This document shows positions 1 to 64,000 of a stretch of DNA of 64,000 nucleotides, piece by piece (within the stretch, counting starts at the first letter, position 1; every line of letters starts with the position of its first letter). A model generated the notes under the pieces. It was not told the origin of the DNA and ran no database searches. It was given only the letters and a program-made list of their open reading frames with translations. The DNA comes from Chloranthus sessilifolius. Its lineage: Eukaryota > Streptophyta > Magnoliopsida > Chloranthales > Chloranthaceae. A program made the translations under genes and the position numbers. Location of the stretch: contig CM037593.1 in the NCBI GenBank assembly GCA_021018995.1, positions 3,376,088 through 3,440,087 of the forward strand, in the 5' to 3' direction.

Positions 1-850
1 ATCCGATCTGTGCACTTTAATATTAATGATTGTTCTTAATTTTAATGACTGATATTAAAGTTTAGCAATTGGATGGTTTACATCAACTTATTAGCATGAT
101 CCTTTAGTTGAGGGATCTTCCAACGATAGATTGCCCCTTGGGCAATTTAGATTGATCATAGATATGTGCCACATGGCACAATAATAAATTACACTTCATT
201 GGTGTGAAATTAAAAATGACATTTTAATGGGTACATTGTTATATGGCGGACAAATTTTATGGATATACAGTGCAAGCGGTTCATTCGGTGCTAAACAATT
301 GGCTGCAAGTGTAGTGTAGCTCAATTAATATAGATGGGTGCAGCCAATAACATCACGCCACATCAGCCGCCTGCACTTTGTTGTCAACAAATCTATACTC
401 CATTTATAATTCTCTTTTTAATGGTGGAAGATCATTTAATTACCATTTGGTGACCCACATTTAACTACTGAATGGTGTTTAAACAATCCAACACCGTTAA
501 AATGTCACTTTTTATCTCACACCATTGAAGTGTAATTTATCATTATGCCATGTGACATACATCTATGATTAATCTAAATTTCCCAGTTAGCAATCTATCA
601 TTGGAATATGTCTTAATCAGATGATCATGCTAATAAGTGAATGTAAACCATCCGATTAACGAACTTTAATATCAACCATTAAAATTAAAAGCAATGGTTA
701 AAATTATAGTAAATAGATCAGATGGTTTAAATTTTCATAAAACACCATTTTGGCTTTGTGGCATTTCAATCTATGATCTATCACTTTGATGGTCCAAATC
801 ACCCACATCATAAACCATTGACGGTTTGGAGAGTCGGTCCCTAGAAAAAA
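1..850. mobile_element. Long inverted-repeat MITE/foldback element, left end outside the window
   Basis: Bases 1-236 reappear as a diverged reverse complement at about 492-730. For example, GGATGGTTTACATCAACTTA at 72-91 pairs with a near-identical inverted copy around 633-653. The two arms enclose a unique centre of about 250 bp. Sequence from 730 to 850 continues the right arm, and its partner would lie upstream of base 1, so the left end is missing. A half copy of the same element occurs at 45640-46380. No coding capacity is visible. The superfamily is unassigned; long arms suggest a Mutator-like or foldback element. Confidence 0.7.
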
Positions 851-1086
851 ACAATACCTGTCTTTAATCCCTTGATCACTAATTGTTGTATAAACCGTTA
901 GATATAATCAAATTTGATCCATCTGATCAAAGATCAAACTGTTTGAAAATTAATATGCCTAACATTTGGTGTTTTGGAGAAACACCATAACTTTTCTTCA
1001 ACGTTTTGTTGTTCTGCGAGTCAACACACCATCAACTCTCCCATCTACGACTCTAGCAAGCACAACACACCAGGCCCTTCAGATGC

Positions 1087-1114
1087 TGCCACGTGTAAAT
1101 AATTATACGTGGCA
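1087..1114. promoter_or_regulatory. Palindromic pair of bZIP ACGT-core sites
   Basis: TGCCACGT at 1087-1094 and its exact inverse ACGTGGCA at 1107-1114 form an inverted repeat with a 12-bp spacer. The left arm also makes a full G-box, CACGTG, at 1090-1095. ACGT-core elements are bound by plant bZIP factors, including those of the unfolded protein response. The pair lies about 335-360 bp upstream of the HSP70-17 start codon. Function is inferred from position and motif. Confidence 0.6.
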
Positions 1115-1126
1115 CCATTCCATTGG
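1108..1126 (-). promoter_or_regulatory. ER stress response element (ERSE), perfect match
   Basis: Read on the minus strand the bases fit CCAAT-N9-CCACG exactly; on the plus strand this is CGTGG at 1108-1112, nine bases, then ATTGG at 1122-1126. This is the consensus ERSE bound by NF-Y together with ER-stress bZIP factors. It overlaps the right arm of the bZIP palindrome. It sits upstream of a gene coding for an ER-lumen Hsp70, the class of gene expected to be induced by unfolded protein. The match is direct; activity is inferred. Confidence 0.75.
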
Positions 1127-1212
1127 CCAACTTTCCCTCCATTTATGTTAGAGCACCTTACAAAAGCCCATCGTCGACTCAGACGTCTTCTTCGTTTACT
1201 CACGAACCCTCC

Positions 1213-1216
<4 letters not shown>

Positions 1217-1249
<33 letters not shown>
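1217..1249 (+). repeat. (CT)n tract in the HSP70-17 leader
   Basis: An uninterrupted CT dinucleotide run. CT-rich tracts near the transcription start or in 5' UTRs are common in plant housekeeping genes. The transcription start is probably near here, but no transcript evidence is available. Confidence 0.8.
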
Positions 1250-1254
<5 letters not shown>

Positions 1255-1411
1255 GAAAACCTAAAACTTCGATTAGAAACTTAAAAATATTACGCTTTTT
1301 GACAACTCATAAACCCTAAATTTTCGATTCAGAGCTTCAATTGCCAAATTTCAGTACGCATTGCTTCTCTGAATCTCCAAACGATCACTGGATTTGCTGT
1401 TTCCAGATACA

Positions 1412-1431
1412 AAACCCTAGATCTAGGGTTT
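1412..1431. promoter_or_regulatory. Palindromic telo-box pair in the 5' leader
   Basis: AAACCCTAGATCTAGGGTTT is a perfect 20-bp palindrome containing the telo box AAACCCTA on each strand. Another AAACCCTA lies at 1311-1318. Telo boxes are known in plant promoters and leaders of growth-related genes. The palindrome is only 18 bases upstream of the ATG at 1449, so in the mRNA it could also fold into a short hairpin. Regulatory meaning is inferred. Confidence 0.5.
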
Positions 1432-1448
1432 CTTTCGATCCGTCAAAA

Positions 1449-2381
1449 ATGCGATCTAAGGTCGCGATCTTGTTGGAATTAGGTTTATTCTTATCCATCT
1501 TCGCTCTGTTCGCGATCCGGTGCGATTCTGCAGTGTCAAGTGTAGATCTAGGCTCGGAATGGATGAAAGTTGCAGTCGTTAATCTGAAACCCGGGCAGAG
1601 CCCGATCTCCATTGCGATCAATGAGATGTCGAAGCGTAAATCTCCGGCACTAGTCGCCTTCAACGCCGGAAACCGCTTGATTGGTGAAGAAGCCGCTGGA
1701 ATCGTCGCTAGGTATCCTGATAAGGTATATTCACAAATTAGGGATCTGATTGGAAAACCATTTGATTATGCGAAAAGATATATCGATAAATTATATCTTC
1801 CATTCGATTTGGTGGAAGATTCTAGAGGAGCTTCCGCTATTAGAATCGATGATGGGGTCACGTTTTATACAATGGAAGAATTTCTAGCAATGGTATTGAG
1901 CTACGCACGGAATTTAGCCGAATTCCATTCGAAGGTGCCTGTTAAGGATGCTGTGGTATCTGTGCCGCCGTATTTTGGGCAATCTGAGAGAAAGGGGTTG
2001 ATACAGGCAGCACAGCTGGCTGGAATTAATGTGCTTTCGCTTATAAATGAGCATTCTGGTGCAGCTTTGCAATATGGAATTGATAAGGATTTTTCGAATG
2101 AGTCGAGATATGTTGTGTTTTATGATATGGGCTCAAGTAGTACCTATGCAGCACTTGTGTACTTTTCGGCTTATAGTGCTAAGGAGTATGGGAAGACGGT
2201 CTCGGTTAATCAATTCCAGGTAATTTTTTATTTGCTTTCATTTTCGTGGTGCGGGTTTGTTTGTGCAAGGATTTAATAACCAATACATATCAGCATATTG
2301 GCCAGGTTCCAAGCTGATACGTATCAGATATCTCGGATACGTATGGGGTAAACTGGCCGATGTTCAGGTGTTTTTTTTTAA

Positions 2382-2420
<39 letters not shown>

Positions 2421-4913
2421 TTTCCCAAAGGTCATTTTTGGTATTATATCTGGTTCATATCAGATACATGTTGGCCGATATGACCTGATATTTGACCCAA
2501 GTATATTAGGGGTGTATATCATATCGGGGGGGCCCTAACCGGATACACATGGGCTGATATGTATTGGATATGGCAGATATTTAAAACCATGATTGTATCT
2601 GATGTTGTTGCCGAGAATTCTGGTGGTAACAGATGCGGATAGTCTGTTGCCAATTCCAAGGATTCATTATCGATTTTTGTGACCCTGCAGAATTTGCAGG
2701 CGAGTTCTCCGATGGCTATAATGATTTACAAAGTATCTCATTGAAATTGCCCCAGGTTCTGGGTATTATTGTATAGAAACTGCTCCAGGCTTCTGGGTAT
2801 TTAAGGCTTGTTTATTGTGTTAAAATTTTGTCACTCAATTTAGGCTGCCTTTTTCTTCAAATTTTCTTGATTCTGATAATTGTTTTTAAGAAATATCACT
2901 CAAAAAAGAAAAGGAAAAATAAAAAGATGTTACATTCCTATGGGAGCTTACAATGAAATAGTCGAGTTGTAGTAATGGCAAGCAAAAGTAGTTCCCATTA
3001 GATGAAATCTCTTGGACTTTTAACTATGACTAGAGTTCACTAGTTCCTTTTTATCTGCGTAAACTGGCTCAACAATGTATAATTTGACAATTTTCCTACT
3101 TCTACATGTAATGGATTTCGTAGACATGAGATTCTCTTGGGTTTGTGGATCAAAGAACATTTTTGCCAAAGTTTACTCAAGAACTGGTAGATTATTTCTT
3201 TTGGTTCTTGATTTCTATTTATTGAATTGTGTTTTTTTTTTTGGAAGAATGATATGACGTAAGCCCATTTTACGTCACAAGAGATGTGATTTTCTTGAAT
3301 ATATATGCGCAATTGTTTGCCTTATTTTATTTTTTGGAAATCCAAGGTTTGTGGGGTCAATTTGCTATATAGTTTTGCTTTGTTTGCTTAATTGTGTGTG
3401 ACATACTAGTATGCAAGTGTTGAAATTTGCTGGTGCTTGCTAAGTTTATGATTGGAATGAATTAGAGTGATTTATGTTTCATTTTCTTAGTTTTAGGATT
3501 TATTTGTTGTTTTTTCAAATTTTTATGTATGTTTGTTGAAATATTGTACGATTTATGAGTCAATTGAAAGAAAATGATTTCCAATCTGATTCAGTATTGG
3601 ACATCCTTGTACCATTATATTAAAAATCTGCACAAACATGATGAAAACCATACATAGACCAAAGGTCATAAAAAAGCCCTTATCTATTTTCTAAATTCTA
3701 AGCCAACTTTAGTTTAGAGTATTATTTCATACCCGTCCGTACTTTTAACATTGGTTGGTTGGTATATATAAAAAGGTTTTATTGTTTATTTTATTTGTTT
3801 TTTCTTTTCTCTTCTTATTTTTAACCAGGTCACCTTCTCTCCTATCCTTTTTTGAAATTATGAACTCTTGATCTTCCAAATGCCAAGAAATAACATAGAA
3901 GGTTCTCATTATCACCATGCCACAAAATCAAACCACTTTTATCATCTCATTTGGTATTAAGATACACGCAAATGTACCAACTTATCAACATCAAACCTGC
4001 CTTTAGCTTCGGTCTTCCTCTACGAACCCTATAATGAAAATTCAGAATTTTTTTTGGATAATCTTTTTGACGGCCTCGTCCTCAATTATTTGAAGCACTT
4101 GTTTTGTAGCTGTTGAATTATTTGGATGTTTGATCTAGCTGTATATAGTCAAAAGAAATATAAAAGGATCTAATTGATTTTTTATTTGGATCCCTATAAA
4201 TTGTGAGGTGGATGAGACTAGGTGTTTGCTGATATTTGGAGAATAATGTCTGATAAAGCATTTTTGTGAAAAGAATCACATTCAATCAGCTGCTCTTTGT
4301 TCATGTTTGTAGAAACAATTTTACTACTAGTAAATATTGTCAGACTTACCTTTTCCCTCTAAGCTTTAAATGTAAGAATCATTTATTTGAAGACATCATT
4401 TAAATGGTGTTTTTCCATCTCGGTGTTGCTTGTATGGGTTCTTTCCATATTTTTTATTTTGATCAGCCGTATTTTTATCTTGTAGCACACTATTTCTATC
4501 ATCCTTATTAGTGCCATACTGTTTCTCAGAGTAGTCTGTTTAGTTTTCATTGGTTCCTGGCATCCTTTTAAAAATTTTAGCATTTTTTTAATTAATTATT
4601 TCTTCCGAGTATTTGTAGGTTAAAGATGTTAGATGGAACACGGAACTTGGCGGTCAAAATATGGAATTGCGTTTGGTGGAGTATTTTGCAGATGAGTTCA
4701 ATAAGCAACTTGGAAATGGAGTAGATGTGAGGAAGTTCCCCAAGGCAATGGCTAAGTTGAAGAAGCAGGTTAAACGTACCAAGGAAATTTTGAGTGCAAA
4801 CACCGCAGCTCCAATATCCGTGGAATCTCTATATGATGATCGTGATTTTAGGTAGGAAATTCAGTCCGTTTTCCAGATCCCAGTTCGAACAAAAAAAATT
4901 CTTGGTACTCATG

Positions 4914-4978
<65 letters not shown>

Positions 4979-7900
4979 TGTTTCATGTACTTAAATTATT
5001 AGATATATTTTTATAGTTCGTTTGATTCCTTTTGGTAATTGGACTTGTGTATTGTTTAAATTTTATCATTGACTTGTATGCCTGTCCTGTTAATTGGACT
5101 TTGGTTACTCCTAATAATATCATTTGACTTCTATTATTATACAAGAACATGCATATCATATTTAATATGAACATTGGAAAGTAGTTAATATTTTAGTCGC
5201 TAGGTTTCTGTTTTGTCTAACATGGAAAATGTGGAGAGCGACTTGGCTCACTAAGCCCTTTTCGTTTTGTGTTCTAAAACATCCATGAAATTTGATATAT
5301 TTGCGGTTTGAGGTTTTATGTGTCAGTTGGGGTTATTAGTTCACAATATGTAATCATATTGTCATTAATATCTCTCTACTTTTGTTCTTCTCCAGGAGCA
5401 CAATAACTCGTGAAAAATTCGAAGAACTCTGTGGGGGCCTGTGGGATCAATCCCTTACCCCTTTGAAAGAAGTTATTGAGCATTCCGGTCTGAAGGTGGA
5501 CGAGCTTTATGCAGTAGAGCTGATAGGTGGTGCAACTCGTGTGCCAAAATTGCAGGTCAATATCTTCGTTTTAGCATCTTTAGACTAGTCATATGAGCTA
5601 GAACAATGTCAGGACTATGTGATAAGCCATGGAAGAAGTTGTTAGTTTTCATTTTTGCAACCCCCTATTCTGACCCATTTTCGTATGCAAATTTAAGTAT
5701 ATGTGCACTTCATTGCATTGACCTTAGTAGAAATTTGTTTCGTTCTCCGAGTGTCATTATGAAGTAGCGTTCAAGTTGTAACTGCACATTAACCTGACTG
5801 CATTACACCTAAATGTTATTCTTTATTTTAACCATTTTCTCTCTTCTACTTTGGCAATAAGGACAGCACCATACTGTTATTTTCTCATTATGGATTCCAT
5901 TTTTTGCTTCAGAGATCATATAAATCTTGGGAATTATGGTAATTTGTAATTGCTATGTAGAACTGTCATTTCTGTGACTGATACATCCCTAGAGTTTAGT
6001 TAAAACCAGATGTGATCGGCAAATGTAACTTTCTTTTTGTACTTGTGTGTAAGGGAGATATCAGACTTTCTGTCCAGAGTTTCACCTTGCATCGTTGATA
6101 CATGATGATCATAGGGGTCAGAGTTTCTCATTTTCCATCTGTCCTGTAGGCTAAGCTCCAAGAGTTTCTTGGGAGGAAAGATTTGGATAAGCATCTTGAT
6201 GCTGATGAAGCTATAGTACTCGGTGCTGCACTTCATGCTGCGAATTTAAGCGACGGAATCAAATTGAATCGTAAGCTAGGGATGATTGATGGTTCCTCTT
6301 ATGGTTTTGTGATGGAATTAAATGGTCCTGATCTTTTGAAAGATGAGAGCACTAAACAGTCCCTTGTACAAAGAATGAAGAAGCTCCCTAGTAAGGTAAG
6401 CACATGATATTTTGAACCAAAGTTACCTTTTAAACCTAAGCAGGAATGTTTAAATGTAGATGATTGGCTAATAATATATCAATTTGCATCGTACTGCAGA
6501 TGTTCAGGTCTATTAAGCATAACAAAGATTTTGAAATTTCACTTAGTTACGAAAGTGCAGATGCCTTGCCTCCAGGGGTTTCTTCTGATAAGTTTGCCCA
6601 GTACGAAGTGTCTGGTTTGACGGATGCCAGTGAGAGGTAAGGAGATGTACTTCTTTATCTGGAACTGAAATTGGATATATATATATATATATAAACATCG
6701 ACACTTGATTATTGTGTTCGTGAGCAAATCATAGATAGGTCAAACTTAGTGATAATGTTGACTTCTATGCACATTTAGGTATGCTTCTCGCAATCTCTCC
6801 TCTCCCATCAAGGCAAATTTACATTTCTCTCTGAGCAGAAGTGGAATAATATCTTTTGATCGAGCAGAAGCTGTTATCGAGATTTCAGAATGGGTAGAAG
6901 TTCCTATAAAAAATCTGACTAAGGAGAATTCAACTACTCTTACTCCTAACATATCAGTTGAGGCAAGCCCTGAAAACAGTTCAGATGGTAGCAAAGACAA
7001 CTTAAACATCGAGGATACTATTAATAATACATCAACATCTAGTGTAGAAGAGCAAAGTGCTGTTGATATTGCTACTGAAAAAAAGTTGAAGAAGCGAACC
7101 TTTAGGGTTCCACTGAAGGTGCAACTTGAACAGCTTCTTTAAAATTTTAAGTATTAGTTAGTATCAAACAATATTTATGGTTTGACTAAAGGAAATTTGA
7201 TATTGAATTATTGAAAGCTTCAGTTATGATTTGTTATTGCCATGTTGTCTAAACTTCCTCATTTGTCAAGTGTAGATTGTGGAAAAAACCGTTGGCCCTG
7301 GAGTGTCTCTTTCCAAAGAATCTCTTTTGGAAGCTATAATTAGATTGGAGGCACTAGATAAAAAGGATGCAGAGCGAAGAAGAACTGCCGAACTAAAAAA
7401 TAACCTGGAAGGGTACATATATGCTACAAAGGATAAGGTTGGATCATCGAACTTGTGTGATAAATTTCAACCTAGGGCTTTCTAAAATACAGAAAATTCT
7501 TGTCGTCCGGTTTGTCAAATTACTTTTGGAATCCAATCCAAATTTGAAGTTTTGAACATTTGAGATTTTGTTGATTTTATCTCAGTCCTTAACCATATCA
7601 AATCTGGGAAGATAGGTAATACTTAATTCTATCCTTGTAGTCTGTTGGTCTTGTTCATAAAATTTTCATATTATATATTACGATGGACAATTTTTACTTC
7701 ATTTCCATATATAACTAATTGAGTTAGTTTGAGGAGGAATATTCATCAGATCCACTTAATTGTTTGTGGTCAGGCTTTTTAAATGTCTATTGTTGACCAT
7801 TTTCCATTATTTGACTATATTTCATATTACCATCGTTTTCTGTGATATATTATGTTTTCAAATGTTTTTACATAGGAGGGTTCAGTTTCTAAAGATCGTA

Positions 7901-8747
7901 TTTCTGCCATCACACTACTACTGTTTTTTAACTGTAATTTTATTGAACTTTTCTCTTACCTTCTGTTCTGAAATTTTTGCTTACGCCAGCTAGAAACATC
8001 AGAAATTGCAAAAATTTCAACTGAGCAGGAGCGCCAGTCTTTCGTAGAGAAACTTGATGAGGTATGCCAAGATTGTGGGTTTCACAAGGGTGTCATCTTT
8101 TTCGATATTTGTAAGGACCTTCTCTAATTTTGCTATTTTCTTCTGCTTCAGATGCAAGAATGGCTATACACTGATGGAGAGGATGCTACTGCAAGTGAGT
8201 TTCAGGAGCGCCTAGACTTGCTAAAAGCTATTGGCAATCCAATATTTTTCAGGTCAGTTCATTTGCCCATTTGTTTACAAGGACTTAATTTCCAAGTATT
8301 GAGAGTTGTCTCAATGTTTGACTATCTTCTGCAGGTCAAGTGAGCTAAGTGCACGACCAGCTGCATCTGAACATGCTCAGACATATCTTGGTGAGCTGCA
8401 AAAGGTACTAAGATGCAATAACGAGAAGTTTGTGCTTTATGTACCATACTGATTATGAACACTGGTTTATTGAGCGTGAAGATGCTACCATGGTTAATGG
8501 TGGCATATGGGTCATGACTGTTGGATCTTTTATTCTGGAATTCAATTAACTTTTACTCCACTTTAAGCACTGAGTAATACGCTCATCACTTTTTTATCTG
8601 ACTTAGTTTCATATATATTTTGAATGCAACTTGAACGTTGACCGTTTTCTTCTTTGATTTTCTGCAGATTGCAAGTGATTGGGAGAAAAATAAACCCTGG
8701 CTTCCCAAAGCTAAAATTGATGAGGTGTGCTATCTAAACTCTAATTG

Positions 8748-8802
<55 letters not shown>

Positions 8803-10527
8803 GTCAGAATCTAATGGATTTAGTTATTATTTAGTGATCCTGGCATTTAAGACTGGTGACGAGAAGTTAAAATTAATCAAATGTAAAACAATATGCTTTC
8901 AGGTATTGAGTGAGGCCGACAAGGTTGATAAATGGTTGAAAGAGAAAGAGGCTGAACAAAAAAAGTATGTGTTTTATAGTTTTTTAAGTTATTACTGTAT
9001 TGATCAATCTTCTTTGAAAGCAAATTCGTTCATATATCATATACAGAAAGATATCTTTCATGATTCATGAGTTTATTCAAGAAAAAAGAAATATTCATTT
9101 ATATTTTTATGAATATATGTGTTGCAGCATTTTCTAAGGGAATTGCTTGAAATATTGGGGTATGTGAAGGCAATTTTTTGCACCAATGAACCGGCTGCTT
9201 ATTAGTTGGCATATATAATTATGTAATTCTGTCATATATTTAGTTATGGCCTGAATAAGACAGGGTGCATTGCTGTGAGAAATTTTTCCCTGACCCAGTT
9301 ATTTTAGTGATTGTCAAATCTTAGGATGCGTGAATTAGGCTGAGTATAATTATTTATTGAGTTCTTTCTTTATTAGCTGTTGTTGAAGTTGGTCAGTGTA
9401 CTTTAAGTTGGATTATTTTTCAGACTTTTCTTGAGATGAATTTAGATTGGCTGAAATTAGTTAGTATCTAGAGTTTAAATGAAGGGCGTATTTCCACCCT
9501 TTAACATGGTAGTAAACCCCTGGTAGTGAACCCAATAAGTTAGGCATGAATAGGTAATTACACCCCATAAGTTTCACTGATTTTTACCACCATTGCTTGT
9601 TGTATAGCGCGAGCTATGGTAGTGAATGTGTTCCTTGGCATGGCTTGTTGTATCGTGCAAACAACATTAGGGAATATGTTCCTTGACATGGCTTTTTGTT
9701 GTCCCATCGATAGAGCAGTAATGATTTGATTAGAAGCGTTTTAAGCTGTCCCTACTTCCAAGCAAGTATCAAAATATTGCATGTCAATATAGATAAGTTA
9801 ACTCTGCTTGTTGTATAGTGCATTTGAAATTTTTTGAAATCACAATGAACAATTTAGGTTGTTTCTAACTTTCATGTTATCAAAGTGTTCAATTGGAATG
9901 AGTTATAGCTCCTTGAAAGATGCGATGTTACATGCTTAAGGTCACAGGTTTAATCCTTAGTTTACCTACAACAGAAAGGGGTTAGCATTTTCTCTGTTTT
10001 CACATGCCAGTAGATTAAGCACATAGATGCCAAAAAAAGAGAGGCTGAATGTTTCATAAATCCTTGACTGAACAATTTCTTCCTTTGCTTGTGGGCAGAA
10101 TTTTAGTCTGTAATCTATATCACTTAGGTAATCTGGGTTTCTTTTGCAGGAATCCGCTGTTCAGCAAACCAATATTCACATCTGATGACGTATATGATAA
10201 GTTGTTCAAACTCCAAGACAAGGTAATCACAATCTCTTCTTTTTTGTTAAAAGAAAATTTTGCACATTGCAATTTCTACACTGTATACTTACCAAAAATA
10301 AGTACTCTATGTTACAGGTTTCGAGCATTAATAAAATACCCAAGCCAAAACCCAAAATTGAGAAAACTCCTAAGGAAGAAACTGAAAGCGACGTTGAGGA
10401 GAATACTAACACTACGAAATCAACTTCTGAAGAGAATTCCGCTGAAACCGAACAAACTATAGAAGACCCCATTAGTTCACCAGATGCAGAAGCAGAGCCA
10501 GCAACTGAGTCCCATGATGAATTATGA
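1449..10527 (+). CDS. HSP70-17: Heat shock 70 kDa protein 17, ER-lumen Hsp110/GRP170-type chaperone (14 exons)
   Basis: Deduced coding exons: 1449-2219, 4619-4851, 5396-5555, 6150-6395, 6500-6636, 6779-7118, 7276-7437, 7990-8061, 8152-8252, 8335-8404, 8668-8724, 8903-8964, 10150-10222 and 10318-10527. All are GT-AG and stay in frame, giving 897 aa. The ATG at 1449 is chosen because it starts a clear signal peptide (residues 1-28); the upstream in-frame extension has no ATG. The ATPase domain shows a phosphate loop SSVDLGSEW (about 30-38), DMGSSSTYA in place of the canonical DLGGGTFDV, and an adenosine-site motif ELIGGATRVPKLQ at the end of exon 3. The C-terminal part is long and acidic and ends in the ER retrieval signal HDEL. 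The family (plant homologue of HYOU1/Lhs1) acts as nucleotide exchange factor and co-chaperone for BiP. Length agrees with plant HSP70-17. An ERSE lies upstream. Confidence 0.95.
2285..2590. mobile_element. TATCGG-family MITE remnant in HSP70-17 intron 1
   Basis: Many variants of GATACGTATCAGAT, GGCCGATATG and TATCGGGG occur on both strands, as in the better preserved copies at 28325-28609 and 46500-46710. The ends are too decayed to place a target duplication. A (TAA)n run at 2389-2418 lies inside. Confidence 0.6.
2389..2418 (+). repeat. (TAA)n microsatellite
   Basis: About ten uninterrupted ATA/TAA trinucleotide units in intron 1 of HSP70-17. Confidence 0.9.
4919..4972 (+). repeat. (AT)n microsatellite
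   Basis: Perfect AT dinucleotide run of about 27 units in HSP70-17 intron 2, starting 68 bp after the exon 2 donor. Confidence 0.95.
8753..8801 (+). repeat. (AT)n microsatellite
   Basis: Perfect AT run of about 24 units in the intron between HSP70-17 exons 11 and 12, about 100 bp before the exon 12 acceptor. Confidence 0.95.
9903..9970 (+). mobile_element. tRNA-derived SINE fragment in HSP70-17 intron 12
   Basis: TAGCTCCTTG near 9905 resembles a pol III A box and GGTTTAATCC at 9947-9956 a B box, with about tRNA spacing. The segment aligns by eye with the SINE-like segment at 25115-25200 (shared ...GGTT(C/T)AATCC...TTACCT). No intact tRNA fold is present. Confidence 0.4.
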
Positions 10528-11037
10528 TGAGATCAAATCCCAAATATGTGGTTACATAACCAGATAGGGAATGAGTTTGATAAAATACATTGTGACACTA
10601 TCCCATCATGGAGGCGACGGTGTTAGATTCACCTATATCTAGCATGGATATGTCTTCTATAACAGATCCAACAGATTTTGCAGTTTAAGGAGATACATCA
10701 TAGGCCGTAGCTTCTTCTGCAGTGGACAGTTTTGATAGGCAGAAGAGTTTTGTATTGAGCCCTTTCGGGAAACGTTTTGCAAGTAGTCCTACAGATTGTT
10801 CTTCGCTGCCATTAGAACCATATAAATGTGTTTATTGGTTTTGATGGCTCAAAAAGGCTAGACATCACATTCATCTTGTTAACAGTGTTAATTATGCTAC
10901 TTGATTATCCCCACTTAATCTGGGGTTATTCCATATTGCAGTGAGCATTCTCTTCACATAGCCCAATTAGTATACATTTTTGGTTAACTTATTTATCATA
11001 GCCTTGGCTTTTGTCTTATTTATAGGAATGATGATTT
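10528..11037 (+). other. 3' UTR and downstream flank of HSP70-17
   Basis: No further ORF or repeat was recognised here. The first few hundred bases after the TGA at 10525-10527 are presumably 3' UTR. I could not place a polyadenylation site with confidence. Confidence 0.4.
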
Positions 11038-11249
11038 AGGCTCCGTCAGGCAAAGCTCCCAGCCGCTCTCAGCTCCAGCAGGGGCACTATTAGGGCCCTG
11101 GAGCATGTTTGATAAATCAGCTCTGCGGGTCGAGAGATCTGGAGGAGCTGTTTTCGGTTAAAAAACAGCCCCCCGCTTGAGCAAGTGAAACCCTCTATGG
11201 TGGTGATCTGACAGGAATCAAGGGAACAGTGTTGCCAAACATAGCCTTT
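11038..11249. mobile_element. Possible hAT-like MITE
   Basis: The left end AGGCTCCGTCAGGCAA (11038 on) and the reverse complement of the right end, AGGCTATGTTTGGCAA, agree at 12 of 16 bases. No target duplication was seen. Sequence from 11250 to 11839 shows nothing I recognise. Confidence 0.35.
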
Positions 11250-11839
11250 AAGTCAGTCTCAGAGTAGACCAGGTTTTGGTTCTTATCTCTGCCAGCTCTG
11301 AAACCGAGATGTTTCACATCCTCTCAGGCAGGGCAAGCCCCTAAGGATAAAACCGTTTTGTTGTGTTATAATTCAAAATTTTGTTTTCCGATTATCAGCG
11401 GTCTCGACATATTAGAGGAAAGCCACCGGATTGGATGAATGGGTGAAGTTTTATGTACTTCACAGTTAACCGCTTTCATTTAAATTCGGAAGAGAAGTGT
11501 TGGCTGGGATTCTTCAACAATCTAAGATGATTTAGGGTTTAGGGTTAGAGATGTTATGGAGCTTGCTTAAATATTATGAAAGTTATGCTGATTCATCCAC
11601 GATGCTTAAAGTCATCAATCTCTTATCATAGATGGTGCTCACTATTTATAACCTTGAAGAATTCCTTCCAACACTTTTCTACAATGCTCAAGTCCTCTAT
11701 CTCTCCCCATTAAATCGATACACAATGTCCCGTAAGCATCTTGAAAGATGACTGGGCTAGAATATAGGCATCAGATTAATTCAATGGTTTCAAACTGACC
11801 ATACACAGAAAAATTAGATAGATTCCTTATTGATTTCCT

Positions 11840-12260
11840 TAGCTATCTTCAAGCTTCAACGAGTTGAACCCAACGCACCGATATATTGGCTGGCACAACA
11901 TTGTAATAGTGTCACATTGGATAGGGAAATGTCCAGTGCTTGGGCTATAAGGTGTGTGGACCTTACATGCTATGCCACATTTTGGATAGAGACTTGAGCC
12001 CATGCCAAGAATAAAATTGGGGAGGGGACTTGAGCCCAAACCTGGACAATATCATGGTGTGTGGGCTTGGGTCGTCACAAAATGGTATCAGAAAAGCCTA
12101 TGCCAGGAACAAAACCGGGGAGGGGACTTATGCCAATAACCGGACAATATCATGGTTTGTGGGTTTGGATTGTCACAAACATCCATTGTTGGAGAATCAG
12201 AGCTCGTTACCCTACACTAAGATGTTTCTTTGGAAAGTCTCAGGTCTGACGACTTAGAGA
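11840..12260 (+). repeat. LTR/TRIM-like repeat with a tRNA-Met primer-site motif and internal 98-bp tandem unit
   Basis: The segment 12001-12098 is repeated, diverged, at 12099-12180; both units carry GGGGAGGGGACTT and GACAATATCATGG. The text ATGGTATCAGA near 12083 matches the start of the plant retrotransposon primer-binding site TGGTATCAGAGC (complement of initiator tRNA-Met). No LTR pair or coding region was found, so it is a fragment of an LTR-derived repeat. Confidence 0.5.
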
Positions 12261-12533
12261 ATAAAGGCAAGCATTCATGTCTAAAATGATAATGAGATTT
12301 CAGATTTCAGAAGTCAAAATAGAGAACGTTGCAGTTCATCCAATGAACACTAAAGTGCTCACTCTTATGATAGCAAGAACGACAAATTCCTCATGGAGTT
12401 AGATAACTTCATATGTCATACAACAATGGCGTGCTCCTCATAGGAGATAGCAATGACACAGGGATGAGATAGTTCTACTCGATACCAAGCCATAGAACAT
12501 TTCAGGTTTACATAGAACTGACAAGTTAGGTCT

Positions 12534-12600
12534 AAAGGCAAAGTAGTACAAGAAGTAAGAGCAGAGGTCAAAAGGCAAAGTAGTACAAGAAGTAACAGCC
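12534..12600 (+). repeat. Short tandem duplication
   Basis: AAAGGCAAAGTAGTACAAGA occurs at 12534 and again at 12571, period 37, with continuing identity into AGTAA. No gene was seen between 12300 and 13240. Confidence 0.8.
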
Positions 12601-13261
12601 GTGAGCAGGTGCACAGAAACCCCCCAAACATTCAAAAAATCCCTGCCGTCAACCTCCCTTTGGGGGACCGAGAAGCATATCCGCAAAATTACCCAATTAC
12701 AAATAAGTGAAGTAATCAACATAAGTTACTTTGGTAACAAGAATGAAAACAAAACTAAAACATTGGAAAAGCCTGCACAATGAACCGAAATAGCCTTGCC
12801 GCAGCACCGCATTTTCCGTATTTCCTTCTTGTTCTTGTTCACATATCCTTGCTTTACTGACAAAATAAAATACCAAAATAGAGACAGTAACAGACTTGAA
12901 ATGCCCACTATAGCCAAAGAGTTGTATTCCTCTTAGTTTCCCTCGAACGAGAAAAGGAAATATCTAAAACATCAGTCAAAATCACAGATTTAAAAAAAAA
13001 AAAATCGCTCAAATCCAAAACCTTGTTATCAATAACAGAACTCTTATACATTGTCCCAACTCCCATTCTGAAGTGACCTTTCTCACTTTCTACTTTGAGA
13101 AGACCAATCAATTGAATTATTGACTACATTGTTTTTTTAAATGGTTTCCTCATTTGCATTCAGAGGTTGTCAAAGTGAAGTGCTAGTGTATCTGTCATCA
13201 GCTGCAGCCTCTTGTAAAGATCATTTAATCAGTAACAAGGAATTTGATCTTTCAAAAATTC

Positions 13262-14863
13262 ACCACAGGTTCGGTCAGGCTGCAATTTGCAAAATCAAAT
13301 TCTCCTGATTGGAAGATGGTTAAAGTGGTCTTTACCAGATGTTTCATTTTCTTCCTTCCCCCAGCTGTGTTCTGGTTCATTTGGGTAGAAAGAAATGTTC
13401 ACATTTTTGAAGGGAGGACGAAGCTGGAGCTCTTGCTTCTTTGTGCTTTTCTCTCAAAAATGTGCTGGCATAGGACACCTTCAGAGATCGATAAGGCCTG
13501 GGGTGACCTGATCTTTAGCTGCTTGATTTGCTTCTTTACTGGGTCATGACCTTCTCTATGGGGATGATGGCTTTGCCGAAACTCCTACCTTAGTTTTTTT
13601 TTTTTTTTTTTTGGATCATTAAGAACGATTGCATTAAAAAACCAGCGAGAAGCTGGAACAAAAATACAAGCACCAGAGAAAAGAGATAGAAAACCAACAA
13701 CAGCAACTCCCACACAAGAAAGGACACCAGCTGGGCCCAAAAAACAGGCCCAACACCCAAACCCAAAAAACCTATCAAAAAAAAAAAACCTCCCATATAG
13801 AACTCGACACCACCCTGCCCCCCATATTTGTCTAAAGAAACCCAGTGGCACATCGTGTCCTTAATGAGATTTAGTAAGGAACCAATCGGACGGCGTTTAC
13901 GGTTGAAGACCCGCGCATTCCTCTCTAGCCATAAGTTCCATAACACCGCATACACTCCCACTCTCCAAAAAGCTCCCATCGGACCATCCGACTTCAGCCA
14001 GTGCGAAGCTAGAATAAATTCCACGAGGGTCTCCGACGCCACCCAACTGAGGTCAAAGGACCTGAAAATGGTACCCCAAACTTGCGAAGCAATCCCACAA
14101 TGGATTAACAAATGAGGGATAGATTCCTCTTGCATAAGGCACATAGGGCATCTATTCAAGATGTCTTTGCCATGAACAATCAGCTGGTCTAGCATGAGGA
14201 TGCGCCCTCTCACCGCCATCCAGACAAAGAATTTGACTTTAGGGGGAATCAGCGCCTTCCAAATAAAGGCCCACTTGACTTTGATAAGAGGCCTGGCCGT
14301 GAGAGCTCGGTAGAAAGATTTCACCGAGAAGACTTCCTTCTTGCAAGCCACATGCAATCGCAGATTGGAACCAAGCTGGTTAGGAGAGGACCCATTCAGC
14401 AAGGCTAGGAGATCTTGATAAGGATCCATCTCCTCATCTCTCAACGCCCTACGAGTGCTAATATCCCACATAACAGAATTCCCAATCAATGAATAGAAAT
14501 CAGAAATCTTGCCCCCGGAATGCAATGAGATATTGAAGATCATTGGAAAGGCCGATTTCAACAGATAAAAAGGGAGCCAAGAGTCGTCCTAAAAGGAGAT
14601 TCGGGCCCATTGCCCCAGCTGAACCGAATCCGACCAAACAAAATATATGTCCTTCCACCAAGCAGATACTTGCCTGGTCCGAATGAAATTGACCCCCCAT
14701 CCTCCCGGAAGGTCACCATATTTACCAAGGAGAATGGACACCCAGAGTCTACCTTAGTTGGCTGCACCCTGCCTGTTTTTTTCCTCTCCTTCATCCGCTT
14801 ATTTCCTTGCATAGTGCGATCCGGGTGTAATTTTGTTTTTGCCAGTCAAAAAAATAAAAAAAA
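13262..14863 (+). mobile_element. Outer LINE (non-LTR retrotransposon) 3' fragment, split by another LINE
   Basis: The plus-strand reading frame at 13310-13547 contains AVFWFIWVERNVHIFEG, the tail of the zf-RVT region that follows plant LINE reverse transcriptases. The element is interrupted at 13593 by the minus-strand LINE and resumes at 14759 with a typical LINE 3' end, closing in an A-rich tail near 14847-14863. Its 5' end is lost. Confidence 0.75.
13594..14749 (-). mobile_element. Inner LINE, 5'-truncated, poly(A) tail and 9-bp target duplication
   Basis: Minus-strand ORF 14561-13590 encodes the zf-RVT domain (residues about 80-215), including the zinc-binding-like pattern CPMCLMQEESIPHLLIHC and VLWNLWLERNARVFN. 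The poly(A) tail appears as 19 T at 13594-13612. The 9-bp sequence CTACCTTAG flanks the element at 13585-13593 and 14750-14758. A frame break near 14570 precedes the ORF. No reverse transcriptase core is present, so this is a dead 5'-truncated copy. Confidence 0.85.
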
Positions 14864-15118
14864 TGGTTAAGATGTCATACATTTCCTTCAACAGCAAAAA
14901 TACGTTATTGACACCTCCCCAAACATATTTGAAGGAAACACTAAATGATTTGGATAACTTGATAACTTTTTTATCTTCTCATACCACCCATGAACTTGAT
15001 AACGTTTTGAGAAAACTCATCCTGACATACCCAAAATCGAAGCGACATCTCTTCAGATCACAAGGCACAAAGGTACGATATATATAGAGAGTATGCAATC
15101 TAAGTGTTCCAATAATGA
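14864..15118. other. Spacer between LINE nest and PPR gene (3' flank of the PPR gene)
   Basis: No recognisable feature; it probably holds the 3' UTR of the minus-strand PPR gene. Confidence 0.4.
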
Positions 15119-17392
15119 TCACCCACATTCAAAAAGAGAAAAATTTATGTCCGGCACATAACCCGTGTTCCTCATCTGTGCCATCAACGTCTTCAACACT
15201 ATGCAGATCTCTGCACTCCTTGGCTGCGTGGAATTATCAGCATAGAATGCACGAACCCGATTCTTAACCTCAATCCAACTGCACCCCGGTTGTTTCTTCG
15301 CTCCTGTCCCTTTCATCAGCCCCCTCACCCTCTCTACCTCATCCCACTTACCCACTTCAGCATGTATATTCGACAACAACACGTAATTTGAAGTTTTATG
15401 GGGTTCAAATTCAAAAAGCTTTTCGGCAGCAAACTTGCCTAGCTCCTCATTTCGGTGAATCCTACAAGCACCGAGCAACGCACCCCATGTGCCGGCATTG
15501 GCCTTGATCGGCATCATCATCACTAGCCTATATGCTTCTTCTAATCTCCCTGCTCGGCCGAGCAAGTCAACCATACAAGCATAGTGCTCAACTACAGGTT
15601 CAATTGAGTAATCTCGGGTCATCGAGTCAAACAATTTCAACCCTTGATCAATCATTCCAGCGTGACTACAAGCAGATAAAAGACCGATAAACGTAACCTC
15701 ATCAGGACACAACCCATCAATCTCCATCTGATCAAAGACCTTGATTGCCTCTTTCCCAAAACCATTTAAAGAATATCCGGCAATCAACGAATTCCAAGAA
15801 ATAATGTCGCGGCAATCCATTTCATCAAACACTTGTTTGGCTGACGATATCCACCCGCATTTTGCATACATGGTAATTAATGCATTCCCAACAAATAAAT
15901 CATTTACATAACCAATCTTCAAAATCAGATGGTGGAATTGCTTCCCTACTTGCAAAGCAGCAAGGTTAGCACAAGCACTGAGGCAGCAAGAAAACGTAGA
16001 CCGATCTTGTTTCGTAGTTTCTCTTCTCATGAGCACGAAATGCCTAAGGGCTTCGGTATGAAACCCGTTTTGGGTGAAACCCGAAACAAGAGAATTCCAA
16101 GATACCGTATTCCTTTCGCCCATCTCGTAAAAAAATTCAAGCGCTTTATGCATTTCTCCTTGCTGAGCATAACCTGCAAGCATTGTGTTCCATGAAACAG
16201 CATCCTTTTTCGGCATTTTCTTGAACAATTGCATTGCTTCGTCCATCCTTCCACACTGTGCGTAGCCTGAAATCATTGTATTATAACACACGACATCTCG
16301 AGAATAGATTTGCTCGAAAACCCGACGAGCATCTTCCATTTTCATACTCTGAACATACCCAGCGAGGATAGCGGTTTGTGCAGTGACATCTTTGAAAGGC
16401 ATTTGATCAAGCAATTCCCTTGCTTTATCTAGCTTCCCTATACGAACGAACCCGTTAATTATCGTCGCCCAAGATATCGAATTCCGTTCCGGCATATCAA
16501 CGAACAACTGATACCCTTCTTCTATTTGACAATTCTGCACGTATGCCGATACCATCGCATTCCATGAAACCACATTTTTCTCTGGTATCTGATCAAAGAC
16601 TCGCCTTGCATCAACAATCCGACCATTCCGTGCATACCCACTCAAAATTGTAACCCAAGAAACAATGTTCGGGTTCGGAGTTCTCTCAAAAAATTTCCAA
16701 GCTGAATCCAAATCACCAATTTGAGCAAACCCATCAACCATTAGATTCCAAGAAACCACATCTCTGCAAGGCATTTCATCAAAAAATTTCAAACCAAGAC
16801 CCATCTCTTCATTGTTGGTGTAACTCGCGAGCAGTGAATTCCACGAAACTATATCTCGCACTGGCATTTCATTAAACAATCTACGGGCTTCATTGAAGCA
16901 CTGATTTTTCATATACCCTGCCATCATTGCATTACAACAGACCGGGTTTTTCTTATCTGGCAACCGATCAAACAGATACCTCGCCTTTTCTAGTTCTCCA
17001 TTTCGGGTGTAACAAGTAATCATCAGAGTCCATGAAAAGATGTCTCTTTGAGGCATTTTATCAAACAACTCAGCAGCTTCATGAACCCGATCATTGTGAG
17101 AGTAGCCAGCAATCATGGTGTTCCATGAAACCAAATTCTTTATCGGCATCTGATCGAACAGACGCCGTGCCTCACCAATTCTACCATTCTTGGCATAGGC
17201 CGAGATCATCGAATTATACGTTACAGTGTTCCGAGTCGTCATTTTTTCAAATATTTTGATCGATTCTTGGATTCTACCAGATTTGGCGAAATGGGTTATC
17301 TTTAGATTTTGATTGTAAACAAGGTTTCCGGATTCGCTCATCAATTTGAGTTTTGATGCCATTGACATTGACAGGAGTCGAAGATGTGTCAC
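15119..17392 (-). CDS. Pentatricopeptide repeat protein, PLS class with E/E+ end, intronless
   Basis: The 757-residue ORF is uninterrupted. Residues 25-428 are 13 consecutive S-type repeats of about 31 residues (pattern VSWNxMIxGYxxxGxxxEAxxLFDxMPxRD). They are followed by P, L, S, P, L, S repeats (429 to about 632), then an E motif beginning TWGALLGACRIHRNEELGK and an E+ part ending in RNTGYVPD. There is no DYW deaminase domain. This class binds organelle transcripts in a sequence-specific way and often acts in C-to-U editing by recruiting a separate DYW partner; the target is unknown. The first ATG is used; ATGs at residues 9 and 11 are alternatives. The N-terminus is basic and hydrophobic, suiting a mitochondrial or plastid transit peptide. 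It resembles the At4g02750-like group. Single-exon structure is normal for the family. Confidence 0.93.
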   Translation of the reverse strand: MTHLRLLSMSMASKLKLMSESGNLVYNQNLKITHFAKSGRIQESIKIFEKMTTRNTVTYNSMISAYAKNGRIGEARRLFDQMPIKNLVSWNTMIAGYSHNDRVHEAAELFDKMPQRDIFSWTLMITCYTRNGELEKARYLFDRLPDKKNPVCCNAMMAGYMKNQCFNEARRLFNEMPVRDIVSWNSLLASYTNNEEMGLGLKFFDEMPCRDVVSWNLMVDGFAQIGDLDSAWKFFERTPNPNIVSWVTILSGYARNGRIVDARRVFDQIPEKNVVSWNAMVSAYVQNCQIEEGYQLFVDMPERNSISWATIINGFVRIGKLDKARELLDQMPFKDVTAQTAILAGYVQSMKMEDARRVFEQIYSRDVVCYNTMISGYAQCGRMDEAMQLFKKMPKKDAVSWNTMLAGYAQQGEMHKALEFFYEMGERNTVSWNSLVSGFTQNGFHTEALRHFVLMRRETTKQDRSTFSCCLSACANLAALQVGKQFHHLILKIGYVNDLFVGNALITMYAKCGWISSAKQVFDEMDCRDIISWNSLIAGYSLNGFGKEAIKVFDQMEIDGLCPDEVTFIGLLSACSHAGMIDQGLKLFDSMTRDYSIEPVVEHYACMVDLLGRAGRLEEAYRLVMMMPIKANAGTWGALLGACRIHRNEELGKFAAEKLFEFEPHKTSNYVLLSNIHAEVGKWDEVERVRGLMKGTGAKKQPGCSWIEVKNRVRAFYADNSTQPRSAEICIVLKTLMAQMRNTGYVPDINFSLFECG

Positions 17393-17479
17393 AATTTAAA
17401 ATTTTGAATTTGGGTGGAGGCAATCATAACGGTCCACAGGCACAGAGTGGGTGGTCTGCAACTTGGCATGCAGTAATAA

Positions 17480-17860
17480 TAGTGAAAGGCAGCCAATGGG
17501 CCGGGTTTGAACCCGGACGGATCCGACATGGGGCAGGTAAGGACTAAAGCAGGTAAACAGGCTGGCCCGGCCCGCTTTGCAGTCGGGCCGGGAATGAGCT
17601 AGTTCCAAGTGGCCCGATTCTAATCAACTTGTTTAAGGCTCGGCACAAACCCAACCCGACCTGATCAATTGATACCACTTATATAACAATTGGTGGGCCA
17701 GCCCGAAGCCCGTCCCAGTTAGTAATCAGGTCGTATATGGGTGACTTTCAAGAGACTCGATTACGTTTGGCCCTTTTGAGGATCAGCCCAAACCCGGATC
17801 ATCCTATTGAGACTCTTAGGTCCGGATCGGCTGTGGCTAAGAACCTATCTTAGCCCGACA
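17480..17860. mobile_element. GGCCCG/CCCGGG-rich MITE-like repeat
   Basis: Clusters of GGGCCGGG, GGCCCGGCCCG, GGCCAGCCCGAAGCCCG and AACCCGG on both strands mark a member of the GGGTCGGG-type repeats (compare 27320-27663). Clear ends were not found. Confidence 0.45.
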
Positions 17861-17945
17861 TCACATTGCACACAGTGAGCCTTGTGGTCAACCGTGCAAA
17901 CTTTGAAGAAAATGAAAATACGCGTACATCACAAGGACCAATGAC

Positions 17946-18115
17946 CATAGTCACAAAATTTGCCAAATTTTTAAAATATTGGCAAACTTAATGGTCTATG
18001 AATTAATCCCAAATTATTTACATTTTTTTCAAAAATTCGAGTTTTTTTTTTTTTATTTTGCAAATAATTCCCAAATTTTTCAATAAATTGTTGTTTTTAA
18101 TGTCTTTAAATTTTT
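17946..18115. mobile_element. Decayed CATAGTCACAAA-type MITE end
   Basis: It starts CATAGTCACAAAATTTGCC, like the ends of the copies at 47711 and 60400, followed by the family's AATTTTTC-rich interior. No right end was identified before the AT tract. Confidence 0.35.
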
Positions 18116-18118
18116 TTA

Positions 18119-18122
<4 letters not shown>

Positions 18123-18175
<53 letters not shown>
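18123..18175 (+). repeat. (AT)n microsatellite
   Basis: Perfect AT run of about 26 units. Confidence 0.95.
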
Positions 18176-18176
<1 letters not shown>

Positions 18177-18910
18177 GGGTTTCAAGAAAACACTCTCAAA
18201 CAAGGATAGGGCTACCCCTTCTTGAGTCAACAACTCTCATGACTGACATCATAAAATTTTGAAGCTAAAGAATAGCCTTTTATCAACGACAAACATATCA
18301 ATCACAAACACACTTTTCTCTCCTACTGATTGGACTTTTCATAGGGTACCATTGTTTGTCATTGGCAAAATTTCTAGCTTTTTGAGATGTGCTCTTGAGT
18401 TTAGTCAAATTGCAAGGAAATTTTGCCAATTTGCCATTGACAAAATTAATTTTTGAGCTTTTCTGACAAATCACAACACATACTCATATACCTAGCTTCT
18501 CTGAGATGTGCCCTTGGGCTTAGTCAGATTTTTGTTTTTGCCGAGTTTTTTCCAGAAAAATTCCTATTCATGTGTTCTTTAGTTTTCACTTTCCTCATTC
18601 AGAAGTAAATTTTACCTTTGGCTTTTTGAGCTTAAAATTTGAGCATTTCTGAATAATTAACTAAATCATTAGTCTAACACTATCACCCCCACTCAGAAAA
18701 GCTCAGATAACACGAGTTTCATGGAAAACTCTCAAACGAGAATAAGGTTCGGAAACACGGCTTTATGAGTCAAACAACTCAAATTCCGAGCCTGTATGAA
18801 CTTTCGAACAAGCCCTCATAGAATGAAATATTGCATAATTGATATCATAAAATTATAAAGCTCGAGAATATCCTTTTATCAACCAAAAACACATCGATGG
18901 AATCTTCATA

Positions 18911-19270
18911 GGGTACCTTTATTTACCGTCACTGAATTGTTGAAGGCACCTGCAAAAAAACTGTTCACTGCTTTGAATCAAACGATGGAGATCATTTTTC
19001 ACCCCAATCTTCTACACACTGGATTGTTCACTGCTTTAAATCGAACAATGGATATCATTTTGCGCCCCAATCTTCTACACACTGGATTTGAGAAAATGCG
19101 CATACCATCATGCAATCAATTTTTGGAATGTGTGCCAGATGAAACCAACAACCGCCCATGATGTCAAGATCCATTATGCAGAAGATTGAAGCGAAAATGA
19201 TCTCCATCATCTAATTCAAAGGCGTTGATGGTTTTTTGCTTAGGTGCCCTCAAAGATTCATAGGTTCAAC
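18911..19270. mobile_element. GGGTACC-type Mutator-like MITE with internal 63-bp duplication
   Basis: The left end GGGTACCTTTATTTACCG and the inverted partner segments (GATGGAGATCATTTTTC against GAAAATGATCTCCATC at 19192-19207) show the long terminal inverted repeat of this family. GTTCACTGCTTTGAATCAAA at 18963 recurs at 19026, so 63 bp of the left arm is duplicated in tandem. The last tens of bases of the right arm are altered. Confidence 0.65.
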
Positions 19271-19276
19271 AAAAGA

Positions 19277-19530
19277 GGTATTCTTCTTCATATCAGTAGA
19301 GAGAAAGGGAACCAGACTGTTCATAACAAATACATATATAACTGTAGGTAGTTACAATCCCCCAAGACAACAAAAAACAAAAATCTTGTACTCTTCCTCA
19401 TATCAGGAGAGAGAGAGAGAGAGAGAGAGAGCAAACCAAACTATTCATAACAAATACATAACTGTAGGTCTAAAAATACCATACAGTAGTCAGGAAAAAT
19501 TCCCCAAGACGACCAAAAACATAAATCTAA
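19277..19530. repeat. Direct duplication of about 123 bp with (GA)n
   Basis: TTCATAACAAATACAT occurs near 19319 and 19442 in two similar blocks that also share CCCCAAGAC and a CATATCAG(T/G)AGAGAG segment. The second block carries a GA run at 19407-19431. It lies downstream of PAT1 on the minus strand and could belong to its 3' UTR. Confidence 0.65.
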
Positions 19531-19967
19531 TAAACCCTCATGGGAATTTTCATCTCCTTGATAGAAGGAAAAGAAAGTCTTCAAGTAATAGAACATGTAC
19601 ATTGGATTCCTCATTCCTACACTTCACTTTATCTGGAATTCCAATACAGAGCACCAAAAAATTAGGCTCCAATAAAGAAAACTTCCAGCCACAACAATTC
19701 ATAAAAAAGTTTTAACGCAGCACTTACAATCAGAAAAAAACTATGTAAGTTCATCAAAAGCTAATGAAAAGAAAATACTTATCTGAACCATATTAGCTGT
19801 CTCCTACAGTTTGCTCACACCTCCCCAATGCCCTACTCTCTACAACCGGACACCTTTTTCCAAATTTCGGGCGGTGCTCGAGCAGAAGCATCAGGGGGCG
19901 ACCACGTAACGAACCCATGAACAACATTTGTTTCTATGCCATTTTATTGGCTTCTTTATGAGAGAAG

Positions 19968-22900
19968 TTAACCTGGTACCGACTCAAAACTTGTTGGTCC
20001 GCTACCTTGGATGTCAAATCCCGAGACTGGCATGGATCTCTGAGCAAATTCCAGTAAAAGCTGACGTTGATGCTCATTCGTATGGGGAATGCTCGCTTTT
20101 AAAAGCTCCACTGGCATTTCCCGGCTTATCGCTATCGCTGCATTGGATTCACTGTCACTGTTAGGCCCACGTAGAACCATATATTGTACGATAATTTCGT
20201 ACTTTCCCAAACAGTACTTTGTAAGCATCCCAAAGAAGGCATCGAATGATGCTTGCCATAGGCCCCGATTAGTCATACTATAGTTGACAGTAGCATGCCG
20301 GGCTGTCAAAAGATCGGTGGCCCGATCAAGAACCGATTTTATGATGATGGAAGCACCGTCACCAGCGGGAGTCCCAATTGGACGGAGAGGAGGTTGCTCC
20401 GACGAACAAACAATGGCTGCTAGGCAGGCGCTGAGCGCGTTAAGTTCCATGCTTTGGACACAAGCTGAAACGGTCTTCGCAAGAAGGGCGGAAGTATCAG
20501 CCATGCCGGAATCTGAAGGTGTGCCAGTGCCACCAAATAAGAACCTCAAATGACGAAATATGGCCATGCAGACTACGCGGGCGAGTTGGCTTCCAGGTAA
20601 AAGGAGCTGTAAATACTTTGAGATAAGTTTCCGCCCTTTCGGAATAGAGGTCAAGCGTAAGAACACGAGATCATCCATCGGGGCTAGCCTAACAGAATGG
20701 CCCAGCGGATCAACCAGTTGCAGCGATTCAGCGAGGCCATCTAAAAGGATGTTCCGTCTACGCCTCAGTTGGGACCCTCCGTCTTGGGGGAGAGTGGATT
20801 GTAGAAGACGATCAATGTCATCCACCCCGAGAAGAAGCAAAAAACTGTCTTCTATTGTTATTCGGGCTGCCATCAGAGGCTCTTGTTCAAGGGGTACTTG
20901 TGAAGGATCTGGTTCACTGGACAGGGAGGCGGGGTCCACTTTGTAGAGAGGGCTGGGCCTGCGGATGGAAGATGACGGAAGCCTCCCAAGTGTATCTACC
21001 TGAAGATGAGTGTGAGATTCTGTGGAAGCACGGGGCCGAGAAGGGATATCCTTTAAATTGCTAGGAAAGAAATTGTGTTTTAGACTTGATTCAGAGTTTT
21101 TTTTGGCTAGACAAGCTTGGTGATAGTAATCATCTATGTACGGATCGTTGACTTGAGTTGTCGGATGCTGCATTCTCAATATACTCTCTATCTCTTCGGC
21201 TGACATGTACTTCGATCGGAAGTTAAACTGGGGCATTCCGTTATCACTCCTCTGACTACTTGAATCAGACCCATGCTGAGGAAAATGAACATTCTGCCTT
21301 CGCCCTCTTTGTGCTGGTTTTGGCCGCCGGTGATCAGCCGTCTCAAAATTCGGTTCAGACCTGCTCATCGGATGTAGAAGAGAAGGGTGCGAATTAAATA
21401 AATATGACTGCAAAGGTGAAAAATGGGGCAGACTTGATGAAGGTGGGAGTAGCCGCTGAGAGGGAAGGAACCCATTTGGATGGGGTAACTGCATTTGCGG
21501 GTGCATCATGTTCGGCAAGACAGTAGAATGATCCCCAGGAAGTAGGCTAGGTTGGTTCAGCCAAAGGTTATTCAATCGGGTACTCACAGAGGGGCCTGGA
21601 GAGGCAAACCTAAGCATGTTTATGGCATGATTGTTTCCGCCATGATGCAACCCATGGGGCAGTCCTGCCAAATGAATCTGAGGACTAGAGAAAGGCTTTT
21701 GGGGTCCAGCTGTGAGAGATGGGATGTTCGGGTGGAAGGAATGGGTCGGGGGATTACTGGAGCGGCCACCAGATGGAGGGTACAAAGTAAAAACCGACTT
21801 GGGTATAAGAATTTGTTCCCTTGGGGTGTTCTGATTCTGAGGACAGGACGTTGTTCTGTACAAAGGCTTGGTTTCTGCTAGACGAGAGGAAGAAGGATGA
21901 GGCTGTGACCACCATCGTTTTCCTTCCTGGACATTTTCAGCTTCTAATAGGTGCTGTTCTATCCAGTTGGAGTGATCTGGCTCCTGCAAACAATCGGTGG
22001 TAGATGAACCTGAAGAAAAATGCAAGGGGTATTTATCATTGTGGTTAAAGTTAAACTCAAAAATAAAGAAACAGAACAAAGCGAGTAGGGAAGGCTGATA
22101 GTTTAGGAAGTTCAACCCATACTGATTTTACAATCTATAAAAGAGGCCAAAGATTCACTGAGAAAAATGAATTAATTTCCAAACCGACCTTGTACAAAAT
22201 AAAACAAAACCAAATCACCAATATGGACCACCATCTATAGAACTGGCACCATTTATGATGAACCATGGATAAAAACAGAACAAATAGATACCATGACAAA
22301 GGTATTGGGTCTAATAAAGAGCAAAAAATATTTGGTAGTTGAAAATATGGAAAAGTTTAAATAGACTATGAAAAACTTTTTTTTTAAATCACGTTAAGCC
22401 ATAATTCTACTAAAAGGAACAAAAATACAGCAGACTCTGGACGGAGACTGAAATGCTCCACCAAAATAGACTGCATGAATAACTTTCATTGAATTCTTCA
22501 TCATAGCCTCACCCCATCTATTTGCGGTCGGGGATAACTTATATTGAATTGAGAGAACAAATATGAGTGACATCTGTAAGAAGTTATGCAAAACTATTGT
22601 CCAAAGCATTCTATTGCATTGTTTAATATTTTTTAATCTGCTCATTTGAGGACTTCCTAAAGTAAATTTTCTGGGATTTCTTAGAATACCCCGAGTCTCA
22701 TGTAAACAACTAAATGCGCCTCAAGATGCTGCCGAGGAACTGGGAACCTACTTGAGCGCAGGATAGACAATTGAGAAAGGTCGCTCATTATGAATGCTCC
22801 AGACCGAATAGAGCTTACCTCCGGCACTTCATTTAGCTGACTTCCTAAAGCAAATTTACTAACTTGTTTAAGATTCCATCTTTTCATGCTTTTACAAACA

Positions 22901-25900
22901 TATTGCCTAGATAAACTTATAAGATATATTATATATGCTATTTCACCAAAACAACGTATATTTTTTTTTTGGATGGTAAAAGAAAAACATATCTAATATC
23001 TAAAAGAAAGTTATTGATCAAAAGAATATATATATATATATATATATCTTAAAGAAAATTTTAACGATGATCTATGTTGCTACTGAACAAATGAAACCTT
23101 ATACGAAAAATTGACCAATCAAATCCAATAACAGCCTGAACAAGACTGACTACACCTTTGTCGCATGGTGAAACTTTGAAGTGTCGACACAAGTTCCAAG
23201 AACTAGTATTTCATATTTCTGTTTAAAAAATGTAAAACAAAGACACATGTGACTGGGTTGATAGGAAAGGTGTACAACAAAAGGAAAGGTGTCATGCATT
23301 CAAGAACTAGTGGAGCTGCATTTGACAATCTAACAAAATTTATCAGTGAAAAGTTATAATAAGATTAATGAAAATGAAATTACAGTGGATCGAAGATCCC
23401 GAGCGAGGTCCTTGGCGAAAAAAGATAAAAACAATAAAACTTCAAGGAAAAAACTATGAATAAATTTACAAGTAAACAAGGAAGTAGAGGCATGGACCAT
23501 AGCAGAATAACAATCAGTTCCACCCAATAGGAGAGAGCCATGGCAAGATGCACGACCCACCAAAAGCCATCCATGGTCTTATAGAGGTCTAAGCTGCTCC
23601 CATTCCCGTAGAATATCCTCCAGTGATGATGTGGAGCATTACTAAGCACCACCATAAGAGATCATCAAGCACCAAGTTTCTAATGCGCTGCAGGTACAAA
23701 ACTTCCTATAAAAACACCTCTTCCATTCTTTCCAAATTTCCCAGAAGATTGCTAGTGGAAGCAACATCCACATAATGGCCACATTGTCATCAAAAGCGAT
23801 TTATGACCATTCTGCAAGAATATTAGTGCCGCATTCCCCAAGACATATGGTCAACCCAAAACCAGTAAGGAACAAGTCGCAGACTTGTTTTTGCAAATAG
23901 GCAGGATGGTTTCCTCCTCTTCTCCACGGGAAACACATGTCGTGGAAACCACCTTACCCCTCTTACAAAGCTGAACGCATATTAAGATTCTTTCCTAGGC
24001 CACTTCCCATATGAAAATTTTAACGTTAACGGGGGTCCCCTATTTCCATAACGAACCCAAAGACAATCAATTAGGGATCGTCTCGTCAGGTACTTGTATA
24101 GAGACTTTAAGGTGAAATTTCCTTTTATTTTCCATCGCCACGTCCAGTGTACTTCATGTCACTTATTCAAAAATCCTGGCTAAAGTAGCAGATATGTTCG
24201 AAAAGATCCAAAGAGACTTCTTTGGGAAGGAAAGAGGAGTTGAAAATTTATCACCTTATGGAATGAAAGGATGACCAAGGAGGGTGGTCTTGGGATCAAG
24301 AAAATTGGAGAATGGAACTCTTCCGTGTGAAGCAAATGGTTCTGGAGGTTTGGTGAGGAATCAAACGCTTTATGGAGGAAAATTATCATGAAAAAACATG
24401 GGGTGGATCAATCAGGTTGAGATTGTTTGAACATTAAAAAATATGTAACTAGTAAAGGAATGGTGGCACCCATTTGAAATCAAAGGTTGGGCCACATTAT
24501 AATTTGAGAACAAACTAAGAATGCCAAAGAAGAAGATTAAAGAATGGAAGTAGGAAATGTTTGGAAACCTAAGAATGAGGAATGATGGAGATATTAAATT
24601 CTATTAATTAGTCGGATCTAGTAGATGAAAGTGGGCAATTTTCTGACAAATCTAGCAAGAAAGGAATAAATGGTCTTCAAAATTAAATACCATTCCCTCA
24701 AATTTGTAGAAAACTATTGAGGATCTACGTGGGGGGTGTGCTGCTGGATCCTCGGGAGAGGCGCAGTCGGCGGATGACGTTCTTTTGGAATGGGTATAAA
24801 TAAGACTTCCTTAGGTTCTCACTTTCATTTCCTTTTGAGGTCAATCAACATGATCCTTCCTTGTATTTTTAGTTCTTTTTCTCTTTTTTTTCTTTGGTTT
24901 TCTTTTTGGTGGGGCATCTTGCTCTACCCCCTTAGCTGGTGCAATTTCGTTCTCGTTTAATGGAACTATGGCTTATTGTGATTAATACCAAAATAAAAAG
25001 CTCACACGATGACATGGAAAGAAACAAATTAAAGAATTGCAGTCTATCATTATTGAGGAGTTATTTTGGTGACAAAGATCTCAAACAAGCTCCAAGGTCA
25101 CTCTCCAACAAGGGATTGGGCCAGTAGCCCATGGTTGACGATATTGCAACCTCTAAGATCCCAGGTTCAATCCCAGCTTACCTGTCAAAAATAAATAAAG
25201 AGTAATTTCGGTGACAAAGAACTATAGCTCTATGGTTGGAAGATAAAGATGAGGATATAAAATATGTCTCTCATTGAGGATATAAAATATGTCTTTTAAA
25301 AAATAAACTTGCAAATGACAGAAGGCGAATCAACACCATAAACCATTTTGCAATTAATGGAAGCATGCTGGAAAGAAGTGATGAGGTCAGAAAGAGAGAC
25401 CTTAATTGAATATGATTAGAGCCTATACGAAGGAAGATCTAACAATACCAACATTGGATGGGGTTGATTTTTATAGCATATGTAGTGATGATATGAGAAA
25501 TTTGGAAAATTAATTTTCAGAATGAGAAGGGAAAAAAGGGTGGCGTTTGATGTGATTGGGGAAAAGGTTCCCATACTAGATGGCTTCACTATGGTGAGTT
25601 TTTTCACAAATTTCACCTTTACAACATTATAAACCTAGTCTTGTCGGTAGCTTATACAAAACATTATTTAAGGTGTTATCAGTAAGATTGAGAGTGGTTT
25701 GTGGCATTGTCTCCATTCTTTTTAAAAGAAAGGCAAATTCTTGATGGAATTGTTCTAACCAATGAACCGGTCGATTATACAAGGAGATCGGGTGAACCTG
25801 GACTGATTTGTAAAGTATCAGTTTGATAAAGGGGTTTAGTGTGGAAGATGAGTATTTGTCATCTTCAATATGCGAACAAAGAAATCTTCCTTTGTGAGGT

Positions 25901-27232
25901 GACAACTGGACAAGCCGGCTATGATTAGAAATTTTCAGAAGTGTTTGTTTTAAGGTAAGATTTTGGAAATGTTCAATTGTGAGATTAAGAATGTTACGGA
26001 AAGGATTTCAAACGTTTTGCCATGCAAAATTAAGCAACTCTCTAATCCAATATCTTGGGCAGCCTATGGGTGTTGAGGAGATGTCAATAAACCATTCAGA
26101 TCCCATAGAGTTCAAAGATTTGAAAAAAGTGAGCAGGGCGGAAGAAGAAACATCATCTTTTCAAGAGAAGCATTACTCTAATTAAAGCTTAGCTCAATAA
26201 TCTTCTGGTGCACTACATGGTGTTATTCAAAATCCCTGCTAAGCGTTTGATAGGTTGGAAAAGATCTAAAGGTACTTCCTATAGGAAGGAAACAAGAGTT
26301 GGAATATCTATTTCCTTATAAATTTGAAGGATGTGAAAAAACTAATGGCCGGTCTTGGGATTGGGAGAATTAGAGAAAGAAGCTTGTCCTGACTGGGAAA
26401 AATGGTTATGGAGATTTAATAAATATACTTTACACTAAATATAAACAAATAAAATATAATTATTTTATCATAATTCTCTCTGCTAAAAATATGAGATTTT
26501 TTAAAAATATTTTAATTAGCGTCACAAAATACTTCCATATTAATAAATAAATCATCATCATTGTGCAGTAGATGAGTTTTTTTTTGTGCTTTTTTTTCCA
26601 TCAACAATGACATGGTTTTCAATATTCCCTCATTATTTTAGCTTTGAGGGGGGAAACTCAATTATGCTTTTCCCCATTTCCAACTTTGTGCACGGGAATT
26701 ACAAAGACATTTTTGCAATCCCTTGCACGATATGCATACATTCTTCAAATTGAATATCATGCTTTAGCATCAACTAATATGAAACATTTTCATTATAAAT
26801 GTCAGAAAGTGCACAGCCATAGAAATAAATTATAAAATAAGGTGATGCATAAGATACATTGGCCAAGTGTGAGCAGAATAAAGACAAATTAAACTAATGA
26901 ACATCGTGTAATGCAGCCTCAGAGAGGAAAAGAAGATCAAAGAAGTTCTTTTTATTCTTAGATCATGCTTCAAGAAAGAATTAAATTGTTGTCGAGTATT
27001 AAAGAGGGAAGATATGCAATATCACTCACTCTCCCTAGAAAGAGATCTCCTATCGCCAATGACTCCTGGGCTCCTCGGTTCCCTGACGACCTTATTCAAC
27101 TGTGAGTAAAAACAACAAATAAGTATATCAAAAAATTTGTATGTAAATGCAGAGTTCATATTTTAATAACAAAAACAGCACAAAATATCCATTAAAGGTT
27201 AAAAAGGATAGAGGTAAATAAGAAAACAATAA

Positions 27233-27266
<34 letters not shown>

Positions 27267-30200
27267 CTTTTTAAGGAAAATTTTATATTTTTTCATCAGA
27301 AATTAAGAAAGAATGTAAGTAGTGCTGTCAATGGGTCGGGTCGGCCCCATACCTGACTTGACCAGATTTTTTACCGGGTCAAGTACATAAATTTGACATG
27401 TCAGGTCGGGCATGAGACATCCGACCTGACCTTCGGGTGGGGTCCGGGTCGGGTATTTGCTGGTTCGGGACCCAACCCGAGAATATGTATGTACAAAAAT
27501 ACAAAAAATATGGGTTTTTTTATCAGGTGGGGTCAGGTTCTTGAGTCGGGCATTGGGTCGGGTCGAGTGCACCATCAGGTCACGTTGAGTCGGGTCAGGC
27601 ATTTGCAATTTTCTTATTGGGCAGCCAAATTTTTTACCCGACCCAACCTGTTGGCAGTCCTTAAATGTAAGTCCCCATGTACCGGAGTATTGATAAATTG
27701 AAAATTTGAAAACAGGTAAAGCACAAAGACAATTATTCAAATGAAGTTATACACAGAGCAAAATAACTTCTAGTCCAGGAAAAACTGGTTTGATGTTAAC
27801 AACCCTGGGCAATGATGATTAGTGACTTAGAAAATTAGGAAATGAGTTTTAAATTGTGAACTGAATGGAGTGGGTAAGAACATTAAGGGAAAAAATATTT
27901 TCACATAAAAATATTCAGAAAAGTGCAATTTTGTGGACCAAGAAGGAGCCAATCATACAAAACTATAATCAATGCACGTCATTAATAGATAAAAAGAATT
28001 ATAGAAGTGATGGTCATACCCATTTTCCCATTACTGCATGGTCAAATAAGTGCTAAAGAATTCTAGAAAAACTGACCTTTGAAAAAGTACTTGCAAGATC
28101 ATCAATATCAGATAAAAACCCTGAACCTTCACCCTGCAAATAGAGCGCACACCCTACGTTCAAAATGATGGATCGTGTCCTTATGAAAGAATTGCATGCC
28201 TAGTATCAGCTAATAACAGAGAAGCAGTTGGAAATAAGATACACTAAGTTACATTTACTTTGGTTTTCATGAATAAAAAAAAAAATCGGTATATAGACTA
28301 GACAACATAATTCATGATACTATGCATGGTATCAAAATTCAGCTGATACTGATACTATTGGTTTCGTCGATAACCGACACCGATACAGGTATCGGGGTAG
28401 GATCAGTATCAGTATCGGACTGATACACGTCAGTATCAGCCGATACTGTCTCGATATCGGCCAATACTGACGGATAAATGCTTTTTTTTTTCAATAAAAA
28501 TAAAAATAAAGGATTGACTGATACGGTATCGGCAATAACGTATCTGTATCGGCCGATACGTATTGGTCCAAGATGAACCGATACCTGATACCCAGTTTGA
28601 TAAATCATGATACTATGAAAACTTCAAAACTGGAACTAAGTAATATCCAGGGGCTAACGACTCAGAAACATTTCTTAGGAATATAACTAAACAAGCCTCA
28701 TTTCACAGAAACTCAGTGTCTTTTTGTTTTATCAGTAACTCCAGTGTCCAATTTATCTCAGTTTAGCAATGAGTAAACAAATATTTCCAATAATTTTAAA
28801 ATTCTGCTACAGACAGTTTCAAAAAATGTAAGGCGCACACTAAATCATGACAAAAAATTCCAATCCAGCCTACACTTGCAAACCATCACCCTGCCTCCCA
28901 AAGAACAAGTAGGAGCAATGTTTTACGCACTTGCGGAAGTAAAAAAATATCTTAGGCTTAAAGATTTATTTTAGAATGTAAAAAACATTTCATAGGAATG
29001 ACACTATACAGACCTCATTCCACAGAAAGTTGGTGACTGTTTTTTTAATCGGTAACTCAAGTGTAAAAAATTTCTCAGTTCATGCAGTGAGAAAATAAGA
29101 TTTCCAGTTATTTTAAAATTTTGCTACAGGTAGTTTCAAAAAAGTGTGTAAGACGCATACACTGAATCATAACAAATAATTCCAATTCAGCTTATAATTT
29201 CTAGCCATCACACACCCTCACAAAGAACATGTAGAAGCAATGTTTTACACTCTTCCTGAAGGAGAAAATAAATTATGATCTAAGATTTGTTTTACAATGT
29301 AACAGAAACTACAAAAAAGAAGAGAAAGATAAAGAATTCACCAGCCACCCAACATTGGCCAAACAAAAAGGGTAAAAACTAAATGCCAATAAAAAAGTAA
29401 TAATAATAGTAATAGTAAGGAAAAAGGTTGTGTGCCCCAACGTTATATAGTGACTGTTGCCCCAATAGTCCACGTGGCACCCAAAACCTGTTTTGGTGCC
29501 ACGGGGACCAAGGTTGGGTGGTTTAGATCTAAAAAAAGTTCAAAAACTCATCTCCACCGTGTTTTAATTTTAGCCTTGAAATTTGGGCCATTTAAATCAG
29601 TCAATATTTGCCTTTTATCTTTAAAAAAAAATTGATCTACACGATACACTTCAGTTCCATGTGGACTTCAGTTCCATGTGGCACCAAAACTGTGTTTTAG
29701 GTACCACACGGATGTTGTTATATGGTTAGTATTGTTGTCAAATGGCTCAATTTCGCTTAAGCGATTTGGCTCAATTTCGCTTAAACGAATCGCTTAATCG
29801 CTTAAGCCATAGCGTACTTTTTTCTTTTTCTTTTTCAAAAAAAATTAAAAAATTAAAAATTAATAAAAATAAATTAACAATAAGTATTCAAGTCTCTAGA
29901 AGGAAAAAATAATCATTCTTGCATTTAAAAAGAAGTTTTACATACTAATATTCAAAATTATAACTTTAATTTTGATACTGAGTACCAGCATCGTCTACTT
30001 TAGGTCGTTGATGGTGTAGATCTATCATCTTCATAATCATCTTCCATATAGCCTTCTAAAAGAACATCTTGATCATGTTTTTTTCTAGAACCCTTGTCCA
30101 TATACTCCATTATTTCCTTTCGAATTTCCGGAATAGCTTCTCTACAAGCCCTAGCATTTGATCCGGCTCCATAAGCAAGATGTTGTTTATGACAATTTAA

Positions 30201-33200
30201 TATAACTAAGTTAATAACAATTTAATTCACTACAAAAAGGATTACAAAGCATAAAATAAATAATAATAATAAATTAGACAGGAAAGATGGGAGGAGATTG
30301 GGAGTAAAGAATGGAGATTCGAGAGAAAGTTAAAGCCAAAATAGTTGTGTGAGGAGTAGAGGACCCAACCCACCATTTTATACAGGCAATGGGACCTCAA
30401 AAAGCAAAAAAAAAAAAAAAATTAAGCGTTTGGAGTATTATGTCATGGCATACTAATGATGCGATCGCATAAGCCATCATGGCTTATGCGAATTGATGGC
30501 ATAAAACCGCTTAAGCGATCGCTTATGACAACTATCGATTACCGTATAACATTGGGGCTCGGTTTTCAGATGTGTATCGCTATCGTCCAAGATTTAGGCC
30601 ATGCTTCTAATAATAATGATAACAATAATAACAACAACTATATAAATAATAGAGAAATTAATTTGTGCAAAACCAAAATCAAATTTATTGTCATAGGAGA
30701 TACATGAACAATGAGATAACAATAAATTCATAGCAATAGACTTATAACATGATATAAGGATCTAAGGTTCGGTTGTCCTCAACTCAAGTCAGTAAAATAG
30801 ATGTAACCCCCACCCTCATGGTCATACTTCAGGTAGAACTGGTGAAATAAATAGTTGTCAGCAGCCACATAAAAATTGTTTCCAACCATAAGAAAGCAAA
30901 ATGTCATCATTCCAACTTACCAACAATAAAGGAAACATAAAGGAAACAACTGAAGTTGTTTTTCAGTTGTAGATATAGGAAACATAAAATATATAAATAT
31001 TAAATAAACAAAAAAAGACACATGTGAAATAGATTTACACTTGAATTTCAACCATAACGAGATGGGACCTTCAAAGATGAATGTAAAGAAAACTAGAGAA
31101 TCTAAAGGAAGAAAGATTAAACAAATGGAAACTTGGTGGTGGAATGAACAGGTAACTTGTCTAACTATGTGCGGAGAGACGAGTGACTTCCCTATTGGAG
31201 TTGGGCTGCATCAAGAGTCTGCCTTGAGCCCTTATTTGCTTGCCTAGAGCATGTATGCGTTAGCCATAGATATACAAGAAGAGATTCCACGGTACATGTT
31301 ATTTGTGGATGATGCGGTACTCATAGCCCAAACAAGGAATCAAATAAATGATAAGTTGGGACTATGAAACAGGTCTTCGAATCAAGAGGTTTGAAAATTA
31401 ACAGAACAAATACGAAATACATTGAGTGCCAATTTATGATAGCCTGGATGAGAATTTAGTTTAAATAAAAAACAATCTAGTGTCACATTGACATAGATTT
31501 CGCTATTTAGGCTCTACTTTACAATTAGATCACGGACTTGAAGATGATGTCTCAAATAGGGTTAATGAAGGGTGGATGAAATGGAGACAAGAAAGCGAAG
31601 TATTGTGCAATCCAAGAATTCTACTTCAATTGAAGGGATATTTTTATCAGATGGAGGTAAGACCTGCCATACTCTATGGCGCAGAATGTTGCGCTACGAG
31701 GAAGAAACAAGAAGACATAGTACATGTGGCTAAGTTGTGTATGCTAAGATGGATGTGTAGTGAAACAAGGAAGGATAAGATTAGAAACGAGTACATTAGA
31801 AGAGATTTTGATGGTAGAACCTATGGAGGTCAAAATTTTGAATTGTTGGTTAAGGTGGTTGGGACATGTCTATCAAAGACCACAAGCAGACCTTATATGA
31901 AGGCTTAAGACACTACAACACAAGAAAGTAAGAGAAGAGGCCACTGATGACTTGGAGGGAAGCAGTAAGAACGGACATGAAAGATTGTAATGTTGTAGAG
32001 AGCTTAAGAATAATTAGATATGAGTGGAGAAATAGGACTCGCAAAGCCAACCCCAAATAGATGGGATAAGGCAATGATGATGGTGATGGTGATGGTGATG
32101 GTGATCCCGAACAACTTATGCAATTAAACATTCCATCTAGAAAATTCAAAAAAAAAATGTCGCAAAACTGCAAAAAATGATTTGCTAAAACCTCAAAATG
32201 CACAAAGAATTGATTGGTTTCAGCCAACAAGTCACTTTCAAGAAGAAAAAGAATAAGAAAGAAAATTAAGCCAGTCTACTCAAAATGAACATAGGAACGA
32301 CACAAAGATGAATTCATGAAAATTTTATGCAATTAAACTGATTCCATCTAGCAAATTCAAAAAAAAAAAAGATATCACAAAACTCCAAAAAAATGATTTG
32401 CTAAAATCTCAAAACGCATAAAGAATTGATTGACTTCAGCCAACGAGACTTTCAAGCAGAAAAAAGAAAAACAACGAAAATCAAACAGTCTATTCAAAAT
32501 GAACATAGGAATAATACAAAGATAAATTCATAGCATTAAATCAGTATATGGGGGACAAAAATTCATGTGTGATTCAGTGTTGGGAAGAAAATATCAAAAG
32601 AAAATTACAAATATGAATCACAATCTGAGTAAACTTGTCCGGGCATAATCTTTGAGGTAAAAAAAAATGTCACCTCTTCCCTATCCCCGTGAAAAGAGTT
32701 ATATTCGTCATTATCAACCCCAACTGATTGAGTGTCTTCTTCTTCCTCTTCTAATCCCCCCAATTCAACTTCCTCCAATAGAGCCTTACCAAAGAATGCA
32801 TATTGGGAAGCATCAAAAAGGGCATTTTCTGAGATGACAACATAAAAAACAGTAAGTCATAGCACAGAATAAAAATTTCTCAGACTTATATTTTCATCCT
32901 CATAATTGGAAATGAGGCATAGAGAGAAAGGGTGATTCCTGCTTGTTGCTAAGGATCCACACCACGAATAAAATAATATAAATTCATTCACAAATTATGG
33001 TAGATAGATAAATTAGTACAAGAGAAAATAAATAAGCCCTACTGCATTAACACTTCACAAAATGGAAAAAATTATATCCTATTTTAGACCAGCTAAAAAC
33101 AATGTAACCCGATAAATTAACAAACAACGGAATAAAACGTAGATTGACCCCAAGTGTCACCGCTGGCACCAGGGTCTGGTGCCTAATACCAGCTCTTAAA

Positions 33201-34595
33201 AGAGTGGCATCACAATATGTACCAGCCACCCAGCAGTCTGATACATATCATGCAATCTAATGCGGAACTTTAAAATGATTAAAAGATCAAGAAAAACAAT
33301 AACTCTGTGTGTGTGTGGATATATACATATATATATATACACTGCAAATTATAAAAATTAAAATCCATGCAGCATGTACATGTTCACACCACACATACAC
33401 ATGAATTGGGGCATTAGCAGTTATGAGTACCATACTGTTAGGCATAAAAACTGGTTAACACCAGCCAGGCCAGGTGACGCTAAAAACTATGCAGCAGAAA
33501 CATGAAAACATTTCTTAAATACATTTTTTGCTCCAATCAACATCTCTAATATTTATGATGCACAAGGAAAAACAATCAATGGGCAGTTTCGGCGCACTCT
33601 CTCTTTGGCTGAGGATGCTAGTATAAAGGATTGATGAGGAGCATTAAACAATCAGCTGCACTAATCTACCGTGACCCTTCTGGACTCATTTCTTCTCCTT
33701 GTAGCTGCTTCCAGTCTCATTGGCTAAATAGCTCATTTAGCTTCTTCCTGTACCTGTTCTCACTGTTACAAGTGTTCATATATTTTTATTGCTAATAAAA
33801 CAAATGTTCAGCTATTTAGTTTCATAGCTGACACGCCAAATAGGGGGACGAAAGGATTCGCTCGGGGACCAGAGGGTTGCAGAGTCCTTACGATGTCTTC
33901 GTCACCAGCATCGATAGAAATTAATAACATAAATGCAACGTCCGTGTATCAAAAAATTACATAAAACAAGCATTACTCAGGGGAGCTGAGCTGGGTTCCC
34001 ATCTGTAGGAAATGCATGGGAAATCCACACAGCAAAACGAGGCCGAGTTAGTGACCCATATAATAGGCCATCATTTCGCTTTGGTTCAGACAATAAAAAG
34101 CTTTGATGGCAAGCCTAAATCCAATTAGCTCTAAATCTCAACCAAATTAGGCCAAATGAACCCTAAATCTCGATCATACACATTATAATTCCACAATTCC
34201 TCTAACAATACAATACAAAACAAAACAACAGGTAATCAGCTCAAATAAAAATAATAATAATAACAAAAATCCACCTCTAACAAATCATACAACACAGATG
34301 CCTAAAAAAAACAGTAATCCAACTTTTTCATTAAACGAACTCAATCAAACAGTAACTTCACAAACCAAATAAACAAATAAAAATAAAATACATTACACAC
34401 CAAATCAGGGAACTAAAACTAGAGCTAGAATTAGCCTTTTTCGCAGATTAAAGAAATAAATAAAATAAAAAAGAAACAAAGATCAAGAGATAAACACCGA
34501 GATCGAAGCGCACCAGAGGAAACACAACCAGTGAATTGATGATCGGGATAAGGGTATTGTTGAGTATGATCACTCAAACCCTCAAACCCGTCCAT
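19968..34595 (-). CDS. PAT1: Protein PAT1 homologue, mRNA decapping activator (5 exons)
   Basis: Deduced coding exons on the minus strand: 34595-34514, 32828-32674, 28133-28077, 27099-27030 and 22009-19968. Phases agree and give 801 aa. The N-terminus carries [14 protein letters not shown] (about 29-42) and [13 protein letters not shown], the conserved plant PAT1 head. Exons 3-4 encode [14 protein letters not shown] and [16 protein letters not shown]. The last exon has a Pro/His/Ser-rich linker, then [13 protein letters not shown] and [16 protein letters not shown], and the helical C-terminal PAT1 domain (about 520-800). The family bridges Dhh1/RH-type helicase, the LSM1-7 ring and decapping enzymes in P bodies to trigger 5'-3' mRNA decay. 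The exon 1 donor G|GTGCGC is the least certain junction; an upstream G|GTTGTG has the same phase. Introns of 5.0, 1.0, 4.5 and 1.7 kb are full of transposon remnants. Confidence 0.9.
23390..24000 (-). mobile_element. LINE zf-RVT fragment in PAT1 intron 4
   Basis: The minus strand reads [18 protein letters not shown] near 23700-23770, matching the WxIWxERN block that follows LINE reverse transcriptase. Frames are broken. The strand is the same as PAT1. Confidence 0.5.
24150..26420 (+). mobile_element. Degenerate LINE pieces in PAT1 intron 4
   Basis: Around 24190-24410 the plus strand, with frameshifts, reads [10 protein letters not shown] and [12 protein letters not shown]. Around 25640-25850 it reads [20 protein letters not shown] and LICKV, a reverse transcriptase segment. 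Around 25980-26090 [21 protein letters not shown] follows. The order (3' part, SINE, 5' part) shows at least two damaged copies. The segment 24750-24990 looks like a LINE 3' end. Many stops; inactive. Confidence 0.6.
25115..25200 (+). mobile_element. tRNA-derived SINE
   Basis: TAGCCCATGG at 25124-25133 fits a pol III A box and GGTTCAATCC at 25163-25172 a B box, followed by CTTACCTGTC and an A-rich tail AAAAATAAATAAAG. It lies between LINE pieces and is similar to the fragment at 9903-9970. Confidence 0.55.
27235..27265 (+). repeat. (AT)n microsatellite
   Basis: AT run in PAT1 intron 3, about 50 bp from the hAT MITE at 27320. Confidence 0.9.
27320..27663. mobile_element. GGGTCGGG-family hAT MITE with perfect 8-bp target duplication
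   Basis: AATGTAAG flanks the element at 27312-27319 and 27664-27671. Ends: TAGTGCTGTCAATGGGTCGG on the left, TAAGGACTGCCAACAGGTTG as reverse complement of the right. The interior is packed with GGGTCGGG/CCCGACCC motifs on both strands. The 8-bp duplication and end type fit the hAT superfamily. It sits in PAT1 intron 3 and has no coding capacity. Confidence 0.88.
28325..28609. mobile_element. TATCGG-family hAT MITE with perfect 8-bp target duplication
   Basis: ATACTATG flanks it at 28317-28324 and 28610-28617. The left end is CATGGTATCAAAATTC; the right end, reversed, is CATGATTTATCAAAC. The interior consists of GATACGTATCGG, TATCGGCCGATAC and TATCAGTATCGG repeats. It lies in PAT1 intron 2. 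Confidence 0.88.
28664..29265. repeat. Tandem duplication of about 320 bp in PAT1 intron 2
   Basis: Copy 1 (28664-28942) and copy 2 (28983-29265) share, in order, TTTCTTAGGAAT/TTTCATAGGAAT, CCTCATTYCACAGAAA, TCTCAGTT, CAGTTTCAAAAA/TAGTTTCAAAAA and GCAATGTTTTACRC. They have diverged by substitutions and small indels. Function unknown; probably old intron duplication. Confidence 0.75.
29729..30535. mobile_element. hAT-derived element with CGCTTAAGCG ends and a transposase scrap
   Basis: The ends share GTTGTCA(T/A)A followed by clusters of GCTTAAGCGATCGC-like palindromes at 29745-29815 and 30420-30535. Between them the minus strand (30200-30010) reads [20 protein letters not shown] and [20 protein letters not shown]. 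This resembles the region after the BED zinc finger in plant hAT transposases. The rest of the transposase is missing. Confidence 0.6.
30010..30200 (-). pseudogene. hAT transposase (BED-finger flank) fragment
   Basis: About 60 codons without a stop: [26 protein letters not shown], then an acidic stretch [16 protein letters not shown]. The text matches the linker between the BED zinc finger and the catalytic part of plant hAT proteins. No start codon, no catalytic region and no evidence of expression. Confidence 0.5.
31040..32105 (+). mobile_element. Degenerate LINE reverse transcriptase, 3' part, in PAT1 intron 2
   Basis: Pieces in several plus-strand frames read [18 protein letters not shown] (31190), [15 protein letters not shown] (31298-31342), [12 protein letters not shown] (31573), [12 protein letters not shown] and [19 protein letters not shown] (to 31806). 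This is the conserved plant reverse-transcriptase order; the catalytic box reads FVDD in place of FADD. It ends with CCAACCCCAAATAGATGGGA and a TGATGG microsatellite at 32078-32105. A shorter copy lies at 50880-51410. Confidence 0.75.
32117..32540. repeat. Tandem duplication of about 212 bp next to the LINE end
   Basis: Copy 1 (about 32117-32310) and copy 2 (about 32330-32540) share CAATTAAAC, TTCCATCTAG, AAATGATTTGCTAAAA, AAGAATTGATTG, TTCAGCCAAC and AAAATGAACATAGGAA. It lies in PAT1 intron 2 between the LINE and exon 2. Confidence 0.75.
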
Positions 34596-34599
34596 TTAT

Positions 34600-34617
34600 C
34601 TCTCTCTCTCTCTCTCC
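34600..34617 (-). repeat. (GA)n tract in the PAT1 leader
   Basis: A GA run immediately upstream of the ATG on the minus strand (CT on plus), comparable to the CT tract in the HSP70-17 leader. Confidence 0.85.
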
Positions 34618-34653
34618 TCTTTCTCTCACTACGATAAAACCTAGATTTGAACG

Positions 34654-34694
34654 GGAGAAGAAAACCCTAGACAAGTCCAAGGGTTTTCTTCTCC
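34654..34694 (-). promoter_or_regulatory. Perfect 15-bp hairpin upstream of the PAT1 start codon
   Basis: GGAGAAGAAAACCCT at 34654-34668 and its exact inverse AGGGTTTTCTTCTCC at 34680-34694 enclose an 11-base loop. The hairpin lies 59-99 bases before the ATG on the transcribed strand, so it is probably in the 5' UTR. Each arm contains a telo-box-like AAACCCT. A leader hairpin could slow scanning; whether it is inside the transcript is not shown. Confidence 0.6.
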
Positions 34695-34699
34695 GAAGC

Positions 34700-35040
34700 T
34701 GAAAAGGGGGAAATTGATTGTTGAATAGAGAGGAGGTTTCATGGGATCTCCCGTTGTTAAATAGGTGGAAAACCGAGGGGTTTTGACCCTGAAATTGAAG
34801 CAGAAATTTGGAACCCTACGAAGATTCTTACAGAAAAATAAGAAGTCTACATACAGAGGAGACAGATAGAGAAAGCAAAGAAGAAGTTTGGTTTTAATGG
34901 AAAAGAGTTTTTTTTTCTTTCTTTATAGTTCTCTAAATCTAAAATAAAATAAAAATGAGGAGAGAGGAGAGAGGAGAGATAAAGAGGTCGAACCCGGGCT
35001 CAATCGGAAGTACAGTGTGACGCAATCATGAAGCAGCTGG
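34700..35040. other. PAT1 upstream region
   Basis: Probable promoter and distal leader of PAT1 (minus strand). It has AG-rich runs such as GAGGAGAGAGGAGAGAGG near 34958. No clear TATA box or factor site was recognised. Confidence 0.35.
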
Positions 35041-35043
35041 GTC

Positions 35044-35235
35044 ATGGTTCAAATTTTCGGTCCAAAATGATCACTCCAATTTTTTTGTGGAAATTGCTGA
35101 AGTTGCAAATTATCGGCCGATAATTTGCACGAAACCTAAATTTTAGCCAATATTTTACTTCTTCAGAAAAAAAAAAATCGGTCAAAATTTCAGTTTCGGC
35201 AAAGATCAAAACAAAAACCGAAATTTTGATCCTTG
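35044..35235. mobile_element. TTTCGG-family hAT MITE
   Basis: Ends ATGGTTCAAATTTTCGG and, reversed, CAAGGATCAAAATTTCGG. The flanks GCTGGGTC (35036-35043) and GTTGGGTC (35236-35243) match at 7 of 8. The interior has AAATTTTAGCC, TTTCAGTTTCGG and a single ATCGGCCGAT. Same family as 49514, 50492 and 54838. Confidence 0.7.
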
Positions 35236-35319
35236 GTTGGGTCTACTCCTAGCACTGCTAATAGGCTAAGACAGAGAGAACAAAAAATATTAAATCAGAT
35301 GAAGGAGATCAATTTTCAT

Positions 35320-35640
35320 CCCATCTATAAACCCATTGAATTGGATGATATAGATTGTTTTTCATCTCAATCTTTCACAAGATGGATCTTGACACCATGG
35401 GTGTATCATCAGAGCGCCAATTTTATCTTCTACGTGATAGAGATCTCAAAATGTGATCCTAGAATCTCATTTTACGAATTTTTTGGTCACTTGTTTAAAA
35501 AAAATTGTCACATGAAATGCAAATCTAATAGTGTAATGGTACACTCATAGTGTCAAAATTAATTATGTGAAAGATTGTAAGGTAAATCGATCTCTATTAT
35601 GTGATTCAATCAAGTCGATAAGTTTACAATGTAAGCACCC
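35320..35640. mobile_element. Decayed GGGTACC-type Mutator-like MITE
   Basis: Contains the family blocks GATTGTTTTTCATCTCAATC, TTTCACAAGATGGATCTTGA, CACCATGGGTGTATCATCAGA and, inverted near 35590, GATCTCTATTATGTGATTCA. Ends are not resolved. Confidence 0.5.
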
Positions 35641-35880
35641 CCTCAATAATTGGGTAAGCACGAACAAAGCTACCTAATATTACATGAAATTCATTATTGG
35701 AAGGATCAAAGCTCGGCCTTTTTCATAAAGACTACATATTTTGGGAACCTCGGGCACATGAAAACACTATCTAAGCCGTCTAATTATAATATAAAGGATA
35801 GGATAGGAAGTGGCACTTAACATGATCTCTAATTCAATACCCTCAAAGTTCATCATTTGACTCAAAATAGTTGATTATAC

Positions 35881-36469
35881 CAATGTTTTGAAAATTGAAC
35901 CGGTCCGGCTCCAATTTTAGCGGTTCAACCACTGTTTGACCAGTAAACAAACCGCATTGATCAAGGTTCTTTGACCGGTCAACTATGCGAAACCGTAATT
36001 CAAGTGTTTTCGGGGGCGGTTCACGATTCGACCGCGATTCTTGCGGTCGGACTAGTTTCTACTATATTTTATTATTATTAAATTATATAATATTTATTTT
36101 TTAAGGTTTATAACTTATATTTTATAGTATGATATTCATACTTATTCTTATAAAATATAAATGTATTATATTTATCAATTTGTTTTTTATAATTAATAAT
36201 ATTTTATAAGTTTATGAATTCCGAATTTCACATGTACGAGCAGTTTAATGGTGGTTTGATCCGATCGAACCGTTCCAATCGCGCGGTTCGAGCCCTTGAT
36301 CCACTGACAACCGCGCTGGTCCACACGTCTCGCAGTTCAATTGGCTATTTTAACAGTTTAGACCGCTTTTCGAATTCAACCGCGGTTTTTACGAACCCGA
36401 ATCGCTTGAACTCATGGTTCCAGTCAAACCATGGTTCAATTGCGGTTTCAGCCCGATTTCAAAACACTG
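35881..36469. mobile_element. AACCGG-family hAT MITE with 8-bp target duplication
   Basis: The flanks GATTATAC (35873-35880) and GATTATAT (36470-36477) match at 7 of 8. Left end CAATGTTTTGAAAATTGAAC; right end reversed CAGTGTTTTGAAATCGGGC. The interior is rich in GAACCGGTC, CGGTTC and ACCGCG motifs on both strands. It includes a stretch of AT-rich unique sequence at 36060-36210. Confidence 0.85.
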
Positions 36470-36479
36470 GATTATATTG

Positions 36480-37780
36480 CATATCATTGATAGTGATTAT
36501 TTTTCCTATCACTCTTTTACACGAAAAATCTCTATATCATGGGCTTAAAATTGAATTGCTCGTATGGTGTTTACACACGAAATGAGTCACAAAATATCAA
36601 GTCTTCCTTTAAAATTAATTTTGGCTATTTTTTTTCAAAAAATAAAAGGGGTTAGGTTTGATGTGCACATATGGTATGAAAAAAATAAATACGAAAGAGA
36701 AATGTATTTTAGTTATGAGTTTATGATAAGGATTAAAGGTCTGTTAGGTAACAGGTAACAATCCCTACCCACACGTGTGCCGCGTCAAAGAACAGCGCAC
36801 GTTGGGTAAGTGTTTGGTGCCGGGTCTGGCAATAATTTTCCTGCACCAATTTTTAACCGCTCTAGCGTGGTTAGTAATTGCCCTCCAATTACTAATTGGA
36901 GAGCAATGGTTAGTTCATTTGAGTGAACCTGATTTTGTGCTAAGCTAGATTTGTAGTCATTATATATGAAAGAGTCTAGCCTATATTCTATTTTTATTGG
37001 ATAACATTTAGTCAAAATTCTCTCCTATCTAATGGCTGCAAATATGATTCAATAAGAAATCAGGTTCAACCAATTGGATCTGATCATTGCCCCTAACTTG
37101 GTGTTTTCATTTTGATAGGCATATTTTTTGCCCAATGCATAGGTCATCTATCAAATACTCGGTAGGCAAATTGATTGATTAAAGCCATGCGCCCATTAAT
37201 GTACGTGAGCAATCATGTCCTTATTTTCCTTACACTTTGTTTGATAGAGTGGACATAACAATTTTAGGGTGGAATTGAATTGCCAGTTCTACATTTTTTA
37301 TTTGATATGAATTAAAATTTTGTGGAAGTGAATTGATGTAGGATCAACGATTAGAGTGGAGTATCTTAAAATTCACTTTCACGCACCCATTATGTCGTAA
37401 TTAATCTTTAATTCTATCTATAAATCGGCTGAAGTGCCACTTCCGTAGGTAAGAGTCATTTCGAAATAATTGGAATGGAGAATCTTAAAATTCATTTTTT
37501 TCTTTTATTTGCATATGTCAAAAATACCCTTTTTCAATTCTACATAAATTTATGGGCGATTCATTTAAAAAGGTCCTGTACCCTTTTTTTATCACCCGAG
37601 AGTCGGGTGCCATTATTTCTCAATGAATCTAATGCAAGCAATGGACTTGCAACTCTAAGGAAGTCATTTCCCACTCAACACATCAAAGTGTCATCTAGGG
37701 GAATCAATTCAAAGGAAGTAGGCATGAAGTTACTAATTCAGCTCCAAGAGCTTAATTCCAAGTCATCAAATATAACATAA
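36480..37780. other. Unassigned intergenic sequence
   Basis: AT-rich with no convincing gene. Short ORFs here have no recognisable domain, and I saw no clear repeat ends. Confidence 0.4.
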
Positions 37781-37786
37781 GAGTAC

Positions 37787-38165
37787 CTATATTTGCACCC
37801 ATTGAATCTTTGAAGCCTATGCTAAAAGCCATTGATTGCTATGAAGATGATAGAGATCATTTTTTATCGCAACATTTAACCCAAAAGATTTTGAGATCAT
37901 GGATGTACCATTAGATTGTTAGGTTTGATTCCATGTGACACACAACTCAAAAAAATTGACCAGAAAATCACTTGGCATACTTCACGCTCAAATATGATTT
38001 TCAAGTCACTTTTTGGGTTTGGGATGTGTCTCAATTGGAATAAAAAATTGACCATATGATGATATGCCCATGCTAAAGATCAATTTTGCTAAAGATTGGG
38101 ATGAAAAGCGATCTCCATTGTTTGAATCAAAACAATCAGTAGTTTAGATTTGGTAGGTGCAATAG
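37787..38165. mobile_element. GGGTACC-type Mutator-like MITE, diverged
   Basis: The inverted blocks GATGATAGAGATCATTTTTT (37848) and GAAAAGCGATCTCCATTGTT (38103), and GATCATGGATGTACCATTAG with its partner GATATGCCCATG, follow the family layout. A decayed CATAGTCAC-type MITE may follow to about 38376. Confidence 0.5.
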
Positions 38166-38506
38166 CGGCTAAGTCGGAATTTAGGAATAAATTGGCTTGA
38201 AAAAATCGGGTAAAGTTGGAAAATTCACGTATAATTTGTAAGATTCGCGATGTATTTGGAAAGTATACGATTTCTTTTCTTCAAAACATTGATAATAATT
38301 TAAATTTTTTTCGTTTTTTCCAAAATTCGTAAATTATTTGGGACTTTTTTTCCGAAAGCATGCGACTTTGGTTGCTATGAGTGCAACAAATGTACCCTTC
38401 CCTTAATTTGACGAGTCAAGGATTAATCTAAAAAGTGAGAATTACTCCTTATCCTTACTACTATTATAAAAGCACCAATATTTCTGTCACTTTTGTGTTT
38501 CCACCC

Positions 38507-38650
38507 TTTTTAACCAACCCAATCTATCCCTATATACTCCTAAGCCGTAGAAATAAAATAAAATTTTGTGTTTCCACACTTTAGGAACAAAATACCTTTT
38601 TTAACCAATCCAATCTGCTCCTGTATACTCCTAAGCCGTGGCAATAAAAA
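38507..38650. repeat. Direct duplication, period about 93 bp
   Basis: TTTTAACCAAYCCAATCT followed by TATACTCCTAAGCCGTRG occurs twice, starting near 38507 and 38600. Confidence 0.7.
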
Positions 38651-38656
38651 AAAAAG

Positions 38657-39078
38657 GGGTATCATTATTTACCATCCATAAAATTGTAACCTCATCCCAC
38701 CTCCTTCAGTCTGAATGTATTGATCACTCTGAATTATACGATAGAGATTGTTTTTCGTCACAATCTTCTATATAGTTGATCTTGACGTCCTAATTGAAAC
38801 GGTAAAAAATTTATTTCACTTAGAACACAACCCAAAAAGTGACTCTAAAATCATATGGCCTACATCACTCTCAAACATGATTTTAATATCATGTTTTATA
38901 TGTGCGTCATGTAAAATAAAAAATCGAGCGTGTAATGATACTCTTATGATCCCAAGATCATTTGGGTAAAAGATGGGGATAAACAATAATCTCTATCTTC
39001 TAATTCAAAGCAAATATTTCATACGTACTAGAGGATATGGGTGACGTTACAATTTTAAGGGGTGTAAATAATGGTACC
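38657..39078. mobile_element. GGGTACC-type Mutator-like MITE
   Basis: Left end GGGTATCATTATTTACC; right end reversed GGTACCATTATTTACACC. Internal inverted blocks GATAGAGATTGTTTTTCGTC and ATAATCTCTATCTTCTAATT. No clear target duplication. Confidence 0.6.
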
Positions 39079-39083
39079 AAATA

Positions 39084-39200
39084 AGTTCTCTTTCCTTTCT
39101 TATTTTTAGCACCTTCAAAGAAACCCCACAAAGTTAACAGAATTAATAATTTTTCCATAAAAGTTCTCTTTCTTTCCTTATTTTTAGCACATTCAAAAAA
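39084..39200. repeat. Direct duplication, period 77 bp
   Basis: AGTTCTCTTTC, CTTATTTTTAGCAC and TTCAAARAAACC occur at 39084 and 39161. The second unit abuts the MITE at 38657-39078. Confidence 0.7.
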
Positions 39201-39259
39201 ACCTACAAAGTTTAGAGAATTAACAATTTTGATATTTAATATTTGACTTGCTTTGATAT

Positions 39260-40600
39260 AAATTTCTCTTACTTGGAAGATTGGGCTGAAAAACGATCTC
39301 CATTAACTAATACAAAGAGTCAATGATTTTTGGAATAGGTGCCCTTTAAGATTTTCGTGGGGTGTTAAGCTACCAAAATAATAATTTATTGAAAAGTTGA
39401 AACCCTTTGAGTCATGATTAATGTACCCCTGATCAATTTTTCTCATCCTACGTAATCGATTTTCATTTTTTCCACCTAAAATCGAAATCAGATCGAACTA
39501 GAATTGGTTCGGTTTGAACCGATTTTCAGGTCGACTAGGGTTGGTTCAATTAGTTAGGTTTTCGGATCGAGTTCGGATTTTGGTTCAAAACTTGCACTCA
39601 TACGTATGATTGGTCGTAGGACTTAGGCGAACACTTAACTTTATTTGACTTGGACAAATATATAATACTTTTACATAGGGATCTCTACAGATCGGGTAGA
39701 CTTGATACTCGACTTGCTCGGAATAACTTTTTTATTGGGCTAGGCACTAATCTTGACCTATTGGGCTAAGTTAAGCATGAAGTGTCAAACACAATCTATA
39801 AGTATAATTGTGTCAGATTAAGAAAAATTTTGGTCGACTAAGCTTGAGTTATACAATATCCATAAATTGACTGTCTGATGGTACATTATTGATCTCAAGT
39901 TTCATTATGTAAAAAATTGAAAAGAAAATTGATTCCCATTATCTGGTTCACATCAAGTAATGATTTCATATTCTATTTTATTAGTTGAATTTATATTTTG
40001 TGATTTTTCATCTTTTTATTATTTCATTTTAATTTAATTATATCTAAATAGATAAAACTTTTGGTCTTCTAATTAAAAGTATCTATCAAAATATTTCATT
40101 TCATAGTAAATTAGCATGACTCGAATATAGAGAGGAGATGAGAGTTACCGATTAGGGTTTGAGCCAAGAGCTTTAAGTATTTATAGTTAAGATTAAAAAA
40201 AACTATTTGTTAGTTTATTAAAATACTCTAAACTTTTAACCGCTTAAACCCTCTAACAATTAATTTTTAGGATTTAATTTAAGTTATATATGATCTTATA
40301 CATATATAAATATTTAAAAGTAAATATTATAAATCGAGCTGAGCCAGCTCAGGAACTCGCTTGGCTCGACTTGTGATTCTAGAGTCAATCTCCCTCCACT
40401 AGCCTTAGGGTCAAACTCTTACCTTCAACAATCTGCATGCTCAAAGATAGCTTTGCACCTCCCTCTCTTCTAAATCAAGCATCAAATAACTATTAGTTTT
40501 CATCTAGCTTTCTCCAAAGTAGGAATCTACCACCTAAAAGTAGTTAGAATTAAATCTTTTTATTGAAAAAATAACAGCATAGTAAATGATAGAACATGTT
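39260..40600. other. Unassigned repeat-rich intergenic sequence
   Basis: A half copy of the GGGTACC family (GCTGAAAAACGATCTCCATT, 39287) is present, as are GGTTCGGTTTGAACCGATTTTC near 39510 and GAGCTGAGCCAGCTC near 40330 of the small-repeat type. No gene. Confidence 0.4.
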
Positions 40601-40607
40601 TTTGGAC

Positions 40608-40727
40608 ACTTTGTTGGAACCTAACCCATTTGTGGGCACACACCCTAAGCATGTTTTCTAAACTTTGGGTTTCCTTCCGATTTTACTTTGTTGGAACCTA
40701 GCCCAGTTGTGGGCACACACCCTAAGC
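40608..40727. repeat. Direct duplication, 43-bp unit, period 77
   Basis: ACTTTGTTGGAACCTA followed by GTGGGCACACACCCTAAGC occurs at 40608-40650 and 40685-40727 with two differences. It adjoins a GTTTGGGTTAGCTCTTTC element end at 40732. Confidence 0.85.
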
Positions 40728-41696
40728 TGCGTTTGGGTTAGCTCTTTCAGGGCAAAGAGCAACTCTTTTTGTTCTTTAACTTTGATAAAGAACTGCCCAC
40801 CACACACCAAAAAAAAAACACACTCAAGCATGTGATTTGCATTTTTGAGGGGGTAAATAATATATTATGGTGCATATATATATTCATGTAGAAATACTTT
40901 TTCATCAAGTGGTCGCAATCGGATCAGTATAAAATAGACAATGTTAGATCAATCGTCCTCGCAGATTTCATAAAATACATATTTCATCATCTGCTCAACA
41001 GATGTCAAATGTCATAATAATGAACTACTAAAATATATATTATTTTTAATATAATCATTTATTTTTATAGTCACAAAAATCGCTAAAGTTTTTTTAGATA
41101 TTTAAGAATAATTCGAAACTTATTGAATTTTATTGGATTTTAACCTCGTCGAATTATTATCGAACCCCGACTTGGTAGGGATGCAAGTTAGGTGTACCGA
41201 ACGGAGCAGAACCCAAATTTTTTAGTGTACAGTTCGGTACACCGCAAGCCGAAAATGAACCGAAAGCCATTTTAAGAAAGAGATGTATTTTTTCAATGAC
41301 ATCTTAAGTATGATCAATCATGAGGTGGTAGCATTTGATTGATCGTACTTCCAATAGTTACAAAATGTCTCCATGTCCATAAATATGGTCGGTTACCTGA
41401 CACGTGTTATATTTCTTTATTTTTGTTTGGTTAGATTTCCATATCGGTCAAAGTGAATTGTAGACGTGAGAGAGGTCAACTTTAGCGTGTAATTGTTGCC
41501 TTAAAAGAAGAATCAAATCAGATAGGGCACGTTGATTTCGCACTAAGATCTAAATATTACGTGTAATATCTCCATTTTATCATAAAAAATATATTTTTTT
41601 CTCGTAATGTTCATTTATTGCCGTTAAAATTTACACCAATTACCTTATATTCTCGGTCTTAAAAGGTGTCTCAATTAAAATTAAATGGGTACCTTT

Positions 41697-41905
41697 ATTT
41701 TCAGCCAATAAAATTATAATTTCAACCCATCCCTTTTAGCCAGTATCTATTGATCGCTTTAGAATCAAACGATGGAGATTATTTTTTTGACCATGATTTG
41801 AAGATTCATCTTGTAAAACATTGAGATGATAAACAATCTTTATCATTTGATTCAATACGGTCAATGTGTTTTTAGCGTGAGTGAACTCAAAGCTTTGGTG
41901 GGTAG
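41697..41905. mobile_element. GGGTACC-type Mutator-like MITE, partial
   Basis: Starts GGGTACCTTTATTTTC and carries GAATCAAACGATGGAGAT with an inverted partner ATCTTTATCATTTGATTC. The right end is missing. Confidence 0.55.
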
Positions 41906-42329
41906 ATTTAAAGATATTCATTTATTTATAAGAAAATTATAAAAATGAGCCCCATTTATAATTTTATCACAAACAAGGTCGAATTTTTTTTTACTACAAA
42001 AAAGTGCCTCATACAGGCCAATACGAGCCCGCTTTGTACTCCTTTTCCATGCACTTGTCAGATGTCTTATAAAAAATTAAAAAGAATAAATAAAAATTAG
42101 AAATTTATTTACAAAGGCACAATTATAATTATTAATTTAAATTGACCAAATTGCCTAAGTGGGTTGATATGTATAACTCCCCGTTTCGAATAAGTCGGAG
42201 TAGTGTTTAGGCACAGTGCGCTGTTTTGTGAAAAGCGTTACTAAGCTTCTTCGATTAATAACAAGACGCAGTCCAATACTATAAAGGCATTTGCAATCGT
42301 AGATGATCGGCTCTTTATCGTTTATTCTA

Positions 42330-43071
42330 GGATTTTTTGCAAATACCCCCCTATGTTATGCTTAAATTGTATAAAATTTTCTGAGTTATGCCTATTTATA
42401 TTTGCCCCCCAATTTTTATGTTTCCTTTATAAATACTCCTTGCCTGTTAAATGACAATTAACTAGACGCCATTTTTTTAATTAAATGACTTGTTTACCCT
42501 TATTTAATATTATATAAAAAATGGCTATTATATTTTTCTTAACTTTGACTGCATTTTAAGCAGTGGATAAGTATCGGATCTTGCTCAAATTTTTTGGGTG
42601 GAACATGATTAATCTCCTATAAGTTGCCGTGTTACCTGATTTTCGATTTGAATGTCTATGACGCTCGCGTGACTCGTGAGTAGCGCTATAATGCTACTCC
42701 CATTTGTACCATCTCGACCCTACCGTCGTTATGAACCAACTGAGTATCATAGACACCCAAATAAAAAATCAGGTAATACGACAATTTAGAAAAGATCAAT
42801 CATGTTCCACCCAAAAAACTTGGTTAGGATCTAATGCTTATCCACCGTTTAAAATGCAGTCAAAGTTGAAAAAATATAATGGTCATTTTGTATATAATAT
42901 TAAGGTTAAATACGTAATTTAATTAAAGAAATGACTCCTACTTAACTGCCATTTAACGGTAGGGGGTATTTGTAAAGGAAATATAAAAATAGGGGGTGCA
43001 GCGTAAATAGACATAACTCAGGAGGTTTTATGCAATTTCAGCATATATAGGGGGGTATTTGCAAAAAACCT
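42330..43071. mobile_element. Foldback element with arms of over 300 bp
   Basis: The left end GGATTTTTTGCAAATACCCC and the reversed right end GGTTTTTTGCAAATACCCCC begin arms that stay complementary nearly to the centre near 42700. For example, CATGATTAATCTCC pairs with GATCAATCATG, and CTTTGACTGCATTTTAA with TTAAAATGCAGTCAAAG. The flanks TTTATTCTA (42321-42329) and TTTATTATA (43072-43080) match at 8 of 9, allowing one base of uncertainty at the right end. Nine-base duplication plus long arms suggests Mutator-like. Confidence 0.8.
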
Positions 43072-43150
43072 TTTATTATATGACCCTTCACTTATTATAT
43101 GAAGTGGCACATGTGTTTTAGCTATCTAAGTCATCAAGCTGGTAGCAAGG

Positions 43151-43400
43151 TAATAAAATCGGTTTCAGTATCGGGTATCAGTCCTTAGAAGATTGATACA
43201 ACTCGGTTGATACCGATACATATCGGCCTATATATTTTTTTTAAAAGAAAAAAAAAATGGAGGTATCAGCCGAAACTGATACCGTATCGATCGATATTGA
43301 TACCGATACTAAGTTGAGATACCAATATGTATCGGGGACGATACATATCAGTTTGCTGAGAAAGCGATACATATCGGTATCGGCCGATATGTATACACTC
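43151..43400. mobile_element. TATCGG-family MITE, right end decayed
   Basis: Begins CAAGGTAATAAAATCGG and continues with GTATCGGGTATCAG, TATCGATCGATATTG and ATCGGCCGATATG. No target duplication found. Confidence 0.6.
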
Positions 43401-44990
43401 TTCAAACGATGTCATTGGAATGTGGAAAAAAAACATGTGAAAATCGTGACTTTATCTTAAAGCAAGTAATTCAATGCATAAGAGTGGTTGGGCACCCAAC
43501 CACCAACTGTGATGCACCAATCATCAAATTTTGTATGTGTGATAAGGTTATCGGTTATCGTAAAAATTTAGATTATTGATCAATCATATACTCTCTCGTG
43601 ATCGACGAGGGAAGTGTCGCAAAGCTGGTGATCGCTTCAAGCCATGTATCAGTTGTGATGCATACGACATCGAATTCTATACTTATAATGTTGGCTCTCC
43701 TAAAAATCTAAACTATTGATCAATCATATACCATCAGATGATAAAGCTCGTGATCGCCATGAGCCAAGGTTTCCGGACGAAACATCTTATTAGTGATAAG
43801 CCCCGGCATGTGACAAATATCAACGGTTGAGATGTCTTGGTGACATGCCAACACGTGGACCAGACTTCCCAAAATTCATGTTCATCAACAGATTCCAAAA
43901 AGCCAATCAAATCATAGCACATCACTTTTTGTGTCTTAATGAGAATGAATATGTGGTTTAAATTTGTGCCACGTCATAAAAAAGGTATACTTCTAGAAGA
44001 AGATAAAACCACACTAACAATATATAAAAGCAAAAATATAAAAAATGGTATACTTTTAGAAGAAGATAAAACCACACTAATATATAAAAACTGGTGTCTT
44101 ATTATATGAGATCGTCAATTATTTTTATTAATATTTATTAATATATAAAAATAAAAATAGTTTTGATCAAATTTCGTTTTCACGCGGATTAGGATCAAAT
44201 TGCCCTTAAAAAATTCTAATATATCCTCTCTCATAAAATTACTTATATTAATTATCTCCAAATCCATAATCATCTGCTGATAATCGTATTGGCGTAACGT
44301 GATTGATGCATTTATTCACTCTCAAGCGTTGAACTTGATGGCCGCCGCTCATAATTAGCATTCAAAGAGTGGGTATAGGGTAAAGCGACCTCTTCACTCT
44401 CAAGTTTTAAACGGGTCATTGATTTTGCTATGGCTTTTTCTACGAGTGGAGCTATATGGTGCACTACGTTAATTCCGATTGAGCCCAATTATGCATCCGA
44501 AACTTATATATATGGGAGCCGATTAGGTCATGTAATGGAGGACGGTGATCGTTTACCGTCTTTCTAAATTCACGTAAAGCATATGTGGACAGTTTAGATC
44601 AATATTAAAAAAAATATCAAAAAATAAATTTTAAACTCACGAGTCAAAGTTTAACGATTTTCATTAGTCTATATTTCACGCTTCAAAATATACACGATGG
44701 AGATGGGTTAAATTTTTTTTTTTTTTCAAAGATGATCTAAACAATGCACCCAAGCTCCACGCGGCACCCAAAGTTTACTACTTATAGATAGAGTCTACTA
44801 TTATATGCATTTACATCGTATCAGTGCAATTTTTCTTTGGTCAAAGTTTAACTTTTTTTAAAGTTTGATTTTTATAAGAAGTTATAAATTGTAATTAGTG
44901 GAATATTATAATTAAAAATATATATCATTGTTTAATTTATAACTTTAAAATATATTATTTCATTTTTATTGGTCAAAGTTTGACTTTTAG
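43401..44990. other. Unassigned intergenic sequence with one short duplication
   Basis: GGTATACTTYTAGAAGAAGA followed by TAAAACCACACTAA occurs at 43984 and 44047 (period 63). No gene or resolved transposon was seen in the remainder. Confidence 0.45.
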
Positions 44991-45278
44991 TCCAAATTTG
45001 ACTTTAGTTAAAATTTAATAAGTGTATCTTGACAGTAGATAATGCTTATTATTGTATTATTTGTATTTTGATAATAAAAAGATTTTTCTATGATCAAAGT
45101 TTGATATTTCGTCAAACTTTAATTTTGTAACACAATTTTTATTCCACCAATATAATTACACTTTCATGTTATCAAACAAGAGAAATCAATTTCCAATAAA
45201 ATGAAAACCGACCTAAGTATATATATATATATATATATTCAGAAAAACCTGAAAATAGATCGGTTTTGTTTCGGTTCA

Positions 45279-45405
45279 TGGGGTGGAAAGTTCGGTTAAT
45301 CGAACTCAAAACATTTTGATTATGGTTCGATTTTAGGTGAACCGACATCGAAATCGAAATTTTCAATTTTGATTTTGGTTCGGCTCACCGAACTTCCACC
45401 CCTAC
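45279..45405. mobile_element. Small GGGGTGGAAGTTCGG inverted-repeat MITE
   Basis: CATGGGGTGGAAAGTTCGGT on the left is inverted at the right end (reversed: TGTAGGGGTGGAAGTTCGGT). The interior has GGTTCGATT and GAACCGAAAT-like motifs. No clear target duplication. Confidence 0.5.
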
Positions 45406-45639
45406 ATAAAACGAAAGAAACCAATGAAATATAAATTATTTTTATAAAAAAAAAAGTCAAATGAAGTATCTATAAATTCTTGGGTCAAATCCTAATGCAA
45501 TGCTTAAACATCAAAACAAGAGATTTGCAAATCCAAATATTTCAAATTCTGAATTTGAAACACCTAAATTTGAAATTCTCAAATGCAAATGTTTGTCCCC
45601 AAATGCAGCCTTACATCATTAAACTTATCCTTCTTATCT

Positions 45640-46380
45640 TACATCATTGAAGTGTGGTTTATCATTATGTTGTGTGGAAGCTCACAAACTAACTAACGAT
45701 CTCACAATGAACGATTAAAAGAATGCAAAAATAGAAGAAAATCAACCACAAACACACAAGATACCATATTTACATGATTCAACAATATGTTTATGTCCAA
45801 GAGCAACGATAATCCACTATATTAATGATTATACAAGAATACAAGAACACTCAAGCCTCAGCAAAGCTCTTCTCAAAACTCTAAATAGGTTTTCCTAAGT
45901 TTTACAATGATATCTAAGAGAAATTATCCTTATATAGAGTCTGAATGAATTGGGTTATTGTCAATTAGAATCAAATTACAATTCAACCTCCAAGTTAGAG
46001 CCAATCTCCAAGTTATAATCCAATTACAATTCAAACTCTCCAAGTTAGAGCCAAACAACACATTATGCCTTGTGACACACATCTTGATCAATCTAAATTG
46101 TTCAAGTGGCAATCCATCATTGGAATATATATAAGAAACATGCCTATAAGTAGCTGTGAAACATCTGATATTGATAAACTTTAATATCAATCACTAAAAC
46201 TAAAAATAACGGTTGATATTATAACCAATAGATAAGATGGTTGAAATTTTTTGGGCCCATTGCCCTTCAATGTATAATCTATCACTTTGACGGCGTGGAT
46301 TACACACATTTTTAACTCTTAACGGTGTAAGATCATTTAAGCAGTATTTTGGTGTTTAAATAACGACCAGGAGCGTCAGG
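45640..46380. mobile_element. Half copy of the 1-850 element, split by a solo LTR
   Basis: TTACATCATTGAAGTGTGGT and, after the LTR, ATCTAAATTGTTCAAGTGGC, GATATTGATAAACTTTAATA and AATCTATCACTTTGACGG match the order at 525-840 of the first element. Only one arm is present. Confidence 0.65.
45668..46060. mobile_element. Solo LTR with perfect 5-bp target duplication
   Basis: The 393-bp segment begins TGTTG and ends CAACA, the TG...CA ends of an LTR. CATTA flanks it at 45663-45667 and 46061-46065. The body contains AAGCTCACAAACTAAC and ACCACAAACACACAAGATAC, shared with a truncated copy at 52495-52606. No internal retrotransposon region remains, so recombination between two LTRs is the likely origin. 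Copia or gypsy cannot be told. Confidence 0.85.
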
Positions 46381-46499
46381 TTCTTTAATAAATGGTTTTA
46401 GATTTCCAACCCAGCCTAATCATCCTGCTCGATCGGCGGGTAAAGGTGATGAATTTACACCCCTACTCTTAAATTAAAGTAGGGATTGACTCTCCTCAC

Positions 46500-46710
46500 C
46501 AAGGTATGAAAATCGGCCGATACTGATACGTATTAGTTTTTAGCCAAACCAATATGTATCGGTATCGCTGATACGTCTCGGTTTCAATCAAGACTTTTAC
46601 TTTTTATTTTTTAAAATTTTTTTAAGTGGCCGATACATATCGGTATCGGCCGATTCGCATCGGCCTCGGGCAAATCAATATCTAAGATCGATATATATTT
46701 TAATACCTTG
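46500..46710. mobile_element. TATCGG-family hAT MITE with 8-bp target duplication
   Basis: The flanks CTCCTCAC (46492-46499) and CTCCTCCC (46711-46718) match at 7 of 8. Ends CAAGGTATGAAAATCGG and, reversed, CAAGGTATTAAAATATA. The interior has TATCGGTATCGGCCGATTC. A second decayed piece ending TTTTGATACCTTG lies at 46895-46985. Confidence 0.8.
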
Positions 46711-47614
46711 CTCCTCCCCTTCCATCTAAGATAAAGCCCTCACTTTTAAATTATATTGTGCCACATAGGACATAATTCTTACAAATCAAAGTTGTTTAAG
46801 TGGCAGAACGTTCTATGATCTCTGTACAACTCATGAAATGTGCTCGTTAGAGGATACCTCCCTATTTCAATCGAGATTTTAATTTAGTTATATTTTTTTA
46901 ATTGGCTGATACGTATCAATATCGGCCGATTCGTATCAGCCTTGGCAAATTGATGCCCGAGATCAATACAGGTTTTGATACCTTGGTTTGAAGTGGGAAT
47001 AATTTTTTGAATGGATGATTTTCTATGATATTTAGCCACTCGGATATGTTGAATTGACATAAAAAAGTCCTCCATATCGAGGAAAAGGAGGGTGGCGGAT
47101 TTAAATGAGAGGTTTTCAAATAAAGAAAAATGGCATATGGGTTTAATCGCGTGGATAAACTCATGCATTCGAACACCCAGATAGCGTGCCACGTGGCATG
47201 AAATGTGAAAATGACACCCATTTTGGGATATGTGGCATTTGATCTATCAAAAAATTAGTCTTTTTTGTGATCAAAACTTTGATCAAAGTATGAGTATCTC
47301 CTCAAACATTTTAGTGCATTAAATTTTTTTTTTCTTCTTTTGACTATATTTTGGACGGTAAATATCCATCATTTTAAAAGTCATTTTTAGATGGATCTGA
47401 TCGTCTTTGGGCAAGTTACCATAATACCCCATCCCTTAAATGGGTGCACATATATCCTGGGGCATCTTTCAAATAATATACTTACTTGAAAAGAAGAGAT
47501 TTTCAAATGAATTTGGTGATGACATGGAAGGCAAACTTCTTCTTCTAATTTTTTTTGGGTGTGTGTCACCTATATGTCGGGGGAAGGAAAATGTGATCTT
47601 GGTGTCCACCTAAA

Positions 47615-48190
47615 CTTGGCTTGACTCGACCCGACCCGACCCGACCTGATTAGCAACAAACTCAAGAGTTGGGTAGGGTTATGATATAAAGTAGGGAGTC
47701 TCGTCTGGACCATAGTCACAAAATCGGTTCAACAATAGTTCGGCGAGGTTTAAATTCGGAAAAATCCGGAAAATCCGGAAAATTCGGGGAAATATTCATA
47801 GGAAAAATCGGTGAGAAAAATTTAAAAATGAAATAAAAAGATTTAAAATTTAAAATATTAAAAAAATTAGTTTGTCACAATTTTTAGAAAAATTCGAGAA
47901 TTATTAGAGTATAATTTGCAAATTATTCACGATTTTTTGTGATAAGGCGAATTTTCTAAAAATTCGCAGATAATTTAGGATTAATTCGGGGGACCTTAAA
48001 TTCGTTAATTATTCGCAAAATTTTCAAAAATTCGGTGATTTTTGTGACTCTGGTCTAGACGGGTTTGGCTCATGGGTTCTTGACCTAGAAACTCATGACC
48101 GAATGCAACCCATTTAATAAATGGATGAGATTTTCAACCCGTAGGGCCCGGCCCGATCCATTGGGCCAACCCGACCCATAGGAGCTCTAA
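47615..48190. mobile_element. GGGTCGGG-type MITE split by a CATAGTCAC MITE
   Basis: CTCGACCCGACCCGACCCGA at 47624 and CCCGATCCATTGGGCC with CCCGACCC near 48150-48180 frame the inserted element at 47711-48052. Outer ends are not resolved. Confidence 0.5.
47711..48052. mobile_element. CATAGTCAC-family hAT MITE with 8-bp target duplication
   Basis: Starts CATAGTCACAAAATCGG and ends GATTTTTGTGACTCTG. The flanks GTCTGGAC (47703-47710) and GTCTAGAC (48053-48060) match at 7 of 8. The interior repeats AAATTCG, AATCCGG and ATTCGCAAA-like motifs. Confidence 0.8.
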
Positions 48191-48754
48191 TAATAGCTCA
48201 ACGACATAAGAGATAGATTCTTTTACCTTTTCTAAAACTTGTAAAATGTATCATTGCTGCATGTTAGAGGGGGTCCCAGGCCCCTACCTTGTTGATGAAG
48301 GGAAAGGCAAACTTCTTTTTGTATTCCTATAAGATAATATGTTATATTGAGCATAAATAACCAATTTATAGATCCATCTTGATTAACAAAAAATGGAGGA
48401 ACCATCATTGCATAGTGTCCATCTGATCTTCTAAATGGGGGCCCAACTAAAGGAAAGAACCCATTGATCAACTAGCTACGTTGGAAATGTATGCAACTAT
48501 ACATATATTTTTTTATATTGGTGTCATATGTTATCATTCTCTAAAGTAAATGGGAAACCTCAACGAAAGCGAGGCAAAGTTGAATTTATGGCATCAAAGA
48601 CAAAAGCCCACAAATGAGAAATGATACCGTGCTGCCCAAGGGACTAAAAATTGTATGCAACTTCCACGACATCCGTGCCCATCATAGGATCATGAGCGCA
48701 TCGAGTAAGATCATCCGATCGATGAGCTATAAGTTGTATCAACAAGATCTTTTG

Positions 48755-49380
48755 GAGACCTGTTTGGCCTGGATTTTAGAAACTGCTCCCAACTTGTTGA
48801 TGGTGAGAAGCAACACTGGTGTTTGGCTTAAAGGGTAGCTTTACTAACACCTATGGAATCTTTAAGGGCACTTACACCCAAAATCATTGATTGCCTTAAA
48901 TCAGATGATGGAGATTGCGTTTCGCTCCAATCTACACAATTGATCTTGAGATAATGTTACACCTATAAGACGGTCTTTTTTTTCGATTCCACATGGCACA
49001 AATCTCATAAACATAGCCTTAAAATTAAGTGACACTCATCACTCTCAAATGTGACCTTAGAGGTACGTTTGTGGAATTTATGCCATGTGGAATTGAAAAA
49101 GGACCATTTGATAGGTGCGCCATGATCTCAAGATCCATTGTATGGAAGATTAGAGCAAAATCCAATCACAATCGTCTGATTTAAGACAACCAATGATTAT
49201 TGGCTTAGGTGCCGTGGAAGATTCCGTGTGCTATGAAAGCTACCCTGGCTTAAAATAGTTTCAGGCAAAGCTGAAAATGGGCAGAAGCTGAAATCAGCGA
49301 AACCAGCTTCTGGCTTTTGAGTTCACAAAAATCCATTATAATTGGAAGTCGGAAGCTGGAGCCATGCCAAACAAGACCCT
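48755..49380. mobile_element. CTGTTTGGC-type hAT element containing a Mutator-like MITE
   Basis: The ends GAGACCTGTTTGGCCTGG and, reversed, AGGGTCTTGTTTGGCATGG are inverted repeats. The flanks ATCTTTTG (48747-48754) and ATCTCTTG (49381-49388) match at 7 of 8. The element at 48833-49245 lies inside it. Confidence 0.75.
48833..49245. mobile_element. GGGTACC/GGGTAGC-type Mutator-like MITE with perfect 9-bp target duplication
   Basis: TGGCTTAAA flanks it at 48824-48832 and 49246-49254. Left end GGGTAGCTTTACTAACACC; right end reversed GGGTAGCTTTCATAGCACAC. The arms run for well over 100 bp (TTAAATCAGATGATGGAGAT against its inverse near 49170). A 9-bp duplication with long arms fits a Mutator-like element and types the whole repeat family in this window. 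Confidence 0.9.
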
Positions 49381-49479
49381 ATCTCTTGTTAAAAGTATCA
49401 AGTCAAGGCTTCCCAAGATCATTGACCTGGTAGTAAATACACACCTTTCTCAATTGATGTGCACCATGGTGCTCAGGAT

Positions 49480-49965
49480 CAAGGTATCAAGCTAAGTATC
49501 GAAGGATACGGATCACGGATCAAAATTTTGGTTTTTGTTTCGGTTTCGGAAGGGACCGAAACTGAAATTTTGGACCAAAATTTCAAACCCATACATTTTA
49601 TGACCGAAATTTCGGTCCCAAATTATGGTTTCAGCGGAGACCGAAATTTCGGTCATTTCGGGCGAAATTTTGATCCTTGATATAGATATATATCGGTATT
49701 TTGGCCAACTAATATTGATACTGGTATCGGTATCGGTCTATACTGCACAGTATCGGTCGACACGTATCGGGTATATCGGCCGATACCTACCAAATTTAAA
49801 TTTTTTTAAAAATCTATTGTTTTATTAAAAAAACATATAATAGTTTAAATATAAGTCTTTTATGAGTTTAAGATTATAAAGTCTATAAAACTTTTCAAAA
49901 AACTTTTTTCCAGAAAAAAGATGAAAATTATTTCACCTGCAAACTGATACCGATTTGATACCATG
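49480..49965. mobile_element. TATCGG-family hAT MITE with perfect 8-bp target duplication, carrying another MITE
   Basis: CTCAGGAT flanks it at 49472-49479 and 49966-49973. Starts CAAGGTATCAAGC, ends GATTTGATACCATG. The interior has GGTATCGGTATCGG and TATCGGCCGATACC. A TTTCGG-family MITE sits at 49514-49679. Confidence 0.88.
49514..49679. mobile_element. TTTCGG-family hAT MITE nested in a TATCGG MITE
   Basis: Starts CACGGATCAAAATTTTGG and ends GAAATTTTGATCCTTG. The flanks ATACGGAT and ATATAGAT match at 6 of 8. The interior repeats GACCGAAATTTCGGTC. Confidence 0.7.
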
Positions 49966-50491
49966 CTCAGGATGCCCACCTCATACAAGAACCGTTACCC
50001 GAAGAAACCCTTAAAAAATTGTATATCATTAAAATTATATATGTAGTGATATCATTACCCATCAGTTATATCTAAGACATATATAAATAAATCTATAACC
50101 ATTCAATTAATAGCTAGGGAGTATGTCTTTCCTTTGGAACTTTGAGGAAGATTAAAGGCAGGGAATTCAAAAGAAGCATGTTGGTTTGGGTTATATTGAA
50201 TCCTTGAGAAAAATGTTAGTGTTAGGTGTTTGAGTGGAGCACCAAATATGGTGGTTTGGCAAGGTTTAAAAATATCAGTTGGTATGGGATTCTTCGGTCT
50301 TATGAATTTTACATCGGATCACATTGATATACTGTTAATATTATCCGACGTTAAGTTGTTTAGAACTTAATATAGTTTTATCGACAAAACAAATCTTCGC
50401 CAAGACAAAATATATACCAGGAATTGGTTCTCGTAAAAATGTCCGTTACAGATGTATGAGACCGAGTTGTTTTTCAGTCCTCTGTTGGTAT

Positions 50492-50637
50492 CAAGGATCA
50501 AAATAGCGGTTTCATTTTCGGTTTCAAGCATGACTGAAACTGAAATTTCGGTCGAAAATTTCCCTTCCATATATATTTTGACCAAAATTTCGTTTTAGTG
50601 GGGACCAAAATGTTATCGGCCAAAATTTTGAACCATG
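50492..50637. mobile_element. TTTCGG-family hAT MITE
   Basis: Starts CAAGGATCAAAATAGCGG and ends AAAATTTTGAACCATG. The flanks GTTGGTAT (50484-50491) and GGTGGTAT (50638-50645) match at 7 of 8. Confidence 0.78.
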
Positions 50638-50879
50638 GGTGGTATTTAGGGCAGTGCATACGGGTACCGGCTATAGTTTCGAGATTTAATCTCCTACATG
50701 CATACAACATACTCGTACACTCAATCGGACAATTTAAAAGGGCATGTAAAATTTCATGCCTATACAACTATACTATATATAAGATTAATGGAGATTGGAT
50801 GAAAAATAAGAAACTTGAGTGCATATGGTGTCGCCGAAGTGCTTCAGTTAGATTAAAAAGATGATTTTATGATAACATG

Positions 50880-51410
50880 CAATTAGAGCAGCTATATTAT
50901 ATGATGCAAATTGTTGGCCTATGAAAAAAATAAGAAGATGGATAAAGTACATAGCCTAGATGCCTTCTTATGTTAAGATGGATGTGGGGACAAAATTAAA
51001 ACCGACTAATTAGAGGAAATATGAGTATTGACTCCCTCTTTAAAGAAGAGAAATTACAAAATGTTAGCTCTTTTGGAACAAAGAGCAATTCTTTTGTTCT
51101 TTGGCTCTTCTGAGGAACTATTTTTACATTTGGTAATACGATTCATTCCGTCCATTTGTTTTGGCAGAGAGCTGTTTTAAGTATTATAATTGCTCTCAGC
51201 TTACTCTATGTTAGAACAGATTTTATTTGTTTTGACTGAGAGCAACGGAGAGCTGCTTCAGCTCTTATAAGAGCTAACCCAAACACAACACATAAAAACA
51301 AATCCAATATGAAGGGTATGGTATAAAGATAAACTACTAGAAAAGTAAGAATTACAAAGCCGACCCAAATAGATGAGATATGACTATGATGATGATGATG
51401 ATGGTCAAAA
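50880..51410 (+). mobile_element. LINE reverse transcriptase 3' fragment with a small insertion
   Basis: ATGTTAAGATGGATGTGGGG (50970) and AAAGCCGACCCAAATAGATGA (51355) followed by a GATGAT run parallel the end of the LINE at 31040-32105. A segment at about 51063-51290 with TTAGCTCTTTTGGAACAAAG and AAGAGCTAACCCAAACAC at its edges looks like an inserted MITE (compare 40732). Confidence 0.55.
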
Positions 51411-51749
51411 CACTAGAGATGGTGCTTAGGCTCAAGCACCTAGTATTAACTCTCCACATTGAATTATAATATCTATGGTGTGAGATACACCAATATCTTC
51501 TTCCAATACTAATTATTCTATAATATATCTTCCCTCTTCTCCATAATCCACAATAAACGAAAATTTTTACTTTTCCGAAATTTTGGTTGGAGAGGTTTTT
51601 TCTCAAATCAGACACCATTCTTTTCGGACATTTGATGGTGTAAACTGCACTTAAAAATTGGGGATCTTGACCAAAATTGACGGTATTAGATTCTAGAATA
51701 CTCTTTACAGGTGCAATCTCCAGTTCTTGTTACCTTTGTTCTTATTTTT

Positions 51750-52078
51750 TTAAACAAAAAAAAAAACGCTTTCTCTCTCTCTCTCTCTCCTTTGTTCTTC
51801 AAATTTTTTCGAAATTCTTTCGATTACATCTCTCAAACCCGAAAAAATCCAAATTTCAAAGTTTATGTACCCTTAAGAAATCAATTTTTGCCCTTCGATT
51901 TGCGGTTTGTGGTGTTGATTATGGTATGTTAGGGTTAGCCCCCCAAAAGAGAAAAACTAAATTCGAATTCATTTCTGTAAAATTTCATCTGGGTTTAATT
52001 TTTTTGGTGCTGTTTCCATCTGGGTTTAGTCCGAATGGATGCAAAAGGGTTTCTTTGTATCGTTTTCAATTTGATTTG
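51750..52078 (+). other. Probable 5'-UTR exon of the PUB4-like gene
   Basis: A CT-rich tract at 51773-51790 and a leader-like block run up to a strong donor, G|GTGAGT, at 52079; a weaker donor G|GTACAT at 52114 is an alternative. The next exon begins at 55416, five bases before the start codon, which implies an upstream non-coding exon. Linkage to this block is inferred from position. Confidence 0.5.
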
Positions 52079-52494
52079 GTGAGTCGCAGCGCAGCAATGT
52101 GAAATGGGAAAAGGTACATTTTTATACCCATTTTTTCTATTTTTATATAGTTCTTTTAGCAAATCTATAGTTTTGTAGATGGTGGGTGGATTTTATTTTA
52201 TATTTATTTTTTGTGTGGGGAATTTCAGTAATTTTTATCTTTAATTTGCTTGGTAGATGGTGCATAAATTTTATTTGAGTGTGGAGTTTTTTTATAACAC
52301 ATATTCAATATTAGAAATATTGAATATTTATGGCAAAAAAGAAGCTAAATTGCGAACATTGAAGACTTCTTTCGTCCCATTCCGTGAATTATTCATACTT
52401 TGTTTGAGAATCACATGATCATTATATGTCACACCATATTTATATTAGGTAGTTTAGGTTAATTTTAATCATCTTGTTGTTTTAACCCCCAAAG

Positions 52495-52606
52495 TGTTGC
52501 GCAAAAGCTCACAAACTAATAAAAAAATCTCACGATGAATGATCAAATAAGAACGCAAAAATAGAAGAAAATCAACCACAAACACACAAGAGACAATATT
52601 TACATG
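52495..52606. mobile_element. Truncated LTR, same family as the solo LTR at 45668
   Basis: Begins TGTTGCGCAAAAGCTCACAA and shares AAAAATAGAAGAAAATCAAC and CACAAACACACAAGA with 45668-45780, then stops matching after TTTACATGG. Confidence 0.75.
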
Positions 52607-52624
52607 GACTAAGTAATAAGGGCT

Positions 52625-52895
52625 AAACTTTCTGCTCCATAAACGCCTAGGTGCTTTTGTTGTATCAGTTAGATCCTTAACAATTGGTGTCAGAGCTAGC
52701 ATTGCACTTGGGGTTCAAGTCCCGGAAGGGGCAACTTAGGGATGGGCTGTTTGAGGGGTGCTTTTGGTATATTAGTTAGGCCTTTGAAAAATGGTATCAG
52801 AGCGTGAAAAAATGTTTCGAGTTCAAGTTCCGGAAGGGAAGACTTGGGTAAAGGACTACATAGGGGCCTAAAAAAGGGTATTAGAGTGAAAGTTG
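52625..52895. repeat. Tandem repeat of about 107 bp with TGGTATCAGAGC motifs
   Basis: AGGTGCTTTTG, ATTGGTGTCAGAGC and TCAAGTCCCGGAAGGG at 52650-52730 recur as GGGTGCTTTTG, ATGGTATCAGAGC and TCAAGTTCCGGAAGGG at 52759-52835. A third piece GGGTATTAGAG follows near 52875. The motif equals the initiator-tRNA primer-binding site of plant LTR retrotransposons. Confidence 0.65.
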
Positions 52896-52979
52896 ACACA
52901 AAGTGGATTACTGCGGAGCGTCAGCTATGGAGTGGGCTTAACTTTCCACTCTACTAACACCTAGGTGCTTTTATCTGAA

Positions 52980-53760
52980 GCTACCATACATCGAAATCCG
53001 GAATATCTAGGTAGATTTAGTCTAGATGCCCCCCCTTCCCCCCCTCTCTTGCTTCCAGCCAAGAAGGTAGTAAATTTAGATACCATCTCCTTACTGAGAA
53101 TCTCTATTAACTAAACCTATAAACCCCTTTGATCGTAACTAGTTGATACGAGTAGCCAAACTCGGAACATATTGAAGACTCTCCCAGCAAACATCTTCCT
53201 ATTGCCTAGACTCAAAAACATATTGAAGATCTCCTCTCCTTGTCCCTCCCTCCTAAAACTTGTCATAATTCCATTTTTGTTTTATTTGTATTTGTTGACG
53301 AACAAAATGTTAGCTAATAAAAAAAGACATAAGAAAAGTTACATCTCATCAAATTGGGTGGCTTTCCTCCGTACATTGGGAATCTCATTTGGAAAATGGT
53401 ATTTTCAATTTCCCTGTTTACTTCCACCAGTACCTGAAAGTTACATATCATCAAATTGGAAGGCTTTCTCCCTCATAAAAAATGGTATCTTTTATTTATT
53501 TATTTTGATCGATAACAAAGAAAAAATGGTATCTCCATTGTCCCTTTTTACTTCCACCAGTACCCTATCTTTGATAATGCTCTTTATTAAATGGGACAAC
53601 CTTCTCGCATTTGACATTTTTTCTGAAGAAGCTGTTGTCTTATTATCTTCTTTGAGCTAAAGAGCTCTACATTTTTTTCCTCCTCCACGTTTCCTCATAT
53701 TGTTTGATATTTTAATATTGCTTTTCACTTCTTTTCTTTTAATCTTTTCAACACAAGACA
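52980..53760. other. Intron sequence with no recognised feature
   Basis: Lies in the inferred 5'-UTR intron of the PUB4-like gene. TTACATMTCATCAAATTGG occurs twice (53339 and 53442, the second as part of a short duplication with TTTTTACTTCCACCAGTACC). No domain was seen in the 162-codon ORF 53172-53660. Confidence 0.4.
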
Positions 53761-53763
53761 CCT

Positions 53764-54060
53764 CATAGTCAAAAGTCGGGATTCGGCAATAAATTGGCAA
53801 GGGTCTAAGTTGGGAAAATCAGTCAAAGTCGGAAAGATTGGGGAAAAGAATAATTATAAAAAAATATTTCATAATATTTAACCTAAAAATAATGATTTTA
53901 ATGAGAAAAATAATACAAAATAGGCAAAAAGAAGAAGAGCGGTGAGTTTTGAGACGGGCAGGCAGCAGAGATGACGATAGCCCTAAAGTTAAGTTGTTTT
54001 AAAAAAAAAAATATAAGTGGGAAAAAAAAGTCAGCCAACATCACCAAATCGCCAATTACC
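53764..54060. mobile_element. CATAGTCAC-family MITE, right end replaced
   Basis: Starts CATAGTCAAAAGTCGGGATT and follows the family through AATAATACAAAATAGGCAAA, then diverges and regains AACATCACCAAATCGCCAATT near 54038. No right terminal repeat. Confidence 0.6.
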
Positions 54061-54417
54061 CAATATAGACAACGCCTGTTTTCTTCAAAGTTATACTTTT
54101 GTCAGTTCACTCTTTAAAGTCATATGCCTTTATAATTTCACTTTATTTTTCTTGTTGTTCCGCTTTATCAGATCGATGGTAGTATCCTCCCCGGACATAT
54201 TATAACCCAGTTTACAAGATGATCCCTTCTCTGCTGTTCACTGTTACAAAGAAAATTATCAGATTTCCTATTCAAACAATCTACCAACCTTATTAGGCAC
54301 TAGAAGAGAGACATGCAATAAATTGGGGGAAGAGAGAGGGGATTTTATAGTGGTAATTCGGCTTCCAAATGGGAGAAAATTAATTCTTCACCGTTCCAAT
54401 TGCTTCTTAGGGGCCAT

Positions 54418-54582
54418 TTCTTGCTGCAATGGTAAAACGCTTGCGCTGTCAAGCGTGAAGACGTGAGTTCGAGTCCGGAGAGCAGCCACTTTGTGTGTAA
54501 AATCCATAGGTTCGGTATGTATCACACCCACCCCTCCCGGCACCCCGTACTTACGAGACGAGCACTGGGTACTGGCCTGCAT
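54418..54582 (+). mobile_element. tRNA-derived SINE resembling Au-SINE
   Basis: TTGCTGCAATGG (54421-54432) fits a pol III A box and GAGTTCGAGTCC (54466-54477) a B box. The body then has GCAGCCACTTTGTGTG, CACCCACCCCTCCCGG and ACGAGCACTGGGTACTGGCC, in the order of plant Au-type SINEs as I remember them. The tRNA-like head does not fold as a functional tRNA. Confidence 0.65.
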
Positions 54583-54613
54583 TTTGTCCCTGTTCCAGAG
54601 CATTTTATTTGGT

Positions 54614-54626
54614 GGGGGGGGGGGGG
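54614..54626 (+). repeat. Poly(G) run
   Basis: Thirteen G in a row, unusual for this AT-rich region, just after the SINE. It is also a likely site of sequencing or assembly error. Confidence 0.85.
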
Positions 54627-54684
54627 TCACAAAAAGCAGAAGACCGAAATAAATGGCTGGCAAGAAATCTTATAGCAACCAAAG

Positions 54685-55249
54685 CATAGTCACAAAGTCG
54701 GGAGTCGGCAATAAATCGGCAAGGGACTAGGGAATTCAATGTCTGTCAAAGTTGTAAAAAATCAGGGAAAATAAAAGGTATATCATGATATATTTCAAGT
54801 TAAAAAAAATAGTTTTAATGAACAAAATAGTGGAAAACAAGGATAAAAATTTCGGCCGAAATGACCGAAATTTCGGTTTCGGTCCCCACCGAATCCAAAA
54901 CAAAATCTGAAGTTTTTGGGTATTTTGTATGTACTTCAAAATTTCGGCCAAAATTTCGGATTTTGGTTTCGGTCCCCACCGAAACGAAATCCGAAATTTT
55001 GATCCTTGGTGCAAAATATGCAAAACCTAAAGGTTTTTAAGCACAAACTGAACAAAATAGTACAAAACTTAGAGGCTTTTTCCCCCTGAAGTATAAATGA
55101 GAAAAAAATTAAAAGAAATCGGACCACATCACAAACATCGCCAATTAATCGGCCGAGTAATCAGGGATAAAGTCGGGATGAGTCGGGTGGCTGCAAGTCG
55201 TCGACTTTTTTCTGATTTTTTTAAAAAGTCAGAGATTTTTGTGTCTATG
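54685..55249. mobile_element. CATAGTCAC-family hAT MITE containing a TTTCGG MITE
   Basis: Starts CATAGTCACAAAGTCGGGAG and ends GATTTTTGTGTCTATG. The flanks AACCAAAG (54677-54684) and AATCCAAG (55250-55257) match at 6 of 8. It is interrupted at 54838-55008. Confidence 0.75.
54838..55008. mobile_element. TTTCGG-family hAT MITE nested in a CATAGTCAC MITE
   Basis: Starts CAAGGATAAAAATTTCGG and ends CGAAATTTTGATCCTTG. The flanks GTGGAAAA (54830-54837) and GTGCAAAA (55009-55016) match at 7 of 8. The interior has GACCGAAATTTCGGTTTCGG. Confidence 0.82.
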
Positions 55250-55420
55250 AATCCAAGCATCCTCTAATCTTATTAAGTGGAGAAATCTCCACCTTTATGC
55301 TAACTATAACATTTTTACCAATTCTTACTTTTGGAGATTGCTGGTGATTTTTAAGGCATTTTTTCCATTTCATGCTTATATCCATGGAAATTAATCTTTC
55401 TGTTTCTTGAAACAGGTGTG

Positions 55421-57552
55421 ATGGCCCTACTCAGTAGCATCTCCCAGTTCAATCTTCTATCTTCTCATAACAATATAAAATCCAAACCAGTTCAGAAATA
55501 CTACCAAATCATAGAGGAGATATTGAAGCTGTTGAGGCCTGTATATGATGAAGTTGTCAGATCTGAGATAGTTTCAGATGAACAGCTTGAAAAGGCATTG
55601 GATGATCTGGATGCTGCGGTCAATGAGGCTATGGAACTTATGGAAAGCTGCCACCAGATGATGAGTAGAATTTATTTTGTACGTCACTTGATCCATATTT
55701 TCCGTTAAATTTTATGTATCGTAGGCATAGTAGGTTGTAAGGCTGCAAATTGGTTGAGAAAGGTCGAGTTCAACCCGATTACAGTCTACCTCATTCTGAA
55801 CCCGATCTAAACTGATTATTTCAGGCTTCAATGTAAATCCGATTCGACCCTATTGGCAAAATTTGGATCGGGTCGGGTTGGGACAAGTTGGTTAGGATAT
55901 AAAGGAGTTGGGTCAGGGTCGGGTCAAGAGCCCAGGACCAAACACAACCCGTTGAACGGGTTGAGATTTCTAATCTGACCCAACTCGATGGGTTGGATTT
56001 TTGTACCTAAATCAACCAGTGGGCAATTGGGTTGCTCGACCTGTTGGTCAATCCGACCCATTTGCAGCCTTTGCTGGTTGTCACCAAATATCCAACTCTT
56101 ATGTGATTTATGATATCTAATTGGTTGTATCATTGCTGGAGTTCTGTTTATCCAAACTGATTGCTTGCGTTTTTGTAAAAAACTTTCCAACATGAAAAAA
56201 CACACTTGGAACTAACTATTGCATTTTACTTTATATCAGCTGCAGTATATCATAACTGAGCAAGGGTGGTCGGGACTTTAGAAATACAAAGATAAACTTA
56301 GAAAGAAACTTCTTATTGACAATGTGTTTGTTGTACACTAGATCATTATAAAAGGTGGCATATTCGCGAAAGCAATGCAACATGAATTGCACTACATGAA
56401 TTAGTCAAATCGCTAAGATGATGTCATGATGCTTCTATAAGTGTCTACTGATGAGCTCAATGAGATCACATCATGTTGTTAGTAATGATTGAGAATGCGG
56501 TCAACGATCATGTAAAAGAGGTGATGATTGGTGGTAGATTCTCTTGAGATTGAAACGATTGTTAAGTGCTCTGTACGCTGTTTAGGAGGTTGGGTTTTGT
56601 GCTTTTTTTTTCTTTTTTTTTTTCTCGTGTGGTTTAAGGGCACTATAGTCGCTACTCGTCTGTTTATTTGATGTGATCTTGTGTGTAATCCCCTGCATGA
56701 CTGTGTTGTGCTTGTTGCTTTAGCTAATCTGTTTCTCTGTTCCAGGTTCTGTTTTTGAGGTTTATCTCCCTTTCACAGCTTTGGGTTTGTTCCTATGTAG
56801 CATAGTCACAAAGTCGGGAGTCGGCAAGAAAAATCGGTCAAAGTTGGAAAAAATTGAGGAAAGTAAGAAAAAATATAAAAATATATCATAATATGTTTCA
56901 TGTTAGAAATAATGGTAATTAACAAAATAATACAAAATAGGCAAAACTTAAAGGTTTTTTATGAACAAACTGAGTAATATAGTACAAAACCTAACGGTTT
57001 TTTCCCCCTTAAGTAAGTATAAATGGAAAAAAAAGAAAAAAAGAAAACGAACAAAAGAAAAAAATCGGATCACATCACAAACATTGACAAGTAATTGGCC
57101 GAGGCGCGACTTGGCTGATTATTCGGCGATGAAGTTGGGATGACTGCAAGTCGCTGACTATTTTCGATTTTTTGAAAAAGCCAGACTTTTAATATATGTC
57201 TTGAAAGTGCTTAACTTGTGGACACTTGTGGCAAGGGTTAAGTTGTTAAGGAGGGAATTGTCTTATATATGCGTCCACATTTAATATTGTTGGGCATATT
57301 TGGGTTTGAACTCCCTACCTTATCATTGCTGTGTCCACTCTTAAGGCCATGCTTGAATACCCCGTTTCTGCTCGGAAACTGACTTCAGCTTAGATAGTGG
57401 CCATTCCTGAGCTTTTCAGAGGGTTTCCTATGTTCGGCTGCCGCAGTGGGTCCCACGCAGATTCCGACGAAAGCTGAGTTTTGATGCACTTTCGGTTTCC
57501 AAGTTATTTGCTCGGGAATGCTCGGAAACTGAGCAATAACCTCTGGTGAGCT

Positions 57553-57587
<35 letters not shown>

Positions 57588-60500
57588 GTAGCTATTCTGA
57601 ATTTTTACTCCTCTGGTTCACCGGTTGGAGGAAGAAGAAACCAACAAGAAGTGATCTCTCTCTCTCTCTCTCTCTCTCTCCCTCTCTCTCCTTCCTTGGG
57701 GTTTTCCTCCTCTCTGGTTCACCGGTTGGAGGAAGAAGACACTGATTTCAATTTTAGAAGTGACCTTAAGTAATTTGGGTAAAGGGAGTAAGCAGCTAAC
57801 TTTAGTAAATAAATAATGTGTTTTACATAAAGGTTGTGAGTGGGGCTTGGGTGTGCAACAACCTCATGGTACACGGTGAGGTCTCATTTGCTCTTGATCC
57901 GATTAGGATGGATGCATACGATCCAAGCCGCACACAGTGTCAGATTCAAATAGATATACTTCTTAGCATACCAAAAATTAATGGGGCCTAAATGTGGCTT
58001 TTAATCAAGGTGTCAAAATCGGTATCAGACTCGAGTATCAGTCCATGGAGGTTCGATACGACTCGGCCGTTACGTAAGGGACGATACCGATACGTATCGG
58101 CCTATTTAAAAAAAATAAAAAAAAATAAAGAAAATAAAGGTATCGGCCGATACCCAGATGACAGTGTGTGGGTCGATCTCCTTTCGCCAAAATTGACTAA
58201 CATTTATCATATATGTATCGGTTAAATCCGACCCGGTACAATGTTGCCCATTTCGGTATTGAACCGAAATGATATTTAAAAGATTTTTTTGCACAATTGT
58301 ACCAACAGAAGTGTTCAATCTCCCATGGATCGTGCATCGGCCAAAAATAACCTTCAAATAGATACGACACAGTACAGAAGTGTTCAATCTCCCATGGATC
58401 GTGCATCGGCCAAAAATAACCTTCAAATAGATACGACACCGGCATTCCTACGGTCATACGATGTCCCTTAAGTAGACTGATTCTATGCTTTTCTAACATA
58501 ATTAAAAGAACACGAAATCCTTCGTTTCTGTGAAATGCTAGGAATTAGAGCTTTTCTGAGGCCTAAAAGAACACACCTGGGGAAAGCCAGGAATCTGAGT
58601 TGGCCAAGAATCTGCAGGAAACTGAGTTGTCAGGAATCAGAGCTTTATGAGATAACTGGGGAAATACCCGAACATGGCCTAAGTTTCTTGATTTCTTCTC
58701 CTTGTTTCAAACTAATTTTTTGTAATTATTTCACTTGAATGCCATTCATTTGTTCGTTTACACTAACTCAAGGTTTCAATGCACGAAATTGGTATTCCAA
58801 GTAGACATGCTGTGATTTTTATTAGAACTTGGTTAACTTTTTAAAATTTCTACGAAATTGGCAGTTGGTTATCCAAACTAGCTTTACTCACTCAGCCAAT
58901 TGTTTTGAACCAATTACCAATAGAGTTGTGAATGGGCTGGGTTAGACCAGATATGGGTGATTTTTAATCAGTCTTAAAAGGTTGGGTTAGTAAAGGAGGG
59001 TATTCCTTCAAACTGACCCTGTGAAGCCCTCCTCTGCTTTGATTTATTCTATTTCTAGGCTGGTCCTCGCCCCCGTTTCACTGTGTTAAGTAACCTGGCC
59101 GGATGGTCACCTTATTCCATTCCTTTCTTTCATAGGCCATAGTCCCTCCGACATTGAATCTATCGAATCATCTCACAAGTTATAGAATCAAAGATCATGG
59201 TCTCACTCTACATCAGTTCGATAACCTCATCTTTCTACCCAACCATGGGTTTCTTATGGTTAGTTGTACATTGATTCTTAAATTGACCCAATTGATAATA
59301 ATCTCAATAATACTACAATATTTTATGTGCTGTAGTAGACTGTAAAGATTCCGTAGTAAATCATAATCATAGAAACAAAAGCCTACTAATAATGATAAAA
59401 ATCTGATTGCCTACTTATCAAGTTTCAGCCATTTGTATACCTGTAGACTGAAAGAGTAATCAACAGCTAACAACTAGCAAGAACCAACTTACAAATTAAA
59501 TAAACAAAAATTAAAACAAGTACGCCATTTTATTTTGAAAATGTACTGGTATGGAATCTTTGGATATTAGGGGCAGCCATAGTTCAACAATGATCGAATC
59601 TAAAGATGATTTGATCATATTAAAAGTGTTTTTTTTTTGTTGAAATTTTTTGAGAAACCAATTTGATCCAATTTCACTTGAATCGATCTAAAAAAGATGG
59701 ACAAAATATGATTCTTAAGAGAGTGGCCTTTTCCTAAGTAGTCATTCATCGCACAGACCTTTACCCCTAAAAATGATTTTTAAGGGTCTAAGGATGATAC
59801 TTGATGAGAGTTTTTATCATTAATTCCTAAAAATGGAATTTGAATTTTTTTTGTAGAACTGAGTGGCAATTGTAATCCCCTCTAAGTATTGTTCCTAGCG
59901 GTCCTAGGCAGCCTGCCTGGCTGCTCTTCTAGAACCTAACATCTCTGCTTATGCCGCTAAAGGTAAGCTAAGCGTAAGCTAGCTGCGCCTGGATCCCCTC
60001 CATTAATATTTTTTATGTAACCACCAAACAAATTATATAATATATAGTCCTACTCTATACTGAAATCTAAATCTAGTTTAAGTAATTAAAAAAAGCACCT
60101 AATACGAACTAATAAAAACCAAGGCCTATCCTCCCTACTTTATTAGCACTTCTCATGTCGCATACTTTACTAACATGTAATACTAATAAAAAGAAAGACC
60201 TATTTTTTATGGTCATCTCGCGTCGCGTTGATAATGAAATATTTTTGGCTTATAATTGTGTATTTTGTGAGATGCTGTTGAGTGTGAAGACTTGCGTTGT
60301 GCTTGAATTGCAATGTCATGCACCTTTATTTGAGAGTTGAGACACAAGTTAGCTAGCCACCTGCAAAGGGGGTGCATCTCGACATGACCGCCATGCTCTC
60401 ATAGTCACAAAGTTGGAAGTTGCCAATAAATCGACAAGAGTCTGAGTTGTCAAAAATCGGTCAAAGTTAGAAAAAATCGGGGACAATTAAAAATATATCA

Positions 60501-63500
60501 TAATATATTTCAAGTTGAAAATAATGGTTTTAAGGAACAAAACAATACAAAATAGGCAAACCTAAAGGTTTTTTCCCCCTTAAGTATAAACAAGAAAATA
60601 GGAAAAAAATTTGGACCACATCACAAACATTGCCAATTAATCCACTGAGTCCCGACTTGACCGATTAATCAGCGATAAAGTTGGGATAATCGGCGATAAA
60701 GTCGGGATGACTGCAAGTTGCCGACTTTTTCATATTTTTTGAAAAAACCGGAGACTTTTGTGACTATGCATGCTCGTGCAATGCCTTGATGCCATCACAA
60801 CAAGGCCAGCCTAACTGACCAGCAACTCTAATACCACCCGCTTGGAGGAGTTCCCGTCCCATCGTTACCTTCTTTGCGGACTACCATCTTGCTGCACCTG
60901 TTGCCCATGCTCGCTCCTCTATCTCGTGCTTGGTCAGTTCATGCTTCGCTTCATGCCTTATGCTTATGCATCTTTACTTCACATACAATAATAGCATGTC
61001 AGCTCGTCACACCGTCCCATTCCATCATTTCCTGCTCACATAACAAGCCCATCGTTTTGTGTGGGCTCTCCCAACCGACCCGCCTTACATATTGGTACCT
61101 CGTGCTAATGTGCACCATAGTGTCCCACGTAGCCTACAAGTGCCTCCCTGATATCCATCTTAGCCGCATCACATCTTTCTGCAAGTGTTTTTGGCTCCCA
61201 AATATCCAACTGACCAATTAATTCTTTATAACGTACTCTATTTTTTTTGACAAATAAGCCAGCAGTCGTTGACGTTTTCCCAGAATTCTCCGCAGGCCTC
61301 TTTGAGATAAATGGTCTTTTCTGTGTAATTCCAAATGTGAAGTAAATCTCCATATCTTATTAGTGAAATTGAATACTTGAAATTGAACGGATCCCTTATT
61401 TTCTTCTAGGTACACGTTTGACTCTGACATGGCCCCACCCATATACGCCATGCTTAGCTCTGTGATCTAGCAACCTCCCTCGGGTGACGCAATGCAGTGC
61501 TCTCTAAGCACCATCCTAAGCCCACCCTTACGGGCCTAAGAGACCATCAACGCTCCCTCTAGCATGCAAAGAGGCTTGTGGCTCCCCTTTACATATATGG
61601 TTAAAGAACGAACACTAATCTCAAACATATACTCTTGACATATGCAACCATGCGAGGCTATATAGATTATGCGTCCCCCCACCAACACCCTCTTGTGTTC
61701 CACGTCCAAGCATCTAGCTCCCACATTACGGCCAACGCCCCACACACTAGCTGCTTGCTAGCCCCCTACTTGGCCCAAGTATTCCAAAAAATTGCTGATT
61801 TTGGCAACTATGCATGGGACACATTTATAGTCGAGCACTTTCCAAGCCTGTGAGACCTATAAAGTTAACCAAGCCAGCCAGGGGCTCAGTCTCAAATCCC
61901 GTTGGGCCAACTTGGCCTTTTTTCTCAATGAATTCACCTCATATATGTCCCAAACCATGTCAAACTTATAATTTGGGTCATTTATTCAACTGGAAGGATT
62001 GAACGTGGCCCGAGCCCAAGATTTTCAAAATCTTCACTTTAAGTCAAACATCAAAGTAGATGTATTAATTTTTATGTTAAAAATCATTATTTATCCTTCA
62101 CTTGCAAGTGTCATTGAATCGTGCAATTAACGATCCAATAATGAAACTCACCATTCAGTATCAAAACGATCCACTTGTGCGATTGGATTGGTTTCCTAAC
62201 GATTCGATTTTCATCATACGGCAACATTTGGCCTCAATCAATTATATATTGAATGAAGGCATCATTATAGTGGACCTTATGGTCATCTATCCATTCACTT
62301 TTTTGAATGCATTTATCTTCTTTTGACGATAAATATGCCTTTTGGTTCTCTTCTTTACTCTCCTGTGCTTTTTTTTCTTTCTGGATAAATAGAACTGCTG
62401 ATATTTTTATGTCCTTGATTTGGGATATAATTTGATACATAAGAGCACAAACTCTACTAGCTTGAAGGCCCAGTTTAAGTGCATTGCATTTTACTTGCAT
62501 CATTATATGTTGGCAGGAGAGAAAGATCATTTTTTTCTTTGATGCACGTAATACTGCCTTGTTTGGCAACACTCCCACCCCACTGATTCCGGCTTCTGGA
62601 TTTCGGGAACCGAAAAAATCATAAAAAAACCAACCACACAGTAGCAACTAGCATTTGGTAAGCCAGATTCTAAACCAGATTCCTGGAAAAAATACCCGTG
62701 AACATCTTTTGTAGGAATCTGTTTCAAGTGAAAAAGGGGTGGTCTGGATTCCGCTTTTACGGGAATCAGTTTAATTGAAACCAACCTCGTGGGAGCATTG
62801 CCAAACAGGGCCGTAACTTTACTCCAAAGAACCCTGTTAGCTTCTTCCAAATTTGTAACCATGTTAAAAGTTTCATGTTCAAGTGAGACTGTGATGCAAG
62901 GTATCTAACTCGGGATCAGTATCAGGTATTGGTCCATGGAGGACCGATACGGAATTTTATGTTATTTTAAAGAGGTGAAACAACTGAAGAAAAAAACAAA
63001 TCAAGGGGATATCGGTTGATACCCGATCTGTATGGACCGATACCAGATACTGATATGACCCTGATACTGGTATCGGGGTGGTATTGGTATCGGTTTCCAG
63101 TGAAATTGATGCATAGCGCTGATACTTATCGGTAACGGCCGAGTTTTGATACCATAATTGCAGCATTATTACGGGAAGCCAATTTTTTAGTTCGCAGCGT
63201 GGTTTTCTGATGAGGTAACAATTGACATATGTGCAGGTTTTCCAAGTGGAGTCATTAATCACAAAGATACAGACATCTGGACTAGTGACTTGCCGACGGA
63301 TGAGTTCCTTCCTTCATTCTCTTACTGTTGATTCAAATTTATTATCATGTATCGAGGTAACGTAAACCCTTTCAAAGTAATAACCTTTTTATTCTCTCTT
63401 TCTCTCATCAATTAATTACATTTCGACTGAAAAATAGACATCATTACGGCTCAATGAAATTTTTTAGAGTACCTTTAAACACACCCATCGAATCTTTGAG

Positions 63501-64000
63501 GGCGCCCACGCTGAAAACTCACTGACTGCTTTGAATCAAACGATGGAGACTGTTCTTTGTCACAATCTTCCACAAAATGAATCTCGAGATCATGGGCGTG
63601 CCATCAGATGGTCAGTTTTTGACTTCACATGACACACATCTGAAGAGAAGTGACTTTACAATAACGTGGCACTCATCATGCTCAAACCTGATTTTAAGGT
63701 CACTTTTTCTAGATGTGTGCCACTTGAAATAAAAACTGACCTTCTGATGGTTCGCCCATGATCTCAAGATCCATTGTGTGAAAGATTAGGACTAAAAATG
63801 ATCTCCGTCGTTTGATTCAAAGCAGTCAATGATTTTCAGTGTAGTCGCGTAAAGGTACTCAATATTTATTCTTCATTCTCCTGAACGCGGGCTGTTTGAA
63901 AAAATCATTTCAGCAATGTGGCCAGAAAATCCAGGAGATAGAGGCCGAGCAAATATTGGATGTCATCAAAGAAGCTATAAGAAATCAAGAAGAGAACACA
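55421..64000 (+). CDS. PUB4: U-box E3 ubiquitin ligase, PUB4-like, N-terminal part (continues beyond window)
   Basis: Deduced coding exons: 55421-55678 (86 codons), 63237-63356 (40 codons) and 63914 to the window end (29 codons so far), all in phase 0 with GT-AG borders. The 155 residues form the start of the U-box N-terminal domain (UND): [60 protein letters not shown], then [20 protein letters not shown]. This matches the layout of PUB4/PUB2-type plant U-box ligases, in which the U-box and ARM repeats follow; both lie outside the window. The family attaches ubiquitin to target proteins, often receptor-kinase pathway partners. ATG 55421 is used because the preceding codon is GTG. The intron between the first two exons is about 7.6 kb and loaded with MITEs. 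PUB4 against a close paralogue is undecided. Confidence 0.8.
55739..56073. mobile_element. GGGTCGGG-type hAT MITE in the large PUB4-like intron
   Basis: Starts AAGGCTGCAAATTGG and ends, reversed, CAAAGGCTGCAAATGGG. The flanks TAGGTTGT (55731-55738) and CTGGTTGT (56074-56081) match at 6 of 8. The interior is rich in GGGTCGGGT, CAACCCG and GACCC. Confidence 0.7.
56801..57196. mobile_element. CATAGTCAC-family MITE
   Basis: Starts CATAGTCACAAAGTCGGGAG and keeps the family order (AAACTTAAAGGTTTTT, CACATCACAAACATTG, GATGAAGTTGGGATGA). The right end is worn to GACTTTTAATATATG. Confidence 0.7.
58008..58235. mobile_element. TATCGG-family MITE, partial
   Basis: Begins CAAGGTGTCAAAATCGG with GATACCGATACGTATCGG and TATCGGCCGATACC inside. 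The right end is not clear. Confidence 0.6.
58305..58439. repeat. Perfect tandem duplication, 66 bp, period 69
   Basis: 58305-58370 and 58374-58439 are identical, both starting ACAGAAGTGTTCAATCTCCC and ending GATACGACAC. Perfect identity implies a recent event compared with the decayed repeats around it. Short ORFs run through both units on both strands but show no domain. Confidence 0.95.
58690..60399. other. Intron sequence of the PUB4-like gene without a resolved feature
   Basis: GGGCTGGGTTAGACC near 58934 and GCGGTCCTAGGCAGCC near 59897 hint at small-repeat families, but ends were not found. No gene. Confidence 0.4.
60400..60768. mobile_element. CATAGTCAC-family hAT MITE, complete copy with 8-bp target duplication
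   Basis: Starts CATAGTCACAAAGTTGG and ends GGAGACTTTTGTGACTATG. The flanks CATGCTCT (60392-60399) and CATGCTCG (60769-60776) match at 7 of 8. This is the best-preserved copy for defining the family (369 bp). Confidence 0.85.
60780..61860. other. C-rich anonymous block in the PUB4-like intron
   Basis: This stretch is visibly richer in C on the plus strand than its surroundings and may be an LTR or retroelement scrap. The 115-codon ORF 60874-61221 has no recognisable domain. No LTR ends or primer-binding site were found. Confidence 0.35.
62555..62812. mobile_element. CTGTTTGGC-type hAT MITE
   Basis: Left end TGCCTTGTTTGGCAACACTC; right end reversed GGCCCTGTTTGGCAATGCTC, both continuing CCAC. 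The flanks share only CGTAA (62547 and 62812). Inverted segments GATTCCGGCTTCTGG and CTGGATTCCGCTTTTAC-like text continue inward. Same end type as 48755-49380. Confidence 0.65.
62897..63155. mobile_element. TATCGG-family MITE just before a PUB4-like exon
   Basis: Begins CAAGGTATCTAACTCGGG and ends GAGTTTTGATACCAT, with GATACCAGATACTGATA and GGTATCGGTTTCC inside. It ends about 80 bp before the acceptor at 63236. No clear target duplication. Confidence 0.65.
63467..63860. mobile_element. GGGTACC-type Mutator-like MITE in a PUB4-like intron
   Basis: Starts GAGTACCTTTAAACACACC and ends CGCGTAAAGGTACTC. The arms pair over more than 100 bp (CTGCTTTGAATCAAACGATG against CGTTTGATTCAAAGCAG near 63810; GATCATGGGCGTGCCATCAG against its inverse). 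The flanks AATTTTTTA and AATATTTAT match at only 6 of 9. It nearly fills the 557-bp intron between 63356 and 63914. Confidence 0.8.

Follow-up and report, generated by a model that had tools for sequence, protein, structure and literature searches.

hAT-type MITE families with family-specific CGG words as putative transposase sites in a plant-like genome

Introduction

The window analyzed here is a whole stretch of 64,000 nt of DNA from a 2.17-Gb, plant-like genome. Short elements with inverted ends and 8-bp target duplications make up at least five families in it. In most of these families, a single family-specific CGG hexamer is abundant: GGTCGG in family A, TATCGG in family B, TTTCGG in family C, and the sparser AGTCGG/AATCGG in family D. 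The set bears on how hAT transposases that share a genome distinguish their own elements from foreign ones. With numerous hAT genes and MITE copies that differ in their CGG-centered words, finger-to-word specificity becomes directly measurable, and the subterminal word could assign orphan MITE families to transposases.

Elements of the window

The elements are listed by position, with the strand where one is assigned. Values of p are uncorrected and refer to the enrichment of the word over 300 dinucleotide-preserving shuffles.

27320..27663, + strand: A1, hAT-type MITE, word GGTCGGG; duplication AATGTAAG (8/8); ends alike at 5/12 positions, ungapped; GGTCGG 7 copies, p = 0.003; related copies across the genome
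28325..28609: B1, TATCGG element; duplication ATACTATG (8/8); ends alike at 7/12; TATCGG 9 copies, p = 0.003
35044..35234: C4, TTTCGG element, ends set by eye; no duplication in the end-and-duplication search; TTTCGG 3 copies, p = 0.010
35881..36469: E1, CARTGTTTTGAAA ends, word GCGGTT; duplication 7/8; GCGGTT 8 copies, p = 0.003
41176..41270 (approximate extent), + strand: F2, left-end fragment TAGGGATGCAAG with TTCGG words; 12-bp end identical to that of the hAT stretch L119
43147..43390: B2f, TATCGG element without clear ends; TATCGG 8 copies, p = 0.003
45281..45404: F1, fragment carrying TCGGTT words (5 in one 300-bp window) and GGGGTGGAA-type ends; no duplication in the end-and-duplication search
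46500..46710: B3, TATCGG element; duplication CTCCTCAC/CTCCTCCC; p = 0.003
46860..46986: B4f, TATCGG element represented by its right part; 77% alike to B3 across 110 bp; p = 0.176, unenriched
47711..48052: D4, CATAGTCACAAAATCGG element, word ATTCGG; duplication 7/8; p = 0.037
49480..49965: B5, TATCGG element hosting the nested C1; duplication CTCAGGAT (8/8); TATCGG 7 copies, p = 0.003
49514..49679: C1, TTTCGG element nested in B5; duplication 6/8; TTTCGG 8 copies, p = 0.003
50492..50637: C2, degenerate TTTCGG-family element; duplication 7/8; p = 0.336, unenriched
54685..55249: D1, CATAGTCACAAAGTCGG element hosting the nested C3; duplication 6/8; AGTCGG 4 copies, p = 0.003
54838..55008: C3, TTTCGG element nested in D1; duplication 7/8; TTTCGG 10 copies, p = 0.003
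55738..56072: A2, AAGGCTGCAAA ends, word TCGGGT; duplication 6/8; p = 0.003
56803..57190: D2f, D-family copy with an unclear right end, 71% alike to D1 over 401 bp; p = 0.565, unenriched
58007..58272: B6f, TATCGG element, ends set by eye; no duplication in the end-and-duplication search; TATCGG 5 copies, p = 0.003
60400..60768: D3, CATAGTCACAAA element; duplication CATGCTCT/CATGCTCG; p = 0.007
62897..63155: B7f, TATCGG element, ends set by eye; no duplication in the end-and-duplication search; TATCGG 6 copies, p = 0.003

The terminal sequences are CAAGGTATC in family B, CAAGGATC in C, CATAGTCAC in D, and CARTGTTTTGAAA in E. Inside the terminal repeats, GTATCA of B and AGTCAC of D also resemble the words of their families, although this is a post hoc impression.

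Pfam searches of 20 of the 33 window reading frames of at least 110 aa returned no hAT domain; the matches were to HSP70, zf-RVT, PPR-type, and PUB2_N domains, plus weak lesser ones. The two reading frames of A1 had no Pfam match.

Enrichment of the CGG words

Of the 18 elements or fragments examined, 15 had an enriched top CGG-containing hexamer (p ≤ 0.037), and 12 reached the floor of p = 0.003; the unenriched ones were C2, B4f, and D2f. For six of the 18 (B2f, B4f, B6f, B7f, C4, and D2f), the limits were set by eye around the clusters, which makes them weaker evidence. Among elements bounded by ends and a duplication, 11/12 were enriched. The count against shuffles that had been proposed as a check came out above chance. 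Two control repeat elements gave p values of 0.87 and 0.455. With dinucleotides kept, the CGG trinucleotide by itself barely exceeds expectation; the signal lies in the longer word. Four or more copies of a CGG hexamer occur in 32/66 300-bp windows overlapping elements versus 8/572 other windows, and we read six of these eight as the edge of B2f or as more hAT-like pieces.

The original prediction of one motif per family holds for most families, but the fifth was assigned the wrong word: in E1 (35881–36469) the dominant word is GCGGTT/AACCGC, with eight copies, and the proposed AACCGG occurs once.

Ends and target duplications

Twelve window elements have inverted ends and an 8-bp duplication matching at six to eight of eight positions. 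Five of them (35881–36469, 46500–46710, 47711–48052, 50492–50637, and 60400–60768) were recovered by a motif-free scan. The terminal 12 bp are alike at 10 to 12 positions in nine of the 12, or in 10 when D1 is taken with the ends 54685–55249 (A2, B3, B5, C1, C2, C3, D1, D3, D4, and E1). The elements are about 146–589 bp long, non-coding, and present in many copies, as is typical of MITEs. At least 42, 46, and 42 genome matches were found for families A, B, and C, respectively; these are lower bounds, with 40 candidates scored per family.

A free search for the best duplication at family A ends succeeded at ≥7/8 positions in 13/26 copies, yet it did likewise at 46/200 random places; a length test with fixed ends was therefore adopted. 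In copies with ends fixed by the terminal repeat alone (A, 14/26; B, 13/29; C, 16/29), flank identity at a duplication length of 8 is 0.80 (A), 0.88 (B), and 0.98 (C), versus 0.17–0.44 at every other length from 3 to 14. Families A, B, and C thus have the 8-bp duplication of hAT elements, with a sole peak at 8. For families D and E the comparison covers the window copies: duplications match at six or seven of eight positions in D1, D3, and D4 and at 7/8 in E1. An unfiltered end-and-duplication scan was swamped by AT repeats. A wider scan of 271,522 bases gave 111 matches at duplication length 8, 73 at length 7, and 26 at length 9, many of which overlap or fall inside known arrays.

Word specificity and layout in genome-wide copies

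Families A, B, and C combine inverted ends and 8-bp duplications with family-specific CGG words that lie in two blocks and in both orientations. When their genome-wide copies were collected, another proposed check, word specificity was kept. TATCGG reaches 34.7/kb in B versus 0.6 in C, TTTCGG reaches 36.3/kb in C versus 2.1 in B, and GGTCGG reaches 21.7/kb in A and is absent from B and C. The own word occurs at least three times in 25/26 A, 29/29 B, and 28/29 C copies, although retrieval with motif-rich queries partly builds in its presence, and copies within a family are homologous and non-independent. Three of the 26 A copies contain at least three TATCGG words. Maize Bg/rbg, another hAT element, presumably carries repeated TATCGGC near its ends, which would equal the family B word; our literature search found no mention of this motif.

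The sites (median 6–7.5 per copy) form two subterminal blocks flanking a depleted center. The predicted subterminal clustering is thus borne out for families A–C. The accompanying picture of interiors made of the motif needs correction: the words are there, but they do not fill the interior, and in the AGTCGG/AATCGG family they are sparse. In B, 30/46 tail-to-tail neighboring sites are spaced 8 bp apart.

hAT transposase genes of the genome

Where hAT genes have TAGGG-type ends, a CGG array directly adjoins the terminal repeat on its inner side, and the words differ by group; four or five terminal-repeat groups can be told apart, each with a different CGG word. The hAT domains were picked by protein match alone, independently of the motif. 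Downstream of a hAT dimerization domain, 30/40 stretches have a top CGG hexamer that is more frequent than in any of 40 shuffles; the other 10 fail to beat them. Two stretches above shuffles, L100 and L130, are in our reading inserted MITEs. Of the 40 stretches, 26 are non-MITE and have a recognizable TAGGG-type end; in 25 of these, word and terminal-repeat group match. The expectation that the word tracks the terminal-repeat group is therefore upheld both in the window MITEs and at hAT 3' ends. One further stretch outside the 26, L143, has the exact A end and ACTCGG as its top word (four copies).

Two complete elements, labeled C4 and C8 (genome hATs, distinct from the window element C4), are hAT transposons: each has identical 8-bp duplications (CCTAAAAT and ACTGCAAA, respectively; 8/8) and encodes dimerization and RNase-H domains, with a BED domain in the hAT C4 gene only. 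Of three hAT genes examined, two have a BED finger and the hAT RNase-H domain and the third has RNase-H only.

TAGGG-type ends like those of A adjoin hAT domains, and the ends of Arabidopsis Tag1 are of the same type. The predicted hAT origin is supported by the duplication of exactly 8 bp in A, B, and C and by CGG arrays with TAGGG-type ends beside hAT transposase genes. When families were compared with transposases by their ends, TAGGG-type ends had hAT counterparts, but none of 47 hAT stretches offered a partner for the CA-type families B, C, D, and E. No tie between window MITEs and transposases extends beyond 12 bp of terminal repeat: A1 and hAT ends have in common no more than the terminal repeat and a TCGGG core, and the sole longer A–hAT match comes from a hAT gene into which an A copy has inserted. 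In the MITE flanks, a search of 10 of the 36 frames of at least 120 aa yielded one zf-RVT match and no transposase pieces. Searches of bacterial and viral collections for relatives, using three short patterns, gave 3, 6, and 2 matches, which were taken as chance.

Putative transposase sites and alternative readings

The word arrays are real, and sequence comparison makes it quite likely that the elements are non-autonomous hATs whose words are candidate subterminal transposase sites, with one transposase lineage per family. The words probably serve as docking sites for matching mobilizing enzymes, and a recognition code among them is putative. For TAGGG-type ends, there is good support for both a hAT origin and a putative binding-site role. 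The subterminal words would be bound by the BED zinc finger of the mobilizing transposase, and several fingers of one multimer would grip several sites. Each family would then be addressed by the transposase lineage with matching ends and the matching variant of the CGG site; for the CA-type families (TATCGG, TTTCGG, AGTCGG, and GCGGTT), we infer similar transposases that escaped detection. Tentatively, where many hAT lineages share a genome, CGG might be an invariant contact and the surrounding bases the addresses of lineages and their captive MITEs. Because every site contains a CpG, the address could also act as a methylation switch for binding.

The Ac transposase of maize Ac/Ds, a hAT, binds clustered subterminal CGG hexamers, AAACGG (PMC3260210). 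Families A–C resemble Ac/Ds in duplication type and in having several subterminal copies of one short CGG hexamer, but the word differs: copies of A, B, and C hold 0.1, 0.2, and 0.0 AAACGG per kb, respectively. The Arabidopsis hAT Tag1 likewise has repeated subterminal words, which are read by an N-terminal zinc finger; these are TGACCC and AAACCC, without CGG (PMC3143072). The CGG core is not general to hATs, because the Herves word is C(G/A)ATTCAT (PMC3143072). In Hermes, several BED fingers of a multimer contact several subterminal repeats, and the 8-bp tail-to-tail pairs of B are comparable to quasi-palindromic repeats to which two BED domains of Hermes bind (PMC10368747). Animal CGG-binding proteins and hAT-19 transposases combine BED and Hermes DNA-binding domains; most of their measured motifs contain CGG and vary between proteins, and hAT motifs match subterminal regions (PMC8097297). 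These proteins come from animals and fungi, are mostly domesticated, and involve no plant MITE families. With these precedents known, the set of CGG words within one genome is the interesting part. Plant MITE-like hAT elements with stable folding, called hATpin, have reportedly been described. Our literature search, with subscription journals mostly outside its scope, found no report of a CGG theme across plant hAT MITE families.

The words might instead be true transposase sites without any code, which we consider possible but rather unlikely: the CGG flanks would be neutral lineage markers, and the core plus similar ends would suffice for mobilization. Terminal repeats are indeed similar (TAGGG..) across word groups, every copy within a family is homologous, and TCGGGT of A contrasts with TCGGGC in the hATs that have the exact A terminal repeat. 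These TCGGGC hATs and the GCGGTT family differ 3' of CGG, so placing the family differences in the first bases of the site is too narrow. Two observations favor the coded reading: the words are near-exclusive between families and agree with their group at hAT ends, and motif bases outside CpG agree better between copies than other bases (B, 0.96 versus 0.78; C, 0.90 versus 0.83; A, 0.86 versus 0.75), although alignment freedom at repeated words may inflate this difference.

It is improbable that the arrays have no function and merely arose through slippage during replication or through short tandem duplication. Some sites do look tandem: 27/85 same-direction neighbors in A are 5 bp apart (tandem GGGTC), a 21-bp tandem unit in D3 (60666–60708) holds a site and is the one clear local site duplication, and D4 has a 19-bp tandem (47752–47793). 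The proposal that multiplication of sites drove family expansion is a conjecture, with the D3 unit as its single clear local example. However, the sites of A, B, and C point either way at about equal frequency and with variable spacing, the sites form two subterminal blocks, and similar arrays adjoin hAT transposase genes of several groups.

Even more doubtful is that the arrays serve the host or stem from hairpins (fold-back DNA, small RNAs, or methylation) rather than from transposase binding. Single strands of B3, C3, and D3 out-fold shuffles (z = -4.5, -7.0, and -3.0), and the sites decay to CpG-transition products. Yet inverted copies of one word suffice for strong folding, and arrays of this kind also lie at the ends of hAT genes. 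Chance, base composition, or the choice of motif-rich stretches is scarcely credible even with six fragments bounded by eye and copies fetched with motif-rich queries, given the enrichment of elements with defined ends and the arrays beside protein-selected hAT domains, and for A, B, and C the shuffles and control elements rule out chance and composition.

Families and their duplications

A single genome of Chloranthus sessilifolius holds several hAT MITE families and several groups of hAT genes, each with a CGG word (a CGG-containing hexamer) of its own. The window (C10:3376088-3440087 of a 2.17-Gb genome) encodes a PPR protein with an E motif and a PUB2-like domain, which suggest a flowering plant. 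Twelve elements of families A to E (A1, A2, B1, B3, B5, C1, C2, C3, D1, D3, D4, and E1, numbered by copy) are delimited by inverted ends and by an 8-bp duplication whose two copies agree at 6 to 8 positions; 5 of these 12 bounded elements are recovered by a motif-free scan. Six additional pieces (B2f, B4f, B6f, B7f, C4, and D2f; f, fragment) were bounded by eye. C1 is nested within B5, and C3 within D1. At 47600-48190, D4 is flanked on both sides by TCGGG-rich fragments, resembling a family-A element split by D4. A perfect 69-bp tandem duplication with CATCGG adjoins B6f (58305-58439). Extra elements with CATAGTGACAAA-like ends, near the CATAGTCACAAA of family D, occur in fetched genomic stretches (L023:2271-2606, L036:221-549, and L130 at about 300-566), those of L036 and L130 with TTTCGG words, and are possibly one additional family.

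Assignment of families A, B, and C to the hAT superfamily, as originally predicted, is borne out by the flanks. With ends set from the terminal repeat alone and duplication lengths of 3 to 14 scanned in the usable copies (14 of 26 A, 13 of 29 B, 16 of 29 C), left and right flank identity is 0.80 (A), 0.88 (B), and 0.98 (C) at length 8, and 0.17 to 0.44 at all other lengths. Duplication data for D and E come from the window copies. Left target words are repeated among the 16 C copies (11 different words in all), and GTTGTGAT is found more than once, directly or as its complement, so these copies are not all independent. In stretches L050-L079 the target word of many C copies is GTTGTGAT or ATCACAAC, which may reflect copying inside a larger repeat.

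Family-specific words

Leading words of the window families
A1: GGTCGG
A2: TCGGGT and CGGGTT
Family B: TATCGG
B3: ATCGGC and TCGGCC, slightly ahead of TATCGG
Family C: TTTCGG
Family D: AGTCGG or AATCGG
D4: ATTCGG
E1: GCGGTT

The clustering of CGG sites was upheld when the commonest CGG-containing hexamer of each of the 18 pieces was compared with 300 dinucleotide-preserving shuffles: p is at most 0.037 in 15 pieces and at the floor of 0.003 in 12 (values uncorrected, with a floor too coarse for an 18-test correction). Enrichment against these shuffles is absent from C2 (0.336), B4f (0.176), and D2f (0.565), and from two control repeats: an element at 42344-43057 (0.87), which has TACCCCCCTAT ends and the exact 8-bp duplication TTTGCAAA and lacks a CGG word, and a repeat at 62554-62816 (0.455), whose duplication is unclear. 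The latter is element-like, with TTTGGCAA-type ends and the word GATTCC (5 copies) in place of CGG. The CGG trinucleotide alone barely exceeds expectation. At least four copies of one CGG hexamer are found in 32 of the 66 300-bp windows overlapping families A to E, as against 8 of the 572 remaining windows.

The word goes with the terminal repeat. Likeness of the three bases 5' of CGG is 0.78 inside terminal-repeat families, a value inflated by homology among copies, and 0.14 across them (18 pieces, permutation p=0.0002). D1, D2, and D3 are alignable over most of their length, B elements in patches only. Genome-wide copies were also collected for A, B, and C: 40 were scored from each set of first-look candidates (A, 1904 with a 1001-base query; B, 1422; C, 1922), and 26 A, 29 B, and 29 C copies beyond those of the window were analysed. 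The own word is dense and occurs at least three times in 25/26 A, 29/29 B, and 28/29 C copies, a presence partly built in because motif-rich queries found the copies by similarity. Query choice does not account for the other families' words being nearly absent. Per kb, TATCGG reaches 34.7 in B, against 0.6 in C and 2.7 in A (at least three times in 3 of 26 A copies); TTTCGG reaches 36.3 in C, against 2.1 in B and 0.6 in A; and GGTCGG reaches 21.7 in A and is absent from B and C. Flanking DNA, other such elements included, has 1.13, 0.85, and 0.48, respectively.

hAT genes and their ends

The best 150 of 4130 candidate hAT dimerisation domains were scored, all those listed lying above the curated cut-off, and about 1.2 kb downstream was fetched for 47 of them. 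In 30 of the first 40 stretches the top CGG hexamer beats all 40 shuffles, with a small bias in favour of real sequence, which was scanned in finer steps; in 10 (L103, L106, L107, L109, L112, L115, L118, L124, L135, and L136) it does not. Two of the 30, L100 and L130, are read as inserted MITEs. Raw counts for the last seven stretches (shuffles cover the first 40) are 6 TCGGTT in L146, 7 TCGGTT in L147, 4 ACTCGG in L143, and 2 or 3 in the rest. A recognisable TAGGG-type end is present in 26 of the first 40 stretches (L100 excluded).

Ends and words of the 26 stretches
TAGGGCTGTCAA-like ends, 15 stretches: TCGGGC in 14, CCGGGT in 1
TAGGGCTGYAAC ends, 6 stretches: GCTCGG in 6
TAGGGCTCTCAA ends, 4 stretches: CCGGGT in all 4, with few copies in each (1 to 4)
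TAGGGATGCAAG end, 1 stretch: TTCGGT

Word and terminal-repeat group match in 25 of the 26 ends (permutation p=5e-5, for groups named after the ends were viewed and with related members). L143, outside this test, has an exact A end and does not fit the agreement. An apparent fifth group, marked by TCGGTT words, comprises L132 and L146, which terminate in CCGAATACACCCCTA, and L133 and L147, whose ends are decayed forms of it. In L113, L119, and L145, an ACTATA/TATAGT-rich stretch (9-15 copies per 250 bp) lies 200-525 bp downstream of the domain, besides any CGG array.

Complete hAT elements
C4:105725899-105730664: identical 8-bp duplications CCTAAAAT; left end different from TAGGGCTGTCAA at 2 of 12 positions
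C8:116113485-116118084: identical 8-bp duplications ACTGCAAA; both ends TAGGGCTGCAAC

GCTCGG occurs 7 times in the first and 8 times in the last 300 bp of the chromosome C8 element. A left end was sought and not found for a third candidate, on C9. The C4 and C9 hAT genes encode a BED finger and hAT RNase-H domains, the C8 gene an RNase-H domain only.

Matching the families to hATs by shared ends succeeded in part. Family A is linked to hAT genes by a 12 bp terminal repeat and a TCGGG core, and the fragment at 41176 by 12 bp; for the CA-type families (B, C, D, and E), no transposase was found among the sampled hAT genes, which are best matches to one domain model and may favour one clade. Family A has TCGGGT, whereas hATs sharing its terminal repeat have TCGGGC. 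The sole match of greater length comes from a family-A MITE that sits within a hAT gene (L100, G000:C6:47027900-47029600), with flanks ATTACAAC/TTTACAAC alike at 7/8.

Possible recognition and site history

The MITE words would be bound by transposase, by analogy with Ac, Tag1, and Herves (PMC3260210 and PMC3143072) and with the motifs measured in hAT-19 type domains, which mostly contain CGG and are protein-specific (PMC8097297). Herves and Tag1 indicate that CGG is not general among hATs (PMC3143072). The system is ordinary in kind and unusually clear in degree; the recognition code originally predicted is a good hypothesis, not a result.

Along successive tenths of element length, sites number 21, 20, 25, 22, 8, 7, 35, 20, 30, and 6 in B and 19, 27, 18, 23, 4, 3, 26, 23, 33, and 2 in C; the distribution in A is flatter. 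Orientation is mixed. Of 46 tail-to-tail neighbours in B, 30 are 8 bp apart (a count inflated by homologous copies) and form a quasi-palindrome comparable to the paired repeats of Hermes, which are bound by two BED domains (PMC10368747).

The commonest one-mismatch variants in the window are CpG-transition products. TATCGG (41) is accompanied by TATCAG (22) and TATTGG (7), and TTTCGG (23) by TTTTGG (11) and TTTCAG (5); TATCGA equals TATTGG at 7. TTTCAG (82) and TTTTGG (73) lead in genomic C copies; in genomic B copies TCTCGG (38) and AATCGG (34) are on par with TATTGG (39) and TATCAG (37), and decay is thus not the sole source of variants. Agreement with the query is higher at non-CpG motif bases than at other non-CpG bases (B, 0.96 vs 0.78; C, 0.90 vs 0.83; A, 0.86 vs 0.75). 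Local multiplication of sites is visible in one case, at 60666-60708 in D3, where a 21-bp unit with the site occurs twice and D1 and D2 have it once.
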